A stretch of 51,613 nucleotides of DNA, taken from positions 1 through 51,613 of the forward strand of contig JAJDGF010000001.1 of NCBI GenBank assembly GCA_030265545.1, in the 5' to 3' direction. The position numbers and the translations under genes are program-made. Shown piece by piece: positions 1 through 51,613 of this stretch. How positions within the stretch are numbered: position 1 is the stretch's first letter; the number at the start of each line of letters is the position of its first letter. Below the pieces are notes generated by a model. It had not been told where the DNA came from. It was given only the letters and a program-made list of their open reading frames with translations, and made no database searches. The stretch comes from Eubacteriales bacterium OttesenSCG-928-N13 (lineage in GTDB: Bacteria; Bacillota; Clostridia; Christensenellales; Aristaeellaceae).

Positions 1-303
1 GATAATCATATCGATGCGTCCCGCCTTGCACTCATCGATCATGCGGTTAAACTCGTCGCGCTTTTTCGTGTTGGTGCCCGATATGCCGTCATCCGCGAAG
101 ATGCCCGCCATCACCCAATCGGGATGACCGTTTATGTAGGCGGTATAATGCTCAATCTGCGCTTCATAGCTGGTGGCCTGCTCGTCGCTTTCCGTGGAGA
201 CGCGGCAATACGCCGCCACGCGCTGCTTGGGCTTTTCCTCATTCTCCGTCTGGCGAACGCTTCTCCTCGCCGGGAGCACCATCACATTTTTATTGGCATC
301 CAT
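1..303 (-). CDS. Large serine recombinase, N-terminal part (cut by window edge)
   Basis: The first 101 codons of a site-specific recombinase lie in the window; the gene runs off the left edge. The resolvase-type catalytic motif AAYCRVST is at about residues 30-37, with Ser36 the expected nucleophile that forms the 5'-phosphoserine link to DNA, and DGISGT follows at about 72-77. The ATG at 303 overlaps the last 14 bases of the recombinase-domain gene before it, which suggests translational coupling. It is the third of three co-directional recombinase genes at the lysogeny end of the decayed prophage. Whether the C-terminal recombinase, zinc-ribbon and coiled-coil regions are present cannot be seen. 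Confidence 0.85.
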
Positions 304-721
304 TTTCTTTGTCCTCCGTTTCAATCAGGCTGTAAATGTACTCCGCTTGCTGAAATGGATCGTCGAGGGTTTGCTTTGCTTCGGTCAATATAAACGCCAC
401 CGGAACAGCGGGCTTGTCAATTGTTTTGACTTTATCCGCTCGCCCAAGAAGCTCGGCACGCCGAAGCCGTTCAACCTCGGCAGCTGCAAACGTTTCTGGA
501 TCGATGAGCGATGGATAAAATCCATCTCCCAGATAGCGCTTGTTTCGTAGCATCCTGCCGATGCCGGTGTGACGAGCATCAATACCGGCGGCAATCCCAG
601 CGTTGGTAAGAGACGCTCCGGACAAGTAAGCCTGAAAGAGCTTCTTGATCTGCTCGGCTTCTGTCTCCTCAATCACGGCTCTGCCATTTTCTATTCGGTA
701 ACCATACGGTGCATGGCGCAT
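290..721 (-). CDS. Short recombinase-domain protein lacking the catalytic domain
   Basis: This 143-residue protein begins directly in the 'Recombinase' DNA-binding domain ([11 protein letters not shown], then a helix-rich region ending in [14 protein letters not shown] at about residues 57-71). It has no N-terminal resolvase domain and no catalytic serine. The equivalent stretch of the neighbouring full-length recombinase is YAPYGYDAINGE (about 175-186), so the two are clearly related. It sits one base downstream of the larger recombinase and overlaps the next one. It is either an accessory DNA-binding partner or a fragment. The intact spacing and overlap favour a working small gene, because trios of this kind recur in Clostridia prophages as far as I recall. 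Confidence 0.75.
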
Positions 722-722
722 A

Positions 723-2285
723 CTACTTCACCAGCCTTTCCTTGAGCACAATGCCGCATTTCAGCTCAAACCCGATTTCCGTGCGGCTGTATACAATGAT
801 CCGCTCGACAAAGCAAGCGAAAACATTCCCATCGAAACCTTCCATCATCGCCGTCCTTGCAGCAAAATGAAGCAGTTCCCTTGTTTTGCTCAGGTGTTGG
901 TTTTCGCCGCTCATAAAGCGCTGCAAAGATTCCCTCTGACGGCGCAGGCGCTCAGCTTCCTTCAACAGCTCATTGTTCCCTCTGTTGAAAACGACGGGCG
1001 TGAGGTATCCCTTCGCCCTCAGCCCGACCAGCATTTGGCTCTGCGTCTCGTTATCCTCAAGTTTCCGTTCAATTTCCTCAATCTTGAGCAAGCTATCTTC
1101 CGCATTCAACTTGGACAGACTTTCCAAAAGCGGCTTCAAGACAGCAACATGTCCGAAATTCAGCTTGTTCATCATCGTGACGAACGCCAATTCGATATCC
1201 GATTCGGGGATGTATTTCATGGAACACCGCTTGGTATCCTCAATATGCGCGGCGCAGCACCATGCGATGGGATGCCTGCCCACGGTGTGAACACGGCGCT
1301 TGAATTTGCCGCCGCATTCGCCGCAGACGATTTTTCCTGAAAAGGGATACCGGTTTTGGCATTTATCCTGCCTCATGTCCGCGCCTTTCTCCCTGCCTCG
1401 TTGCTCGATGATCGCCTGCGCAGATTCAAACTCCTCATGACTAATGATCGCTTCATGGTGGTTTTGAACCATGTACCGATCCTTTTCACCGTCATTTCGG
1501 TGCCGGGCGAAATGCGCATCGGTATAGGTCTTTTGAAAAATCGCGTCGCCGGTATACTTCTCGTTCCCAATCATCCCGCGAATGGTTGTCGCAGTCCAAC
1601 GGCCACCTTTCTTGGTAGGCACATTGCGGCGGTTCAACTCAGCAGCGATTTTCTGAGAACCTTTTCCAGAAAGGATTTCCGCGAAGATAAACCGCACGAT
1701 CTCAGCCTGAGCATCATTCACGACAAGCTCGCCGTTAATGGCGTCATAGCCGTAAGGCGCATAGGATATTTTGTAGGTGCCGTTTTGAAACCTGCGCTGT
1801 ATCGACCACCTATTGTTCTGAGCGATGGAAACCGACTCACTTTCAGCCAGTCCACTCAAGATTGACAGCATGAGTTCGCTTTCCATCGAACCGGTGTGAA
1901 TGGCTTCCTTCTCGAAGCTGACGAATACGCCAATGTCGAGTAGCAACCGCACGATTTCCAGACAATCGGCTGTATTTCGCGCAAAGCGGCTGATGGATTT
2001 TGTGAGAATCAAGTCTATCTTCCGATTCTTGCAGTCATCGAGCAGCCGAAGCAGCCCAGTTCGCTTATCCTTTTTTGTACCGGTAATGCCGTGGTCATAA
2101 TACACCCCTGCATACTCCCAGTCGGTGTTCGACCTGATGAGTGCTTCATAATGATCGATTTGGGTTTCCAGACTGCCAGACTGCTCATCGCTGTCCGTCG
2201 ATACCCGGCAGTAGGCAGCGACGCGTAGTTTCGCATTTGGAGCTGGGACGTACGCGCCGGGGTCAATTTTCGTTACTTTCATCAT
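723..2285 (-). CDS. Large serine recombinase (phage/ICE integrase)
   Basis: A full-length 520-residue large serine recombinase. The catalytic domain has AAYCRVST with Ser29, GITGT at about 66-70 and the arginine-containing SISRFARN segment at about 97-104. The recombinase domain (about 170-290) is followed by a zinc ribbon with CGEC at 321-324 and further cysteines near 343, then a predicted coiled coil (about 390-460). That is the usual order for recombinases of phages and Tn4451-like elements. Two adjacent ATG codons could start it; an AAGGTGG stretch lies just upstream. It is the first gene of the recombinase trio and the likeliest true integrase of this prophage. Confidence 0.93.
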   Translation of the reverse strand: MMKVTKIDPGAYVPAPNAKLRVAAYCRVSTDSDEQSGSLETQIDHYEALIRSNTDWEYAGVYYDHGITGTKKDKRTGLLRLLDDCKNRKIDLILTKSISRFARNTADCLEIVRLLLDIGVFVSFEKEAIHTGSMESELMLSILSGLAESESVSIAQNNRWSIQRRFQNGTYKISYAPYGYDAINGELVVNDAQAEIVRFIFAEILSGKGSQKIAAELNRRNVPTKKGGRWTATTIRGMIGNEKYTGDAIFQKTYTDAHFARHRNDGEKDRYMVQNHHEAIISHEEFESAQAIIEQRGREKGADMRQDKCQNRYPFSGKIVCGECGGKFKRRVHTVGRHPIAWCCAAHIEDTKRCSMKYIPESDIELAFVTMMNKLNFGHVAVLKPLLESLSKLNAEDSLLKIEEIERKLEDNETQSQMLVGLRAKGYLTPVVFNRGNNELLKEAERLRRQRESLQRFMSGENQHLSKTRELLHFAARTAMMEGFDGNVFACFVERIIVYSRTEIGFELKCGIVLKERLVK

Positions 2286-2334
2286 CTCACCACCTTCAGA
2301 GGGTGTCTCATGTTAGCTCTGATCGGCGGTGGAT

Positions 2335-2523
2335 TCAACATACTTTTGGCATGATTTGTGATAACGCTGGCGCAAATGACTGGCGATTCAGCGCAGTGAT
2401 TTCGGCGTACTCTGCGGTAGTTATCAGCCCTTTTGCCAGCATCTTTTCGAGCACATGTTGCGCCCTTGCGTAATCCACTTCGCGCTGCAATTGCTCCTGT
2501 GAAACGCATTTTCTTTCCATCAT
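2335..2523 (-). CDS. Small SHOCT-like protein
   Basis: A protein of about 62 residues with the short helical pattern LEKMLAKGLITTAEYAEI, which resembles the SHOCT motif often found in very small phage and membrane-associated proteins. I chose the ATG at 2523 because GGAG lies six bases upstream; a longer reading from 2553 is possible. It lies immediately upstream of the recombinase trio. Small SHOCT-like genes are common in that position in Clostridia prophages, which is family knowledge rather than evidence of function. No function can be assigned. Confidence 0.65.
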   Translation of the reverse strand: MMERKCVSQEQLQREVDYARAQHVLEKMLAKGLITTAEYAEITALNRQSFAPALSQIMPKVC

Positions 2524-2555
2524 ATCTGGCTCCATTTCTGAGAGATAAAGCAAAA

Positions 2556-2588
2556 GCCCTCACCATCCACAGGACAGTGAGGGGAGAT
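2556..2588 (-). terminator. Probable rho-independent terminator
   Basis: On the minus strand CCCTCAC and GTGAGGG form a seven-base-pair stem with a loop of about 13 bases, followed by CTTTTGCTTT. It lies between the hypothetical gene at 2726-3043 and the SHOCT-like gene, so it would separate them. Confidence 0.5.
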
Positions 2589-2615
2589 TTGGCAACCGGA
2601 TATGAAATTGTTTTA

Positions 2616-2757
2616 TTAGACGACCTTCGAGAACAGCCCCGACACCCAGCCGATCTGCGCGCCGACGATGACGGCATGCCAGCCGTTGGCCACCATGGCG
2701 ACGTATTCATAGGTCGTGTCAGCAACTACGGTCGTGATGAACGTATATTAAGTGCCA
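2616..2757 (-). other. Open, protein-like stretch without a start (possible gene remnant)
   Basis: Downstream of the 105-codon gene a different minus frame reads a hydrophobic, protein-like sequence (MVANGWHAVIVGAQIGW near its middle) up to a TAA at 2616. A stop lies directly upstream and no ribosome site precedes the internal ATG. It could be the shifted tail of the upstream gene or a 26-residue peptide. I do not recognise it. Confidence 0.25.
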
Positions 2758-3043
2758 TTACCCAGGGGGCTATCAGATATTGTACAGTGTACTCTTTCGG
2801 AATGTGCCTGAGAATTGCGCCGCCATTCAAGTGTGCGTTTCGGTTCGTGCATGACAATTCCGTGATACCCAACCCTGCCAATTGGTCGCGCAGCACCTGT
2901 CCGATATTAATACTACTGATCGTACTGAAATTCCTGATATGTTTTTTCGTCTCAACTCTCATTCCCTTGATTTTTCCGCACTCGTTCAGCTCATACACTT
3001 CATATTCGGGTTTGGCACTGGTGATCTTGTTGTTCTGCTTCAT
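2726..3043 (-). CDS. Hypothetical protein
   Basis: A 105-residue protein of unknown function, rich in charged residues in its first third (YEVYELNECGKIKGMRVETK), with no signal peptide, membrane segment or recognisable motif. A purine-rich stretch including AAGGGG precedes the ATG. It is followed by a terminator-like hairpin and then the SHOCT-like gene. Its last ten or so residues may come from a shifted frame, since a protein-like stretch in another frame starts where it ends. It lies in the lysogeny-side accessory part of the prophage. Confidence 0.45.
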   Translation of the reverse strand: MKQNNKITSAKPEYEVYELNECGKIKGMRVETKKHIRNFSTISSINIGQVLRDQLAGLGITELSCTNRNAHLNGGAILRHIPKEYTVQYLIAPWVMALNIRSSRP

Positions 3044-3179
3044 GATGGATTACCCCTTTCATCTCTCAAATGTTAATTCCTTGTAACTTGCCCTGAGTAT
3101 GGTGCGTTTTTCGTACCAATTTTGCATTGATACCGCACATATTTCCCTTGAATAACGGTCGTGGCGTATTTTGCGCATC

Positions 3180-3210
3180 AAAAAAGCACCTCGGTTCAGG
3201 TGCTTTTAAG
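3180..3210 (-). terminator. Bidirectional terminator hairpin
   Basis: AAAAGCACCT at 3182-3191 and AGGTGCTTTT at 3198-3207 form a perfect ten-base-pair inverted repeat with a CGGTTC loop. It lies just downstream of the minus-strand gene that ends at 3247 and would work in both directions. Confidence 0.8.
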
Positions 3211-3246
3211 TGGTTCTATTGATGTAATTTGCTTTGAACGCCTGAC

Positions 3247-3579
3247 TTATTGCTGCCTTTGTTTTCGTAGTAATATTCGTTCCGCTTCGAGGTGTGCATC
3301 CTTGTTGGGCGACCCCTCTCGTATGGATTTTCTGACGTGTTCCAGTGCGTAATCAAGCACTTTATCCTCACCCTCACCGTAAATCTCGCACGTTTTATAC
3401 CCGCCTTGGATTGCGATATCAGCAAACTTTTCGCCAAGCTGTTTCGTGGCCGCTGCCGAAAACTTAAACTTAACTGGTTCTTGATTATGATAAGTTGAAA
3501 TCTTTGAGCGTTCTGCATCTCGAACGCCCTGCTCAACACTTTTCTGTATGAGCCATGAATCAAAGAACGACAGACCCAT
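3247..3579 (-). CDS. Hypothetical protein
   Basis: A protein of about 110 residues with no family I recognise. It is basic at the C terminus (AERILLRKQRQQ) and has a predicted helical middle (AAATKQLGEKFADIAIQGG). AAGGATGTGATGAA precedes the ATG at 3579, which is a better-supported start than an ATG 18 bases further upstream. A perfect terminator hairpin follows. Its neighbour upstream is a gene broken by a stop codon, and both belong to the accessory part of the decayed prophage. Confidence 0.55.
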   Translation of the reverse strand: MGLSFFDSWLIQKSVEQGVRDAERSKISTYHNQEPVKFKFSAAATKQLGEKFADIAIQGGYKTCEIYGEGEDKVLDYALEHVRKSIREGSPNKDAHLEAERILLRKQRQQ

Positions 3580-3614
3580 TTCATCACATCCTTCCATATG
3601 ATTCCGAATCGCTA

Positions 3615-3965
3615 TTATCGTTTCACAATCGGGACATTTCCAGCTCCAACTTTCTGTTTCTCCTTTTCACCCTCAAACCAATGCTCCATGTACTCATTGA
3701 TTGCCCATATTGCCTTTGGTTCCACGGCGCATCTTGCCAGATCGGAACCTTCGCCAACCTCAACAGCAAAGGCGTTCGTGTCCAGAACCGCATTCTCGCC
3801 AACTTTGATCATCGCATCAGCATAGTGCATGAAGCCATCGTGCTGGAACTCAAGCACTTTCCATTCAGCTCGCTTGTGATCACCATGTTAATCACGTTTC
3901 TCACTGCGGTAGCAGACACATTTATGAGGAGCATTAGATTGTGGTTGCGGCTTCTTTTCTGACAT
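3615..3965 (-). pseudogene. Hypothetical protein broken by one in-frame stop
   Basis: A GGAGG ribosome site lies nine bases before the ATG at 3965. The frame reads 25 codons (start MSEKKPQPQSNAPHK, with CVCY following) to a TAA at 3888-3890, then continues in the same frame without interruption for about 90 codons to 3615, ending GAGNVPIVKR. A good ribosome site, one stop and one continuous frame fit a nonsense-mutated gene of about 116 codons better than two genes. Rescue of the second half from a downstream GTG cannot be excluded. No family was recognised; the cysteine pair near residue 17 might be part of a metal site. Confidence 0.6.
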
Positions 3966-4187
3966 AATCCGACACCTCCGAAATGATTATATCACAAGAT
4001 GACAACTCTGCACAGCAGCCATTCAACTTTTTTCATAAACTTGTTCATGCATAGATGCCAGGGCGACATAAATCAAGAATCTTTGACCGAGAATTACGTA
4101 GACGGATTTACCTCTTCGCTTTAGCCGGTTATTAAGGACAAGACCAAAAACTATTCGAGAGTTAATCAACACTCTCACATTAAAAAG

Positions 4188-4225
4188 CAACACAGACACC
4201 TTCTGGCAGGGGTGTCTGTTTTGTT
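4188..4225 (-). terminator. Bidirectional terminator hairpin
   Basis: ACAGACACC and GGTGTCTGT form a nine-base-pair stem around a short loop, with T-rich flanks on both strands. On the minus strand it follows the gene ending at 4249. The rest of the 3966-4248 gap shows nothing I can name. Confidence 0.7.
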
Positions 4226-4248
4226 ATATACACAAATTCAATGGAGAT

Positions 4249-4515
4249 CTAAGTATGTCTTACGAGAATTGCATCGACCAAGATGCTATTCGCGGCTATA
4301 TCATTGACGTAGCAGAGCTTATCTTTGAAAGAAAAAGCGATGGCAAGACGTTCGGTTCCGCTGATGTGCCATAGGCTCCATTCTTCTGGCGCTCTGGATT
4401 CCAACGAAAGAGACATATCCTTGTATGCGTTCATCCAATATTCATCGGATAGAACATTCTGCTTTTCGCCTTCTACTACTAGTTCTGACAGGGAACAGCG
4501 AATTTCCGCATTCAA
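4249..4515 (-). CDS. Hypothetical protein, possibly lacking its natural start
   Basis: An 88-residue reading from a TTG start, with no recognised domain. The same frame stays open and protein-like for about 18 codons upstream of the TTG until a TGA, and no ribosome site precedes the TTG. The true N terminus may therefore have been lost, or fused to the disrupted small gene just upstream. A strong terminator follows it. Its place is between holin and the lysogeny genes of the prophage. Function unknown. Confidence 0.4.
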   Translation of the reverse strand: MNAEIRCSLSELVVEGEKQNVLSDEYWMNAYKDMSLSLESRAPEEWSLWHISGTERLAIAFSFKDKLCYVNDIAANSILVDAILVRHT

Positions 4516-4626
4516 GTCAAAATTGTGCCTGCGGGCTTGGACTGCGTCGGCTCCGGCTTCGTTTCCTCAGGCGTCGGCACGTCCTGCTTGCCGTTATCGC
4601 CATCGGACACAGCAGCCATCGGACAT
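4512..4626 (-). pseudogene. Small Pro/Glu-rich phage gene frameshifted by a 16-bp duplication
   Basis: GGAGG lies seven bases before the ATG at 4626, but that frame stops after ten codons. The sequence TGTCCGATGGC occurs twice, 16 bases apart (4599-4609 and 4615-4625 on the plus strand). Removing one 16-base unit restores a 32-codon frame that starts MSDGDNGKQDVPTPEETKP and ends at 4512. The duplication therefore looks like the disabling event. It lies between holin and the next gene. Small proline/glutamate-rich proteins are common there in phage late regions, but I cannot name this one. Confidence 0.5.
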
Positions 4627-4651
4627 AATCGTTCCTCCCATCATAATTGAA

Positions 4652-4707
4652 GGACGATTGCTTTATTCGAGGACGATTGCTTTATTCGAGGACGATTGCT
4701 TTATTCG
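4652..4707. repeat. Three tandem copies of a 19-bp unit
   Basis: GGACGATTGCTTTATTCGA is repeated at 4652-4670 and 4671-4689, with an 18-base match at 4690-4707. The last copy overlaps the stop codon of the holin gene, so the array sits exactly at the holin 3' end. Confidence 0.9.
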
Positions 4708-5132
4708 CCATCGCCCTCGTGATCGCGGTTGTGAAGCTGCGCAAGAATCTCCTTGAGCTTGTCGGGAACCGGCAGTCCGATGCGTGCTGCGTTTTCGAGC
4801 AGGCTTAAGCCCTCATTGGATAGGTAGAAGCAAATCACTGCACTGCGCAGTGCGCTGCCGCTACCAACAACATGCACATCGGCGATGTTGGCTACACCGA
4901 CCAGAATCAGGATCAGCGCCTTTTTGAAGACGCCCTTGAAGCCAACGGCGCTGGACAGCTTCTTGTCGATGATCGCGTACATGATGCCGGTGATATAGTC
5001 CAGTACCATGAAGGCGACTAGCGCAATAAGCAGCCCGTCCATACCTCCGAGGAAGTAGCCGAGCCAGCCGCCAATGATGGCAATGGACATTTGTATTTTT
5101 GCCCATACCAGGTCGATTTGAAAATCTTTCAT
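4701..5132 (-). CDS. Phage holin (holin-4 / toxin-secretion holin family)
   Basis: A 143-residue membrane protein with three predicted membrane segments (about 15-35, 33-55 and 70-92) and the family's characteristic stretch LDYITGIMYAIIDKKLSS followed by GFKGVFKK. This family makes inner-membrane lesions that release endolysin late in infection, and relatives act in toxin secretion in Clostridia. GGAGG precedes the ATG. The endolysin gene lies upstream, separated here by a terminator and a methyltransferase remnant. Length and motifs look intact. Confidence 0.93.
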   Translation of the reverse strand: MKDFQIDLVWAKIQMSIAIIGGWLGYFLGGMDGLLIALVAFMVLDYITGIMYAIIDKKLSSAVGFKGVFKKALILILVGVANIADVHVVGSGSALRSAVICFYLSNEGLSLLENAARIGLPVPDKLKEILAQLHNRDHEGDGE

Positions 5133-5215
5133 AATAAATTCCTCCTTGTAAATGCTATTGTAGTGGGCGCGAAAAACGAAACGAGCGGCGCGCGATATTT
5201 AAAACGGTTATGCAT

Positions 5216-5262
5216 AAAAATGGCGCTCATGCACGGCTTATCAGCCGACGGGAGCGCCATCG
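5216..5262 (-). terminator. Terminator between the methyltransferase remnant and holin
   Basis: On the minus strand ATGGCGCTC pairs with GAGCGCCAT (nine base pairs, perfect), followed immediately by TTTTTATG. Confidence 0.75.
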
Positions 5263-5301
5263 CGTTATGTATGTGATCCGGGGTAATTCGTCAGATCTTC
5301 C

Positions 5302-5510
5302 TCATGATTTCTCGCCTCCCTCAAGCCGCCTGATGGCGGTATCGAAAATCGCGTCCGACAGCTCGCAGCCCACGGCGTCGTAGCCATCGAGCGCAGCGGC
5401 CTGCAGCGTGATGCCGCTGTCCGTGAACGGGTCGAATATGGTGCCGCCGGGCGAGATGATCCTGACGATCTGGCGCATGAGCTCGAGCGGCTTCTCGGTC
5501 TAGTGGTGAC
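5302..5510 (-). pseudogene. C-terminal remnant of a DNA methyltransferase
   Basis: The minus strand reads TEKPLELMRQIV, then ISPGGTIFDPFTDSGIT and GYDAVGCELS, and ends at a TGA at 5302. This is the C-terminal end of an N4/N6 DNA methyltransferase of the type HPTEKP...DPFAGSGTT. The AGSG loop that binds S-adenosylmethionine has become TDSG, a stop (TAG) sits where the HP of HPTEKP should be, and nothing of the catalytic DPPY half is present. It cannot encode an active enzyme. It is wedged between endolysin and holin, an unusual place that suggests insertion or deletion. Confidence 0.7.
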
Positions 5511-5513
5511 GTT

Positions 5514-6497
5514 TTACTCGATCTCGGCGTATCTGCCGCTGATCCAGGCTGTGGTCTCGCTCTTGCCCTTGGGCGTGTAGCGGATCTCGAACCAGCCGTC
5601 CGCCACAGCGCCGGTAGCCAGGAGGCGCTGCCCGTGGTTCGCGATGCCCAGCGAGCTGAAGCGCGTGCTCGCGCCCTTGCGCACGTTGACCGTGCCGCCC
5701 GTGACGCGCACATACTGGGTTTGGGCAGGCGCTGCGCCGCCCATAGCGTGGGCGACGATGTGCGCGATGGTCACCAGATCTGCATTGCCGGTCTGGGTCA
5801 GATGGGCACACTTCTGTTCCGCATGGACGGCGGCGGCGGTCTTGCCGCCGTAATCGCTGTCAACGCCGTTCTTCTGGGCGCCGTATGTGCCCAGGCTATG
5901 CCCGAGCTTCAGCAGCATCTGCTGCAGCTCGCCCACGTCCGGCGCAACCATGCCCAGGCTCAGCGCGCGCTCGCCCAGCTTGTACACCTTGGCATCGTCC
6001 TTGATCCAGCGAATCACGCACAGGTAGCCTTTGCCCGCGCTCCGGCTTTTGCTGTATGTTGTGATCGTGTGCCTTTTAGGGCCAGTGCCGCTGCCGTGGC
6101 CGTAGCACTCGTTGTCGCCGGTCACCATCTCTACATGGCCCACGCCCCATGTGTTGCCAGGTGTGCCTTTATAGTAGATACAGTCGCCCGGCTTCAGCTT
6201 GCTCAGCGTGGGATATCTGCGCGTGCCGCCCCTGTTATCCTCGACCAGGATGCCCTTGCCCCGGCTTGACACTTGCGCCGAGGTATTGCCACCGATATCG
6301 ATGCCCCAAGCGCGCTTCAATACCTCACGCACCGTGCTGCTGCAATCGCCGTAGCCGGTCTTGGCACCCTCGGGCTTGCCGAAAACGTAGCAGCGATTGC
6401 TGCTCTGGGTGTAGCTGTTGTGCCCGGCGATGCTCTTGATCAGCCGGACGGCCTGCTTGCGCGCCGCTTCGGGCGATAACACGTTTGCGAGTGCCAT
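5514..6497 (-). CDS. Phage endolysin: cysteine peptidase/amidase, peptidoglycan-binding and SH3 domains
   Basis: A 327-residue cell-wall hydrolase. The N-terminal cysteine-histidine peptidase domain has GYGDCSSTV with Cys52 and GVGHVEMV with His121, the probable catalytic pair of an NlpC/P60- or CHAP-like fold. The middle (about 170-255) looks like a peptidoglycan-binding helical domain (VGELQQMLLKLGHSLG, DYGGKTAAAV). The C terminus (about 262-327) is an SH3b domain (VTGGTVNVRKG, WISGRYAEIE). It would cut peptidoglycan after the holin opens the membrane. AGGA is correctly spaced before the ATG. It appears intact although much of the prophage around it is lost. Confidence 0.92.
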   Translation of the reverse strand: MALANVLSPEAARKQAVRLIKSIAGHNSYTQSSNRCYVFGKPEGAKTGYGDCSSTVREVLKRAWGIDIGGNTSAQVSSRGKGILVEDNRGGTRRYPTLSKLKPGDCIYYKGTPGNTWGVGHVEMVTGDNECYGHGSGTGPKRHTITTYSKSRSAGKGYLCVIRWIKDDAKVYKLGERALSLGMVAPDVGELQQMLLKLGHSLGTYGAQKNGVDSDYGGKTAAAVHAEQKCAHLTQTGNADLVTIAHIVAHAMGGAAPAQTQYVRVTGGTVNVRKGASTRFSSLGIANHGQRLLATGAVADGWFEIRYTPKGKSETTAWISGRYAEIE

Positions 6498-6513
6498 AAT
6501 TGATCATCCTTTC

Positions 6514-6540
6514 GCATAAAAAATAGCGCTTTCGCGCTTT
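6514..6540 (-). terminator. Short terminator between the tail gene and endolysin
   Basis: On the minus strand AGCGC-GAAA-GCGCT is followed by ATTTTTTAT. The stem is short but the loop is a stable GAAA tetraloop and the T run is good. Confidence 0.6.
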
Positions 6541-6554
6541 GTTTCGGCAACCGC

Positions 6555-7655
6555 CTAGGTGTACTGAATCGCCTGCCAGTGCAGCTCGATCGTGCGCGCG
6601 CCGCCCACGCGCATAACGCGGATTTCGCAGCCGTCGGTGGTAACGGCGTTGGTGGTGATGATGACCGAAACGCTGGATGCATAGGTCATCGGCCAGTTGG
6701 GCGTGACCGTGACGCTCGGCGGGCTGGTAAATCGGCCAGCTGGGAAAATCACATCGCAGATGGTCACCTTGTTCCCGCCCATGGATATTTCCTCCACCCC
6801 CGCCGCGATGCGCAGCGCGCCCAGCAGCGCCGCTTGATCCTGCACATCCGCGCCCAGCCCGCCGGATGATTTGGGCAGCGGGCTTTGCATCGTGACCGCG
6901 CCCTCAAATCGGGTGGGCAGCGCCACATCAAACAGATCCGCCGTATCGCTATATTTGCCGATCGCCAGCCCTGTGCCATCGCTTTTCAGGTGGATCAGCG
7001 CCTTGGCGGTGGATAGCGTGCGAGCCACCTGCGCGCTCGTGATCCGATCGCTGATGCGCAGCTCAAATTCATAGGATTCCGCCAGCGCAAATAGGCCATT
7101 CAGCATCTGGCGATCGATCTGTTGCGTCAGCCCGGACGGCAGCGCCACCTCAATCCAATCGCTCGCGCCCCTTGCGCGATAGCGCAGCGACCAATCGGCG
7201 CTGTTTGCGCCGCCCAGCGCGGCCACCTCCGCCGTCAGGCTGAATGCCGCCGATGTGCCCGCTTCATCGGGCGCGCCCTCCGCATTCGCGCGGATCACCT
7301 CGAATCTCCCGATCCTCGGGTCCGAATATGGGCAAACGTCGATGCTGGCATTCAGCTGGTTTACGATCCCTTTCGGGGTTGTGGCGCTCACATTGAGCGA
7401 TGCCGCGTCCGTCTCGGGGCATACCACATCCAGATCCAGAAACGCCGCCAATAGCGCGCCGCTTTTGGTGGTCTTTTTGCTCGCTTGATACAGCACGTTT
7501 CCGGCTGCATCCGTGATCGTCACGGTGGCCGTGGGCATGGTCGTGAAGGAGCCCGACCAGGAATGGCGGATGCGCAGCACCGATTCCCCCGCGATAAACA
7601 GGTTCTCGGGCAGCTTCCCAATAAATTTCTCGTTGGCTTCGGTGATCGTTCCCAT
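6555..7655 (-). CDS. Phage tail fibre / minor structural protein
   Basis: A 366-residue protein resembling the DUF859-type or gp58-like minor structural proteins of Gram-positive siphophages. It has beta-rich repeats in the first 200 residues (TATVTITDAAGNVLY) and a KSDGTGLAIGKYSD segment at about 222-235, typical of the shaft-to-tip junction. The C-terminal domain (about 290-366) ends with IELHWQAIQYT, as in receptor-binding tips. GGGAGGG precedes the ATG. Directly upstream lies the truncated capsid gene, so all tail genes that should come first are gone. The gene itself looks complete. Confidence 0.75.
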   Translation of the reverse strand: MGTITEANEKFIGKLPENLFIAGESVLRIRHSWSGSFTTMPTATVTITDAAGNVLYQASKKTTKSGALLAAFLDLDVVCPETDAASLNVSATTPKGIVNQLNASIDVCPYSDPRIGRFEVIRANAEGAPDEAGTSAAFSLTAEVAALGGANSADWSLRYRARGASDWIEVALPSGLTQQIDRQMLNGLFALAESYEFELRISDRITSAQVARTLSTAKALIHLKSDGTGLAIGKYSDTADLFDVALPTRFEGAVTMQSPLPKSSGGLGADVQDQAALLGALRIAAGVEEISMGGNKVTICDVIFPAGRFTSPPSVTVTPNWPMTYASSVSVIITTNAVTTDGCEIRVMRVGGARTIELHWQAIQYT

Positions 7656-8014
7656 GTTTCTGCCCTCCCAATATGGTCTTGTGTTGTGTCTTGCATCGCG
7701 CCGATCCGTCGCTTCCAGAACGCGGATTTGTACTCATCCGTAGCGCGACCGGTCTTGGACTTGCCATCAAGGGTCTGGGGTTTGTCCGTCAGTGGTTTGC
7801 CGGTGGGCTGATCCAGCTCGCGGTCAATTGCGGCCTGACGCTCAAGGCGCTCGACCTCTTTACCGAGATTGACGACATCGGTCTCCATTTTGTCGTAGGT
7901 CGCCGCATCCTCAGCAGAAAGGGTGCCATCTTGAGCACGCTTGGTATCCAGAAAAGCCTTGGCAGCGTCCCATGCTTTTGCGCGCTTTTCGCGCAGGGCA
8001 AGAATCTGATTCAT
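7520..8014 (-). pseudogene. Major capsid protein, N-terminal stub (truncated by deletion)
   Basis: The first 106 or so codons encode the N-terminal scaffold-like coiled coil of an HK97-type major capsid protein (MNQILALREKRAKAWDAAKA, DAATYDKMETDVVNLGKEV) and the start of the mature region (DEYKSAFWKRR). After about 7690 the frame runs into unrelated sequence, including the ribosome site and opening of the tail gene, and stops at 7520. About 300 residues of capsid fold are missing. The ClpP-like protease gene is just upstream, as expected for this phage type. The joint marks a large internal deletion of the morphogenesis region. Confidence 0.8.
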
Positions 8015-8030
8015 AAGAAATTCCTCCTCG

Positions 8031-8723
8031 TTATTTGATCAGCGACAGCCTTTTCTCAAGGTCAGCCGCTTTCACTCGGTTGTCGGGTTCGGGTATTCGG
8101 GCTTTCAGCTTATCCAGCAGGGAATTCGTGACGGCTCTGCGGGAGAAAGTAAAGCTGTTCTCCGGAGATTCGGCGTTCGGAGTATCAGCGAACATGATCT
8201 CGTCGCAAAAGCCCAGCTCCTTGGCCTTATTGGCGTTCATCCACGTTTCCGCGTCCATCAGGTGGCTAAGTCGGGCGCGGGAGAGGCCGGTCTTGATCTC
8301 GTAGGCATTGATGATGCTTTCCTTGACCTCATCCAATAGTTGTATGGCCTTGCGCATCTCCTCGCTGTCGCCCATCGCAATCGTAAGCGGGTTATGGATC
8401 ATCATGAGACTGGTCGGCGACATGCAAACCTTCGTGCCCGCCATGGCGATCACGCTGGCGGCAGAGGCGGCGAGGCCGTCCACCTTTACGGTGACATCGC
8501 CGGGATAGTCCATGAGCATGTTGTAGATCTGCGCCGCTGAGATGCAATCGCCACCTGGGCTATTAATCCAGACGGTCACAGCACCCGTTCCGGCCATTAG
8601 ATCGGATTTGAACAGCGCGGGCGTGACATCATCGTCGAACCAACTTTCCTCGGCAATGGCTCCCTCAAGGCGCAAGACACGGTTTTCATCGGCATCTCGT
8701 GCCCAGTTCCAGAATTTCTTCAT
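8031..8723 (-). CDS. Phage head maturation protease, ClpP-like
   Basis: A 230-residue member of the ClpP/crotonase-fold prohead proteases. WINSPGGD is at 52-59, the nucleophile Ser87 lies in GLAASAAS and the catalytic His110 in MMIHNP. It would cut the capsid scaffold during head assembly. Its ATG overlaps the portal stop by four bases, so translation is probably coupled, and the capsid stub follows 17 bases downstream. The order portal-protease-capsid is standard for HK97-type phages. The active site looks intact even though its substrate is truncated. Confidence 0.92.
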   Translation of the reverse strand: MKKFWNWARDADENRVLRLEGAIAEESWFDDDVTPALFKSDLMAGTGAVTVWINSPGGDCISAAQIYNMLMDYPGDVTVKVDGLAASAASVIAMAGTKVCMSPTSLMMIHNPLTIAMGDSEEMRKAIQLLDEVKESIINAYEIKTGLSRARLSHLMDAETWMNANKAKELGFCDEIMFADTPNAESPENSFTFSRRAVTNSLLDKLKARIPEPDNRVKAADLEKRLSLIK

Positions 8724-9928
8724 TCGGTTTCCTCCTTTTTAGCATCGGTGATGCGAATCATATTGCCATTGACCAGATAGGCGTTGCCGCCCTCCGCGTG
8801 CGGGATCGGGTTCTGGTTTTCCAGCTCCCGGATGTCATTGGCGCTCATCCAACCATTTTGGCGGGCAATGGCATAGCCCTCCATGCGCTCCTTGTACGCG
8901 CCACGCATCAGGCCGTCCATATTGAAGCGCACAAAAAAACGACTCTTTTCAGAGTCGCTGAACAGGGCGCGGTTGATGGATTGCTCGATGCGCACCACCC
9001 AAGGACGAATGGTATGCACAGCGAACGAAATCCCCTGATGCTCGATATTGCTAAAAGTAGCGTGTTCCAGATCGCCCACCAGATGCGGGGGCACACGGAA
9101 AATACGACAGATTTCCGACACCTGAAACTTGCGCGTTTCGAGGAACTGTGCCTCGTTGTTCGGTATGGAAATGCGCTCGAAGTGCATTCCTTCCTCCAAA
9201 ATGGCAGTGCGTCCGGCGTTACCGGAGCCGCCATAGGCAGCGTTCCAGCTCTCGCGCAGCGCTTTGGGATTCTTGACGGTGTTCGGATGTGTGAGCACAC
9301 CGCTGGGCGTTGCGCCATTCCCAAAGAACTTACTCCCGAATTCCTCCGCTGCGATGCCAAGGCCGATGGCGTTTCGCTCAAGGGCAATCGGGCTGTAGCC
9401 CACAATGCCATCAAAGCCGAGTCCGGGGATGTGCAGCACTTCCTCCGGGTCGAGCTTCACGCGCTTGCCGTCACTGGTCGCATAGGTGTATGTCAGCTTT
9501 CCCTTGCTGTCGCGGTCAACCTCCATGTTCTCAGGCATCAGCGGATACAGGCCGACGATGCTATTTCGCCCGGTGCGGACGATCTGACAATAGAAATTGC
9601 CCCATAGGAGCAGGTGGGTCAGCATCAGCTCGCGCAATATGAACGAGGTCATTTCGGGGTTGGGTTCGTCGTGTAGAATGCGGTACAGCGGATGCTCTGC
9701 TGCCCGTTGGCTTCCAGCTTCTGTGGCTTCATAGACGTGCAGCGGAAGGCTGGCGACCGTCTCAGCGATTACGCGCACACAGGCATAAACCGTTGAAACC
9801 TGAACCGCTGAGCGCACCGTGACTGATTTGCCAGAGACACTTGAACCGAAGTAGAATGACGGCGCAGAGCTGACCATGTTTCGAGGTTTATCCCTCGATT
9901 TGAATAATCCGATGAGTGGGTTTTTCAT
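8720..9928 (-). CDS. Phage portal protein, HK97 family
   Basis: A protein of about 402 residues forming the dodecameric DNA entry channel at one capsid vertex. Family hallmarks include STVYACVRVIAETVASLPLH near residue 45-65, the LLLWGNFYCQIVR segment at about 107-119 and RIFRVPPHLVGDL in the C-terminal half. I prefer the ATG at 9928 because GGGAGG lies just before it; an upstream in-frame ATG would add 21 unrelated residues. It overlaps the protease gene. No terminase gene is found upstream; a Phd-Doc pair occupies that place. Confidence 0.93.
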   Translation of the reverse strand: MKNPLIGLFKSRDKPRNMVSSAPSFYFGSSVSGKSVTVRSAVQVSTVYACVRVIAETVASLPLHVYEATEAGSQRAAEHPLYRILHDEPNPEMTSFILRELMLTHLLLWGNFYCQIVRTGRNSIVGLYPLMPENMEVDRDSKGKLTYTYATSDGKRVKLDPEEVLHIPGLGFDGIVGYSPIALERNAIGLGIAAEEFGSKFFGNGATPSGVLTHPNTVKNPKALRESWNAAYGGSGNAGRTAILEEGMHFERISIPNNEAQFLETRKFQVSEICRIFRVPPHLVGDLEHATFSNIEHQGISFAVHTIRPWVVRIEQSINRALFSDSEKSRFFVRFNMDGLMRGAYKERMEGYAIARQNGWMSANDIRELENQNPIPHAEGGNAYLVNGNMIRITDAKKEETE

Positions 9929-10000
9929 ATCGCACCTCCCTTCAAAATGGGTATGAAAAAAGCACTCCATCTCTGAAGTGCTTACAGTCAACCAGTATGT

Positions 10001-10378
10001 TTATCTTTCGTGTATAAGCAGCCATTTGAGTAAACCGTTATAATCGATTTCCCCTGCTGCTAGCTTCAATATAGTTCCAGAAAAATCATCCTGCGTAAAC
10101 GCCAGCTCAATCCCATTGAGCATGAGGAACACTAGCATGGCATGCGCACCAATGCGCTTATTTCCATCGATGAACGGATGGTTCATGACCAAGCTAAAGC
10201 AAAGCCTTGCAGCCTTTTGCTGAATGGATGGATACGCTTCCGTTTCAGCAAACCGCGCAAAAGGCGCGGACAATGCAGATTCCAACAAACCATCATCCCG
10301 AAGCCCTTTTGTTCCACCTGTTTCATCGATAAGCTGCTCATGAAGTAAAATGACATGCTGCTTGCTGAGCATTTTCAT
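10001..10378 (-). CDS. doc: Doc toxin (Fic-fold, death-on-curing family)
   Basis: A 125-residue Fic-fold toxin. The active-site loop is HPFIDGNKRIG starting at His67, the Doc form of the Fic motif. In the well-studied P1 Doc this loop lets the protein phosphorylate elongation factor Tu and stop translation; whether this homologue does the same is inference. It overlaps the 3' end of its antitoxin gene by four bases, a typical two-gene operon. It stands between the prophage HNH remnant and the portal gene, where terminase genes would be expected, so it is probably stabilising cargo. Confidence 0.93.
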   Translation of the reverse strand: MKMLSKQHVILLHEQLIDETGGTKGLRDDGLLESALSAPFARFAETEAYPSIQQKAARLCFSLVMNHPFIDGNKRIGAHAMLVFLMLNGIELAFTQDDFSGTILKLAAGEIDYNGLLKWLLIHER

Positions 10379-10617
10379 TTTGCAAGTACCTCATACGCTT
10401 CACGATTCTGCGCAATCAAGCGCGAGGATATGCTTGCAACATCTTCATCTGCCGCCATTTGCATTTGCTCCACCTGACTAAACTCGACCACGAGATATCT
10501 CGGCACATTGTTTTTCAGAATAATAGCAGAGCCCTTCTCATCTACCAAACGGGCTACCTTAGAGAAATTCTGATTCGCTTCCGTAATCGAAACCAAGTTA
10601 TTGGTGTTAATCATCAT
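10375..10617 (-). CDS. phd: Phd/YefM-family antitoxin
   Basis: An antitoxin of about 80 residues. The N-terminal Phd/YefM dimerisation and DNA-binding fold reads ITEANQNFSKVARLVDEKG, and NVPRYLVVEF follows at about 36-45. The C-terminal tail should wrap over the Doc active site. The ATG at 10617 is chosen because GGAG is eight bases upstream; a longer reading from 10653 lacks such support. It precedes and overlaps doc. Such antitoxins usually repress their own promoter as a complex with the toxin. Confidence 0.9.
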   Translation of the reverse strand: MMINTNNLVSITEANQNFSKVARLVDEKGSAIILKNNVPRYLVVEFSQVEQMQMAADEDVASISSRLIAQNREAYEVLAK

Positions 10618-10695
10618 GAAAATCACTCCTTCATCCATAGTATAACCGAACAATAGGATATATTCAACCTATTTCAAGAAATTCACATTGATGAT

Positions 10696-10974
10696 TTACA
10701 ATCCGCTGCCGGTCTTGTGGTCGTGGCACGATTTGCATAGCGGCTGCCAATTGCTTTCATCCCAGAACAGCGTTTCGTCGCCACGGTGCGGTATGATGTG
10801 GTCAACGACGGTGGCCGGGGTCAAGCGTCCCTCGCTACGGCATCTTAAGCACAAGGGATTCTGGCGCAGATAACGAGCGCGGGCGGCACGCCATTTGCCG
10901 TCATACCCGCGCTGGGTAGCATTTTCGCGGGCATAAAGCCCACGATGCTGTTCGCAGTATACATCTGGAGATGG
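10696..10974 (-). pseudogene. Phage HNH endonuclease missing its N terminus
   Basis: The open frame reads EQHRGLYARENATQRGYDGK, then LCLRC, ATVVDHIIPHRGD, WQPLCKSCHDHKTG, and stops at 10696. These are the hallmarks of the small HNH nuclease that sits upstream of terminase genes in many HK97-type phages, with DHIIPH as the active-site strand. The frame closes with a TGA directly upstream of 10974 and there is no start codon, so the first 15-20 residues, including the first cysteine pair, are lost. The break coincides with the start of an oppositely oriented SLOG fragment. Confidence 0.75.
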
Positions 10975-11246
10975 TCAGCCCGTTTGATGCACAGGCTGCC
11001 CGCTGGGATGACGAGTATAGGATGCGGCATGACCGGCTTTTTGCGACGGCGGATATCGTCACCGCCACCGGACACGAGTACACCAACGCTTGCATGTTCC
11101 GCCGCAACAGGTATATGGTCGAAAACGCCGATCTACTACTGGCCGCCTACGACGGGCAGCCGGGCGGAACGGCGATGACATGCGAATACGCGCGGGAAAT
11201 GGGTGTGCCGATTCGGCTGATCATGCCATTGGCTCGCGCTGCTTGA
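10971..11246 (+). pseudogene. SLOG-family (DUF1273/YpsA-like) protein, C-terminal part
   Basis: This 91-codon reading matches the C-terminal half of SLOG-family proteins of mobile elements: PFDAQAARW, RLFATADIV, MFRRNRYMVENADLLLAAYD and GGTAMTCEYA. These proteins have a Rossmann-like fold that may bind nucleotides or modified nucleotides. The N-terminal half is absent. The apparent ATG is internal, has no ribosome site and falls exactly at the junction with the HNH remnant. It is followed by a terminator. It is probably not expressed as a working protein. Confidence 0.7.
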
Positions 11247-11265
11247 ATCATGGTCTATTACAACC

Positions 11266-11310
11266 TAAGCGGCTTCATCATGCTGTTCGCATGCCGCTTA
11301 TGTGTTTTCT
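11266..11310 (+). terminator. Terminator after the SLOG fragment
   Basis: TAAGCGGC and GCCGCTTA form a perfect eight-base-pair stem with a 19-base loop, followed by TGTGTTTTC. Confidence 0.6.
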
Positions 11311-11326
11311 AAGGCCGCGCATCATT

Positions 11327-11863
11327 TTACTCAATCACCTTAGGCAACCCGCGTACAATTTCTACCGTCTGCACAGACACTGCAATCACGGACAGCAGCA
11401 GGTTCAGGATGTACTCCGGGTTGTGATGCTCGTCGCACCACAGATTCGGGTCGTTGACGATGCCACTGTCCTTGTTCGTCCTGATCTGATACCGCTCCAT
11501 AATCCACTCAATCGCACTCCTGCCGTTGACCACATACTCATACGCAGTCGCGGGGACGTTCTCCACGCGGAGATGGTCGTTGAACAGTATCGTGTCCTTC
11601 CGGTCTTTGGCAACCAGATAACCCGTGAAACCGTCCAGGAAGCGTTTGGGATGCCGGGCCTCCCGGCTGGGCTGGTAGTCATAGATCACAATCGGATGCG
11701 CTTCGCAGGCGCCCGTCCGGTACACCCACATTTGAGAGTTGACGCGGTTTTTTTCATCCAGCACATTGACCGGCGTTTCGTCGCTGTGAAGGACGTCCGA
11801 CGCAAGCAGAATCTTGCGCAGATACGCGACCAAGCACCTATCCATCACTATAAATACCCGCAC
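11327..11863 (-). pseudogene. Chimeric ORF: IS66 transposase fragment fused to helicase/restriction-enzyme tail
   Basis: Two unrelated pieces share one frame. Residues about 10-83 are IS66-family transposase (LHSDETPVNVLDE, MWVYRTG, IVIYDYQPSR, RFLDGFTGYL). From about residue 84 (near 11614) the sequence becomes the C terminus of a large DEAD/DEAH helicase or type ISP restriction-like protein (AYEYVVNGRSAIEWIMERYQ, DSGIVNDPN, SVQTVEIVRGLP). Each family normally exceeds 400 residues, so both are fragments. No ribosome site precedes the apparent start. The in-frame join is probably chance, but a fused product is possible. Confidence 0.7.
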
Positions 11864-11876
11864 TTTTTATTTTGTC

Positions 11877-11897
11877 CTTGACATGGGGTACACTTCA
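11877..11897 (-). repeat. IS end, copy 1 (TGAAGTGTACCCC...)
   Basis: On the plus strand TTGACATGGGGTACACTTCA is identical to a copy 494 bases further right, and the match extends a few bases further as TTTTGT. The TG...ACCCC start resembles terminal inverted repeats of IS3/IS150-type elements. The TGA stop of the adjoining transposase fragment is the first three bases of this end, so the end cuts that gene. Confidence 0.6.
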
Positions 11898-12191
11898 ATC
11901 CTCAAAGTTCAAGCCAAGATACCAGCGAAAAGCAATGTTGACTTGTATCTCCCTTTCCAGTTTCCGCTCGCTTTCAATCCCATAGAAATAGCCGAGCAGC
12001 AACATCTTGATCAGTATCACGGGATCAATCGAGCGCCTTCCGCATTCGCTATATAAATGAGCTACCCTCTCATATACAAAGCTCAAGTTCAACGCCGCTT
12101 CCAGCTTGCGCAAAAAATGATCTTGAGGGACTAGCTGCTCAAGCGTAGATAGAATCATTACCTCTTGCGCTGTTGTTCGTCGATCCATCAT
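11895..12191 (-). pseudogene. IS1182-type transposase, N-terminal fragment
   Basis: The first 98 codons of an IS1182-family transposase. Its N-terminal DUF772-like domain shows LEQLVPQDHFLRKLE, VILIKMLLLGYFYGI and FRWYLGLNFED. GAGGTGG precedes the start. The gene should continue for some 350 residues through a DDE nuclease domain, but it ends where an IS-like end begins. It is a dead fragment. Confidence 0.8.
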
Positions 12192-12370
12192 TATTGCCCA
12201 CCTCTTTGGATAGATTCGACGCTCCCATATAAAAATCCTTTTGGTTTTTTGCTGCCATCTTTTTTATTTGTCAACAGGCCCCTCAGCGTTGCCCTATCCT
12301 CAACACCGGCAAAGCGGGTGAAGTATACCACACCTCGTCGCGGACGAACGACCACTAAGCAAATTTTGTA

Positions 12371-12391
12371 CTTGACATGGGGTACACTTCA
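12371..12391 (-). repeat. IS end, copy 2
   Basis: Second, direct copy of the 21-base IS-like end seen at 11877-11897, upstream of the IS1182 fragment. Both copies point the same way, so they are not the two ends of one intact element. The desulfoferrodoxin promoter starts three bases further right. Confidence 0.6.
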
Positions 12392-12393
12392 GT

Positions 12394-12423
12394 TTGACGC
12401 TTACAAACAAATTGTGGTACAAT
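12394..12423 (+). promoter_or_regulatory. Probable promoter of the desulfoferrodoxin gene
   Basis: TTGACG at 12394-12399 and TACAAT at 12418-12423 are separated by 18 bases. The start codon is 54 bases downstream. The -35 element abuts an IS-like end. Confidence 0.6.
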
Positions 12424-12477
12424 AGTAAATAATGATGCTCACTTGTCCGTTATTGGATTCGGAAAGGAAGGATCGAC

Positions 12478-12876
12478 GTGTGCAAGTACCATTTTTATAG
12501 CTGTGCGTTGTGCGGCAACCTCATCATGGGGCAGGCGAACCACAAAGATATTCTGCCCACCTGCTGCTGCGGGCCCATGCAGGATTTGAAATTGGGAAAC
12601 GCCAGTTCTGACGCAGAGCATCACAGGCCCTATGTGCACCTCGAACCTGGATCTGTCCGGATCGAGGTGGGCGAAAAGGTGCACCCGATGGTACCTGATC
12701 ACTACATTGAATGCGTGTTTTTCTTGACCGATCGGCGAGAACACTACAAGAGCTTCCTTCCCGGCGAGTCGGCCGTGGCGGTGTTCCCGTTGCAGCAGGA
12801 GGCGCCCATCGCGGCGTTCGCGCACTGCTCCCGGCACGGGCTGTGGCATGTCGATTTGCCGGCCGAAGACGATTGA
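12478..12876 (+). CDS. Desulfoferrodoxin (superoxide reductase)
   Basis: A 132-residue two-iron superoxide reductase that turns superoxide into peroxide in the cytoplasm of anaerobes without making oxygen. The N-terminal desulforedoxin-like iron site uses Cys9, Cys12 and the CCC at 29-31. The catalytic Fe(His)4Cys centre is complete: His54, His69 (in VHPM), His75 (in HYIE), Cys117 and His120 (in CSRHG). It starts at GTG with AAGGAAGGA upstream, has its own promoter and ends at a strong terminator, so it is monocistronic. It may have arrived with the neighbouring transposon debris, but nothing in its sequence proves this. Confidence 0.93.
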   Translation: MCKYHFYSCALCGNLIMGQANHKDILPTCCCGPMQDLKLGNASSDAEHHRPYVHLEPGSVRIEVGEKVHPMVPDHYIECVFFLTDRREHYKSFLPGESAVAVFPLQQEAPIAAFAHCSRHGLWHVDLPAEDD

Positions 12877-12884
12877 TCCCAGGG

Positions 12885-12928
12885 AGCAAGCCAGCCCGGA
12901 GCCGTATGCGGCTCCGGGCTGGCTTGCT
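12885..12928. terminator. Strong bidirectional terminator
   Basis: A perfect 19-base-pair inverted repeat around a GTATGC loop lies between the convergent desulfoferrodoxin and GH32 genes and would end transcription from both. Its half-site begins AGCAAGCCAGCCCGGAGCC. Confidence 0.9.
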
Positions 12929-12937
12929 ATTGTTCCT

Positions 12938-14305
12938 TCATCCGATCTGGTGTATGCGTACCTGGCCGCTGAACGCGCTGTCGTGCGCCTCCAGCGCAAG
13001 AATCCCGTCCTCGTTGACGGGGTATACACGCGCGGCGTACGCCCATTCGTCGTTGATAAACACCTCTAAGATCGAGTGATCCACAAACGCGCGCAGCCGC
13101 AGCGGGCCTTCATACGCACCAAACCGCCCGAAAATGTCCGATTTGTTCATCTCGCCCAACAGCGAGCTTGCGCCGCGTGCAATGCGAAGTGTCTTGGCAT
13201 TTGGCGAGATGTGGATGCGCGTTGTTTCGCTCAAATCGCGTGCGCCCAGCACATTCAACTGGAACTCGCCCAGGCTGTCTACCTCCACCTCGATCTCGCA
13301 CGCGCCCGAGTGGGTGTCGAACTCGTGCCTTCCCGAGAATGCCTTGAACTTTTTGCTCTCCATGTCGCCGCGCAGCAAGCGCAGCTCGTCCGCCACCCGA
13401 AACGCGAGGCGGTTGTCTGCTGTGAGCGACACCTGGCGAGGCAGTGCGATCGCGCCCTGCCAATCGCCGTCGGTGATGATGTTTCCCCGGTCGTCCTCCC
13501 GCAGCCATGCCCACATGATCCGGCGCCCATCCGGCGCGTCGAACACGTTGGTGGCGCAGTAGCAGCCCCGGTCGATCTCCTCGCCGTGCCGGATGACGTT
13601 CAGCGTGTAGTCCTCGTTCATCGTGCCCACCGCGTAGCGCACGCAATCCTCAAGCTGCGTGTAGATCAGCGCCAGCTTGTCGCCGAACGGGATCACATTG
13701 GGGCACTCGTAGGTGACGCGCACGCCCTCGCTGAAAAACAGGCCCTTGTATGTCCAGTTGCGCATGTCCTCCGAACTGTACAGGTGGATCGCGGCGCGCC
13801 AGCCGTCCAGGTTCCCGGCGATGGCCATCAGCGTCTCGCCCCGGTGGCGGAACACGTATGGATCGCGCCAGTGCGTCAGAAAGCGGCCCTGCGCGCGCTC
13901 TCCCTCGGTGGATAACACTGGGTTTTCGGGGATCTGGGTCCAGGTGCGCATGTCGTGCGTGGTGGCGATCCACTGTTGGGCGCCGTCCACATGGCCGCGA
14001 GGCCCGCTGCCATAGTTGCCGATGCTGGTATAGAATAGCTCCACGCTGCCATGATGCTCATACGCGCACCCGGAAAAGCAGAGGTGCTCGCCGCGCGCCT
14101 TGTCGGGCGTGAGCGCGGGCGCCAGGTGATCCCAGTGCACCAGGTCATGGCTCACCGCGTGACCCCAGTGCAAATTTCCCCACTCCCAGCCCGTGGGGTT
14201 GTACTGGTAAAACAGGTGGTATTGCCCGTCAAAGTAGATGGGCCCGTTGGGGTCGTTGATCCACTGGCTGTTCGGCCGGAAATGATACGATGGTTTGTGC
14301 CGCAT
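12938..14305 (-). CDS. Glycoside hydrolase family 32 (beta-fructosidase)
   Basis: A GH32 enzyme of about 455 residues that hydrolyses beta-fructofuranosides such as sucrose, its phosphate or fructo-oligosaccharides. The nucleophile lies in WINDPNG (Asp18), the RDP transition-state motif is HWRDPYVF and the acid/base lies in YECPNV. The C-terminal beta-sandwich follows (FVDHSILEVFINDEWAYAAR). There is no signal peptide, so it works inside the cell on imported sugar. GGAGG is eight bases before the ATG at 14305. It is the last gene downstream of the ABC importer, after a terminator-like hairpin, so it may be transcribed at a lower level. The exact substrate is not readable from sequence. Confidence 0.93.
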   Translation of the reverse strand: MRHKPSYHFRPNSQWINDPNGPIYFDGQYHLFYQYNPTGWEWGNLHWGHAVSHDLVHWDHLAPALTPDKARGEHLCFSGCAYEHHGSVELFYTSIGNYGSGPRGHVDGAQQWIATTHDMRTWTQIPENPVLSTEGERAQGRFLTHWRDPYVFRHRGETLMAIAGNLDGWRAAIHLYSSEDMRNWTYKGLFFSEGVRVTYECPNVIPFGDKLALIYTQLEDCVRYAVGTMNEDYTLNVIRHGEEIDRGCYCATNVFDAPDGRRIMWAWLREDDRGNIITDGDWQGAIALPRQVSLTADNRLAFRVADELRLLRGDMESKKFKAFSGRHEFDTHSGACEIEVEVDSLGEFQLNVLGARDLSETTRIHISPNAKTLRIARGASSLLGEMNKSDIFGRFGAYEGPLRLRAFVDHSILEVFINDEWAYAARVYPVNEDGILALEAHDSAFSGQVRIHQIG

Positions 14306-14320
14306 GGCGCCTACCTCCAC

Positions 14321-14353
14321 AAAAAAGCGGGGCGAGGGAAGCCCCCGTCCCGC
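14321..14353 (-). terminator. Terminator or attenuator ahead of GH32
   Basis: On the minus strand a 12-base-pair GC-rich stem (10 Watson-Crick pairs, one wobble, one mismatch) is followed by TTTTTTG. It lies between the oxidoreductase and GH32 genes, so it probably reduces read-through. Confidence 0.6.
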
Positions 14354-14364
14354 TCGCTTCTTTG

Positions 14365-15447
14365 TTAGAACCTAGTCTTGATCTTCTTCTCCTGCCCCGA
14401 CTTGGACGACTCATACACGCTCTGGATGATCTCGATCACGTGCGCCTGGCGCGCGATGGAGCAGCCGCCGTCCGCGATGGGCGTGTTGCTCTCGACCGCG
14501 TCCAGGAACGCTTCCACGATGTCCACGTTCAGGTCGCTGGTGTCGGTCTTGATCACGTAGTTGTCACCAAACCCGAGGTATTCGATCGCCTCGCCCTCCA
14601 GCTTCGCGTACGGGGAGAACACCACCACGCGGTGCGCCTCATCACTGAAGTTGATGTAGATTACGCCCTTGGAGCCGTAGATGCGGAAGTCCCAGAAGCA
14701 CACACTCTTGTCGGCCGCGGTGCACCAGTTGGTGCGCAGCGTGGCCTGCATCCCGTTTTCCCAGGACATGATCACCGCGGCGCTGTCCTCCACCGAGGGC
14801 TTGATCGGCTCGCCCTTCAGGCTGACGCGCTCTTTTTGCAGCATCACAGTCTTGCCGTACACGGTATCGACCGGCCCGAACAGGTAGGTAAACATGCTGA
14901 TCGGGTACACGCCCAGATCGGCCAGCACGCCCCACTCGGCCAGCTTCTTGTCAAAGAACCACGGCGCATGCAGCGGGCCCTGGTGCGCAAACACGCCGTC
15001 TGCCGAGTTGACCTCGCCGATCACACCGCTCTGAATCATCTGTTTGACGGTATCCACATGCGGATAGGCGTCGTCCGGCAGCGCCATGAAAATGCCGCCC
15101 GTGCGATTGACCGTTTTGCGGATGCGCTCGGTGTCCTGGGTGTTGGTGCAGATGGGTTTTTCGCACAGCACCTGCTTGCCAGCCTCCAGCGCCTCGATCA
15201 CATACTGCGCATGGGAGGGATGGTATGTGGTCACCACGACCGCCTTCACCGCCGGGTCGTCCAGCAGCTGCTGCCAGCTGTCATACGCCTTCACGCCCAG
15301 TTCCGCAGCGGTCTGATCCATAAATGCACGGTTCATATCGTACAGGCCCACCAGTTCCAACCGATCCTTCAGCTTGGGGTACGAATAGAAATACCGAATG
15401 TGTGCGATGTCTCCGCAGCCCACCTGCGCAATGCCCAGTTTGCTCAT
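14365..15447 (-). CDS. Gfo/Idh/MocA-family oxidoreductase
   Basis: A 360-residue NAD(P)-dependent sugar oxidoreductase. The N-terminal Rossmann fold has the dinucleotide loop QVGCGDIAHIRY and the catalytic CEKP motif at about residues 93-96. The C-terminal domain includes DDAYPHVDTVKQM and GVLADLGVYPISMF. These enzymes oxidise or reduce a sugar hydroxyl, often at C2, C3 or C4. AGGAGG precedes the ATG. It lies between a TIM-barrel isomerase and GH32 in the ABC-importer transcript, and three relatives are in the opposite operon, so successive redox steps on one sugar are likely. Confidence 0.9.
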   Translation of the reverse strand: MSKLGIAQVGCGDIAHIRYFYSYPKLKDRLELVGLYDMNRAFMDQTAAELGVKAYDSWQQLLDDPAVKAVVVTTYHPSHAQYVIEALEAGKQVLCEKPICTNTQDTERIRKTVNRTGGIFMALPDDAYPHVDTVKQMIQSGVIGEVNSADGVFAHQGPLHAPWFFDKKLAEWGVLADLGVYPISMFTYLFGPVDTVYGKTVMLQKERVSLKGEPIKPSVEDSAAVIMSWENGMQATLRTNWCTAADKSVCFWDFRIYGSKGVIYINFSDEAHRVVVFSPYAKLEGEAIEYLGFGDNYVIKTDTSDLNVDIVEAFLDAVESNTPIADGGCSIARQAHVIEIIQSVYESSKSGQEKKIKTRF

Positions 15448-15498
15448 GTTCCATTCCTCCTAGATGTATGTATGATTGCCTTGCGGCGGGCAAATGTG

Positions 15499-16425
15499 TT
15501 AGCCCTCCGCGCCCTCTTCCTTGAGAATCCTTCTCATATAATCGAGCGATTCCTTGACATACTTTTGCGGGTTTGCCAGACCGCCCAGCTCCATTGAGAG
15601 GAAGCCGTTGTATCCCACCTCTTTGAGCGCGCGCACGAACCCGTTCCAGTCGATCACGCCCTGGCCCACCGGATAGCTGTAGCACAACATGCCATCGGTG
15701 TCCCGCAGGTGCACGTGGAAGATGCGCTCCCGAAGCTTGTACACCGCCCAAGGCAGGTATTCGCGCTGCATCATCTGCCACGCGGCGTCAAAGTTGGTGC
15801 CAAAATAGGGGCTGGGAACCCGATCGAATGCGCGCAGCATCGCGTCGGTGGTGCCCATCACCACATTGGCGTGGCCTTCCATCGCAAAGCGGATCTTGTA
15901 TTGCTCGCACAGCGCCACCAGTTTGGCAACCGATTCCAGATAGCGATCCCACAGCCCGGGTGCGTCGTAGTTTTGCGGCATAGAGAGCGTGTGCTTCGGC
16001 TCAAAGTTCTTGAAGCCGGGCATGTACGGGTGGATGGAGAGCGGCGGGTATGAAATGGGCGCCGTGAGCTCCACCGGCCAGTTGGACACGGTGTTGATGA
16101 TGTCGGTGCCCAGTTCCGCCGCCACGTCCAGCCCGCGGTGGAAGATGTCAATCGCCTGCTGGCGCTTTTGGGGATTGGGATCGATCAGCCCGACCACCGC
16201 GTACGCATACAGGATGAACTCGCTCAGCTGCATGCCGTAGCCGTCGATCATGGCCTTCAGGTTCTTGTTGCGTTCGGTGGTGTAGTATTCGTTCAGGTCT
16301 TCCGCCGTGAAAGCGATCAGTTCCAGCCCGTCAAACCCCATTTCGCCGATGGTCTTGACTGCTTCCTCATAGGGGGGTGCATAATGATTGATGGTAAAAC
16401 AACCGACTGCCGCGCCAATTTTCAT
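15499..16425 (-). CDS. Sugar phosphate isomerase/epimerase (xylose isomerase-like TIM barrel)
   Basis: A 308-residue AP-endonuclease-2/xylose-isomerase-like TIM barrel. Typical elements are MGFDGLELIAF at about 26-36, FAMEGHANV with a metal-binding glutamate, GTNFDAAW and IFHVHLRDTD with metal-binding histidines. Relatives isomerise or epimerise free sugars, inosose or ketoses. The ATG at 16425 follows AAGGGAG. It sits between the permease and oxidoreductase genes; pairing with a Gfo/Idh/MocA enzyme is a common arrangement for keto-sugar pathways. Confidence 0.88.
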   Translation of the reverse strand: MKIGAAVGCFTINHYAPPYEEAVKTIGEMGFDGLELIAFTAEDLNEYYTTERNKNLKAMIDGYGMQLSEFILYAYAVVGLIDPNPQKRQQAIDIFHRGLDVAAELGTDIINTVSNWPVELTAPISYPPLSIHPYMPGFKNFEPKHTLSMPQNYDAPGLWDRYLESVAKLVALCEQYKIRFAMEGHANVVMGTTDAMLRAFDRVPSPYFGTNFDAAWQMMQREYLPWAVYKLRERIFHVHLRDTDGMLCYSYPVGQGVIDWNGFVRALKEVGYNGFLSMELGGLANPQKYVKESLDYMRRILKEEGAEG

Positions 16426-16475
16426 TGTTGTGTTCACTCCCTTGTAGATGCCCTTTCGGGCAGTGTTGTGTCGTA

Positions 16476-17363
16476 TCAGCTCTTGACGCCGCCTGCCGTG
16501 AGTCCCATCACGATGTGCCGCTGAAAGAACAGCGCCAGCATCATGGGGATGATGGTCACCAGCACGCCGCCGGTCATCAGCAGCGGGTAGTCCATGCCGG
16601 CAAACTTGTCGCTGAACTCGCTCATCGCCACCGTGAATGTCTTGGTGGACTTGGAATTCATGAATACCATCGCGTATAACAGCTCGTCCCAGCACATCAG
16701 AAACACCAGCGAACCCACCGCGACAAAGCCCGGTTTTGCGAGCGGGATCACCACGCGCACAAATGCATCAAAGTGCGTGCAGCCGTCGATGCGCGCGGCG
16801 GATTCCAGATCGCGCGGGATCGACTGGTAATAGCCGTTGAACACCCAGATCGTGTAGGCCAGCACGTTGGACAGGTACAGCACCACCAGCACCGGCAGCT
16901 TGTCGATCAGGCCGCTCGCCTTGACCATCTGGTACAGCGGAACGATCAGCGCCACCGTGGGCAGCAGTTGGATAAACATTGCCAGCATCAGCATGAACTG
17001 TTTGCCCTTGAATGCCAGCCTGGCAAATGCGTAGGCGGCCATGCCTCCGATGAATAGCGCCAGCGCCGTGGTGGACAGCGTGACCATCACGCTGTTGATC
17101 AGCGCCCGGCTGAACACCTCTGATTTTGAAGAGATCCGCCCGCCGCTCAGCACCTTAGCGAACGAATCAAAGATTTGTTCGTAGCGCTCAAACGTCAGGT
17201 TTTTCGGCAGGGCGAGCGGGCCGGAGTTTAACAACTCCGCCTTGTCCACCACGGAAGAATACGCCATCCACAAAATCGGTATCAGCGTCCAGCATACCAG
17301 CAGCAGCACCGCGATATAGATGCCCACGCCCTTGATGAAGCGCCGCCCAGCAGATTGTCTCAT
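16476..17363 (-). CDS. ABC sugar transporter permease (MalG type)
   Basis: A 295-residue inner-membrane permease with about six membrane segments. The cytoplasmic EAA loop that docks the ATPase reads YQSIPRDLESAARIDGCTHF, the CUT1-family form. The C-terminal segment GGVLVTIIPMMLALFFQRHI is typical of MalG-like partners. It pairs with the permease 15 bases upstream. No ATPase gene is in the operon, so a shared housekeeping ATPase (MsmK/UgpC type) elsewhere in the genome is likely, as is usual in Bacillota. Confidence 0.93.
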   Translation of the reverse strand: MRQSAGRRFIKGVGIYIAVLLLVCWTLIPILWMAYSSVVDKAELLNSGPLALPKNLTFERYEQIFDSFAKVLSGGRISSKSEVFSRALINSVMVTLSTTALALFIGGMAAYAFARLAFKGKQFMLMLAMFIQLLPTVALIVPLYQMVKASGLIDKLPVLVVLYLSNVLAYTIWVFNGYYQSIPRDLESAARIDGCTHFDAFVRVVIPLAKPGFVAVGSLVFLMCWDELLYAMVFMNSKSTKTFTVAMSEFSDKFAGMDYPLLMTGGVLVTIIPMMLALFFQRHIVMGLTAGGVKS

Positions 17364-17378
17364 TGCTCATTCCTCCCC

Positions 17379-18293
17379 TTATGACGGGTCATCGGTGTGC
17401 AGCACCTTGAGGTACAGCACGGCAATCAGTAGAATGATCACCGATATAGCCACCGACAACGTGGCGCCCGTGCCATAGTTCAGGTTCTTGAAGATCGCGT
17501 AGTACGTGTAAAAGCTGATGGCCATCGTGCCGTTTCCGGGGCCGCCGCCGGTCATCATGAAGATGATGTCGAACACCTTGATGGTCTGTGTGGTGCGCAT
17601 GATGAGCAGCACCAGCAACAGCGGTTTCATCAGCGGCAGCTTGATGTGCCAGAACCGCTGAAATGCGTTGGCGCCATCCACGATGCCCGCCTCGATGGTG
17701 GATGCGTCGAGCGTCTGCAGCGCCGCGAGCAGCAACAGCACCGTCAGGGGAAGCATGCGCCAGGTGTCGGCCAGGATGATCATGTTGAGCGCGGAAAAGG
17801 CGGTCGCCATCCACACCACGATCTCCTTGATCACGCCCCACTGCAGCAGCACGCGGTTGAGCAAACCATAGTTCGCGTTCAGGATCCAGCCCCAAATCGC
17901 GGCATTGACCATGCTGGGAACCGCCCAGGGCAGCAACACAATCGCGCGCACAAACCCACGGCCCTTAAACTCCATGTTCAGCAGCAGCGCAATCAATGTG
18001 CCCAGCACGGTCTGCACCACCAGAGACACCACAGCGAAGTAGCCTGTGATCAACAGCGAATTGCCAAAGCCCTTGTTGGTGAACACTTCCACAAACTGGC
18101 GCACACCGGCAAAACCGTTCTTGGCCGTGTCCAGCAGGTTGTACCAAAAGAAGCTGAGTCCCACGTTGTACAACAGCGGATACACGTTCATGCCCAGTAT
18201 GATCACCATCGCAGGTGCGATCATCAACATGGCTGTGCGGCGCACAGAGGCCTCTCCGATGTACGCACCGCGCATCTTTTTCATTCGTCTCAT
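17379..18293 (-). CDS. ABC sugar transporter permease (MalF type)
   Basis: A permease of about 304 residues with six predicted membrane segments, the first near residues 20-40 after a short basic N terminus. The EAA loop reads LQTLDASTIEAGIVDGANAF and is followed by RFWHIKLPLMKPLL. It forms the channel with the downstream MalG-type protein. The start is the ATG at 18293 or the GTG just before it. A large hairpin separates it from the binding-protein gene, which would let the binding protein be made in excess. Confidence 0.92.
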   Translation of the reverse strand: MRRMKKMRGAYIGEASVRRTAMLMIAPAMVIILGMNVYPLLYNVGLSFFWYNLLDTAKNGFAGVRQFVEVFTNKGFGNSLLITGYFAVVSLVVQTVLGTLIALLLNMEFKGRGFVRAIVLLPWAVPSMVNAAIWGWILNANYGLLNRVLLQWGVIKEIVVWMATAFSALNMIILADTWRMLPLTVLLLLAALQTLDASTIEAGIVDGANAFQRFWHIKLPLMKPLLLVLLIMRTTQTIKVFDIIFMMTGGGPGNGTMAISFYTYYAIFKNLNYGTGATLSVAISVIILLIAVLYLKVLHTDDPS

Positions 18294-18328
18294 CACTTCT
18301 CTTTCTCACGCCATTTGCGCGACTTATG

Positions 18329-18366
18329 GCTGCCGCCGCACCGGGCATACCCGGCACGGCGGCAGC
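18329..18366 (-). promoter_or_regulatory. Intergenic hairpin between binding-protein and permease genes
   Basis: GCTGCCGCCG...CCGGG pairs with CCCGG...CGGCGGCAGC, a long GC-rich stem with one two-base internal loop and no T run. Such hairpins often stabilise the upstream mRNA or partly stop transcription, giving more binding protein than permease. Confidence 0.6.
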
Positions 18367-18390
18367 GGCGTGTGCCTGAGAGTCCTGGTA

Positions 18391-19635
18391 TTAGAACTTC
18401 GCAGACCACTCTTCGGCAGCCTTGAGCGCCTCATCCACACTCATGGTGCCCGCCAGCGCCTGGTTCAGATAGGACTGGAACTGCGCCGACCACTCGCTGT
18501 ACGCGGTGACCGTGGGGCGCTTGGTGGAGTAGTTGTACTCGTCTGCCATCACGGCAAACTCGGGGTTGGCCTTGAGCAGTTCTTCGTCCGCCAGCACCGA
18601 TTTGAGCACCGGCATGTTGCTGTAGGATTCGAGCGCATCCTTCTGGATGTCATAGGACACAGCCAGCTTCAGGAACTCAACCGCATGCTCGGGGTACTTG
18701 GTGGTATAGCTCACGCCCAACCCGCCGCCGCCAGTGACGGAGCCGGTCTTGGTGCCGTTGGCGCCGGGCACCAGCGCGATGTCCACATTGCCCGCGATGG
18801 TGGAGTTGTCAGGATCATTACAAAAACCGTATGCATAGGACCAGCACAGCACAAACGCGATGTCGCCCGCCATGAACGGATCCAGCACAACGCGGTCGCT
18901 GTAGGTGGAGGAGGCGGGATCTGCCCAGCCCTGCTTGGCGCCTTCCACCATGAAGTCCAGCGCCTGCTTTCCTTCCTCGCTGTTGAATGTCCACTTGCCA
19001 TCGGCATCCTGCCACGCGCCGCCAAAGCTGTCGAGCAGCACGCCGAACTCGCACACCACGCCTTCGGCCTGCAGGCCCGACCAGGCGATGCCGTACTTGC
19101 AGATGCCCTTGTCCACGACGGCCTTGCTCATCTCGGCCAGTTCATCCCAGGTGGTCGGCGCATGATCGTAGCCCGCCTGCTCCAGGTACGCCTTGTTATA
19201 GAACAGCCACTTGGAGTTGGTCAATGTCGGCACACCGGCCAACTCGCCGTTGATGGTGAACTCCTCGACATAACCGGGGAACAGCGCGTCCAGCTCTTCC
19301 TGCGAGAAGTACTGGGTCACCGGCTGTGCGATCTTGGCGGACAGGAACTCGGCCGGCCAGATCGTATCCACCGAGAACAGATCAATCTGCGTGCCACCCA
19401 GCACCATCGTTGTGATCTTGTCGTGCATGTTGTCGTAGGCCACATCAATGATTTCCACGTCGATGCCGTACTTCTCGTAGAACTTGTCCGCAACCATTTC
19501 GTACTGGGCCAGGCAGCCGTTGTCGGTCACCAGGATCAGTGTTTCGGGCTTTTCGCCTTCGGCGAAAGCCACCATGCAACACTGGGATGCCAGCAGTGCG
19601 ACAACAAGAGCCAGGCAGATTAAGGTCTTCTTCAT
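18391..19635 (-). CDS. ABC transporter sugar-binding lipoprotein/protein (family 1)
   Basis: A 414-residue extracellular solute-binding protein. The N terminus MKKTLICLALVVALLASQCC is a signal peptide; the CC near residue 19-20 could be a lipobox-like attachment site, although the following residues are not classical. Ligand-binding family motifs include DLFSVDTIWPAEFL, GVPTLTNSKWLFYNK and TTWDELAEMS. It captures sugar outside the membrane for the two permeases downstream. GAGGAGGG precedes the ATG. It is the first gene of the leftward operon, behind a promoter region carrying the regulator-type half-sites. Confidence 0.93.
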   Translation of the reverse strand: MKKTLICLALVVALLASQCCMVAFAEGEKPETLILVTDNGCLAQYEMVADKFYEKYGIDVEIIDVAYDNMHDKITTMVLGGTQIDLFSVDTIWPAEFLSAKIAQPVTQYFSQEELDALFPGYVEEFTINGELAGVPTLTNSKWLFYNKAYLEQAGYDHAPTTWDELAEMSKAVVDKGICKYGIAWSGLQAEGVVCEFGVLLDSFGGAWQDADGKWTFNSEEGKQALDFMVEGAKQGWADPASSTYSDRVVLDPFMAGDIAFVLCWSYAYGFCNDPDNSTIAGNVDIALVPGANGTKTGSVTGGGGLGVSYTTKYPEHAVEFLKLAVSYDIQKDALESYSNMPVLKSVLADEELLKANPEFAVMADEYNYSTKRPTVTAYSEWSAQFQSYLNQALAGTMSVDEALKAAEEWSAKF

Positions 19636-19687
19636 TCGTTGATACCCTCCTCATTCTGTTTGTTACGTGTAGATGACTAACATCATG

Positions 19688-19716
19688 TTAATATTATCGG
19701 CGCAGCAACAAATCAA
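19688..19716 (-). promoter_or_regulatory. Probable promoter of the ABC-importer operon
   Basis: On the minus strand TTGATT (19711-19716) and TATTAA (19688-19693) are 17 bases apart. The elements are imperfect, as expected for an activated promoter. Confidence 0.45.
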
Positions 19717-19720
19717 TACT

Positions 19721-19754
19721 ATAACAAACCTATTCAAACCTTGCACTTTGTTAT
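19721..19754 (-). promoter_or_regulatory. Putative regulator half-sites upstream of the importer promoter
   Basis: ATAACAA at 19721-19727 and TTGTTAT at 19748-19754 are the same two half-sites found as palindromes in front of the regulator and the glycyl-radical operon, here separated by 20 bases. The nearer one lies four bases upstream of the -35 element, a typical activator position. Confidence 0.45.
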
Positions 19755-19763
19755 ACAGTATCA

Positions 19764-20612
19764 TTACTGGTGTAGCTCGCGGTACTCGGTGGGCGTCACG
19801 CCGCAGTGCTGTTTGAACACCCGATTAAAGTAGGTAACGTTGTCAAACCCGACATTCATCGCAATCACCGTAACCTTCTCCGCGGTGATCAAAAGCTGTG
19901 CCTTGGCTTCGTTGATACGCACGCTGTTGACATATTCCGAGAACGTTTTGCCCATCACGCGCTTGAACAGTTTGCAAAACCGCGCGCTGCACATATACAA
20001 CATTTGGGTCATCTCGCTGAGGCGGATGTCGTTTCGATAGTTGGTGTGCACGTACCGAAGCACCGGCTGGATCAGGTCCATTTCGCGCTGGCGCTCCGCG
20101 AAAGAATATGTCATTTCGATGTGTTTTTGCTGGAACAACAGCGCAAACAGGCACAGGATCATCGCGTGCGCGCGCAGCTCAAAACTGAGATCCTTATTCC
20201 AGTAAGCGCTTGAAAATTCGTCGAAAATCTGAAGCAGAGGATCGCCATCCACCAATTGAATCTTACGTGTAAACGCCACTTCATTCTCGAGAAAGGCCTT
20301 GAAATACTTGACATTCGCGTAATCCATACTGGGAGGGCACAGAAGCTCATTCGTTACCTGCAGCACGTCCCAGCTCGCGCCGCGCGTGAGCGGCTTGGTC
20401 TGGTGCGGCTCCTTGGCATTGATGATCACCAGTTCGTTTGGGCCGCACTCGAACGCCTCGTCCATCAATTCGACGGAGTATCTTCCTTCGCGCCCCAATA
20501 GCAGCTCCAAGTGATTGTGCCAGTGCAGGTCGGAGCCGTAGTCGACCGTCGCAAGTGCAAACGGGAGCTGCAGCCCACGTTCCTTGAAATACAAATAGGG
20601 TTGAAAAAACAT
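19764..20612 (-). CDS. AraC-family transcriptional regulator
   Basis: A 282-residue regulator. The N-terminal cupin-like sugar-binding domain includes WHNHLELLLGREG and ELVIINAKEPHQTKPL. The C-terminal AraC double helix-turn-helix spans about 175-282 (SARFCKLFKRVMGKTFSEYV, then GFDNVTYFNRVFKQHCGVTP). It lies between the two divergent catabolic operons and is the obvious local regulator. GGAGGGATGATCGC precedes the ATG. Its own promoter carries a palindromic operator at the start site, which suggests autoregulation. The inducer is unknown but is probably the imported sugar or a pathway intermediate. Confidence 0.93.
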   Translation of the reverse strand: MFFQPYLYFKERGLQLPFALATVDYGSDLHWHNHLELLLGREGRYSVELMDEAFECGPNELVIINAKEPHQTKPLTRGASWDVLQVTNELLCPPSMDYANVKYFKAFLENEVAFTRKIQLVDGDPLLQIFDEFSSAYWNKDLSFELRAHAMILCLFALLFQQKHIEMTYSFAERQREMDLIQPVLRYVHTNYRNDIRLSEMTQMLYMCSARFCKLFKRVMGKTFSEYVNSVRINEAKAQLLITAEKVTVIAMNVGFDNVTYFNRVFKQHCGVTPTEYRELHQ

Positions 20613-20660
20613 GCGATCATCCCTCCTTAGTAACAGCCCGTGCGATTCATGACGCTATCC

Positions 20661-20681
20661 ATAACAAGTGTGAATTGTTAT
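20661..20681. promoter_or_regulatory. Palindromic operator 1 (ATAACAA-N7-TTGTTAT)
   Basis: A perfect seven-base inverted repeat with a seven-base spacer, immediately downstream of the -10 element of the regulator gene, so a bound protein would overlap the transcription start. The same left half and spacing recur at 20836-20856. Confidence 0.55.
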
Positions 20682-20682
20682 C

Positions 20683-20711
20683 ATTGTAAGGGATATGTCA
20701 AGATGCGTCAA
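20683..20711 (-). promoter_or_regulatory. Promoter of the AraC-family regulator gene
   Basis: On the minus strand TTGACG (20706-20711) and TACAAT (20683-20688) are separated by 17 bases, a good vegetative promoter. Operator 1 lies two bases beyond the -10 element. Confidence 0.65.
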
Positions 20712-20835
20712 CCAATTTGCATGAAGATGGAAGCGCGATCCGTAGCGGCGTGCCGCAATTGTGCTTCTATTATTTTTCTATCCAGAACGGTATCGCCAAA
20801 ACACATAAATTTGGACTGCGGTAGAAATTCGTTCA

Positions 20836-20856
20836 ATAACAATTTCTATTTGTTCT
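20836..20856. promoter_or_regulatory. Palindromic operator 2 (ATAACAA-N7-TTGTTCT)
   Basis: Same left half and seven-base spacing as operator 1, with one changed base in the right half. It lies 68 bases before the first start codon of the glycyl-radical operon. A weak TTGGAC (20812) with CAATAA 17 bases later would overlap it, but I do not regard that promoter as secure. Confidence 0.5.
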
Positions 20857-20923
20857 GGACGAGCAAGCCGCTTTTTTGCACAATGAGCGTATACAAGCCG
20901 GAATTCTGAGTGAGGTGTCTGAC

Positions 20924-21748
20924 ATGAAGAGGCTGCCCATTGGATATCAGCTGTACTCAGTCCGCGAGGAGGCGAGGCGCGATTTCCCCGGTACGCTGTC
21001 GCGCATTGCAATGATGGGCTACGATGGAGTGGAATTGGCCGGGCTGCATGGTCTTTCCGCCTCGCGCGCTCGCGGGGCACTGGATGAGTGCGCGCTGACT
21101 GCGATCTCAAGCCATGTGCCGCTGGACGCGATCAGGGCCGATCCGAATCAGGTGATCAAGGACCATCTGACGCTGGGTTGCCAATACATCGCGGTACCCT
21201 TTTTGGATGAGCCGGGCCGGCCCGGCATGCCTGGATTCGCTCGCACGCTGCGCCAGATGATCGAGTTCGGCTCGATGTGCCAGGATGCAGGAATCCAGCT
21301 CTTGTACCACAATCACGACTTTGAATTCGTGCGGGTGTCCGGTCAGTATGGGCTGGATTTCATGTATGATTGCATGCCAGACCGGCTGCTGATGGCGGAG
21401 CTGGATACCTGCTGGATCAAGTACGCCGGAGAGGATCCGGCCGACTATGTGACCAAGTACGCCGGGCGCTGTCCGGTGGTGCACCTGAAGGACTACGTGG
21501 GCACGAACACGGGTGGGCCCGCGCCCTATGCGCTGATCTCGGCGGATGGTGGCGCGACGGGCGGAGACGCTTCGGAATTTGAATTCCGCCCGGTCGGTCA
21601 CGGCTGCCAGGACATTCCGTCCATCGTGGATGCCTCGATCAACGCGGGGGCACATTGGTTTGTTGTCGAACAGGATCTGTCGGTCGGCCGCACGCCGCTG
21701 GCGGCAGCCAAGCTCAGCATCGAGTACCTCAAGCACATCGGACAGTGA
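20924..21748 (+). CDS. Sugar phosphate isomerase/epimerase (TIM barrel)
   Basis: A 274-residue xylose-isomerase-like TIM barrel, first gene of the glycyl-radical operon. Typical parts are IGYQLYSVREE at the N terminus, MMGYDGVELAGLHG at about 30-43, LLYHNHDFEF with the metal-site histidines and a glutamate, MAELDTCWIKYAG and VVHLKDY. The profile is close to enzymes annotated as inosose dehydratase or hydroxypyruvate isomerase-like epimerases. The ATG at 20924 follows GAGG at good spacing; an upstream ATG at 20876 lacks such a site. It differs clearly from the isomerase of the leftward operon, so the two probably catalyse different steps. Confidence 0.88.
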   Translation: MKRLPIGYQLYSVREEARRDFPGTLSRIAMMGYDGVELAGLHGLSASRARGALDECALTAISSHVPLDAIRADPNQVIKDHLTLGCQYIAVPFLDEPGRPGMPGFARTLRQMIEFGSMCQDAGIQLLYHNHDFEFVRVSGQYGLDFMYDCMPDRLLMAELDTCWIKYAGEDPADYVTKYAGRCPVVHLKDYVGTNTGGPAPYALISADGGATGGDASEFEFRPVGHGCQDIPSIVDASINAGAHWFVVEQDLSVGRTPLAAAKLSIEYLKHIGQ

Positions 21749-21784
21749 CGCGCCAACACACAACGAGATAGGGGAGGATCAATC

Positions 21785-22918
21785 ATGGGTAAGAAGTATC
21801 GGGTAGCTGTTATCGGTACCGGCATGATCGCCAACGCGGCGCACATTCCGGCCTACAAGTTCTGGAAGGACGACTTCGAGCTGGTGGCCTGTGCCGACAT
21901 TCGGAAGGACGCCGCCCAAGAGACGGCGGATCGGCATGGCATTCCCAAGGTATACCAGGACGCCTACGCGATGCTGGAGGAGGTGCGCCCCGATTTCGTA
22001 TCGGTGTGCACGCCCAACGCGTTTCATAAGGAGTATGCACTGGCGGCGTTCAAGGTGGGTGCCAACGTGTTCTGCGAGAAGCCGCTGGCGCTGAAAAGGA
22101 AGGATGCCATCGAGCTCTACAAGGCGGCGGACGAGGCCGGCGTGCACCTGTTTGTGACCCAGAGCCTGCGCTTCCTCACCAACTATAAAGAAGCCAAGGA
22201 GCTGGCGCAAAGCGGCGAACTGGGCGAGGTCTATTATGCCGATGTGGAGCTGATCCGGCGGCGCGGCATTCCCAAGTGGGGCATGTTCCACATCAAGGAA
22301 AAGAGCGTTGGCGGCTGCTTCTGCGATCTGGGTGTGCACATCACCGACTACATCATGTACCTGACCGGAAACCCCAAACTCAAATCGGTCTCGGGCAGCG
22401 CGGTCACCCGCATCGTGCACCAGCCGTCCGAAAAGGGCGTGCGCTATTCGATCGCCGAGAGCGGCGCACCCTCCGGGCTGTTTACGCCGCGCCCGTTCGA
22501 TATGAATGAGTTTGACGTGGAGGAATTCAGCAACGGCTATATGCGTTTTGAGAACGGCATGACGGTCAACTTCAAGATCTCCTGGGCGCTCAACCTGCCA
22601 AACAGCGAGTGCGTGCGGCTGTCAGGCGACAAGGGCGGTCTGGTGATGAGCAACTCGGGCGACGCGGTCAAGCTCGTGACGACGATCGGCAGCAACCAGG
22701 CGGATTTGACCCCGCGCATCTTCCCCGACCCGTACCATGAGGCGTCCGATTTCTATGGGCACATCCACGTATTCGAGCACGCGCTCAAGTTCCTCAAGGG
22801 CGAACAGGATGAGGTCATCAAGCGCGAGGAAGTGATCAATGTGGCTTCCGTGATCGAGGCGTTCTACAAATCGGCGCAGCTGGGACGCGAAGTGAGCTTT
22901 GAGGAATTGGAACAATAA
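21785..22918 (+). CDS. Gfo/Idh/MocA-family oxidoreductase
   Basis: A 377-residue NAD(P)-dependent sugar oxidoreductase. The Rossmann loop is VIGTGMIANAAHIP, the catalytic motif FCEKP is at about residues 98-102, and VGGCFCDLGVHITDYIMYLT in the C-terminal domain carries the conserved aspartate and histidine of the active site. GGGGAGG precedes the ATG. It is the first of three consecutive paralogues, which share their fold but differ widely in sequence, so a gene family built for successive or alternative sugar oxidations is likely rather than a recent duplication. Confidence 0.92.
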   Translation: MGKKYRVAVIGTGMIANAAHIPAYKFWKDDFELVACADIRKDAAQETADRHGIPKVYQDAYAMLEEVRPDFVSVCTPNAFHKEYALAAFKVGANVFCEKPLALKRKDAIELYKAADEAGVHLFVTQSLRFLTNYKEAKELAQSGELGEVYYADVELIRRRGIPKWGMFHIKEKSVGGCFCDLGVHITDYIMYLTGNPKLKSVSGSAVTRIVHQPSEKGVRYSIAESGAPSGLFTPRPFDMNEFDVEEFSNGYMRFENGMTVNFKISWALNLPNSECVRLSGDKGGLVMSNSGDAVKLVTTIGSNQADLTPRIFPDPYHEASDFYGHIHVFEHALKFLKGEQDEVIKREEVINVASVIEAFYKSAQLGREVSFEELEQ

Positions 22919-22949
22919 CAGCTGCCACATCTTGATAGGAGGTACCCTT

Positions 22950-24077
22950 ATGAAGCAGTATCGTGTTGTAATCATCGGTTTTGCGCACATGCACATCAAC
23001 GATGTCGCCAGCCACTTTTATGAGAATCCGCGCACTGAGCTGGTGGCCTGCGCGGACACCGTGCCCGCCATGCCCGAACTGCGCGCCGCGCCCTACACCC
23101 GCGCGTGGAACAAGCGCTTTTGCATGGACAACTTCAAGATTCCCCGCGAGTACCAAGACTACCAGGAGATGCTCGACAAGGAGAAGCCGGATATCGCGAT
23201 TGTGACCAGCGAAAATGTGCTGCACCGCGAAATTGTGGAGCAGTGCGCGCGCCGTTCCGTGCATGTCTGTGTGGAAAAGCCGATGGCGGTATCTCTTTCC
23301 GACGCGTTACAGATGCAGCGCGCCGCCGAACAGTACGGCGTGAAGCTGCTGGTCAACTGGCCGATCACCTGGTTGCCCGTGTACCGCACCCTGAAGCAGA
23401 AGCTGGACGAGGGCGCGATCGGGCGGCTGATCGAATTCAAAATCCGCACCTCACACACCGGCCCGCTGGGCGCGGGCGCCGCCCACAAGGGCGTGAACGA
23501 GACCGCCCAGCCCATGACCGGCCAGGAGAAGGCGCACACATGGTGGCACCAGCTGAACCGGGGCGGCGGCGCGATGTACGATTTCTGCTGTTACGGCAGC
23601 ATGCTCAGCCATTGGTTGGCCGACCAGGAGGCCCAGTCCGCGTTCGGGCTGCGTGCCAACCTGATGAGCCAGTTCGGCGACGCGGACGACACCGCGGTGA
23701 TGGTGGTGCGCTTCCCAAACTGCGTGGCGTTGATTGAAACCAGTTGGACCACGCCCAAAGAACTCATTCCCTCCAACATCCCCATGCTGTACGGCACGGA
23801 AGGCGCGATGACGCTGGTCAATGTGGATGGACGCGACGCGGTGAAGGTGCTTCGGCCCAACCAAGAGGACGCGCTGTTCTTTACGGACGAGCCCGCGCAG
23901 AAGGATCGGGACATCGCCTGCGCGTTCGTGCATCACCTGGACACCGGCGAGGAGGTGCATCCCACGCTGTCGCTGAAGCGCAACATCTCCGCAATGCGCA
24001 TTCTGGACGCGGGCGTGCGCTCGGCGGGCTCGGGCCAGCAGGAAATGACGGCCAGCGAATACTGGCAGATCGGCTGA
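22950..24077 (+). CDS. Gfo/Idh/MocA-family oxidoreductase
   Basis: A 375-residue family member with VVIIGFAHMHINDVA at the nucleotide loop (GFAHMH instead of the usual GxGxxG, a subfamily variant), VCVEKPMAVS as catalytic motif and GGGAMYDFCCYGSMLSHWL in the second domain. The ATG at 22950 follows AGGAGG. The HMH sequence near residue 11 is seen in a subgroup of these enzymes and may point to an unusual cofactor or substrate setting. It lies between two paralogues in the glycyl-radical operon. The precise reaction is not readable. Confidence 0.88.
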   Translation: MKQYRVVIIGFAHMHINDVASHFYENPRTELVACADTVPAMPELRAAPYTRAWNKRFCMDNFKIPREYQDYQEMLDKEKPDIAIVTSENVLHREIVEQCARRSVHVCVEKPMAVSLSDALQMQRAAEQYGVKLLVNWPITWLPVYRTLKQKLDEGAIGRLIEFKIRTSHTGPLGAGAAHKGVNETAQPMTGQEKAHTWWHQLNRGGGAMYDFCCYGSMLSHWLADQEAQSAFGLRANLMSQFGDADDTAVMVVRFPNCVALIETSWTTPKELIPSNIPMLYGTEGAMTLVNVDGRDAVKVLRPNQEDALFFTDEPAQKDRDIACAFVHHLDTGEEVHPTLSLKRNISAMRILDAGVRSAGSGQQEMTASEYWQIG

Positions 24078-24102
24078 TGGGACAAGAGGGGGTTGCTTAC
24101 AG

Positions 24103-25212
24103 ATGAAGCATCAATTTGCGGTGCTTGGGCTTGGACACTGGTACAGCGCGTATCCGCTGATTGGCGCGATCCAATCCCTGCCCGATACCCAGGTGAAATG
24201 GATCGTGGACGAGAACATCGGCCAGGCCCGGCAGACTGCGCGCATGTTCAGTGTGGAACGGCATTCCGCCGACTACATGGACGCGCTTCTGGATCCAGAG
24301 GTGGACGCGGTGCTGATCGCAACGCCCACCTACCTGCACGAGCAGCTCGCGGTGGATGCGGCCCGGCACAAAAAGCACATTCTGCTGGGAAAGCCGGTGG
24401 CACGCACGCTGGCAAGCGCCGAGCGCATTCGCCAGGCGGTGAAGCAGAGCGGTGTGACGCTGCTCGGATACGGCGCCGGGCCCAACCCAACCGACCCGCT
24501 GATTCAGCTTGTGCGCGAGGGCACGGTGGGCACCCCCTACGCGGTCACCAGCTCGTTTCGCGCCAGGCTTCCGCTCAGGGCGCCGGGCGACACGGATCCG
24601 GGCTGGTTCGTGGATTCGGGCAAGGCGTCCGGCGGTGCATTCATCGATCACGCGATCTACATGGCTACGCGCATGCGCGCGCTGTTTGATAGCCCTGCCA
24701 AGAGCGTGTATGCGCGCATGCGCAAAATGGCGCGGCCAGAGCTTCAGGTGGAGGACTATGGCGTGGCGATCATCGAGTATGAGAGTGGTGCGCTGGCCAC
24801 GGTAGAGTCGAGCTTTGGCGCGACCGAATACTCCCAGACCGCGCTGGTACTCAGCGCCACCCAGGGCGAAATCGGCATCACAGACGACGAGTTGCGCATC
24901 ACGCGTGGGCGCGAGAGCCGCATCACCAAGCTTACCGGCCCCAATCCGGTGCTGCTCACCATCGCGGATGTGATGCGCGATCCGTTCGGTGCGAGGGAGA
25001 CCGGGTACTATCAATCGGTGATTCAGGAGTTTGTGGACGTGATCGACCATGGCGCGCCCAGCCTCAACACGCTTGAGAACGGAATTGAAGGGCTGATGGT
25101 GTGCCTGGCCGCCTACAAATCCCTTGAGATCGGGCAACCGGTCGCGCTGCCGCTCAAGGAGGACGTGGACGTGCAGTCCATCATGGGAAGGCTGGATGTA
25201 TTTCATGGATAA
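24103..25212 (+). CDS. Gfo/Idh/MocA-family protein with altered EKP motif (GKP)
   Basis: A 369-residue member with VLGLGHWYSAYPLI at the nucleotide loop. Its catalytic motif reads LLGKPVART, so the conserved glutamate of EKP is glycine while the lysine remains. The second domain (SGGAFIDHAIYMATRM) keeps aspartate and histidine. The lysine normally acts in proton relay, so activity may be retained; the glutamate loss could alter pKa or substrate choice. The last 17 bases overlap the start of the activase gene, so translation is coupled to the radical enzyme system. Confidence 0.88.
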   Translation: MKHQFAVLGLGHWYSAYPLIGAIQSLPDTQVKWIVDENIGQARQTARMFSVERHSADYMDALLDPEVDAVLIATPTYLHEQLAVDAARHKKHILLGKPVARTLASAERIRQAVKQSGVTLLGYGAGPNPTDPLIQLVREGTVGTPYAVTSSFRARLPLRAPGDTDPGWFVDSGKASGGAFIDHAIYMATRMRALFDSPAKSVYARMRKMARPELQVEDYGVAIIEYESGALATVESSFGATEYSQTALVLSATQGEIGITDDELRITRGRESRITKLTGPNPVLLTIADVMRDPFGARETGYYQSVIQEFVDVIDHGAPSLNTLENGIEGLMVCLAAYKSLEIGQPVALPLKEDVDVQSIMGRLDVFHG

Positions 25213-26044
25213 CGCGAGCTGCACTGGCATTGTCACCGACATACAGCGCTTCAGCGTGCACGATGGATTTGGCATCCGCACCTCGGTGTTTTTGAAGGGC
25301 TGCAACATGCGCTGCGCCTGGTGCCACAACCCGGAGACCATCTCATTTGAACCCGAACTACTGCTGGATCCGGCCAAATGCATCGGGTGCGGACAGTGCG
25401 ATCAGGGCTGCTATTCTGGCGCGCGGCGGCTGGTGGGGCGAGAGATGAGCGCAGAGAAGGTGATGCGCGAGGTATTGATGGATCGTGCCTACTACGAGGG
25501 CGGAGGGGGCATGACATTGACCGGCGGCGAGCCCAGCTGCCAGTCCGATTTCGCACGCGGCCTCATGCAATTGGCGCGCCAAGAGGGCATTCATACCGCC
25601 ATCGAAACCAACATGAGCCTGCCTGTGGACCTGTTGTTTCCGGTGTTGTCGCTGTGCGATTTGCTGCTGTGCGACGTGAAGCTGTGGGACGAGCAGGCGC
25701 ATCAAAAGTGGACCGGCGTGGGCAACAGGCTGATCCGCAGCAACATACAGGCCGCGGACGAGTTGAACATCCCGATCGTGGTTCGGACCCCGCTGGTGGC
25801 GGGTGTAAACGATGAGCCCGAGCAGATCGGCGCCATCGCGCAGTTCGCTGCGGGCCTCAAGAACCTGCTGGCATATGAGCTGCTGCCCTATCATGCGCTG
25901 GGCACCGCCAAGTTGATTGAAGGGGCTTCGCCGCAACAGCGGTTTGAGGCGCCGGACAAGCAGCGCATATTGCGCCTGGCACAGGCGGCGCGCGAGGCGC
26001 GCGTGCCCGTGCGTGTCGCTGGTGTTGCGCTGGAAGGAGTGTGA
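25196..26044 (+). CDS. Glycyl-radical enzyme activase (radical SAM)
   Basis: A radical-SAM enzyme of about 282 residues that uses a 4Fe-4S cluster and S-adenosylmethionine to place the glycyl radical on its partner. The cluster motif CNMRCAWC is at 36-43. One auxiliary ferredoxin-like motif, CIGCGQCDQGC at 62-72, is present, where many activases have two. TLTGGEP at 107-112 is the SAM-binding GGE region. Two starts are possible, ATG 25196 (GGGAAGG four bases upstream) and ATG 25205; both overlap the preceding gene. The partner gene starts four bases after its stop. Confidence 0.93.
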   Translation: MYFMDNASCTGIVTDIQRFSVHDGFGIRTSVFLKGCNMRCAWCHNPETISFEPELLLDPAKCIGCGQCDQGCYSGARRLVGREMSAEKVMREVLMDRAYYEGGGGMTLTGGEPSCQSDFARGLMQLARQEGIHTAIETNMSLPVDLLFPVLSLCDLLLCDVKLWDEQAHQKWTGVGNRLIRSNIQAADELNIPIVVRTPLVAGVNDEPEQIGAIAQFAAGLKNLLAYELLPYHALGTAKLIEGASPQQRFEAPDKQRILRLAQAAREARVPVRVAGVALEGV

Positions 26045-26048
26045 GAAC

Positions 26049-28253
26049 ATGGCCATCACGGATCAGGAGCGCTACCGGGCGTTGAAGCAGACCAAACTGA
26101 ATCACACCCGCGAGAAATGCGCGCAGCAGGGCTACATGGATGCCGATGACTACGGCTCTGTGCCGCTGCCCGACGGATACAAGTTTGTGCCCATTCCGCC
26201 GGATGGAGACTTCTATGGCTACGCGGGCTGGGCGGAGAATTTCGAGGCGTTTATTGACAACCACCCGGTCTATGTGGATCGGCTCGAGCTGCTGTGTGGG
26301 CGCTGGTGCGACAAGCTGACCGCCTATCGCAAGCCCGATACGGACGTGCCGCTGGAGCAGCGCGCGTTCCCGGGCGATCGGTTCCCCTACGACGAGCTGC
26401 TGGCGCCGGTGTATCTGTATGGGCTGGACACCGCCATCGGTTCGGACACCCACTTCTGTTCGGACTACCGCATCGGTCTGCGATTGGGCTGGGGCGGGTT
26501 TCTAAAGGCCATTCGCCAGGGTCGCGTGCGGCACGCGCAAGACCCGGAAAAGCGCGCGTTTTACGATGCCGAGGAAAAAACTGTGCTTGCGATCCAGCGC
26601 TGGATCGCAAGGCACATCGCCGAGATCAAGCGACTGCTGGTCGCGGAGCAGGATCCGGCGCTCAGAATCAGCCTGCAAAAGATGCTCGAGTGCAACCGGA
26701 ATGTGATCGAAAAACCGGCGTCGAGCTTCCTGGAGGCGTGCCAGTACATGGCTTGGTTCAACAGCGTTTCGCGCATGTACGACCGGGATGGCGCGGGCTG
26801 CGATCTGGATCAGATCCTGCTGCCTTACTATGAAAAGGACATCGAGCGTGGCGTGCTCACGCGGGATGAGGCGCGATTCATCCTGGCCAATCTGTTGCTG
26901 GTCGACACACACTACTATCAGCTGTCCGGATGCGACCTGGACGGGAATGACATGACCAACGAGCTGTCCTACCTGACGCTGGAGGCTGCGCACGAGCTGA
27001 ACATCGCGGCCAACCTGACCGTGCGCTACCACCGCAATATTGACCCCGACTTCTTCCGGCAGGCGGTGGCCTACAACTTCAACGATCGCAACGGCTGGCC
27101 GCGCTTTTCTGGGCACGAGGGTATGATGAAATACCTGAACAACCAGGGCATCGACCAGGCTACGGCACTCGAACGGATCGCAGTGGGCTGCGGCTGGAGC
27201 GCGGTGCCCGGGCGCGAGCTGCCGCTGAACGATTTGGTCAAGATCAACTGTGCGCGCGTGTTCGAGGTGGCGCTCAATGAGATGATGCTGAGCGCCGCCG
27301 AAGCGCCGAAGGACGTGTATTATCCCGCGTATGAGCCCAGCCTGGAGCGGCTGAGCCATCTGTTCAAAAAACACCTGGCGCGCGCGGTGGATGGCCTGGC
27401 GAAGTGCCTCGAGTTCCACCTCAGCCACATGCACCAAGTAATGCCCGAGCTGGTGATGAACCTACAGATGCGCCACTGCATTGAAGAGGGGTTGAATGTG
27501 TCGCAGTGCGCCGAGCTATATACGCTGTGCGTGGATGGCGTGGGCCTGGGCACCGTGGCCGATTCATTCGCCGCGATCGAGCAGCGCGTGGTCGTCGAGA
27601 AAAAGCTCAGCTGGGAGCAGCTGTTCCATGCGCTGCGCACCAATTTCAAGGATGATGAGCGCACTCGGCTGATGCTGAAGAACTCCGAGCGCTACTGCCA
27701 GGGCGGAAGCCTGGGCGACAAGTGGGCCGAGGCCGTCACCCAAGACTTCACCGCGCTTGTGCGCGCGCAGCCGATGAGCGAAGGCAAGCAACTGGTGCCC
27801 GGCTGGTTTTCCTGGTCCAAGACCATCCATTTTGGACAACAGGTGGGCGCCACGCCCAACGGCCGCGGAGCCTACGAACCGCTCACCCACGGCGCCAATC
27901 CCACGCCCGGCTTCCGGCGCGACGGTGCGCCCACCGCGCTCGCCAACGGCATCGCGATGGTGCAGCCCGGCTACGGCAATGCTGCGCCGCTGCAGATTGA
28001 GTTTGATCCCAAAATCAGCGCCGAAGAGGGTGGCATCGAGCGCGTGGCCCAACTGATCAAAGGGCACCTGGACCAGGGCGGCACGCTCATCAACATCAAT
28101 GTGCTGGACAGGGATGTGCTGATGCAGGCGCACGAGAATCCGGACAGCCACCCCGATTTAGTGGTGCGCGTAACCGGGTTCACCGCCTATTTCTGCACGC
28201 TTTCTCCTGAGTTTCGCCAACTGGTGGTGGATCGCTTCCTCGACGGACTGTGA
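26049..28253 (+). CDS. Glycyl radical enzyme (PFL family), unusual active-site motif
   Basis: A 734-residue glycyl radical enzyme. The radical site is RVTGFTAYF with Gly710, close to the usual RV.GY. The thiyl-radical cysteine should be Cys381 in VGCGWSAVPGRE. In the dehydratases, lyases and decarboxylases I know, this loop reads GCVE with a catalytic glutamate two residues on; here tryptophan takes that place, and it is not the PFL pair CC either. The N-terminal PFL domain is otherwise complete. AAGGAG precedes the ATG and the activase is adjacent. No microcompartment genes accompany it. It may belong to an uncharacterised class acting on a sugar derivative; substrate and reaction are unknown. 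Confidence 0.93.
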   Translation: MAITDQERYRALKQTKLNHTREKCAQQGYMDADDYGSVPLPDGYKFVPIPPDGDFYGYAGWAENFEAFIDNHPVYVDRLELLCGRWCDKLTAYRKPDTDVPLEQRAFPGDRFPYDELLAPVYLYGLDTAIGSDTHFCSDYRIGLRLGWGGFLKAIRQGRVRHAQDPEKRAFYDAEEKTVLAIQRWIARHIAEIKRLLVAEQDPALRISLQKMLECNRNVIEKPASSFLEACQYMAWFNSVSRMYDRDGAGCDLDQILLPYYEKDIERGVLTRDEARFILANLLLVDTHYYQLSGCDLDGNDMTNELSYLTLEAAHELNIAANLTVRYHRNIDPDFFRQAVAYNFNDRNGWPRFSGHEGMMKYLNNQGIDQATALERIAVGCGWSAVPGRELPLNDLVKINCARVFEVALNEMMLSAAEAPKDVYYPAYEPSLERLSHLFKKHLARAVDGLAKCLEFHLSHMHQVMPELVMNLQMRHCIEEGLNVSQCAELYTLCVDGVGLGTVADSFAAIEQRVVVEKKLSWEQLFHALRTNFKDDERTRLMLKNSERYCQGGSLGDKWAEAVTQDFTALVRAQPMSEGKQLVPGWFSWSKTIHFGQQVGATPNGRGAYEPLTHGANPTPGFRRDGAPTALANGIAMVQPGYGNAAPLQIEFDPKISAEEGGIERVAQLIKGHLDQGGTLININVLDRDVLMQAHENPDSHPDLVVRVTGFTAYFCTLSPEFRQLVVDRFLDGL

Positions 28254-28744
28254 CACAACCTACAGGTTTCGCCTTCTCGGGTCACAATAGATTGTGTGGC
28301 GTCATCATCCTGTAATAAGCGGTATGAGCACTCAAGATCAATAAGTGAGTGAGGTCAGGCTACGTCAAGGGGCCGCTCCAGCGGTGCGTATACACAATTA
28401 ATGTGGAAGCCATCAAAGCCGATGTCATGAAGCTGAGCCTGGAGAAATCGTATGGACTGGAGGAAAATTACACGCCCCAGCCCGTGAGGAGGACACCGCG
28501 CTTCCTGCCGATCCGGACAACACGGAAGCGTAGACATACGGCCCCATAGGGCATTTTGTGCATGATACACCCGCCGCTGGCCTCTGGGCTGGCGGCGGGC
28601 TTTTGTTGTCGGCAAATGAGTTTGCCATAGTATCTAGCCGTGCAAATTTTGGACTTTTGGTCATCAGAACATATGGAATTGTTGATATTTGAGTTGCGTT
28701 GGAGTATGGTTATTTGTAAACAATGACTATACGAAGGTGATCGC
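28254..28744. other. Intergenic region after the glycyl-radical operon
   Basis: About 490 bases without a convincing gene. A frame from about 28349 is open but shifts mid-way: a piece resembling a real protein tail ends EEDTALPADPDNTEA at about 28530 in another frame, so it may be a small gene remnant. The only firm element is a terminator at 28570-28604. TTGCGT and TAAACA 17 bases apart, shortly before 28745, could be a weak promoter for the truncated gene there. Confidence 0.4.
28570..28604 (+). terminator. Rho-independent terminator
   Basis: CCCGCCGC at 28570-28577 pairs with GCGGCGGG at 28592-28599, with extra GGCC/GGGC pairing inside, followed by CTTTTGTTG. It would end plus-strand transcription about 320 bases beyond the glycyl radical enzyme. 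Confidence 0.8.
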
Positions 28745-28816
28745 ATGAATAAAGATGGGTTTATAGAACTGCTGAGAAATAAGATGTCCCCCCTTGTCAA
28801 GACGAAGATTATGTAA
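28745..28816 (+). pseudogene. Gene start cut by an insertion sequence
   Basis: GAAGGTGATCGC precedes an ATG that opens MNKDGFIELLRNK. After 13 codons the sequence becomes the end of an IS (TGTCCCCCC at 28785) and the frame stops at 28816. The rest of the gene is not found beyond the IS debris. Confidence 0.45.
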
Positions 28817-29489
28817 ACTATCGTTGTCCAATACTCCGTTGCTGCGGGACCATCAAGCACCTTGTCGAGTTGGTTTGTCAAGGTTAAGGGTGGAGATTTT
28901 CGAGCCATACGGATGATCGAAAATACTACCCGGCCTTGACAAGGAGCCAGGAGGATCATGGGGAGCGGGGTTTGAGCACACCTGTGCCAAACCCCTTGAT
29001 TGCCCGTTCCCCCCTAACCCCATCGTGCCTTCACGCTGCGAATTTGGCCCGGTATATCCTCTCCGGCGTTCGCCCGCCAAGACTCTGATGCGGTCGTTCG
29101 TGGTTGTAGGTGTCCACATATTCGCGAATCCCCATCCGCAACGCACGGGGTGATTCATACTCGTTGATGTAAATGTCCTCCCACTTCAGGCTCCGGAACC
29201 ATCGCTCGATTATTACGTTATCAACCCACCGGGACTTCCCGTCCATGCTCTGTCGGATACCGTTCTCGCGCAATCGTGCGGTGTATTCGTCACTCGTGAA
29301 CTGGCTGCCCTGGTCCGAATTGATGATTCCGGGGATGCCGTGCAACCGCATCGCTTCCTTTACCGCATCCAAAACCGGCGCGGTGTCCAGCGTATCGCTC
29401 AGCGCCCAACCGACGATATACCGGCTGTGCCAATCGATGATTGCCGTCAGATACATGTGTCCACGCCGCATCTTGATGTAGGTAACGGA
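28785..29489 (-). mobile_element. IS3-family element, 3' portion only
   Basis: From the terminal sequence TGTCCCCCCTTGTCAAG at 28785 the element carries about 245 non-coding bases and then the C-terminal part of its transposase. At about 29489 the similarity stops and unrelated sequence begins, so the 5' half is deleted. A second TTGACAAG lies inside near 28935. Confidence 0.65.
29031..29489 (-). pseudogene. IS3-family transposase OrfB, C-terminal fragment
   Basis: The C-terminal 150 or so residues of an rve-type integrase core: TYIKMRRGHMYLTAIIDWHS, VGWALSD, NSDQGSQFTS with the second acidic residue, ERWFRSLKWEDIY with the catalytic glutamate and YNHERPHQSLGGRTP near the end. The sequence breaks off just before the first aspartate (the D of D[VI]TYI), and the open frame upstream of that point is unrelated. 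It cannot be active. Confidence 0.85.
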
Positions 29490-29700
29490 AGTACAACCTC
29501 TCTCCGGCAGACACAGATGGCTTTGAGACCATCGCCCAGAAGGTCGAAGCGGAGGTCTCTCGCGCACATGCCAAAGGCAAGACCGATGCCGATGTGACGG
29601 TGTACGAGAACGCAGTGGTTGCCGCCGCGAAGGGCATGGCCGCTGTCAATGCGCAGATCGATGCGGAGTATGACAAGCAGCTTGCGTTGATGGAGATGGT
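29489..29700 (+). pseudogene. Unidentified gene fragment between two IS remnants
   Basis: The frame starts right after a TAA at the IS3 junction and reads a helical, charged, protein-like sequence (YNLSPADTDGFETIAQKVEA, later VAAAKGMAAVNAQIDAEYDK) that runs without a stop into the IS5 transposase. It has no start codon of its own with a ribosome site. I do not recognise the family; the composition would fit a phage structural or DNA-associated protein. Confidence 0.45.
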
Positions 29701-30195
29701 CTGCCTTGACAGCACAAGTGTCAAGGTTCATCCAAACGGCACCGGTGCGCTAAAAAAACTGGAAAGCAGGCCATTGGACGTTCTCGCGGCGGGCTCACAA
29801 CAAAAATTCATATGGTCACCGCGTCTGACCGTTCGGTTGTAGCCCTATCTCTGTCTGGCGGCGAATGTCACGATTCGCCGGAAGGAGAAAAGCCGCTCTG
29901 TGCGTTGGAGCGGCTTCCTGAGCATGTTTATATGCTGATGGACAGGGCGTACGAGGGAGATTCCATTCGCAAGACCGTTCGGAAGAACGGATTCATCCCG
30001 GTTGTTCCACCAAAGAAGAATCGCAAAGAGCCTTGGGATTATGACAAAGTGCGCTATCGGAAAAGAAATGAAATTGAGCGTTATTTCTTAAGACTCAAAC
30101 GATTTCGCAAGAATTTTACACGCCACGACAAGCTCGATGTGCTATTTTGCGGCTTCATATATTTCGCCATGTGTATTGATGCCCTTTTAGTGTGA
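29690..30195 (+). pseudogene. IS5-family transposase with -1 frameshift, N terminus replaced
   Basis: The DDE core is readable: CLDSTSVKVHPNG with the first aspartate, MDRAYEGDSIRKTVRKNG with the second and KRNEIERYFLRLKRF with the glutamate. The first aspartate is in one frame, the rest in the -1 frame, and they join at a run of seven A (CTAAAAAAACTGG near 29749), the kind of slippery site that IS5/IS427 elements use for programmed frameshifting. Before CLDST the usual N-terminal domain is missing and an unrelated fragment is fused instead, so the copy is defective. Confidence 0.8.
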
Positions 30196-30347
30196 ACAGA
30201 CTCCAGTATTAGTATTCTGCATGGCTTTGCTATGAAAGGCACGGAAGTGAAGAAATGTCTGAAATGAGCGGCCATCCGTGTTCCTCATGCCGGTACGAAG
30301 CACAACTGCGCCATCTGGCATCCCCCAGCTTTCCGTGATGAACCAAT

Positions 30348-30390
30348 AAAAAGACCGGCGCAGATTCCAGAATAAAGCTGCGCCGGTCTT
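30348..30390 (-). terminator. Terminator of the exopolysaccharide operon
   Basis: On the minus strand AAGACCGGCGCAG pairs perfectly with CTGCGCCGGTCTT (13 base pairs) and is followed by TTTATTGG. It is the first good terminator downstream of the minus-strand genes ending at 30664. Confidence 0.85.
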
Positions 30391-30663
30391 GCGTATTCAG
30401 TTGTTCCGGTGAGACTACCTGTCAGCCTGCCGAGGCTACGTCTGTTGGCGTTGGGTTAGGTGCCGGTGGTGCAGGCGCTTATCCTTCAAGAAAGCTGACT
30501 TATGGCCGCGCTTAGTGCGCCTTTCTGCACGCCAACATGGTGTTCCTGGCAGTCACCGGCGCCCGGCTGTCCCCTCAGCGATAATGGTATGTCCGGGATG
30601 TGCTCATTCGCCAGAATATGCTATGGGCCATACTGTTCTGCTATACGCAGATGAGAAGCCCTT
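30391..30663. other. Non-coding stretch, nothing recognised
   Basis: About 270 bases between the operon terminator and the stop codon of the sulfatase-fold gene. No frame, hairpin or repeat stands out. It probably forms the 3' untranslated region of the operon. Confidence 0.4.
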
Positions 30664-33600
30664 TTAGGGGAGACTCCCGTTAACGTTTGTGAGATTATGG
30701 CTCGCCGAGGCGCGGTACGCGGCCTCCTGCACCGTCAGCTCCACCAGCATTACCTGCATGGTTTCGGGGTCGGGGTATTGTGAGATGGCAAAGGCCAGCT
30801 GGATGGTAAATGCGCCGGAGAGCCGCACGTCCTGCACGGTGATCTCCTGCAGGCTTTCCTCTATGGTGAAGGCCTGCTCTCGCCCGGTGGTCTTGTCCCG
30901 CACCGTCAGGGTGTAGGGCTCAAACTCCGGGTAGCCACCGGCGAGATCCGAGGTGGATAGTAGCATGGTCACATCGGTCTTTAGGCCGACGGGATCATCC
31001 ATCAAGAAGGCACAGACCATCTCCTCGCCCAGCGCCTTCAGACCCCAGCCGTTTGAAAAATCGGCGTTTTCATAGGTGAAGGGATAGGCCGTCACCTTCT
31101 CTTCCTCGAAGGTGGAAAGGGAGTATTGCGTGCCCAGCTTCAGAATCGTGGCGCCTGCGTTCTGGTCCAGATAACTCTCGGTCTCTATTTCCACCACGGT
31201 CAACTTCATGATAGCCGGGTCGGGGTAGCCCGAGAAGGACAGGGCGAGCCGGATGGAGGCGTCCTGGTCTACCGTCACGTTATCCAGCTTCACTGTCTTG
31301 CGGCTTTCATCCACGGTGAAGCCGACTGCGTGACCCGAAACCTCGTCCCGCACTGTCAGCGTGTAGGGATCGAATGCGGGATACTCGCCCGTCAGCGCCG
31401 AGGTGGAGAGCACCAGCGTGGTGTTCAGCTTCTGGCCGGGTGCTTCCTCCACGCTGAAAGCAAGGCGCATCTCCTCGCCCAGCGCCTTCAGACCCCAGCC
31501 GTTCGAAATGTCGGCACCGCTGTAGTCCAGCGGTGTGGCCACGGTTGTTGCGCCGTCCTTTTTCTTGTTGGTGGCCAGGGAATACCGTGTGTCCACCGAC
31601 AGCGGAGTGGCGCCGCTTTTCCCGGATAGCCGGGGCAAAATCTCTATCAGCACTACCTGCATGGTCGTCAGATCCGGGGGTTGGGCTAAGGAGAAGTGCA
31701 GCTGGATGCTGGCGCTCTCGCTTACAGTAACCCCCGCCAAGGAGATCTCCGGTCGGCTTTCCTCGATGGTGAAGCTGGCGGAATGCCCCGACAGTTCGTC
31801 CCGCACCGTCAGCTCATAGGGCTCGAACTCGGGGTAGCCGCCCGTCAATGCCGATGTGGATATTCGCAGAGCCAAATCCAGCACCTGTCCCGGCTCGGCG
31901 TCTACCTGGAAGGAGACGCTCATCTCCTCGCCCAGGGTGCGCAGGCCCCAGCCGTTGGTAAGGTTGGCGTTTTCAAAACTCAACGGGTATGCGACGTTTG
32001 CGTTTTCCATCAGGGTGGACAGCTGGTACTGCGTGTCCATCCTCAAGAGCGTGGCGTCGTACTCCTGCACCACCTGCACTTCCTCCACCAGCATCAGCTT
32101 CGTCACGTCGGCGCCCTCGTACACCTCCATGACTTTGCCGTCCATCAGCCGGCTGCGCTGGCCGGGCAGGTTCTCCGTCAGGCTGTCCAGGCTCTCGCCC
32201 TCCAGGTGCAGCCCGGTCAGAAAATCACGCAGATACAGGTTGCTGGTGGGCGCATCCGAAACGGTGAAGTCTCCGGTGCTGCCCGCAGGCTTCACCAGCA
32301 GCGAGGCATGCCGGGCATAGCCCTGATTTTCACGGCTGGCGTCCCATAGCCTGTCGCCATGGTCCCCCAGCAGGACGATGGTGGTGGTGTCGTACAGGCC
32401 GCTGTCCTTCAGGGTCTGCATCAGCGCCTGCACGTAATCCAGCGTCCAGGTGCTTTGCTCATGCAGGCCATGCAGGGTGCCCTGCTCCTCGGTCGGGAGC
32501 GGGTTGCCCTCGCTGTCTATGGTGTAGGGCATGTGCGCCCCGTTCACGTGGTGGAAATGGAAGGTGGGCTGGCTGCTGCTTTGGGCACGGGCGGCCTCCA
32601 TCAGCACCAGGTAAGCGGTCTCGTCTTCGTTGGCCTGGGGCACACCCTGCAGCGCCTGTAGGTTGCCGCCGGTCAGATGCTCGGTGGTCTCCACCACGCC
32701 GGAGATCGTCGCCCGGCTGGAAACTTCATTTTTCAGCGCATAGGGCGCAAACCGCACCCAAAACTGATGGTACAGCCCTTCGTCAACCGTGATGCTGCTG
32801 CGGGTAGCGCTTCTTTCGCTGGCCTCGCTGAGCATGTAGCAGTTGTATAGGGGCAGTGTGGAGGATGCGTATACGTCATACCCCCGCTCAGAAAAGATCT
32901 GCGTCGCCGCTTCCGGCACGTCAAACACGGCACTCTGATATCCTATCACGGAGCCGCCCGTATAGATATCCCCCTTGATCATGGAAGGCAAAGCCCACTG
33001 CGTGCTGCTGGCCGTCTCCATGTTGTTCTGGAAAAGGGTGAACCCGTTGAAGGTATCCTCCGCCTCCGGGTTTTCGGCCAGATAGTCCTGGACGACTGCG
33101 GTGGAGGTCGCATCCAGCACCAGAACCAGCACATTGTCCTCGCTGCTGAACGCCACCCGATCCAGCACCTCGCTTGCGGTCGTGTCTATCGCCCTGGTCT
33201 TTACCTCTTGGTTGATGGCGGCGTCGGCCAGACCCAGGCCCAGCAGCAGGCACGCCCCCAGCAGCAAAAAGGCATAGTTCCCCGCCAAGCGCCGCCAGAA
33301 AATGACGCCCAGCGCCAACACCAGCAGCCACACCAGGGAGTCCCAGACCATGCGGGGCACAGAGTCGAAGATGTCGCTGGCGCCGGTGAGCGCCGGCAGG
33401 TCACTGCTCAGGGGGTTGCCCTCCAGCCAGATGCAGAACACAAAAAGCACCAGCACCACGTGGAAAACCGAAATCAGGGCCCCACGCTTGGGGCTTTCGA
33501 AGCAGAGCCGGGACGCCTTGGCATGCAAAAAGCCGGACAGCAGCGCCAGCACCACGCCCAGCAGCACGGTGAGCAGCAAAAAGGGAATCAGCAGCCCCAG

Positions 33601-33762
33601 CAGCAGCTGAGTCAGGTGGAAGGAATAGAAATTGACGTTGCTCAAATAGGAAATGGACGGAATATACAGGAACAGCGCAAAGGAGCACAGCGCCGCGCAA
33701 ACAAACGACGGCACGGTGCTGATGTCTTTCTCCCGCGGGGTTTTTCTTGTGATGCTAGGCAT
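30664..33762 (-). CDS. Membrane sulfatase-fold transferase with three C-terminal repeats
   Basis: A 1032-residue protein. About five membrane segments occupy the first 185 residues. Next comes an alkaline-phosphatase/sulfatase-fold domain (about 205-560) with VLVLVLDATST, the nucleophile region ASSTQWALPS, LLGDHGDRLW and YARHASLLV carrying the metal ligands. Three repeats of about 150 residues follow, each containing NGWGL-LGEEM (about 606, 756 and 906). This layout resembles LTA synthase- or BcsG-like enzymes that move phosphoglycerol or phosphoethanolamine from lipid to polymer; the repeats look like beta-sandwich carbohydrate-binding modules. AGGAGAG precedes the ATG. It is last in the exopolysaccharide operon, so it probably decorates that polymer. 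Donor and acceptor are unknown. Confidence 0.8.
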   Translation of the reverse strand: MPSITRKTPREKDISTVPSFVCAALCSFALFLYIPSISYLSNVNFYSFHLTQLLLGLLIPFLLLTVLLGVVLALLSGFLHAKASRLCFESPKRGALISVFHVVLVLFVFCIWLEGNPLSSDLPALTGASDIFDSVPRMVWDSLVWLLVLALGVIFWRRLAGNYAFLLLGACLLLGLGLADAAINQEVKTRAIDTTASEVLDRVAFSSEDNVLVLVLDATSTAVVQDYLAENPEAEDTFNGFTLFQNNMETASSTQWALPSMIKGDIYTGGSVIGYQSAVFDVPEAATQIFSERGYDVYASSTLPLYNCYMLSEASERSATRSSITVDEGLYHQFWVRFAPYALKNEVSSRATISGVVETTEHLTGGNLQALQGVPQANEDETAYLVLMEAARAQSSSQPTFHFHHVNGAHMPYTIDSEGNPLPTEEQGTLHGLHEQSTWTLDYVQALMQTLKDSGLYDTTTIVLLGDHGDRLWDASRENQGYARHASLLVKPAGSTGDFTVSDAPTSNLYLRDFLTGLHLEGESLDSLTENLPGQRSRLMDGKVMEVYEGADVTKLMLVEEVQVVQEYDATLLRMDTQYQLSTLMENANVAYPLSFENANLTNGWGLRTLGEEMSVSFQVDAEPGQVLDLALRISTSALTGGYPEFEPYELTVRDELSGHSASFTIEESRPEISLAGVTVSESASIQLHFSLAQPPDLTTMQVVLIEILPRLSGKSGATPLSVDTRYSLATNKKKDGATTVATPLDYSGADISNGWGLKALGEEMRLAFSVEEAPGQKLNTTLVLSTSALTGEYPAFDPYTLTVRDEVSGHAVGFTVDESRKTVKLDNVTVDQDASIRLALSFSGYPDPAIMKLTVVEIETESYLDQNAGATILKLGTQYSLSTFEEEKVTAYPFTYENADFSNGWGLKALGEEMVCAFLMDDPVGLKTDVTMLLSTSDLAGGYPEFEPYTLTVRDKTTGREQAFTIEESLQEITVQDVRLSGAFTIQLAFAISQYPDPETMQVMLVELTVQEAAYRASASHNLTNVNGSLP

Positions 33763-33822
33763 GGAAGGTCTCTCCTTTTGAGGGGGGTGGTAGTCCGCCT
33801 TGGTGTGTGCGCCGGGGTTCGG

Positions 33823-35040
33823 CTAGGGCAGCTCCGGCAGCTCGATGCCGTTGAGGAAGTTGAAGCCGCTGTCGTACAGGGTGCCGGCGTTCAGCCCCAC
33901 AATCACGTGGTCGAAGCCGTTTGCCTGCAAGTACTCCGGCAGGCTGGCGACGTCGCTGGGCAGGCTGTAGGGAGACAGCAGGTGCAGCTCCCCGGCCGCC
34001 ACCGCCATGAACGCCGCTACCGGCAGCATAAAGGAATCGCCCACAATCAGTACTTTCGGCCCGTCCGGGTTCAGGTTGTTGGTGATCTTCCGGTAGGGGT
34101 ACACCTCGGTCAGGTAGACGCAGTACATGTCGTTGTCGTAGATATCGTCGTTGCCCAGCCAGCGGCTGTCCAGCAGGGTGGTGCCAAAATCACCCTGGCG
34201 GGTGCTGTGCAGGTCGTACTCCTCGTAGCTCAGGGTCAGGTCGGTTTGGAAAGCCGGGGCGATCAGGGTAAAGTCGTCATACCCCGCAAACGTAGCCCCG
34301 GTGATCTTGCCCAGCTTGCCCAGGTACTGCTGGGGGTACTCCGTGCGTGTGAATCCCTGGCTGCTGGTGTAGAAGCCGTTGGGGTCTATGCCACTGCCCC
34401 GCCGCTTCAGCTCCTCCACCAAGCCCAAGTATGCCTCGAAGCAGGTCTCGGTGCGCCAGTGGGGCTCGGTTTTGTAGACATAGTCCTCGGCCGCCAGGGG
34501 GTTCTCCCGCAGCAGCTCCCGTGCGTCCACATAATCTACCCCATAGCCCTGCAAGGCCCGCAAAAAAGCGTCGGCCCGTGGGTTCAGGTTGTTGATGGGC
34601 AGCTCGCCAAAGGCGCTACCCTCCTCCTGGTACACGTCCAGGCAGTTCAGGTAAAAGAAGGTGGCCCCCTGTGCCTCGGCGGCCTGCGCCAGCTGCTTCA
34701 TCCGCAGCGCAGGCTCCTCGTAGTCATAGGTCTCATAGGGGTAGAAGTTGGTGTAAGCCAGCTGGCCGTCTTCGCCCTGGGCGATCGAGAACCCATTGAT
34801 GGTCTGCCTCTCCAGCAGGCGGCTGATGGCACCGTTGGCGTTTTGCAGCACCGACTGGCTCATCACGCTGCCGTTGGCGGCCTCCACCAGGGCGTCCACC
34901 TTTTCTTCCAGAACCCAGTTGCGCCCGTAGGCCGAGGTGAGCGAGGGCAGCTGCTGCATAAGGTTCAACGCCGCACAGCCGACCCAGGCCACCAGCACCA
35001 CCAGCACAAACAGTTGCTTTATTATTTTGGATAGCTTCAT
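33823..35040 (-). CDS. AlgX/AlgJ-like (DHHW family) polysaccharide acetylation protein
   Basis: A 405-residue protein with one N-terminal membrane anchor (about 7-28) and an extracytoplasmic SGNH-like fold. KTEPHWRTE at about 190-198 corresponds to the DxHW motif of AlgX/AlgJ, here with Glu in place of Asp two residues before the histidine. VLIVGDSFMLP carries the nucleophile serine. In alginate and C. difficile Ccs-type systems such proteins act with an MBOAT partner to move acetyl groups onto the polymer. The MBOAT gene is four bases upstream, an obvious partner. The partner's missing histidine makes the acetyl route uncertain here. Confidence 0.85.
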   Translation of the reverse strand: MKLSKIIKQLFVLVVLVAWVGCAALNLMQQLPSLTSAYGRNWVLEEKVDALVEAANGSVMSQSVLQNANGAISRLLERQTINGFSIAQGEDGQLAYTNFYPYETYDYEEPALRMKQLAQAAEAQGATFFYLNCLDVYQEEGSAFGELPINNLNPRADAFLRALQGYGVDYVDARELLRENPLAAEDYVYKTEPHWRTETCFEAYLGLVEELKRRGSGIDPNGFYTSSQGFTRTEYPQQYLGKLGKITGATFAGYDDFTLIAPAFQTDLTLSYEEYDLHSTRQGDFGTTLLDSRWLGNDDIYDNDMYCVYLTEVYPYRKITNNLNPDGPKVLIVGDSFMLPVAAFMAVAAGELHLLSPYSLPSDVASLPEYLQANGFDHVIVGLNAGTLYDSGFNFLNGIELPELP

Positions 35041-35044
35041 ATCA

Positions 35045-36496
35045 TCAACTCCACAGGTATTGCTGTACCATCAGGTACGGGTTGTAGCTGCTGCTGGACA
35101 GGGCGAGCACCACCAGCACCACCAGCACCACCATTGCTACCGGGTATGCAAGGCTTACGACGCAGCCCATGAAGCTGCGCTTTCGCAGGGTGAACCGGTG
35201 CAGCCAAGTGCACAAGGGGAAGCTAGCCACAAAGCCCGCAGCCAGCACCGGCCAGTTTTCCCGCAGCAGGGTGAGCGCCAGGGGGCTGGCAAAGCCGTTG
35301 TCTCTCATGCCGAACATATTCGAGATATACAGGGTAAACTGGTAGACCGAATCGGTGCGCAGGGCGATGACCGCCACGGGGATGAACACCAGCACGAAGA
35401 AGTGCCGCAGGGGACTTCGGGTGTTGGCGGGATCCAGCTCTATGATGCGCTCCACCAGGATGAACGCAAAGCTCCACACCGCTAAAATCAGGTTAGGCAC
35501 GTCGGGGCCCAGCCACAGGCCAATCAATAGCCATATCAGCAGGGTGTGCAGCACCATCCCGTCGTTGTTGGTGCGCTTGCTGGTCAGGGGCTGATACACG
35601 TAATCGTCGAACCAGGTGCCCATCGTGCTGAAGCAGCGCTGCCAGAAGCTCTCCACCGATGCCGCCAAATGGGGATGACGGAAGTTCTCGGGCAAAACGA
35701 AGCCAAACACGCCGCCCAGTCCAATCGCCATATCGCTGAAGCCGGACAGGCCGTGGTACAGCCCCATCATGCAGGCCAGTACTCCCAACCACGCCAGGCT
35801 CACCGGCACCGTGGCATAAATGCCGCTGATGTTCGACTGGTTGAACACGATATCCGCCACCGCCAGCAGCGGCCCGCCCAGCACAACAGCCTTGGCCAGC
35901 CCCACGATGAACCGGCAGATGCCGTTGGCCACCCCCTCACGGCTCACCCTGCGCTTTTCGATCTGCGCAGCCACCTCGTGGTAGCGGATGATGGGTCCGG
36001 CCGGCAGGGAGGGGAAAAAGGTCAGGTACAGCGCAGTGCTCATGAAGCTCTGCCTGTGCGGCACCCGCCTGCGGCAGATGTCTACCACGTAGGAAATGCC
36101 CTTGAGCGCCAGGAACGCCAGCCCCAGGGGCATGGCGGGCAGCGCAATGGGCTCAAGACCCAGCAGACCGCACAGGGCGTTCAGCGGCACGGGCAGATAA
36201 GAGAAGAAAACCAGGGGCAGCAGGTTCACCACACAGGCGACCCACACCACCTTGCGCATTTTTTTCTCATTTCTGGCGCCAATGGCCAGCCGCCCCGCCA
36301 CCCGACCCAGAAGGAAGTTGACCAGCACCAGCCCGGCCAAAATCAGGGTGTAGGCGTGATTACCCAGGGCGTAAAACACCAGGCTTCCCACAATCAGCCA
36401 CAGGTTCTGCGCCTTGGCCGAAAAACTCAGCAAAAAATACCCCAGCAGAAGCACCGGCAGGAAATACAGCAAAAACGCAAAACTTGGCATCTCCAT
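35045..36496 (-). CDS. MBOAT-family membrane protein lacking the catalytic histidine
   Basis: A 483-residue multi-pass protein (about 10-12 membrane segments) of the AlgI/DltB MBOAT family. GFSDMAIGLGGVFGFVLPEN is the family's SGYSDMAIG region and WFDDYVYQPLTSKR the FRDYVYIPLGG region. Two expected catalytic positions are changed: the SFWRRWH segment reads SFWQRCF (about 280-286), and the near-invariant GLWHGA reads GLWLGP (about 328), so the active histidine is leucine. It may be a structural or transport partner rather than an acyltransferase. GGAGGG precedes the ATG, and the A of the preceding TGA is the A of this ATG. Confidence 0.88.
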   Translation of the reverse strand: MEMPSFAFLLYFLPVLLLGYFLLSFSAKAQNLWLIVGSLVFYALGNHAYTLILAGLVLVNFLLGRVAGRLAIGARNEKKMRKVVWVACVVNLLPLVFFSYLPVPLNALCGLLGLEPIALPAMPLGLAFLALKGISYVVDICRRRVPHRQSFMSTALYLTFFPSLPAGPIIRYHEVAAQIEKRRVSREGVANGICRFIVGLAKAVVLGGPLLAVADIVFNQSNISGIYATVPVSLAWLGVLACMMGLYHGLSGFSDMAIGLGGVFGFVLPENFRHPHLAASVESFWQRCFSTMGTWFDDYVYQPLTSKRTNNDGMVLHTLLIWLLIGLWLGPDVPNLILAVWSFAFILVERIIELDPANTRSPLRHFFVLVFIPVAVIALRTDSVYQFTLYISNMFGMRDNGFASPLALTLLRENWPVLAAGFVASFPLCTWLHRFTLRKRSFMGCVVSLAYPVAMVVLVVLVVLALSSSSYNPYLMVQQYLWS

Positions 36497-38919
36497 CAAT
36501 CGCCCTCCTCTTCTGCTTCCTGCCATCCGGCTTCGGTGATGTACCCGGTACCCGTCGGCTTTTGATCGTTGGGCAGATTCTGCAAATCGGCCCAACGGTT
36601 CATGATCTCCACAAAGTCAGGCCGCTGCAAAATCTCGTCGGAGTTCACGATGCGGTACAGTGTGGTGTGCGAGCCGTCCTGCATCTTCGCCATCAGCATC
36701 AGATCCAGCCCTTCTCCCCAGGAGAGGGACAGCACATCGGTGGGGCGCAGCTCGGCGCTCACCTTTACCCGGGCGTATTCAAAGTTGAAATCGAACAAAA
36801 TACCATTCGCCTTTTCCCGGGTCTCAAAGGGCAGATCCATCACCAAGCGCGGCAGCTTGCGCACGTTGTACACCTTGCGGCGGGTGCGCAGCATCAGGTT
36901 GGTGTTGATGTCGTCGAACACGCTGGCGTTGTGCTTGAAGCGCTTGGCCAGGCTGTGGGGCCGGTCATACAATATCTGCATGTACTGCCGCATGTTTTCA
37001 TCGTCGGCCTTCTCCAGGATGAAGCCATACTTCCAGTGGCCGCCCTCGCTGGCGCCCAGCTGGCGCGCGTTGGCGACCCGGCACTCCATCCTGGCGGAGT
37101 ACAGCTCGGTCTGGACGGTCAGCCCTACCACATCGTCCGACTTGCAGTTCAGCGGCGTTTCGAACACGGCGGCCAAGCCGCCGTCGGAGATGTCGACGGT
37201 ATAGCCGTTGTAGTGGATGCCACGGCACTCCACCTCCACCGGCAGGCGCACGAAAAAGCGCTCGGCGCTGCGGACATTGGGCCGACCCGCCATGAAGAAG
37301 ATGGCGAACAGCAGGTTTTTAGCTCCGGCGAACAGCCAGAACAGCACGATGGGATTGTACAGGGTGTTGATGATGATGCTTTGCCGAACCAGCAAAAAGA
37401 TGGAAATGATCGTGGCGATGAGGATCACCGTGTGGGGCACGGTGTACAGCATGGTGCGCCAGCGGGGCGGCTCCGCCCCTTTGCTTTTGTCTGTGACCAC
37501 GAACTTCTTCTGACTGAAGCCCAGCAGCTCCAAAAAGGCCGGTGCAGTCAGGTAGGGTGCCATGATGGTATCCACCACGGCCGACCAGTGGTTCGAGCGA
37601 GTATTGTCGGAAAAGACTCGGGTGGCGAAATAGTACAGGATGTAGTGCGGCAGCCAGAACAACAGCGTCTGCCACACCGGAGCGTCCACGATGCGGATGT
37701 CGAACAGCGCCGACATTACCGGCGCCAGCAGGAACATCAGCCGCCCCGCAAAGGAAAACCAATAGCAGAGGGAGCCGGTCAGCTCAAACTTCTGCCAGAA
37801 GTTCAGGGTGCGGGTTGTCCAAACCCGCAGCAGCTTGAACACCTGGATGTTGCCCCGGGTCCAGCGTTCGCGCTGAGCCATGAGGGACTTGATGGTGTCG
37901 GGGGACAGGCCGTGAGCCAGCTGCTCGGGGATGCCGAGGTTGCGGTAGCCCGCCTGCAGGATCATCAGCCCGGTCAAAAAGTCCTCCGTGATGCTCTCGG
38001 TGGCGAAGCCGTCGATATCCACCAGCGCCTGGCGGGAAAGAAGGGTGTTCGACCCGGCGTAGGAGGACACGTTGTCGTTGTTTTTTGCCACGTTCACTTC
38101 GGTGAAGAAAAAGTCCTGCTCGTTCGGGATGTTCTGCTCGGAATACAGGTTGAACTGAAACAGGTCGGGGTTGTAGAAGCTTTGGGGGGACTGCACGAAG
38201 CCGATCCGGTATTCGGGATCCACCTCGTCCTTGTCCAGGATGCGCCAGCTGCCATCCTCCTGCTTTTGAACATAAGGCAGGCAGAAATAGGGCACGGTGC
38301 GCATCAGAAAGTCGCTGGAGACCACCATATCTGCATCCATCGTGGCCACCAGTGGCGAGGAGGTTTGCCAAAAGGCGTTGTTCAGGTTGCCGGCCTTGGC
38401 GTGCTTGTTGCCGGTCATGCTGAAATAGCCCACGCCCAGCTCCTCGGCCAGCGCCTTCATCTCGGCGCGGTCGCCGTCGTCGCACAGCCAGACGTGCACC
38501 TTGCTCTTGTCCGGATACTCCAAAAAGGTGCAGGAGTTCACGGTTTTGTACATCAAATCCACCGACTCGTTGTGGGTGGTGATATACACGTCCACATCGG
38601 GATACCAGCTGTCGGGAATCTCGGGGCAATCCGGGTTCACATAGTGGGTGGCCTCGCGGAAGTTCGACAGGGTAACGGTGAAGCTGGCCAGTTCGGCCAG
38701 CAGCAGCAGAATGCTGAGCACGACGGAAAGGACGCCGAACTGCAGGGGCAGGGTGAAAAAGATGCGCCATACTACGTAGCCCGCCACCGAAAGCGTGGTG
38801 ACATACATCAGTATCTTGTGGCGCAGCGTCATATGCCGCCGCACGCCGGCCAGGTGCCAGCGCTTGTAGGGTGTCTTTTTGTAGGGGATACGTTTCTTGA
38901 TGCTCTTTTGCTTTGCCAT
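36496..38919 (-). CDS. Cellulose-synthase-like glycosyltransferase with PilZ domain
   Basis: A family-2 processive glycosyltransferase of about 807 residues. Membrane segments flank a cytosolic GT domain with CDDGD (146-150), DAD (195-197), TED (311-313) and QRERW (349-353), all as in BcsA. The C-terminal PilZ domain has RSAER (550-554) and DISDGG (576-581), the residues that bind cyclic-di-GMP, so synthesis is probably switched on by this messenger. A further C-terminal region of about 130 residues has no assignment. The ATG at 38919 follows GAGGAG; a start at 39039 is open but overlaps the upstream gene. It is the polymerase of this operon. No BcsB/BcsC-type partner is present. Confidence 0.92.
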   Translation of the reverse strand: MAKQKSIKKRIPYKKTPYKRWHLAGVRRHMTLRHKILMYVTTLSVAGYVVWRIFFTLPLQFGVLSVVLSILLLLAELASFTVTLSNFREATHYVNPDCPEIPDSWYPDVDVYITTHNESVDLMYKTVNSCTFLEYPDKSKVHVWLCDDGDRAEMKALAEELGVGYFSMTGNKHAKAGNLNNAFWQTSSPLVATMDADMVVSSDFLMRTVPYFCLPYVQKQEDGSWRILDKDEVDPEYRIGFVQSPQSFYNPDLFQFNLYSEQNIPNEQDFFFTEVNVAKNNDNVSSYAGSNTLLSRQALVDIDGFATESITEDFLTGLMILQAGYRNLGIPEQLAHGLSPDTIKSLMAQRERWTRGNIQVFKLLRVWTTRTLNFWQKFELTGSLCYWFSFAGRLMFLLAPVMSALFDIRIVDAPVWQTLLFWLPHYILYYFATRVFSDNTRSNHWSAVVDTIMAPYLTAPAFLELLGFSQKKFVVTDKSKGAEPPRWRTMLYTVPHTVILIATIISIFLLVRQSIIINTLYNPIVLFWLFAGAKNLLFAIFFMAGRPNVRSAERFFVRLPVEVECRGIHYNGYTVDISDGGLAAVFETPLNCKSDDVVGLTVQTELYSARMECRVANARQLGASEGGHWKYGFILEKADDENMRQYMQILYDRPHSLAKRFKHNASVFDDINTNLMLRTRRKVYNVRKLPRLVMDLPFETREKANGILFDFNFEYARVKVSAELRPTDVLSLSWGEGLDLMLMAKMQDGSHTTLYRIVNSDEILQRPDFVEIMNRWADLQNLPNDQKPTGTGYITEAGWQEAEEEGD

Positions 38920-39016
38920 TGTCTCCTCATACTGTGCGGCTGTCCGCCGGGCACTCGTCTCATCATTTTTGCAGGCGCTGCGCAGCGTGTGCGGCGCGCC
39001 CATACCCTCTTGCCCG

Positions 39017-40594
39017 TTACATACCGTAGCGGCGTACAAACCGCACCAGCAGAAAGAATACTACCAAAGACAGGATGGGCCACAGCGGGTTGCTGCTCAG
39101 CGCAATCTCTTTTTGCACCTCTTGCTCGCTGAAGTCGAACTGGGTGATGTTGATGCCGGTGTGCAGGTCATGGGTGCGCAGGGTATAGCGCAGCCGCATA
39201 AGCTCCTCGGCGTAGCTGCCGGTCTGCCGCGCGTAGGGCAGCACCTCGGTCACGGTCTCGTCGTCCTCCTCGATTTCCGTCAGAGGCGCCAGGACGTAGC
39301 TGCTGTAATCGTCCCAGCGAGCCCAGTCGCGCCGGGTAGCGTCGGCCACCAGGGCAGCGCCCGTCTCCACCAGCTTTTGCAGGTTTTCCTCGTTGATGAC
39401 CGTACGGCGCAGCGCCAGGTACCGCTCCTGGATCATGGAGGCGTAGTTCGGGCTTTTGAAAAACTGGTCGAAGTAAGGCGCTTCGGCGTATTCCAGCTGC
39501 TCGGGCCGAGCGGCGGTTTTGGGGCTATTGTCGGCGGCGCATTCGAAGTTCCAAATGGGCGCTGGGGAAACCAACTTGGTGTTGGGGTCGAAATAGTAGT
39601 AGCTCTCGTATATCCCGTCGTAGTCCTGCATGATCTCACCCAGGATGAACTGGTTGGCGAAGGCGTCGATGTCGAAATGATTCGGCGTGGTGTAGAACGT
39701 GCGCGAATCAGTGGAGTAGAGCACATCCTCGGCATAGCTCAGTGCGCCGATGCTCTCGCTGTAGCGGTCGTTCCAGTCATTCGCCTCCCAGAAGGGCAGG
39801 AACATCCGGCCGTTGTCGGGGTCGTTCCGGGTAGCGGAGGTCTCCACGGCGATGCCATCCTCCCCCAGGCTGCGGTGGAACAGAGCCTTGTCCTCGTCGG
39901 GCGACAGCCGCACCAGAGTATACACCCCTTGGTACAGGTCTCCCCCCTCCCCTCGCAGCAAAACCTCGCACAGCTGCACCGCCGGGGCATTCTCTACAAT
40001 ACCTGCCGCCAGGGTGTAGCCGATGTAGTTGCGGATTAGCGACTTGTCGTGCCGGCCGCCCAGCAGTATGTATTCCCCGCAGCTTTCCAGACCCGCCACC
40101 GCCGCCGGCTCGTCAAGGCGCAGGTAGTAGTCGTCCTTGTACCTGCCCGCCGCCCGGCTCTTTCCGGTCATGTTGCGCAGGCTCGCCGCCGCCGAAACGG
40201 TCGGCGCATCGCTGAGGGCATTGCTCTGTGCCCCTTCATAGGACAGCAGCCGTGTCTCTACCAAAAAATCGCTCTCCTCAACGGCCACGGTGCCCGCCTC
40301 CAGGCGCAGCACCAGCAGCGGCAGGGCGCTTGCAAATCCTTCGTCTGCATAAAAATTCTCTGTAATACCCGTGGCTTCGGCCAGCGGGGCTCTCCCTTCC
40401 CGGGCCGCAAAACCCGGGACAGGCGCCAGCAGCACGCACGCAGCAAGGCACAGCAAAACCGCCTGCCGGAAAATAGCAGACGCCTTTTCTCTGTGCTTCT
40501 CATCCGAGCACTGCATGCGCCAAAATCTCGCCAGAAGGCGGGCGCTTTTGTGCATGAAAATGTCTATATCCATGTGCAAGATTTCACTTCGCAT
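39017..40594 (-). CDS. CotH-like protein with altered kinase residues, membrane-anchored
   Basis: A 525-residue protein with a signal/anchor at about 43-62 and a C-terminal membrane segment (about 500-518), so the domain faces outside. CotH-family parts are KDDYYLRLDEPA, GGRHDKSLIRNYIGYTLA, LYQGVYTLVRL, FDIDAFANQFILGEI and PIWNFECAADN. In CotH protein kinases the last motif is usually WDFD with metal-binding aspartates; here they are Asn and Glu, so kinase activity is doubtful. It lies directly upstream of the glycosyltransferase and overlaps the preceding small gene by eleven bases. It is probably an assembly or surface-attachment factor for the polymer. Confidence 0.75.
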   Translation of the reverse strand: MRSEILHMDIDIFMHKSARLLARFWRMQCSDEKHREKASAIFRQAVLLCLAACVLLAPVPGFAAREGRAPLAEATGITENFYADEGFASALPLLVLRLEAGTVAVEESDFLVETRLLSYEGAQSNALSDAPTVSAAASLRNMTGKSRAAGRYKDDYYLRLDEPAAVAGLESCGEYILLGGRHDKSLIRNYIGYTLAAGIVENAPAVQLCEVLLRGEGGDLYQGVYTLVRLSPDEDKALFHRSLGEDGIAVETSATRNDPDNGRMFLPFWEANDWNDRYSESIGALSYAEDVLYSTDSRTFYTTPNHFDIDAFANQFILGEIMQDYDGIYESYYYFDPNTKLVSPAPIWNFECAADNSPKTAARPEQLEYAEAPYFDQFFKSPNYASMIQERYLALRRTVINEENLQKLVETGAALVADATRRDWARWDDYSSYVLAPLTEIEEDDETVTEVLPYARQTGSYAEELMRLRYTLRTHDLHTGINITQFDFSEQEVQKEIALSSNPLWPILSLVVFFLLVRFVRRYGM

Positions 40595-40859
40595 CGTCCT
40601 GTTTATTATCGGAAGGGGTCACGGGCTTTGCGGTGTCCTCCGCCCCGGCTTCGTTCTTCTTCCGCTTGTTGAAAAAGGCGCGGATACGGTGCTTGAAAGC
40701 AACGAAAAAGCCGCCCGCAGCAATGAAAGCAACGCCCAGCATTTGCAGGATCATGCTGCCCGTGCCGGGATCGAAATAGGCAAGCGCCGTCGTGGGGAAG
40801 AAGATGGTGAGCAGCAATACATTCAGTACCAGCCAAAAATGCTTAGATTTCCGTTTCAT
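40584..40859 (-). CDS. Small membrane protein (YFDPGTGS type)
   Basis: A 91-residue protein with a signal-like first segment (about 8-27), the conserved AYFDPGTGSMILQML motif found in many small Bacillota membrane proteins near polysaccharide genes, a second membrane segment (about 40-54) and a charged tail. AGAGGTGAT precedes the ATG. The function of this family is unknown to me; its position suggests a partner of the polymer machinery. The start region is included in a 62-base tandem duplication. Confidence 0.7.
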   Translation of the reverse strand: MKRKSKHFWLVLNVLLLTIFFPTTALAYFDPGTGSMILQMLGVAFIAAGGFFVAFKHRIRAFFNKRKKNEAGAEDTAKPVTPSDNKQDDAK

Positions 40860-40969
40860 ACGATCACCTCTAACGTTATTTTGAAAGTCCTTCTATCGTT
40901 TTTTCAGGATTTCCGTTTCATACGATCACCTCTAACGTTATTTTGAAAGTCCTTCTATCGTTTTTTCAG
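40846..40969. repeat. Exact 62-bp tandem duplication over a gene boundary
   Basis: Positions 40846-40907 and 40908-40969 are identical. The unit holds the last codons and stop of the methyltransferase gene, the intergenic region, the ribosome site and the first codons of the small membrane protein. On the minus strand the upstream copy creates a mini-frame MKRKS followed by TGA, ahead of the real gene. Confidence 0.95.
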
Positions 40970-42337
40970 GGTGAGGATGTGCCGGCAAGAATCCGGCACA
41001 TCCGTTTTATCGACACATTCGAACTCTTGACCGAAGATCTCGATCGTCCGGTCGAGTGTGTAGTCTTCAAAGATATCCTCGCGCAGCGCCAGCAGCTTTT
41101 TCACCTGAGAATCCTCCTTGGGCACAAACTCCAGCACCAGGATGCCGTCCTTGTCCAGCAGACCGGCAAAGAAGCCGGAGAGCAGCGCCAGGGGAATCCC
41201 CGCCGTGATGTGCAGATGGTGGATAACCGCCAGGGCGATGATGAAGCTGCAGCGGCAGCGGCTCTTGAAGGACGGCCTCTCCTCGTTCCCGAAGCCGATG
41301 CCCGGGGACGGGTTCGCGAAATCGATCAGTATCGGCAGGATGTTGCCGTAGCCCTCGGCGCCCTTTAGCACGGTATAGTGGCGGTCTACAGCCAGCGGGT
41401 CGATATCGGACGCCAATACATAGCCGGAATGGGACGCAATGGCCTGTGTGTAGCGGCCGGTGTTGGCTCCAAGATCCATCGTCAGCCCGCCTCCGGCGTA
41501 TTTCCGCGCCAGCGCCTCCACAATGGTGTATTTTTCGTCCGCTGACTTCTCGGAATAATTGGTCTTGCTATAATAATCGCCCCATTCGGTGGTCACCTTG
41601 GGCAGGCTCAGCGCCTTGCCAGCCAGCAGCCTCTCCAGCGACTCCGCCAGGCCAATCAGGTACTCTCGGGTCACCTTTGCGCCCTTCACCTTTGCGGCGT
41701 ACTGGTTGCCGCTGTCTGAGTATTTATCTTGCAGGCGTGCATGGGTAAACAGGTGAAAGTTCAGCCCCGGGTTCCACTTTGCTTTTCGGGGCATCATTTT
41801 CGCTGCGACATCCAGCGGTATCCCGTCGATCCACAGTTGCGACAGGCTGCCGCAGCGCAGATCCACGTTCGCCATCAGCGCCAGCGGCGCCAGGAAATGG
41901 GTGCAGAACTGCTTGTAAGCCCCCCACAGAGTCCCCTCCTGCCATGTTTCGAAGGAGAGAAGGTCGATGAAAACCGGCCTTTTGCCCACGAACTGGATGT
42001 TGTAGGCGGAAGCGTCTTTCAAAATCAGGCCGCTTTTCAGGGCATCTTTTTGCAGCCGCAGGGTCAGCAGTGCGGCGTCCTTCAGCTGGTGGAAGCTCCA
42101 CTCGTAGGGATAGGAAATAAAAGGAAGACGTTCGACCTGTATGGTTTTCCATGCACCCAAAACCGGGGCGACTTCCTCAAAGGGCAGAACCAATCCCTCG
42201 TCTGCCATTTTTTTCAGAAAAGGCGCCGCTTTCTCCCAATGCGGCTGGTAGTGCGACGTGATCGTACGCAATATTTTTCCATCTTGCTCATACACATACC
42301 CGCTGGGGTCGCGAAAAGAGCCTGGCGCTGTCTGCAT
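40955..42337 (-). CDS. SAM-dependent methyltransferase with kinase-like N-terminal region
   Basis: A 460-residue protein. The C-terminal half is a class I methyltransferase with MDLGANTGRYTQAI (SAM loop) and LASDIDPLAVDRHY. The N-terminal half has KDASAYNIQFVGKRPVFIDL, which looks like the catalytic and metal loops (D..N, then ID) of a small-molecule kinase fold. This layout is known in NoeA-related proteins annotated only as methyltransferases. It is the first gene of the exopolysaccharide operon, behind a good promoter, and may methylate the polymer or a lipid-linked precursor. Confidence 0.78.
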   Translation of the reverse strand: MQTAPGSFRDPSGYVYEQDGKILRTITSHYQPHWEKAAPFLKKMADEGLVLPFEEVAPVLGAWKTIQVERLPFISYPYEWSFHQLKDAALLTLRLQKDALKSGLILKDASAYNIQFVGKRPVFIDLLSFETWQEGTLWGAYKQFCTHFLAPLALMANVDLRCGSLSQLWIDGIPLDVAAKMMPRKAKWNPGLNFHLFTHARLQDKYSDSGNQYAAKVKGAKVTREYLIGLAESLERLLAGKALSLPKVTTEWGDYYSKTNYSEKSADEKYTIVEALARKYAGGGLTMDLGANTGRYTQAIASHSGYVLASDIDPLAVDRHYTVLKGAEGYGNILPILIDFANPSPGIGFGNEERPSFKSRCRCSFIIALAVIHHLHITAGIPLALLSGFFAGLLDKDGILVLEFVPKEDSQVKKLLALREDIFEDYTLDRTIEIFGQEFECVDKTDVPDSCRHILTLKKR

Positions 42338-43562
42338 CGCTTGTCACTGCTCCCATTCCGACTTGTCGTCTGCTTTTATGTGATAACTCTCTACCAATGA
42401 AGAAGTATAACATAAGCCTATAAAATTTGCAAGCGAACGAATCGTTTTGGCGGCAGATGCGGTCGGTTTCCTCACAGGCGATGAGCGTAGAGCCGGAGCC
42501 GCCGAACGAGTCGAGCACTACGCCGTTGGGTGCGGAGCTGTTCTTGATCGGGTAGGCCAGCAGCGCGATGGGCTTCATGGTCGGGTGTTCCTTGTTGCGC
42601 TTGGGCTTATCGAAATTCCAGATGGTGGATTGCTTGCGGTCGGAATACCAACGATGCTTGCCATTCGGGAGCCAGCCAAACAGCACCGGTTCATGCTGCC
42701 AATGATACGGAGAGCGCCCCAGTACCAGAGAGTTCTTCGCCCAGATGCACACGCCGCTGATGTGAAATCCGGCTTCGCGGAACGCTCGACGAAAGTTCAA
42801 GCCTTCCGTATCCGCGTGAAAGATGTACGCACTGCCGCCCTCGGCCATATGCGCCGCCATGTTGCGAAACGCTGCCAGCAGGAAGTTAAAGAACGCACCG
42901 TCCGTCATGCTGTCGTTCTGGATGGATTTGCCGTCAGCGCTTTCATACGAGACATTGTACGGCGGATCGGTGACGACCAGATTGGCTTTCAGGCCGTCCA
43001 TTAGCAAGGCCATATCCGATTCGTTCGTTGCGTCGCCGCAGACCATCCGATGTCTGCCGAGTGTCCAAACATCACCGCTGCGAACAAAAGGTTTGATCTC
43101 ATCCGGGTCGATTTCGCACTCGTCATCCCTCACGCCCTTGTCGTGAACCTTGGAAAACAGGTCGTCGATCTCCGCCGCGTCAAAGCCGGTCGCACCGACG
43201 TCATAGCCGCTGGTTTGAAGGTCGGAGAGCAGGTCGGCCAGTGCCACCGGCTCCCATTCGCCGACAGCCTTGTTCAGCGCAATGTTGAGCGCCTTCTCGT
43301 CCTGCGGGTTTTCAATGTGAACGACCACGCAGTCGATTTCGGTCGCGCCTTCGTTGGTCAGCACCTTGTAGCGCTGATGCCCGCCGACGATGTTGCCCGT
43401 CACCTCATTCCAGATCACCGGATCGACGTACCCGAACTGACTCAGGCTCCGCTTGATCTTTTCATAGGCGGGATCGCCGGGTTTCAGGTCTTTTCTTGGG
43501 TTGTATTTCGCGGGTTTCAGCTTATCCACGCTGATCCGCTGAAGATTCATTTGGGTATTCAT
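42288..43562 (-). pseudogene. ParB-like / DNA methyltransferase fusion, 3' end lost
   Basis: A phage-type protein with an N-terminal ParB/sulfiredoxin-like domain (NIVGGHQRYKVL at about 57-68) and a DNA methyltransferase of the beta order: VVTDPPYNVSYE is the catalytic motif and DSFGGSGSTLIACE the SAM loop near the C terminus. True sequence ends at TDRICRQ (about 42441); the last 50 or so codons are read through the neighbouring promoter and gene start. About 25-35 native residues are missing, but both key motifs survive, so activity is possible. Such genes normally lie beside HNH and terminase genes in phages like the one at 1-11 kb. Confidence 0.82.
42404..42432 (-). promoter_or_regulatory. 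Promoter of the exopolysaccharide operon
   Basis: On the minus strand TTGCAA (42427-42432) and TATACT (42404-42409) are separated by 17 bases. The start codon of the first gene is 67 bases further on. The junction with a foreign methyltransferase gene lies about 10 bases upstream. Confidence 0.7.
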
Positions 43563-43618
43563 AGAAGCCTCCGCTCAAGTCGATAAGTAGGAAAATAAGC
43601 AAGATAATACGCAAGATG

Positions 43619-43647
43619 TTGATAAATTCACCTTGGTCGGGTATAAT
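43619..43647 (+). promoter_or_regulatory. Promoter of Fic gene 1
   Basis: TTGATA at 43619-43624, 17 bases, then a perfect TATAAT at 43642-43647. The start codon is 25 bases downstream, leaving a very short leader. Confidence 0.8.
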
Positions 43648-43671
43648 GAAAGCAGAAAGCGAGGGACAGAA

Positions 43672-44664
43672 ATGGCTTCATACCAACCACCGTACACCAT
43701 CAGCATCCGCACGCTGATGCTGGTCGCTCAGATTGCGGAAAAGATTGGACGGATCAGTCATTACCGTCTCCTTAAGTCAAAACCGCACCTGCGTCGCAAC
43801 AACCGCATTCGTTCGATCCATTCCTCATTGGCCATCGAGGCGAGTTCACTGACGCTTGACGAAGTGAGGGGCGTCATTGACGGAAAGCCAGTCATCGGCT
43901 CCCAGAAGGAAATTCAAGAAGTAAAAAATGCCTATCGGGCATATGACGCAATAGGCGTATTCGATCCATATTCCGTTGCAGATTTAAAACGGCTGCACGG
44001 CACCATGACGTATCTGACCGTTGCGGAATCAGGCGTTTTTCGCAGTGGAAACGAAGGTGTCTTTAAGGGCGACCAGTGTATTTTCATGGCTCCTCCACCG
44101 CAGTTGGTTCCAGCGCAGATGGATGAATTGTTTTCTTGGATGAACTCCGCCTCAAGCACGCTGCATCCACTGATCCTATCCTCCGTCTTTCATTATGAGT
44201 TCGTGTTTATCCATCCTTTTTCAGACGGGAATGGCCGTATGGCGCGGTTGTGGCAGACAGCGCTTCTATCGGAGTGGAACCCGATATTCCAGTATTTGCC
44301 GCTGGAGAGCCGCATTCATGCGTTTCAAAGCGAATACTATGATGCCATCGCCGCGTGCCACACGGCGGGAAGCTCCGACCTATTCATCGAGTTCATGCTC
44401 GAGAAAATCAGCCAGACGCTGGATTGGACGCTTGAACAAGCTTCCTCGGACGACGCATACCTATCCCCATATGTGCAAAAAATGCTCAATGTCATGGAGT
44501 ACGACGTACCATACACCGCCGCGCAGATCATGGCCGCACTCGGTTTGAAGTCAAAGGAAACCCTGCGCAAGAACTATATCAACCCTGCGCTGGAAAGTCA
44601 GCTCATCATCATGAGCCTTCCAGACAAACCGACGAGTCGCAATCAAACCTATATCCGCAAATGA
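43672..44664 (+). CDS. Fic family protein 1
   Basis: A 330-residue Fic protein with the canonical AMP-transferase motif HPFSDGNGRMAR at 181-192 and a target-binding flap upstream. An inhibitory-helix-like SSLAIEAS at 51-58 provides the regulatory glutamate inside the same chain, marking a class II Fic. The C terminus (about 280-330) looks like a winged helix (TAAQIMAALGLKSKETLRKN). Such proteins transfer AMP to a protein hydroxyl or remove it. GAGGGACAGAA precedes the ATG. It has its own promoter and terminator. The target is unknown. Confidence 0.92.
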   Translation: MASYQPPYTISIRTLMLVAQIAEKIGRISHYRLLKSKPHLRRNNRIRSIHSSLAIEASSLTLDEVRGVIDGKPVIGSQKEIQEVKNAYRAYDAIGVFDPYSVADLKRLHGTMTYLTVAESGVFRSGNEGVFKGDQCIFMAPPPQLVPAQMDELFSWMNSASSTLHPLILSSVFHYEFVFIHPFSDGNGRMARLWQTALLSEWNPIFQYLPLESRIHAFQSEYYDAIAACHTAGSSDLFIEFMLEKISQTLDWTLEQASSDDAYLSPYVQKMLNVMEYDVPYTAAQIMAALGLKSKETLRKNYINPALESQLIIMSLPDKPTSRNQTYIRK

Positions 44665-44680
44665 CCATCGTCCCATCTGG

Positions 44681-44715
44681 GCGTGCAGCATTGGCTGTGC
44701 GCTTTTTTCTTTTTG
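44681..44715 (+). terminator. Terminator of Fic gene 1
   Basis: GCGTGCAGC and GCTGTGCGC form an imperfect stem followed by TTTTTTCTTTTT. Confidence 0.65.
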
Positions 44716-44762
44716 GGGAAATCCTTTGGCATGTGTGTTTTCCCTCATTATGGCAATAATAA

Positions 44763-44813
44763 TAAGGGAGTTTTCCCTTACGACTTGACTATTCTCTTAT
44801 TTAGGGCTATAAT
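44763..44813 (+). promoter_or_regulatory. Promoter and palindromic operator of Fic gene 2
   Basis: TTGACT (44785-44790), 17 bases, then a perfect TATAAT (44808-44813). Just upstream is a perfect palindrome TAAGGGA-GTTT-TCCCTTA (44763-44780), and a TTAAGGGAA half-site follows the -10 element. The start codon is 28 bases beyond. Sites both before and after the promoter suggest tight control. Confidence 0.75.
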
Positions 44814-44841
44814 TTAAGGGAATCCGAGGGGAGGTAAGGCA

Positions 44842-45888
44842 ATGAGGAAGTTCAATTATTCTGCGATTAAGGAACAGAAGTGGGATTCCGATATCCTCGG
44901 TCTCATCGCAGCGATATATAAAGAAGTCGGCAAACAGGAACTATATCTGAAGCAGCGTCCGGAGGATCTGGAAAAGCTGGTTGATGTTGCCAAGGTTCAG
45001 AGTACCGAGGCATCCAATGCCATCGAGGGCATTGTCACAACCAGTACCCGCATCCGTCAGCTGGTCGAAGAAAAGACCACACCGAGGAACCGCGATGAAC
45101 AGGAGATAGCCGGTTATCGTGATGCACTGAGTATCATTCACGAGAACTTTGATGCGATACCCATCACGCAGAACTACATCCTGCAGCTTCATAAAGTGCT
45201 GTACAGCAATATGAACAATCCGATGGCTGGTCGTACGAAGAGCGTTCAAAACTACATCAGCGCAACCTTTCCGGATGGACATGTGAAAACGCTGTTTACT
45301 CCGCTGGCTCCCTTTGAGACTCCTGATGCACTTGATCGAATCTGCGAGGAATACAATCGAGTCATCGGCAACATGGAGGTTGAGCCGCTGATCGCCATTC
45401 CGGTATTCATCCATGACTTCCTGTGTATCCATCCCTTCAACGACGGAAACGGCAGAATGAGCCGTCTGCTTACAACGTTGCTGCTGTACCGAAACGGCTT
45501 CTATGTCGGCAAGTACATCTCACTTGAGGCGAAAATCGCAAGAAACAAGGATCTGTACTACGACGCTCTCAGTCAGGCGCAGATCGGCTGGTATGATGGA
45601 ACGGAAAATGCCGTTCCGTTCATCAAATATCTGCTTGGCACGATCCTCGCTGCCTACAGGGATTTTGAGGATCGCTTCGCCCTGGTCGAAAGAAAGCTGC
45701 CCGCCATTGAGATGGTCAGACAGGCATCAATGAATAAGCTCGGAAGATTCACCAAGCAGGACATCAGGGAGCTCTGTCCCACACTGAGTGTCAGCGCTAT
45801 CGAAGGTGCACTGCGCAAAATGGTCGAAGCCGGTGAGATCAAACGCGAAGGCAGCGGCAAGAATACCTGTTACTTCAGGCTGAAATAA
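44842..45888 (+). CDS. Fic family protein 2 with inhibitory motif and winged-helix tail
   Basis: A 348-residue class II Fic protein. The inhibitory motif ASNAIEGI is at about 57-64 and the active loop HPFNDGNGRMSR starts at His197, both canonical. The C terminus (about 290-348) is a winged-helix domain (FTKQDIRELCPTLSVSAIEG), so the protein may bind DNA, perhaps its own palindromic operator. GGGGAGG precedes the ATG. It shares overall layout but little sequence with Fic 1, so this is not a recent duplication. Two terminators follow. Confidence 0.93.
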   Translation: MRKFNYSAIKEQKWDSDILGLIAAIYKEVGKQELYLKQRPEDLEKLVDVAKVQSTEASNAIEGIVTTSTRIRQLVEEKTTPRNRDEQEIAGYRDALSIIHENFDAIPITQNYILQLHKVLYSNMNNPMAGRTKSVQNYISATFPDGHVKTLFTPLAPFETPDALDRICEEYNRVIGNMEVEPLIAIPVFIHDFLCIHPFNDGNGRMSRLLTTLLLYRNGFYVGKYISLEAKIARNKDLYYDALSQAQIGWYDGTENAVPFIKYLLGTILAAYRDFEDRFALVERKLPAIEMVRQASMNKLGRFTKQDIRELCPTLSVSAIEGALRKMVEAGEIKREGSGKNTCYFRLK

Positions 45889-45901
45889 CCCATAATCTCA
45901 G

Positions 45902-45963
45902 GCATCTGCTTAAAACGGGCAGATGCTTTTTATCAGGCGCACCGCTTCAAGGTGCGTTTTTTT
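45902..45963 (+). terminator. Two consecutive terminators after Fic gene 2
   Basis: First GCATCTGC/GCAGATGC (45902-45926) with TTTTTAT, then CGCACC/GGTGCG (45938-45956) with seven T. Together they isolate the Fic gene from the amidoligase locus. Confidence 0.85.
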
Positions 45964-45969
45964 GTTTTT

Positions 45970-46266
45970 GGGAACCGATACCCCCGTGCCGAATTTCGCG
46001 AAAATTCAAGCGGTAGGGAGGCGCGGTCTCCGGCGAGGGGGTCTGTAGAGATTCGATCCCCCCTCCGCCGGGGTCGGGGCCGGGGCCGCTTAGTAGAAGC
46101 TCGCCCGTCCACCCGCCGGGGCCGGGTGGGCCGTATCACAAACGACGCTGAAACCACGGTGTTTGTTATCTTGCCTTTTCGGGCCGCCCGAGTGATGAAT
46201 GGTCGTGCCGGGGCACACCCGGCGAGCCGCGGGCGGGAAAGGCCGCCGGGCGAAGGAGCGACCAAC
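45970..46266 (+). ncRNA. GC-rich, hairpin-dense leader of the amidoligase gene (candidate structured RNA)
   Basis: About 300 bases without a gene on a credible start contain several possible stems: GAATTT/AAATTC near 45991, GGCGAGGGGG with CCCCCCTCCGCC (46033-46069), CCACCCG with CGGGTGG (46109-46129), GTGCC/GGCAC near 46204 and CCCGGC with GCCGGG (46218-46249) ending beside the ribosome site GAAGGAG. A run GGGGTCGGGGCCGGGG lies between stems. I do not match it to a named RNA family. A frame is open through it, but its arginine- and glycine-rich content looks like chance. Confidence 0.35.
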
Positions 46267-47133
46267 GTGAAAAACCAAACCTTCGGCATCGAACTCGAGA
46301 TGACCGGCATCACCCGGGCACACGCCGCCCAGGTCATCGCCACCCACTTCGGCACCACCGTCGAGCACACCGGCGGAACCTACGACACCCGCATCGCCCG
46401 CGACCAGCAGGGCCGCGCTTGGAAGGTCGTTTCCGACTCCTCCATCGCCGACACCTGGGAGCGGCAAACCGAGGTGGTCAGCCCCATCTGCCACTGGGAA
46501 GACATCGAGACGATCCAGGAACTGGTCCGAAAGCTCCGGGCCGCCGGAGCCAAGGCACACCCCAGCTGCGGCATCCATGCCCACATTGGGCTCGGCGAAC
46601 ACACACCCAAGACGCTGCGGAACCTGGTCAACATCGTCAATGCCAAGGAGGACCTGCTGACGCTGGCCCTTCGGATTTCGCCCGAACGCCGCGACCGCTG
46701 GTGCCAGCCGGTCGACCCCGACTTCCTCGCCCGGCTCAACCGCGTAAAACCCAAGACCAGCGCCGAGTTCGCCCGGATTTGGTACAACGACCGCGACTGG
46801 GAGTACCACGCACACCAGCATTACGACCAAAGTCGCTACCGGCTGCTCAACCTACATTCGACCTTCCAAAAGGGCACGATCGAATTCCGAGCCTTCAACA
46901 GCACAATGCACGCCGGCGAGGTCAAGAGCTTCATCCAACTGAGCATGGCGATCTCCCACGCGGCCTTGACCGCGAGCAGCGCGAGCCCGACCCGACCGGT
47001 AACCGATAACGCGAAATACACCTTCCGGTGCTGGCTTTTACGGCTGGGCTTCATCGGCGACGAGTTCAAGACCGCCCGCGAACACCTGCTCAAGCACCTG
47101 CCCGGCAACGCCGCATGGAGACGGGCCTCCTGA
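46267..47133 (+). CDS. Amidoligase family protein (COOH-NH2 ligase)
   Basis: A 288-residue member of the amidoligase family related to glutamine synthetase-like ligases. FGIELEMTG near the N terminus has the metal-binding glutamates, TEVVSPI and HPSCGIHAHIGLG the other active-site strands, and TIEFRAFNSTMH the arginine-containing strand. It should join an acid to an amine through an acyl phosphate, with ATP. GGAG is eight bases before the GTG at 46267. The last 42 residues form a module with KY..R.WL.RLGF.G.EFK that recurs in another protein of this locus. A gamma-glutamylcyclotransferase lies downstream, as in the amidoligase systems described by comparative genomics. Confidence 0.88.
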   Translation: MKNQTFGIELEMTGITRAHAAQVIATHFGTTVEHTGGTYDTRIARDQQGRAWKVVSDSSIADTWERQTEVVSPICHWEDIETIQELVRKLRAAGAKAHPSCGIHAHIGLGEHTPKTLRNLVNIVNAKEDLLTLALRISPERRDRWCQPVDPDFLARLNRVKPKTSAEFARIWYNDRDWEYHAHQHYDQSRYRLLNLHSTFQKGTIEFRAFNSTMHAGEVKSFIQLSMAISHAALTASSASPTRPVTDNAKYTFRCWLLRLGFIGDEFKTAREHLLKHLPGNAAWRRAS

Positions 47134-47307
47134 ATCGGAGGCTCGAACACACCCGCCCGATGAGCGGGCTCTCGAATCAGACACACCCGCCCGATGAGAC
47201 TGGCTGGCGACCGGTCGAAACGCGGCCGCAGTGCACACTCGGCGCGTCGCGGGAAGCCACAGGCTGTGTCCAGCCGAGGCTCCTAAATCAAGCAAGGAGG
47301 CTCTACC

Positions 47308-47433
47308 ATGATCTACACATCGGGAACTGACCCTCGCACTCAACCTTCGACAAAGTTTACCCCAACCAAACCGGAAACCTCTTTCAAATCGACCTCAGGT
47401 TCACGATACTACCAAGGGAGGGAATCAACTTGA
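47308..47433 (+). CDS. Unrecognised 41-residue peptide gene coupled to the cyclotransferase
   Basis: AAGGAGG stands seven bases before an ATG, the best ribosome site of the locus. The frame encodes 41 residues rich in Thr, Ser, Pro and Lys (start MIYTSGTDPRTQPSTK, later TSFKSTSGSRYYQ), with no membrane segment. Its TGA overlaps the TTG start of the cyclotransferase (TTGA), so translation is coupled. The ribosome site can pair with GAGGCTCC upstream (seven of eight bases), which could hide it. Threonine, serine and lysine richness would suit a substrate for ligase modification, but that is speculation. Confidence 0.5.
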   Translation: MIYTSGTDPRTQPSTKFTPTKPETSFKSTSGSRYYQGREST

Positions 47434-47870
47434 AGTACATCGCATACGGCTCCAACATGATCGCGGAACAGATGGCGTTCCGCTGCCCGAATGCCAGGTT
47501 CATCGGCGTGGGTCTACTTCCTGGCCATCAGCTGGAGTTCTACCTGCATGCAACCGTCGAACGCTCCGAAAACAACGTACATGTACCCGTCGCAGTCTGG
47601 GAGATCAGCGCCGAGGACGAACACCAACTCGACCGCTACGAGGGCTACCCCAGCTACTACATCAAGGAAGAGCACACCGTGCGGATGTCCGACGGATCTG
47701 AAATCAAAGGCATGATCTACCGCATGAAGCACATCCGCAAAGCTCCGCCGACGCAGTCCTATTATAAAGGGATTGCCGACGCCTACAACGAACTTGGCCT
47801 GGGCTTTGAAATCGAGTTGGTCCTCGAGCCGGCGCTCATGCGGGCGCTGACGAGGGAGGACAAACCGTAG
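47430..47870 (+). CDS. Gamma-glutamylcyclotransferase (AIG2-like)
   Basis: A 146-residue gamma-glutamylcyclotransferase. YIAYGSNM at residues 3-10 is the substrate loop, VAVWEISAEDEHQLDRYEGY contains the conserved region with the catalytic glutamate, and YKGIADAYNELGL is near the C terminus. The enzyme releases an amine by cyclising a gamma-glutamyl group to 5-oxoproline, so it could undo what an amidoligase makes. It starts at TTG, with GGGAGGG seven bases upstream. Pairing with an amidoligase and a peptide gene points to a make-and-remove amide-modification system. Confidence 0.9.
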   Translation: MKYIAYGSNMIAEQMAFRCPNARFIGVGLLPGHQLEFYLHATVERSENNVHVPVAVWEISAEDEHQLDRYEGYPSYYIKEEHTVRMSDGSEIKGMIYRMKHIRKAPPTQSYYKGIADAYNELGLGFEIELVLEPALMRALTREDKP

Positions 47871-48129
47871 ACCGTTTCCAGCACCAAACAGCCGCTCTCA
47901 AATCGAGGGCGGCTTCGTCGTCATGGTGGAGCTCCTGAATCAAGCACCGGTCGGCGCACGTTGGCGCCACAGCACCCGCTGGGGCCGATGGTTGAGCAAT
48001 CCCACAAGCGCCCGGCTTCCGCGTGCGACAGCGGCAACGTGGCGGCGACGGTGGCAACAAGAAAGCAGCCCGCGATGGGCTGCTCTCGAATCAACGCATG
48101 GGTGTTGGGGATTCTGAATCAGCGCGGGC

Positions 48130-48654
48130 TTATTTCCCGATCAGGTCGTGGGCGACCTCCACGCCGTTCGTCGAAATCCGGAACCGGAGCAGGAGCCGAC
48201 CATCGCTCACATCGTAGGCTGCCTGATAGGGCTCGCGCCAAAGGTGTGTCAGACCCGCGCATCGTCGGTGCGCCTCGGATCGGTACGCTCCGAAATCATC
48301 TCGACCCGCGTCATCAAGCCAACGCTCGTACAGCTCAACCAGGAAGGGCAGCTGTTCTTCCCGGATCCGCTCCCAGGCTTCCGCGCCCGTGATATCTTTA
48401 AAATCCGGTTGCGGTCGCTCCGGCAAAAAGCACGCCCATTGGTCGAGCGGAAGCGGGTTCTGCATGAAGTCGAGCATCGCCTCCGCACCTCCGCATGAAT
48501 CACACACGAAGATATCGGCATGGCGGCTGAGCGCGTTGCGCAGCACGCTACGGTTCATGGAGTCCTTCCCGCAGCGAGGGCAGGGCATGTGTTCACCGGC
48601 CAGCTGGCGAGCTCGCAAATCAACCAGCGTCCGCATCATCTCATCACGCATCAC
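48130..48654 (-). CDS. Zinc-ribbon protein of unknown function
   Basis: A 174-residue protein. PCPRCGKDSM at about 24-33 and FVCDSCGGAEA at about 49-59 give a CxxC...CxxC zinc ribbon. The remainder is helical with conserved-looking acidic and aromatic residues (EQLPFLVELYERWLDDAG). No wider family was recognised. Its start overlaps the end of the 305-residue gene by four bases, so the two are one operon facing the amidoligase genes. A role in nucleic-acid or protein binding within this accessory module is only a guess. Confidence 0.65.
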   Translation of the reverse strand: MMRDEMMRTLVDLRARQLAGEHMPCPRCGKDSMNRSVLRNALSRHADIFVCDSCGGAEAMLDFMQNPLPLDQWACFLPERPQPDFKDITGAEAWERIREEQLPFLVELYERWLDDAGRDDFGAYRSEAHRRCAGLTHLWREPYQAAYDVSDGRLLLRFRISTNGVEVAHDLIGK

Positions 48655-49568
48655 GATCTCACCTCCTGCACGGCGAAATCGCGTCGGAGCTCCGCGTACT
48701 TCTCCCTGTGTTTCTGTGCCTCCGCGTCAGACCGGAACGCGCTGTGGCCATGGAGGTTCTTAAGCAGCAGCTTCCGCAGATCCTTGAACTCCGGACCGTC
48801 AAACCCAAGCCGTACCAGCCAGCTGCGCATGAAGTACTTCTCGTTCTCCGGCTGCTGGCGCTTCGGAATCACGCGCGTCGCGCCCGTCGCCGCCTTAACG
48901 ATCCCCGCGGTCAGCGCGCCGTAGATGGCCCACTGATCAGGCTTAACCGCATCGAATGGGAAGCGCAGCGTGACCTGTCCGTCCCTAACATCCACACCAG
49001 CCAGTTCCTCGAGTGCTTGGAAATCGTTCAGCAGCTCGGCGAACGCCTCCGGGCTCTCGGGGGTGTACTCCTGAAGGCGCGCGACCACCCCGTCGGAGAT
49101 GCGGAAAACCTCCTGGCCGATGGCGTGGTTAAGCAAGTATTGCTTGGTGTAGAGTGTGTTGATCAGGTTCTTAAGCGCTGCGACAGTCATGTCCGCCGCG
49201 GGCACGCTGATCTCCATCATTTCGATGTCCGGCGCAGCGGGTTTTGCGGATTGCGTCGGCTGTGCGCTCTCGGGCTCAGCTCCCGGCTCGCCATCGGGCA
49301 CAGCTCCCGGCTCGTCATCGGGCTCAGCTCCCGGCTCGTCATCGGGCTCGGCCTCCGGCCCGATGTACCCCTGCTCGATCAGGAAGGGCTTCAAAGTCTC
49401 CAATGCTCCGGAATCGTCGGTCTGAATGGCCCCGCCGCGGTCAATCGTCACCGGCCCAACCTTGTAAGCGTAGGACGGAACGCCCGTGTAGATGACGTCC
49501 TCCTGGAGAAGTTCCGCAATCCGACGCGCGAGCGCCTTGCGGTCGGTCGTGTGTGTCTCAATCGTCAT
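48651..49568 (-). CDS. Protein with Asp/Glu-Pro repeats and the amidoligase C-terminal module
   Basis: A 305-residue protein. A compact N-terminal domain (about 1-70) is followed by an acidic linker with repeats such as EPDDEPGAEPDDEPGA (about 72-100), then a helical domain (about 115-235). A C-terminal module (about 241-280) matches the amidoligase tail at about 20 of 39 positions (NEKY..R.WLVRLGF). Similar proteins of Clostridia mobile elements carry the uninformative name virulence-related protein. GAGGAGG lies before the ATG. It is followed by the overlapping zinc-ribbon gene. The shared tail suggests that it binds the same partner as the amidoligase, or is its target. Confidence 0.7.
   Translation of the reverse strand: MTIETHTTDRKALARRIAELLQEDVIYTGVPSYAYKVGPVTIDRGGAIQTDDSGALETLKPFLIEQGYIGPEAEPDDEPGAEPDDEPGAVPDGEPGAEPESAQPTQSAKPAAPDIEMMEISVPAADMTVAALKNLINTLYTKQYLLNHAIGQEVFRISDGVVARLQEYTPESPEAFAELLNDFQALEELAGVDVRDGQVTLRFPFDAVKPDQWAIYGALTAGIVKAATGATRVIPKRQQPENEKYFMRSWLVRLGFDGPEFKDLRKLLLKNLHGHSAFRSDAEAQKHREKYAELRRDFAVQEVRS
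49278..49349. repeat. Three 24-bp coding repeats (acidic Pro linker)
   Basis: AGCTCCCGGCTCGTCATCGG-type units of 24 bases run at 49278-49301, 49302-49325 and 49326-49349; the last two are identical. Each encodes eight residues of the DDEPGAEP linker, so length changes stay in frame. Confidence 0.9.
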
Positions 49569-49703
49569 GTCAATACCTCCTCGTGATTTGGTATGACATT
49601 TATGCCTCTACAGGCGATGGAAGTCAAGCAATATGTGGCGTAGTTCATCTCGAAATATCTGACCCCGGTCATATAGCATTGTTGAACATAAAGCATATTT
49701 TCA

Positions 49704-49732
49704 TTGCAAGCACATCGCTTCTGTGATATATT
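49704..49732 (+). promoter_or_regulatory. Promoter of the AEC transporter gene
   Basis: TTGCAA (49704-49709), 17 bases, TATATT (49727-49732). The start codon is 33 bases downstream. Confidence 0.65.
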
Positions 49733-49764
49733 CAAAGCAACACAGAGAGGGGGAGAAACCCAAT

Positions 49765-50700
49765 ATGGGTCGTGTGATTCAAGTTATCCAGACGGTCCTT
49801 CCGGTGATCGCCGTGCTTGGCATCGGCATGCTTTGCCGCAACCGTGGCAAGCTGACGCGCGAAGGCGTGAATACGCTCAAGAGCGTTGCGGTTGATATTA
49901 CCCTGCCTGCTGTCCTGGTCCATGCTTTCGCTTCGGCCAACTACAATCTGCGAAGCGTGGTCATTCCACTCATGATGTTTGTCATCTGCATTGCCTGCTG
50001 GGCGCTCGGGAAACTCGCCCAGAAAGTACTTGGTTTGCCTTCCCGTTTCGTGCCATATCTTACAACGGGGTTCGAGGCGGGGATGCTCGGCTATACATTG
50101 TACGCAATGCTGTACGGCTCCAACCAGACAGCGAACTTCGCGCTGGTAGATCTAGGACAGGTGTTATTTGTTTTCACGCTGTACAAAGTGCTGCTGGGCA
50201 TGGACTCCTCGGGCAAATTGCAGCGCGTCTCAATTGTGCGTGAGATGTTGACTTCGCCGATCATCATCGCCATCGTTGTCGGGGTGGTGCTTGGCGCTAC
50301 CGGGCTCTACAGCGCGTTGATCCCCAGTGGCATCGCGGGTATCTTTGACACATGCGTCAAATTCATTGCAGGGCCAACGAGCGTTCTAATCCTGCTCTCC
50401 ATCGGGTACGACTTGGTACTGAAGGACGTCCGCTGGTCGGAGACAGGCAAGGTCATCGCCGCGCGCCTGGCTATCACAATCCCTCTGATGGGCGTGATGA
50501 TCGGCATCACATCCGCATTATTCGGATATGAACGACCGCTGATGGGCGCAATCATGTTGATGTTCATCCTCCCGCCACCGTTTGTTTTGCCCGTCTTTGC
50601 TGATGACCCCGATCAGCGCACCTATGTCTCATCCGCGCTCTCGGTCTCTACGCTTGTCACCATTGTCGGCTTTGCGATACTTGCCGCGATAGGGACGTAA
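49765..50700 (+). CDS. AEC-family transporter (auxin efflux carrier type)
   Basis: A 311-residue membrane transporter with about ten membrane segments in two inverted halves, as in AEC proteins. Typical parts are LGIGMLCRNRGKLTREGVNT after the first segment and TTGFEAGMLGYTLYAML, which parallels the N..N region of the carriers. These exporters move organic acids or amino-acid-like anions. GGGGAG precedes the ATG at 49765. Next to an amide-ligase system it might export or import a small product or precursor. It has its own promoter and stands alone on the plus strand. Confidence 0.85.
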   Translation: MGRVIQVIQTVLPVIAVLGIGMLCRNRGKLTREGVNTLKSVAVDITLPAVLVHAFASANYNLRSVVIPLMMFVICIACWALGKLAQKVLGLPSRFVPYLTTGFEAGMLGYTLYAMLYGSNQTANFALVDLGQVLFVFTLYKVLLGMDSSGKLQRVSIVREMLTSPIIIAIVVGVVLGATGLYSALIPSGIAGIFDTCVKFIAGPTSVLILLSIGYDLVLKDVRWSETGKVIAARLAITIPLMGVMIGITSALFGYERPLMGAIMLMFILPPPFVLPVFADDPDQRTYVSSALSVSTLVTIVGFAILAAIGT

Positions 50701-50721
50701 AGGGCTACAGACAAAGCGGCC

Positions 50722-51613
50722 TCATTGCTCCCAAGGAAGCCAGCCCTTTCCGAAATGGCCGTACGCCGAGACGGTATTGTAATCTACCTCCAAGAGGTTC
50801 AGATCGCGGATAATCCCGGCCGGAGTCAGATCGTAGAGCATCCGAACCCTGCTGGTGATGTAGCTTATCGGCTCGCTGTTGGTGCCGAAGCAGTTCACCG
50901 CCACCGACACTGGCTCCGCGACCCCGATGGCGTAGGCGAGCTGTACCTCGCAGCGCTCGGCAAGCGCGTCGCGCACGAGGTCGCAGGCGATCTTCCGCGC
51001 CATGTACGCACCGCTCCGATCGACCTTTGTGGGGTCCTTGCCGGAGAAGGCGCCACCGCCGTGGCGGCACATTCCGCCGTAGGTATCGGCGATGATCTTG
51101 CGGCCGGTCACGCCCGTGTCCGCGAAGGATGAGCCGATCACAAAGCGGCCGGTCGGGTTGACGAGGGCTTTGAAATCCATATTCAGGGCGTAGTCATCCG
51201 CTGCGGCTTCCATGACCGCGCGCACGACCTGCTGGACATCGCCCATGTCCGCATCCGCCCGGTGCTGCGTGCTGATCAGGAAGGTGTCGATGCGCTTGCG
51301 GTCGTAGTCATAGGTGACCTGGCACTTGGCATCCGGAAGCAGGCTCGGGCTGTGAAGGTCGCGCAGCCGTTCCAGCGCTTCCGTAGCCAGCAAAAAAGGA
51401 AGCGGCAGCATCTGCCGGGTTTCATCGGTTGCGTAGCCATACATCATGCCCTGGTCACCCGCGCCATCTAAATCGACACCGAGTGCGATGTCCGCGCTCT
51501 GGCGGGTGATGTGGGTGGTGACCCTATACTTTTCTCGGTCAGTACCCAGTCCTACGTGGTATAAAACGTTTGTAACCAGCTCTTTGTAATCCGGTTCGTG
51601 CTCAGAGGTGATC
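50722..51613 (-). CDS. metK: S-adenosylmethionine synthetase, mobile-element type (5' part outside)
   Basis: The C-terminal 296 residues lie inside; the start is beyond the right edge. GAGDQGMMYGYATDE is the signature region, and GGGAFSGKDPTKVDRSGAY the phosphate-binding loop. It joins ATP and methionine to S-adenosylmethionine. The visible N-terminal part (HVGLGTDREKYRVTTHITRQ) is more divergent than housekeeping enzymes, resembling versions carried by phages and mobile elements of Clostridia. It probably supplies methyl donor for cargo methyltransferases. Its neighbours support that origin. Confidence 0.9.
   Translation of the reverse strand, partial: ITSEHEPDYKELVTNVLYHVGLGTDREKYRVTTHITRQSADIALGVDLDGAGDQGMMYGYATDETRQMLPLPFLLATEALERLRDLHSPSLLPDAKCQVTYDYDRKRIDTFLISTQHRADADMGDVQQVVRAVMEAAADDYALNMDFKALVNPTGRFVIGSSFADTGVTGRKIIADTYGGMCRHGGGAFSGKDPTKVDRSGAYMARKIACDLVRDALAERCEVQLAYAIGVAEPVSVAVNCFGTNSEPISYITSRVRMLYDLTPAGIIRDLNLLEVDYNTVSAYGHFGKGWLPWEQ

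Follow-up and report, generated by a model that had tools for sequence, protein, structure and literature searches.

A glycyl-radical enzyme family with tryptophan in place of the usual glutamate, encoded beside putative 3-keto-glycoside enzymes in Clostridia

The window analysed here comprises 51,613 nt of contig JAJDGF010000001.1 from Eubacteriales bacterium OttesenSCG-928-N13, and positions 12938-28253 carry 13 intact genes, all open reading frames without internal stops whose products showed the expected domains above cut-off in a Pfam search. A sequence-only reading had listed an importer, a GH32 enzyme, an AraC regulator, two isomerase-type barrels, and four Gfo/Idh/MocA oxidoreductases, all of which were recovered; the importer, however, consists of a binding protein and two permeases, no ATPase being encoded alongside them, and what had been read as one radical enzyme, although correctly assigned to glycyl-radical chemistry, is actually two genes, an activase and a glycyl-radical enzyme (GRE). 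Outermost on the minus strand is a beta-fructosidase-like GH32 hydrolase of 455 aa (12938..14305; Pfam GH32N 238 bits, GH32C 70 bits). It scored under the NCBIfam cut-offs for BfrA and ScrB, no signal peptide was seen in its sequence, and it contains WINDPNG, WRDP, and ECP, which we take to be GH32 motifs. On the same strand follow Gfo1 (14365..15447; Pfam), a lineage-specific Gfo/Idh/MocA oxidoreductase with no match at E ≤ 1e-60 across 299 other genomes of the same taxonomic family, and TIM1 (15499..16425; Pfam AP_endonuc_2, 132 bits), a xylose-isomerase-like barrel that resembles ketose 3-epimerases. Residues E183, D213, H239, and E279 of TIM1 were kept in 6/6 in the alignment; its best Foldseek matches, psicose and tagatose 3-epimerases, lend little support since the model reached a pLDDT of only 72. 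The minus-strand genes continue with sugar permease 2 (16476..17363; BPD_transp_1, 30% identity to YcjP), sugar permease 1 (17379..18296; BPD_transp_1, 29% identity to YcjO), the solute-binding protein (18391..19635; SBP_bac_1, 140 bits), and, between both transcripts, the AraC-family regulator (19764..20612; HTH_18 and AraC_binding).

The divergent intergenic region from the AraC start to the TIM2 start (20613..20923) contains two overlapping sigma-70-like sites (minus strand, 20711-20674), although such sites were not above chance region-wide. Hairpins lie immediately beyond GH32 (20 pairs, 12885-12928) and beyond the GRE (28570-28599), in a background where terminator-like sites overall did not exceed the shuffled expectation. 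The plus-strand genes are closely spaced (gaps of 37, 32, and 26 nt, an overlap of 8 nt, and a gap of 5 nt), so a single transcript is expected. As the earlier reading had stated, no kinase or aldolase domain occurs among the 13 products (Pfam), and no microcompartment shell protein (PF00936) was found in the genome that the window comes from, 75% complete (search control positive in 2/14); a microcompartment-associated GRE was rejected on this basis. The four Gfo enzymes are only 22-28% identical to one another, upholding the view that they are several distinct enzymes.

The plus strand opens with TIM2 (20924..21748; AP_endonuc_2, 33.7 against a cut-off of 31.1 bits), whose closest solved match is the O-glycoside beta-eliminase AtOGE (8bvk, E 1.9e-33). 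The metal ligands and catalytic His of AtOGE, taken from the accessible part of its description (PMC10628242), are all kept in TIM2: H129, H131, and the equivalents of D163, H189, and E233. Next to it, Gfo2 (21785..22918, plus strand) matched DgpA (7xr9) at E 1.1e-46 and E. coli YcjS with 31% identity over 376 aa (E 2e-56); at ~30% identity the homology is clear, and Gfo2 resembles a C3 glycoside dehydrogenase of the DgpA/YcjS type. Gfo3 (22950..24077; Pfam) and Gfo4 (24103..25212), both on the plus strand, are further Gfo/Idh/MocA oxidoreductases, and the closest solved match of Gfo4, 2glx (E 1.9e-18), gives it a weak likeness to 1,5-anhydro-D-fructose reductase. TIM1, Gfo3, Gfo4, and Gfo1 are candidates for hydratase or 3-keto-sugar reductase, picked by protein family alone. 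Since Gfo2 is like DgpA and YcjS and TIM2 retains an intact AtOGE site, the pair points to putative 3-keto-glycoside chemistry rather than to an unprecedented sugar route.

The last two plus-strand genes encode a radical-SAM GRE activase with the motif CNMRCAWC (25205..26044; Pfam Radical_SAM; NCBIfam TIGR02494, 273 bits against a cut-off of 174) and, adjoining this cognate activase, the GRE itself (26049..28253, 734 aa). Membership of the GRE superfamily is clear from PFL-like (300 bits) and Gly_radical (58 bits) domains above cut-off, a radical Cys, and an RVxG[FY] loop, here RVTGF, in which G710 (codon 28176..28178, plus strand) is the glycyl-radical residue. The AF2 model (pLDDT 90.2, pTM 0.91) aligned with GREs in the PDB at a TM-score of about 0.8, with Z reaching 36.5; E. 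coli PflD ranked top by structure (Z 36.5), tied within 1 by glycerol dehydratase, and was also the closest solved GRE by profile (E 6.9e-84). In the alignment, C433, H164, and D447 of glycerol dehydratase correspond to C381, H135, and D395, while E435, presumably the Glu two residues past the radical Cys, corresponds to W383; H164 and D447 we take to be substrate-binding residues. The C381-G382-W383 codons (27189..27197, plus strand) thus specify the radical Cys followed by Trp in place of the usual Glu. Nine residues past the Cys is E390 (27216..27218, plus strand) in a PGxE motif, invariant within what we call the GCxW family; both glycerol dehydratase and PflD have T at this position.

The GRE scored under the cut-off of every NCBIfam GRE family compared (HypD, CutC, HPAD, IAD, sulfopropanediol dehydratases, PFL, PRK09983, and PFL2-3), the best being TIGR01774 at 258 against 678 bits, and a known NCBIfam identity was therefore rejected. 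Most characterised C-O, C-N, and C-S lyase GREs share a Glu base two residues past the radical Cys. B12-independent glycerol dehydratase, CutC, HypD, propanediol dehydratase, IslA, and HpsG share the fold, radical Cys, and Gly with this GRE, which also has the H164 and D447 equivalents; however, the position of Glu435 is Trp383 and the protein lies far under every equivalog cut-off, so it does not fall in the Glu-dependent dehydratase/lyase class. Reliance on Glu at Cys+2 is described for C-O lyase GREs in the accessible text of PMC11574389. Pyruvate formate-lyase was likewise rejected: the fold is shared and Cys+2 is also not Glu (Ser in E. coli PflB), but the motif is GCGW as opposed to ACCVS, the adjacent Cys is missing, and the score of 69 bits falls short of the cut-off, 994. 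In PFL the catalytic Cys pair is presumably C418/C419.

GCxW GREs form a monophyletic family. Relatives were found by an alignment-based scan of genome contigs and the best 80 of 422 were kept, those beyond them possibly including other GRE families; a scan of genome contigs with the GRE protein alone as query returned no relatives. A GC[N/H/S/G]W motif is present in 93/93 aligned members (81/81, and 12/12 further members, the majority belonging to the same taxonomic family as the window), the radical Cys motif in 81/81, and the glycyl motif in 80/81 aligned rows, one row being gapped. One 182-aa fragment (L038) was excluded from all family counts, and two sequences (L035, L037) are incomplete. 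Trp at Cys+2 is invariant in the tree set (55/55 members), whereas Glu holds that position in 21/22 control GREs and in YbiW and PflD. Relatives are present in the isolates Neglectibacter timonensis SN17, Acutalibacter sp. 1XD8-36, and Paenibacillus sp. S150. A phylum-wide sample yielded the family in just 2 other genomes of 398 searched; it is therefore rare outside its usual lineages.

Gfo genes recur beside these GREs. Among the best 80 of 422 relatives, after 8 were dropped for short flank, at least one Gfo gene lay within 5 kb of the GRE in 55/72 loci and at least two in 48/72, compared with 1/17 controls (20 GRE loci outside the GCxW family, drawn from the taxonomic family and order to which the window belongs; 3 were dropped and 17 had ≥5 kb total flank). 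Clustering at 80% identity, in a set that omits GRE rows under 680 aa, left 29/40. Within the same best 80, the activase was directly upstream of the GRE in 70, the order Gfo2-Gfo3-activase-GRE was found in 26, and matches above 200 bits were seen at 39 loci for Gfo2 and at 44 for Gfo3. Since other genomes repeat this gene order, the right-hand gene set is not explicable by chance. Gfo genes were absent from 17/72 of these loci, and at some sampled Gfo-free loci the GRE adjoins GH78, GH88, GH106, or GH130 genes. Of 12 further loci, the majority belonging to the same taxonomic family as the window, 1 was dropped for short flank and 4/11 had a Gfo gene within 5 kb; in 15/25 genomes that carry the GRE, neither Gfo2 nor Gfo3 was matched at the thresholds applied (at most six candidates scored per genome; lower bounds). 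At three loci (L083-L085), purine-biosynthesis genes downstream of the GRE were taken as unrelated.

The neighbourhood proposed earlier held together only in part: Gfo2, Gfo3, activase, and GRE travel together, but Gfo1, GH32, Gfo4, and TIM2 are not kept near other GREs, and a reading in which all 13 genes form a single conserved unit was rejected. Gfo4 had no match at E ≤ 1e-20 among genes around the best 80 of 422 relatives, GH32 occurred near 1/80 of them (L073, a weak match), and TIM2 lies outside the conserved module, its relatives, one aside, not being near other GREs. Conservation of the GRE module does not extend to the left operon with the importer and GH32. TIM1 relatives with 26-29% identity occur within the GRE operon at L102, L103, L113, L116, and L117, and judged by such homology TIM1 is the sole link between the two halves; importers belong to the GRE operons of L102, L116, and L117. 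TIM-Gfo fusion proteins adjoin activase and GRE at L105, L106, and L115; for the TIM domain of the fusion, the best match among solved proteins was not significant (E 0.02). At L029 the GRE lies beside uronate isomerase and mannonate dehydratase genes, which suggests that the product there is an ordinary hexuronate, not a ring-opened sugar.

The nearest described GREs, PflD and YbiW, share the glycyl-radical fold, radical Cys and Gly, and, by analogy, probably a sugar-type substrate. They are about 22% identical to this GRE and carry GCVE/GCIE rather than GCxW, and their E. coli operon includes a PTS, the aldolase FsaB, and GldA; this GRE lacks a GCxE motif, and none of the 13 products has a PTS, FSA aldolase, or GldA domain, which sets it apart from their class. 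The E. coli enzymes open 1,5-anhydromannitol- and anhydroglucitol-6-phosphate (Ma et al. 2024, JACS, as described in PMC12441222; see also the PDB titles of 8id0 and 8id7); unlike that anhydrohexitol-phosphate route, this cluster has no phosphorylation genes. A Gfo 3-dehydrogenase with a metal-dependent TIM-barrel eliminase, as here, characterises DgpABC, AtOGE, and LgdA-C, and the levoglucosan locus (LgdA-C) also includes an ABC importer; the available portions of this literature mention no GRE, and a DgpB/C-type C-glycoside eliminase was not identified in this cluster. For levoglucosan, Gfo and TIM enzymes perform oxidation, elimination, hydration, and reduction, with 1,5-anhydro-hex-1-en-3-ulose as the elimination product (PMC7676230). 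The literature consulted further included PMC11239390, PMC8563793, and PMC6453916. The E. coli ycj cluster (YcjM-W) likewise combines an importer (YcjNOP), a 3-dehydrogenase (YcjS, 31% identical to Gfo2), and a glycoside-splitting enzyme, its barrel YcjR being 19% identical to TIM1, but it has phosphorylases where GH32 stands here, YcjQ instead of further Gfo enzymes, and no GRE. YcjQRS is reportedly counted among the 3-keto-glycoside routes. The earlier statement that no described pathway has this gene set therefore needs qualification: our literature search found no paper describing the Gfo-activase-GRE module, but DgpABC, LgdA-C, and YcjQRS routes explain the Gfo and TIM part. The new element is the GRE of the GCxW family; the Gfo and TIM logic is already known.

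We propose, with a probability of roughly 0.42, that the cluster degrades fructosylated plant glycosides anaerobically and without phosphorylation, by a route that includes a GRE acting on a keto- or anhydro-sugar. In the route that we infer, substrates, step order, and GRE reaction included, the ABC importer would take up a fructosylated glycoside, GH32 would remove fructose, and Gfo2 would oxidise C3 of the remaining glycosyl unit. TIM2 would then beta-eliminate the aglycone, and the resulting 1,5-anhydro-enolone or 3-keto-sugar might be reduced or epimerised by TIM1 and the remaining Gfo enzymes. Activated by its radical-SAM partner, the GRE would open or cleave the unphosphorylated keto/anhydro-sugar, the radical passing from Gly710 to a Cys381 thiyl and on to a substrate C-H. 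By analogy with PflD/YbiW, we favour beta-scission of a ring C-O bond in an anhydro-keto-sugar. With Trp in place of the Glu that deprotonates the substrate hydroxyl in dehydratases, the radical step should proceed without a Glu base. That the family as a whole is a new, Glu-free mechanistic class of GREs acting on unphosphorylated 3-keto- or 1,5-anhydro-sugars from Gfo/TIM enzymes is a tentative extension that we would not expect to hold in most outcomes.

Other readings were weighed against this route. The halves could be unrelated, sucrose or fructooligosaccharide uptake on the left and a GRE module on the right, adjacent by chance or transfer; the lineage-restricted Gfo1, the near-absence of GH32 around the best 80 of 422 relatives, and prophage and transposase genes flanking the window favour this, but a single AraC gene stands between both transcripts, and TIM1 relatives at five GRE operons and importers at three connect the halves, making separate operons a rather unlikely account. 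An inositol or other cyclitol pathway is the least probable reading; it would make inositol dehydrogenases of the Gfo enzymes and inosose isomerases of the barrels, with the GRE acting on an inosose or methyl-inositol. IolG is among the best NCBIfam matches of all four Gfo enzymes and IolE of both barrels, and multiple dehydrogenases and isomerases are generally typical of inositol stereoisomer use; however, these scores are all far under cut-off, Gfo2 is much nearer YcjS/DgpA, the 13 products include no IolC-, IolD-, or IolB-type domain, and a fructosidase fits poorly.

Two further alternatives concern the radical reaction itself. The GRE might be a radical deglycosylase or lyase of the glycosidic or ether bond of recalcitrant plant glycosides, with Gfo and TIM enzymes processing the sugar afterwards, as the neighbouring glycosidase genes of Gfo-free loci, the apparent entry of the L029 product into a hexuronate pathway, and the minimal fusion-activase-GRE units would allow. 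TIM2 and Gfo2 would already allow cleavage without a radical here, and the Glu used by C-O lyase GREs is absent, so we consider such a role unlikely. It seems about as improbable that the GRE is of the ordinary dehydratase type, with a sugar or polyol as substrate and E390 replacing the lost Glu: E390 is invariant and H135 and D395 match substrate-binding residues of glycerol dehydratase, but E390 sits nine residues past the Cys at a position occupied by T in glycerol dehydratase and PflD, and the Trp at Cys+2 never varies.

GREs carry out key steps of anaerobic gut metabolism, and the GCxW family, widespread and apparently uncharacterised, is without the catalytic residue of its known relatives. 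A Trp-for-Glu family in a recurring operon with putative 3-keto-glycoside enzymes predicts as-yet undescribed radical chemistry, and the module, at three to six genes, is a compact test system. If the whole family is indeed such a Glu-free class acting on these sugars, it would constitute a radical branch of the 3-keto-glycoside pathway, acting before any phosphorylation of plant glycosides and used by herbivore-gut Clostridia, Lentisphaeria, Planctomycetota, and others that ferment such compounds. The GCxW GRE may also account for the ability of anaerobes to use plant glycosides that are poor substrates for hydrolases.

The sequence-only reading had placed an importer, a GH32 hydrolase, two isomerases, four Gfo/Idh/MocA oxidoreductases and a radical enzyme around one AraC regulator at 12938-28253. 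This gene content was borne out, with 13 genes lacking internal stops and the named domains present. The minus strand carries, in this order, genes for AraC, a solute-binding protein, two permeases, the TIM-barrel enzyme TIM1, the oxidoreductase Gfo1 and GH32; the plus strand carries, with gaps nearly absent, TIM2 (the second TIM-barrel enzyme), Gfo2, Gfo3, Gfo4, a radical-SAM activase and the glycyl-radical enzyme (GRE). The four Gfo proteins are indeed mutually diverged (pairwise identity 22-28%). The cluster, from a genome that is 75% complete (182 contigs, 1.96 Mb), is bordered on the right by a transposase and on the left by a prophage remnant (723-10378; serine integrase, tail proteins, head maturation protease, portal protein and a Doc-like toxin gene). 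Elsewhere in the window lie a likely exopolysaccharide cluster (33823-40594; MBOAT acyltransferase, GT2 glycosyltransferase with PilZ domain, CotH-like protein) and genes for a ParB/N6-N4 methyltransferase, a Fic protein and an amidoligase (42288-47133), possibly a second mobile region.

On sequence grounds, the GRE is a member of a distinct family. Its matches in 100 related genomes split into two groups, with 37-48% identity over nearly the full length vs. 23-31% over parts. Scanning named genomes gave 422 relatives, the best 80 of which, at 45-58% identity, form set A; within the taxonomic family that the window comes from, 25 of 300 genomes carry a member. In a tree of 55 family members, 22 control GREs (drawn from related genomes and from around two of the family's loci) and E. 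coli YbiW, PflD and PflB, all 55 formed one clade (support 0.90; 1.0 for this clade together with its sister L171, a further sequence that keeps Cys-Trp-Glu). The GRE reached no curated NCBIfam cut-off (best score 258 vs. 678 bits), and its top profile match among solved GREs was PflD (E 6.9e-84). Its AlphaFold model was good (pLDDT 90.2, pTM 0.91), with a TM of about 0.8 to GREs in the PDB; VIA-align ranked PflD first (Z 36.5, rmsd 3.1, 687 residues), tied with others that include glycerol dehydratase, whose Z differs by no more than 1. Record titles name ruminant, horse or rabbit gut as the source of 30/80 set A loci, and the remainder include Planctomycetota, Lentisphaeria, Chthonomonas, Chlorobiota and Paenibacillus.

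The family differs from other GREs beside the radical Cys, which is directly followed by Val-Glu in all five solved GREs among the profile matches listed. Family members read GC[N/H/G/S]W in 81/81 set A rows, window included, and in 12/12 rows of set B (further loci, most of them from the taxonomic family that the window comes from); the 22 control GREs have Glu (21) or Gln (1) at Cys+2. Profile alignment with glycerol dehydratase returned that enzyme's numbering exactly (C433, E435, D447); in the GRE studied here, H164 persists as H135 and D447 as D395. In isethionate lyase the Glu is described as required for deprotonating the substrate hydroxyl, on the analogy of other GREs that act as C-O or C-N lyases (PMC6453916). 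Nine places past the Cys, E390 is invariant in the family, and Glu occurs there in only 2/22 controls.

The gene grouping recurs in other genomes: the order Gfo2-Gfo3-activase-GRE was found again in 26/80 set A loci, where the median spacing, measured between ORF ends, is 0, -4 and -13 nt, and the activase lies immediately upstream of the GRE in 70/80. Among the 72 set A loci with enough flank, 55 have at least one Gfo gene within 5 kb of the GRE, 48 at least two and 17 at least four; after clustering at 80% identity, at least one was found in 29/40 and at least two in 24/40. For unrelated GREs the count with at least one was 1/17 (0/17 on the same strand), and the link was weaker in set B (4/11). 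Relatives scoring above 200 bits were found for Gfo2 in 39/80 and for Gfo3 in 44/80 set A loci. Matches to Gfo2 at E<=1e-70 are present in at least 14 of the 300 genomes of the taxonomic family, as are matches to Gfo3 at E<=1e-50; these are lower bounds set by the few candidates scored per genome, and in each case 10 of the 14 also carry the GRE. With the source genome excluded, this co-occurrence gave a Fisher p of 1.7e-8, which is only indicative since the genomes are related and few candidates were scored in each. A fused TIM-Gfo protein stands upstream of activase and GRE at three loci (Lentisphaeria, Victivallales), and the GRE operon includes a TIM1 relative at L102, L103, L116 and L117 and an importer at L102, L116 and L117.

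Other neighbours were also observed. An FAD-dependent oxidoreductase lies near the GRE operon in 12/80 loci (L056, L061, L064, L067, L072, L073, L075, L079, L082, L087, L095, L106; the L061 copy is PF12831). Paralogous proteins of 300-360 aa (K24) flank the operon at L061 (13216-17516), L070 (11921-16200) and L044 (771-4388), accompanied by a protein of 337-344 aa (K27); a Pfam scan of one K24 and one K27 copy from L061 matched no family. A further GRE from outside the family, of GC-G-E type in L076, directly precedes the activase and family GRE at L076 (7058-9202) and L077 (7041-9176), so one activase may serve both GREs. L066 (13404-16451) holds another activase and a PFL-like protein, adjoining an FGGY kinase gene; the PFL-like protein has no Gly_radical match and reads RIHG where RVxG is expected.

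The partner enzymes resemble known 3-keto-glycoside systems. Gfo2 has a full-length match to the puerarin 3-dehydrogenase DgpA (E 1.1e-46) and shares 31% identity over 376 aa with E. coli YcjS, which is annotated as a D-glucoside 3-dehydrogenase; DgpA holds bound NAD, and 3-oxo-glucose can serve as its acceptor (PMC11239390). TIM2 matches AtOGE, a beta-eliminase of O-glycosides whose substrates are glucosides oxidised at C3, and retains that enzyme's His132, His134, Asp163, His189 and Glu233 (PMC10628242). Levoglucosan breakdown follows the same scheme with enzymes of Gfo and TIM type, and its elimination step yields a 1,5-anhydro-hex-1-en-3-ulose (PMC7676230). TIM1, with its Glu-Asp-His-Glu site, has the appearance of a ketose 3-epimerase, and the best solved relative of Gfo4, a weak match, is 1,5-anhydro-D-fructose reductase. 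The E. coli ycj cluster likewise combines importer, barrel and 3-dehydrogenase, but has no GRE.

We favor an order in which the substrate would be imported and trimmed by GH32, Gfo2 would oxidise C3, TIM2 would carry out the elimination, TIM1 and the other Gfo enzymes would adjust the product, and the GRE would perform a radical cleavage. A C-H flanked by ring oxygen and ketone would yield a stabilised radical that could expel the ring C-O bond, no base being needed. Such chemistry fits the absence of the Glu and also the family's relatedness to PflD and YbiW, which open anhydrohexitol phosphates (PMC12441222).

The sequence-only reading knew of no described pathway with this gene set. This holds for the combination, since a search centered on open-access literature, with few subscription papers, found no report joining a GRE to Gfo enzymes or 3-keto-sugar chemistry; it does not hold for the GRE fold and the partner chemistry, which are already known. 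What the cluster adds to these is an unassigned GRE family and a gene combination for which that literature gave no description, and the family may already stand as an unlabelled cluster in some published similarity network.

No Gfo gene lies within 5 kb of the GRE in 17/72 set A loci. Among these, L071 has two GH78-type rhamnosidases and a melibiase-like protein, L066 a GH88 and L045 a GH130 and a sulfatase; in set B, a GH106 neighbors the GRE at L036, and L029 has a uronate isomerase, a mannonate dehydratase and a mannitol-dehydrogenase-type reductase. The uronate genes beside the GRE at L029 point to a product that, in that lineage, would still be an ordinary sugar acid. Glycosidase and uronate genes beside Gfo-free GREs tie the family to plant carbohydrate use generally.

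Follow-up and report, generated by a model that had tools for sequence, protein, structure and literature searches.

A subfamily of glycyl radical enzymes with an invariant tryptophan in the cysteine loop and Gfo/Idh oxidoreductase genes as frequent neighbours

A glycyl radical enzyme (GRE) encoded by Eubacteriales bacterium OttesenSCG-928-N13 belongs, as judged from sequence, to a distinct and uncharacterised subfamily of the known GRE superfamily, in which a tryptophan occupies the position of the loop glutamate. The subfamily is a new variant inside that superfamily and is absent from the literature searched. The analysis covered a stretch of 51,613 nucleotides, referred to as a whole as the window, and established the clade, its loop motif, its gene partners and the predicted fold. 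The gene neighbourhood of the clade points to keto-sugar chemistry. Our preferred reading, to which we give a little less than even weight, is that the window enzyme is a C-O lyase whose substrate is an anhydro- or keto-pyranose without phosphate, possibly one of manno configuration.

GREs are oxygen-sensitive radical enzymes responsible for a large share of the difficult C-O, C-N and C-S bond breakage in anoxic guts; which reaction a GRE catalyses is usually deduced from its cysteine loop. Eliminase GREs have a catalytic glutamate in the motif GCxE, and pyruvate formate-lyase (PFL) has a Cys-Cys pair. The large subfamily described here, termed GCxW, is common among bacteria of herbivore guts. 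It breaks this rule, having a tryptophan that never varies, and is linked to keto-sugar enzymes. If its members act on anhydro- or keto-sugars, they would constitute a new radical route in herbivore-gut carbohydrate breakdown and would test the need for the glutamate. The earlier note on this DNA had drawn attention to a GCGW loop and proposed a separate class of GRE with a different reaction on a sugar derivative, an interpretation that our analysis partly supports.

The gene is a single uninterrupted frame (Table 1), and its product has the features of the superfamily: a finger-loop cysteine, both domains (Pfam PFL-like, 5.8e-89, and Gly_radical, 1.4e-15, each above its gathering score), the GRE barrel fold and an activase gene nearby. 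Cys381 sits in VGCGWSAVPGRE, and in an alignment with PflB, PflD and YbiW of E. coli and with CutC, HypD and HPAD, the thiyl cysteine of every reference falls in its column, which confirms the earlier assignment and rules out a thiyl cysteine elsewhere. Trp383 occupies the glutamate column wherever the reference has GCxE, so the protein lacks the signature of the GCxE eliminases, whether dehydratase, lyase or decarboxylase. The glycyl site RVTGF is intact at Gly710, as the earlier note had read it, and matches the pattern RVxG[FWY]. The retained glycine also rules out an aminoacyl radical enzyme, in which Ala, Ser or Thr replaces Gly at the radical site (PMC11528403). Assignment to PFL was ruled out as well, since GCGW holds one cysteine and no adjacent Cys pair.

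Membership of a characterised family was ruled out by scores: against the NCBIfam models for HypD, CutC, HPAD, IAD, HpsG and PFL the protein fell far below every cut-off, its best equivalog match reaching 230 bits against a cut-off of 1000. HypD (trans-4-hydroxy-L-proline dehydratase) and CutC (choline lyase) resemble it in fold and radical sites, and HypD also has a glutamate nine residues past the cysteine. Both, however, carry GCVE, and the window GRE scored 190 bits against the HypD cut-off of 1100 and 147 against the CutC cut-off of 1050.

A scan of the genomes of 84,980 species returned 453 relatives, the best 80 of which were retained. These 80 come mostly from uncultured Oscillospiraceae, Lachnospiraceae and other Clostridia, many of them from ruminant, deer and poultry guts, and also include Planctomycetota, Lentisphaeria, one Bacteroidales, one Paenibacillus and one Chthonomonas. 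GCxW GREs also occur on plasmids of Persicobacter and Flammeovirga. Within the host's order, relatives at 37-48% identity were detected, and those with a readable loop show GC[HNS]W. In a maximum-likelihood tree of 59 rows, the 22 GCxW sequences formed one group (support 100, on a stem of 2.0 changes per site) separate from HypD, CutC, PflD, YbiW, HPAD and PFL; four further rows labelled as clade are second GREs from the same loci and lack the motif. The window protein thus lies in a clade of its own, outside every characterised family tested by score or tree, as the proposal of a separate class had anticipated. In four loci (L045, L066, L076 and L077) the GCxW GRE has a second, non-clade GRE nearby; in two of them, L076 and L077, a single activase gene lies between the pair, and the loop of the second GRE reads GCGE.

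The loop that unites the clade is not the one by which the window protein was first noticed. Among 47 aligned sequences the motif is GC[N/H]WMx[VIL]PGxE[F/Y]..ND, of which the window copy reads GCGWSAVPGREL..ND. C381, W383, P387, G388, E390, N394 and D395 are invariant (47/47). Position 382, by contrast, is N in 33 sequences, H in 13 and G in the window alone, so the class is marked by GC[N/H]W, and GCGW is confined to the window protein: the glutamate is indeed replaced by Trp383, and the separate cluster exists, but GCGW is not its signature. The window copy is also alone in having S at position 384 (M in 45) and L at position 391 (F or Y in 45). When the loop was searched for as a DNA pattern, 26 of 391 genomes of the host's class matched, some of them with two loop types (N..EF and H..EY), and a reversed control pattern matched none. 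This, together with the invariance of Trp383, argues that the tryptophan is not there by chance.

The departures at 382, 384 and 391 raise the question of whether the window copy, as a paralogue that is altered or in decay, has lost the activity of the clade, and its 11 deviations over the 167 columns in which at least 95% of relatives agree are the joint maximum of the set. We consider such decay very improbable, because the frame, the invariant loop residues, both radical sites and the activase are all kept and its branch in the tree, at 0.42 against a median of 0.4, is of ordinary length. With frame, domains, radical sites and activase intact, the enzyme is predicted to be catalytically competent.

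Loss of the glutamate is not confined to the clade. In the alignment of the reference panel, three uncharacterised GREs (L008, L146 and L153) have the loops GCSQ, GCVV and GCTQ, and the missing glutamate therefore defines no reaction class by itself. To judge from the alignments, what marks the clade is the invariant tryptophan together with Glu390, rather than the mere absence of the loop glutamate. Other polar positions are retained: H135 and D395 of the window GRE align with conserved positions of GREs of the B12-independent glycerol/propanediol dehydratase type. In glycerol dehydratase (GDH) we take their counterparts to be H164 and D447, with E435 corresponding to W383, and H281/S282 to A249/G250. 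The likeness to these dehydratases thus extends to fold, cysteine position and the first two residues, whereas the glutamate and the H281/S282 pair differ and the window protein has 734 residues against about 787.

The AF2 model of the window GRE (mean pLDDT 88.6, pTM 0.91) shows the full GRE fold and matches GRE structures along its whole length by Foldseek and VIA-align. Its closest structures are dehydratases and lyases. PflD ranks first by VIA (Z 35.6 and 35.5, rmsd 3.0-3.1, 686 residues aligned), in a tie with many eliminases, since ranks within Z 1 count as ties; for this reason the nearest structural neighbour was discarded as proof of function. A profile of the clade searched against the PDB also found PflD as the best match (1.6e-84, 288 bits; the next match had 266 bits). 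These data bear on the somewhat unlikely alternative that the enzyme is an ordinary dehydratase or eliminase of the diol-dehydratase type, acting on a sugar or polyol by the usual chemistry in a rearranged pocket, with Glu390 or Asp395 replacing the glutamate. The nearest structures, the retained fold, H135 and D395, and an invariant glutamate nine residues past the cysteine all speak for it. Yet Glu390 has no known catalytic counterpart; HypD has a glutamate there besides the one in its GCxE. The change of H281/S282 to A249/G250 means that the pocket differs at more than one place. The earlier view that the usual dehydration is unlikely stays a conjecture, as equivalents of H135 and D395 are kept, Glu390 is invariant in the loop and other uncharacterised GREs lack the glutamate too.

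PflD and YbiW of E. coli cleave 1,5-anhydromannitol-6-phosphate and 1,5-anhydroglucitol-6-phosphate, respectively, to 1-deoxyfructose-6-phosphate (PMC12441222). The window GRE shares their fold, PflD has an aspartate at the D395 position of its loop, and a sugar-derived substrate is expected for the window GRE too. In contrast to the window protein, PflD and YbiW have GCVE or GCIE, are only about 20-22% identical to it and lie in a separate clade, so membership among the anhydrohexitol-6-phosphate lyases is not indicated. The genetic setting differs too: the PflD gene is grouped with PTS genes, and the window GRE gene with an ABC transporter and oxidoreductases.

The window operon runs, on the forward strand, from an AtOGE-like TIM barrel through three Gfo/Idh oxidoreductases (A, B and C) to the activase and the GRE, with a regulator and a transporter operon diverging from it (Table 1).

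Table 1. Features of the GRE operon and its divergent neighbours, with positions in the window
Feature	Position	Strand	Evidence or remark
Fourth Gfo/Idh/MocA oxidoreductase	14365..15447	-	
Second xylose-isomerase-like TIM barrel	15499..16434	-	PF01261 4.4e-38
Two sugar ABC permeases (17379-18293 and 16476-17363)	16476..18293	-	clusters 5 and 6; sequence inspection
Sugar ABC transporter solute-binding protein	18391..19635	-	
AraC-type regulator, divergent from GRE operon	19764..20612	-	
Xylose-isomerase-like TIM barrel, homologue of O-glycoside beta-eliminase AtOGE	20924..21748	+	8bvk, 1.9e-33
Gfo/Idh/MocA oxidoreductase A, DgpA-like (glycoside 3-dehydrogenase)	21785..22918	+	7xr9 1.1e-46, full length
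Gfo/Idh/MocA oxidoreductase B	22950..24077	+	best match of genes in 44 other loci
Gfo/Idh/MocA oxidoreductase C	24103..25212	+	best but weak PDB match 1,5-anhydro-D-fructose reductase 2glx, 1.9e-18
GRE activase, radical SAM, CxxxCxxC present	25196..26044	+	TIGR02494 273 bits vs cut-off 174; directly upstream of GRE
GRE, GCxW clade, 734 aa	26049..28253	+	translation, Pfam, NCBIfam, tree, AF2 model
Active-site cysteine loop, residues 380-395 GCGWSAVPGRELPLND (Cys381, Trp383, Glu390, Asn394, Asp395)	27186..27233	+	alignments
Glycyl radical site RVTGF, residues 707-711 (Gly710)	28167..28181	+	translation, alignment

By sequence homology, a DgpA homologue and an AtOGE homologue are thus adjacent genes in the window. 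DgpA oxidises glucosides at C3 (PMC11239390), and 8BVK is an O-glycoside beta-eliminase whose product is 2-hydroxy-3-keto-glucal (PMC10628242). The region resembles the operons of DgpABC in PUE and of AtOGE in A. tumefaciens in having a DgpA-like Gfo/Idh protein, an AtOGE-like TIM barrel, further Gfo/Idh proteins and a second TIM barrel; no GRE is mentioned in the excerpts describing those operons, whereas the window operon ends with an activase and a GRE. Four clade loci (L103, L104, L117 and L119) have, close to their GRE, a gene with 61-63% identity to oxidoreductase A. Oxidoreductase C is not claimed as a true 1,5-anhydrofructose reductase, as several Gfo/Idh families give similar E-values. 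The divergent transporter operon is closed by a GH32 beta-fructosidase (12938-14305, reverse strand), which may be part of a separate sugar pathway. Just downstream of the GRE gene lies a transposase integrase core domain (rve; 29031-29567, reverse strand), which suggests that an insertion sequence lies where the operon ends. Beyond it, an exopolysaccharide-like cluster (30664-40594, reverse strand) encodes a sulfatase-fold protein, an MBOAT acyltransferase, a GT2 glycosyltransferase with a PilZ domain and a CotH protein.

The association with oxidoreductases recurs across the clade. In the clustered set of clade loci, a gene of the activase cluster was found in 71 loci and a Gfo/Idh gene in 53. 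The A-type oxidoreductase was the best match in 47 loci and the B-type in 44, and A-B-activase-GRE is a frequent gene order. Of the 74 clade loci that span 11 kb or more, 56 gave a match to a Gfo/Idh HMM, as did 1 of 20 control loci around other GREs in the relatives' genomes. The comparison tilts towards the clade, whose own neighbours supplied the sequences for the HMM, and its control comprises 20 loci only. The AtOGE-like gene appears in few other clade loci, and several clade loci are without Gfo/Idh genes. The sugar setting proposed earlier is borne out by neighbours related to keto-sugar enzymes.

The neighbourhood may nonetheless mislead. The GRE could take an imported sugar or polyol directly, while the Gfo/Idh enzymes, though controlled by the same regulator, serve a glycoside pathway that runs in parallel. 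In the two annotated marine Bacteroidota operons (L130 and L131, on the Persicobacter and Flammeovirga plasmids), the GRE and activase genes stand beside GH47 with a cupin-like gene behind the GRE, and no Gfo/Idh genes were found near the GRE, which implies that Gfo/Idh enzymes may not supply its substrate. These mannosidase-linked operons and the other loci devoid of Gfo/Idh are what such independence would predict. Set against the Gfo/Idh match in 56 of the 74 loci, often in the order A-B-activase-GRE, we find it quite unlikely. The Flammeovirga plasmid region adds GH92, GH130, sulfatase and SusC/D-type genes, and other clade operons hold a D-lyxose/mannose isomerase with a PfkB kinase, ROK proteins or ManA-like isomerases. 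The GH47, GH92 and GH130 genes and the isomerase partners hint, weakly, at manno-configured sugars.

We infer radical formation, substrate, reaction and residue roles from these motifs, the fold and the gene partners. The upstream activase would install the radical on Gly710, from which it would pass to Cys381. The substrate is probably an unphosphorylated sugar delivered by the glycoside-oxidising enzymes of the operon (the DgpA-like 3-dehydrogenase, the AtOGE-like beta-eliminase and the other Gfo/Idh proteins), and good candidates are a keto-sugar or a 1,5-anhydrohexitol like that of PflD minus the phosphate, perhaps of manno configuration. Abstraction of a ring hydrogen by the thiyl radical would be followed by breakage of the adjoining C-O bond, leaving the sugar opened or deoxygenated. 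Trp383 would probably serve as a stacking platform for the pyranose ring; His135 and Asp395 are possible acid/base residues, and Glu390 a possible new one.

This C-O lyase reading is favoured by PflD being the best match of the clade profile and the top, if tied, structure, and by its cleavage of 1,5-anhydromannitol 6-phosphate (PMC12441222), as well as by the frequency of Gfo/Idh genes relative to the control loci, the DgpA-like and AtOGE-like neighbours and the manno-type partners. Against it count the tie in structural rank, the tree, in which the clade is not nested with PflD and YbiW, the GCxE glutamate that both of these retain, and the scarcity of the AtOGE-like gene in other loci. A manno substrate is not favoured by the behaviour of the characterised D3dgpA, which did not act on galactosides, rhamnosides or glucuronides (PMC11239390).

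Breakage of a C-C bond was weighed as well. PFL shares the superfamily and likewise has no loop glutamate, and a PFL-like lyase, in which attack of the thiyl radical on the keto group of a Gfo/Idh-made keto-sugar splits a C-C bond, would suit the adjoining keto-forming enzymes. We hold this to be improbable, since the window loop has a single cysteine whereas PFL needs its Cys-Cys pair, and PFL is among the more distant GREs both by tree and by structure (Z about 28 against 35).

Within C-O cleavage, a more specific and rather unlikely proposal is that the subfamily dropped the glutamate because a DgpA-like dehydrogenase pre-oxidises the substrate to a keto-sugar, whereupon C-O cleavage would follow directly with the tryptophan stacking the ring. 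A radical beside a ketone is semidione-like, with a hydroxyl of sufficient acidity that no base is required, so with a keto-sugar substrate the glutamate would not be needed. If true, the GRE would give anaerobic gut bacteria a radical branch in the oxidative breakdown of glycosides. The literature searched, from which subscription journals are mostly absent, yielded no paper that places a GRE in a keto-glycoside pathway.

Three further sequences deserve mention. The 892-aa open frame of L158 exceeds the HPAD cut-off (1314 against 1150 bits), yet its cysteine loop, GCLAVAP, is without the GCxE glutamate. L118 contains, at 11549-16486, one 1645-aa open frame with RhaT, GH92 and GH28 domains, either a real fusion or an artefact of assembly or gene calling. 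The very divergent GRE of L024 (end branch 2.97) has the aligned loop PCNWPN, possibly a second origin of a tryptophan two residues past the cysteine, or a misalignment.
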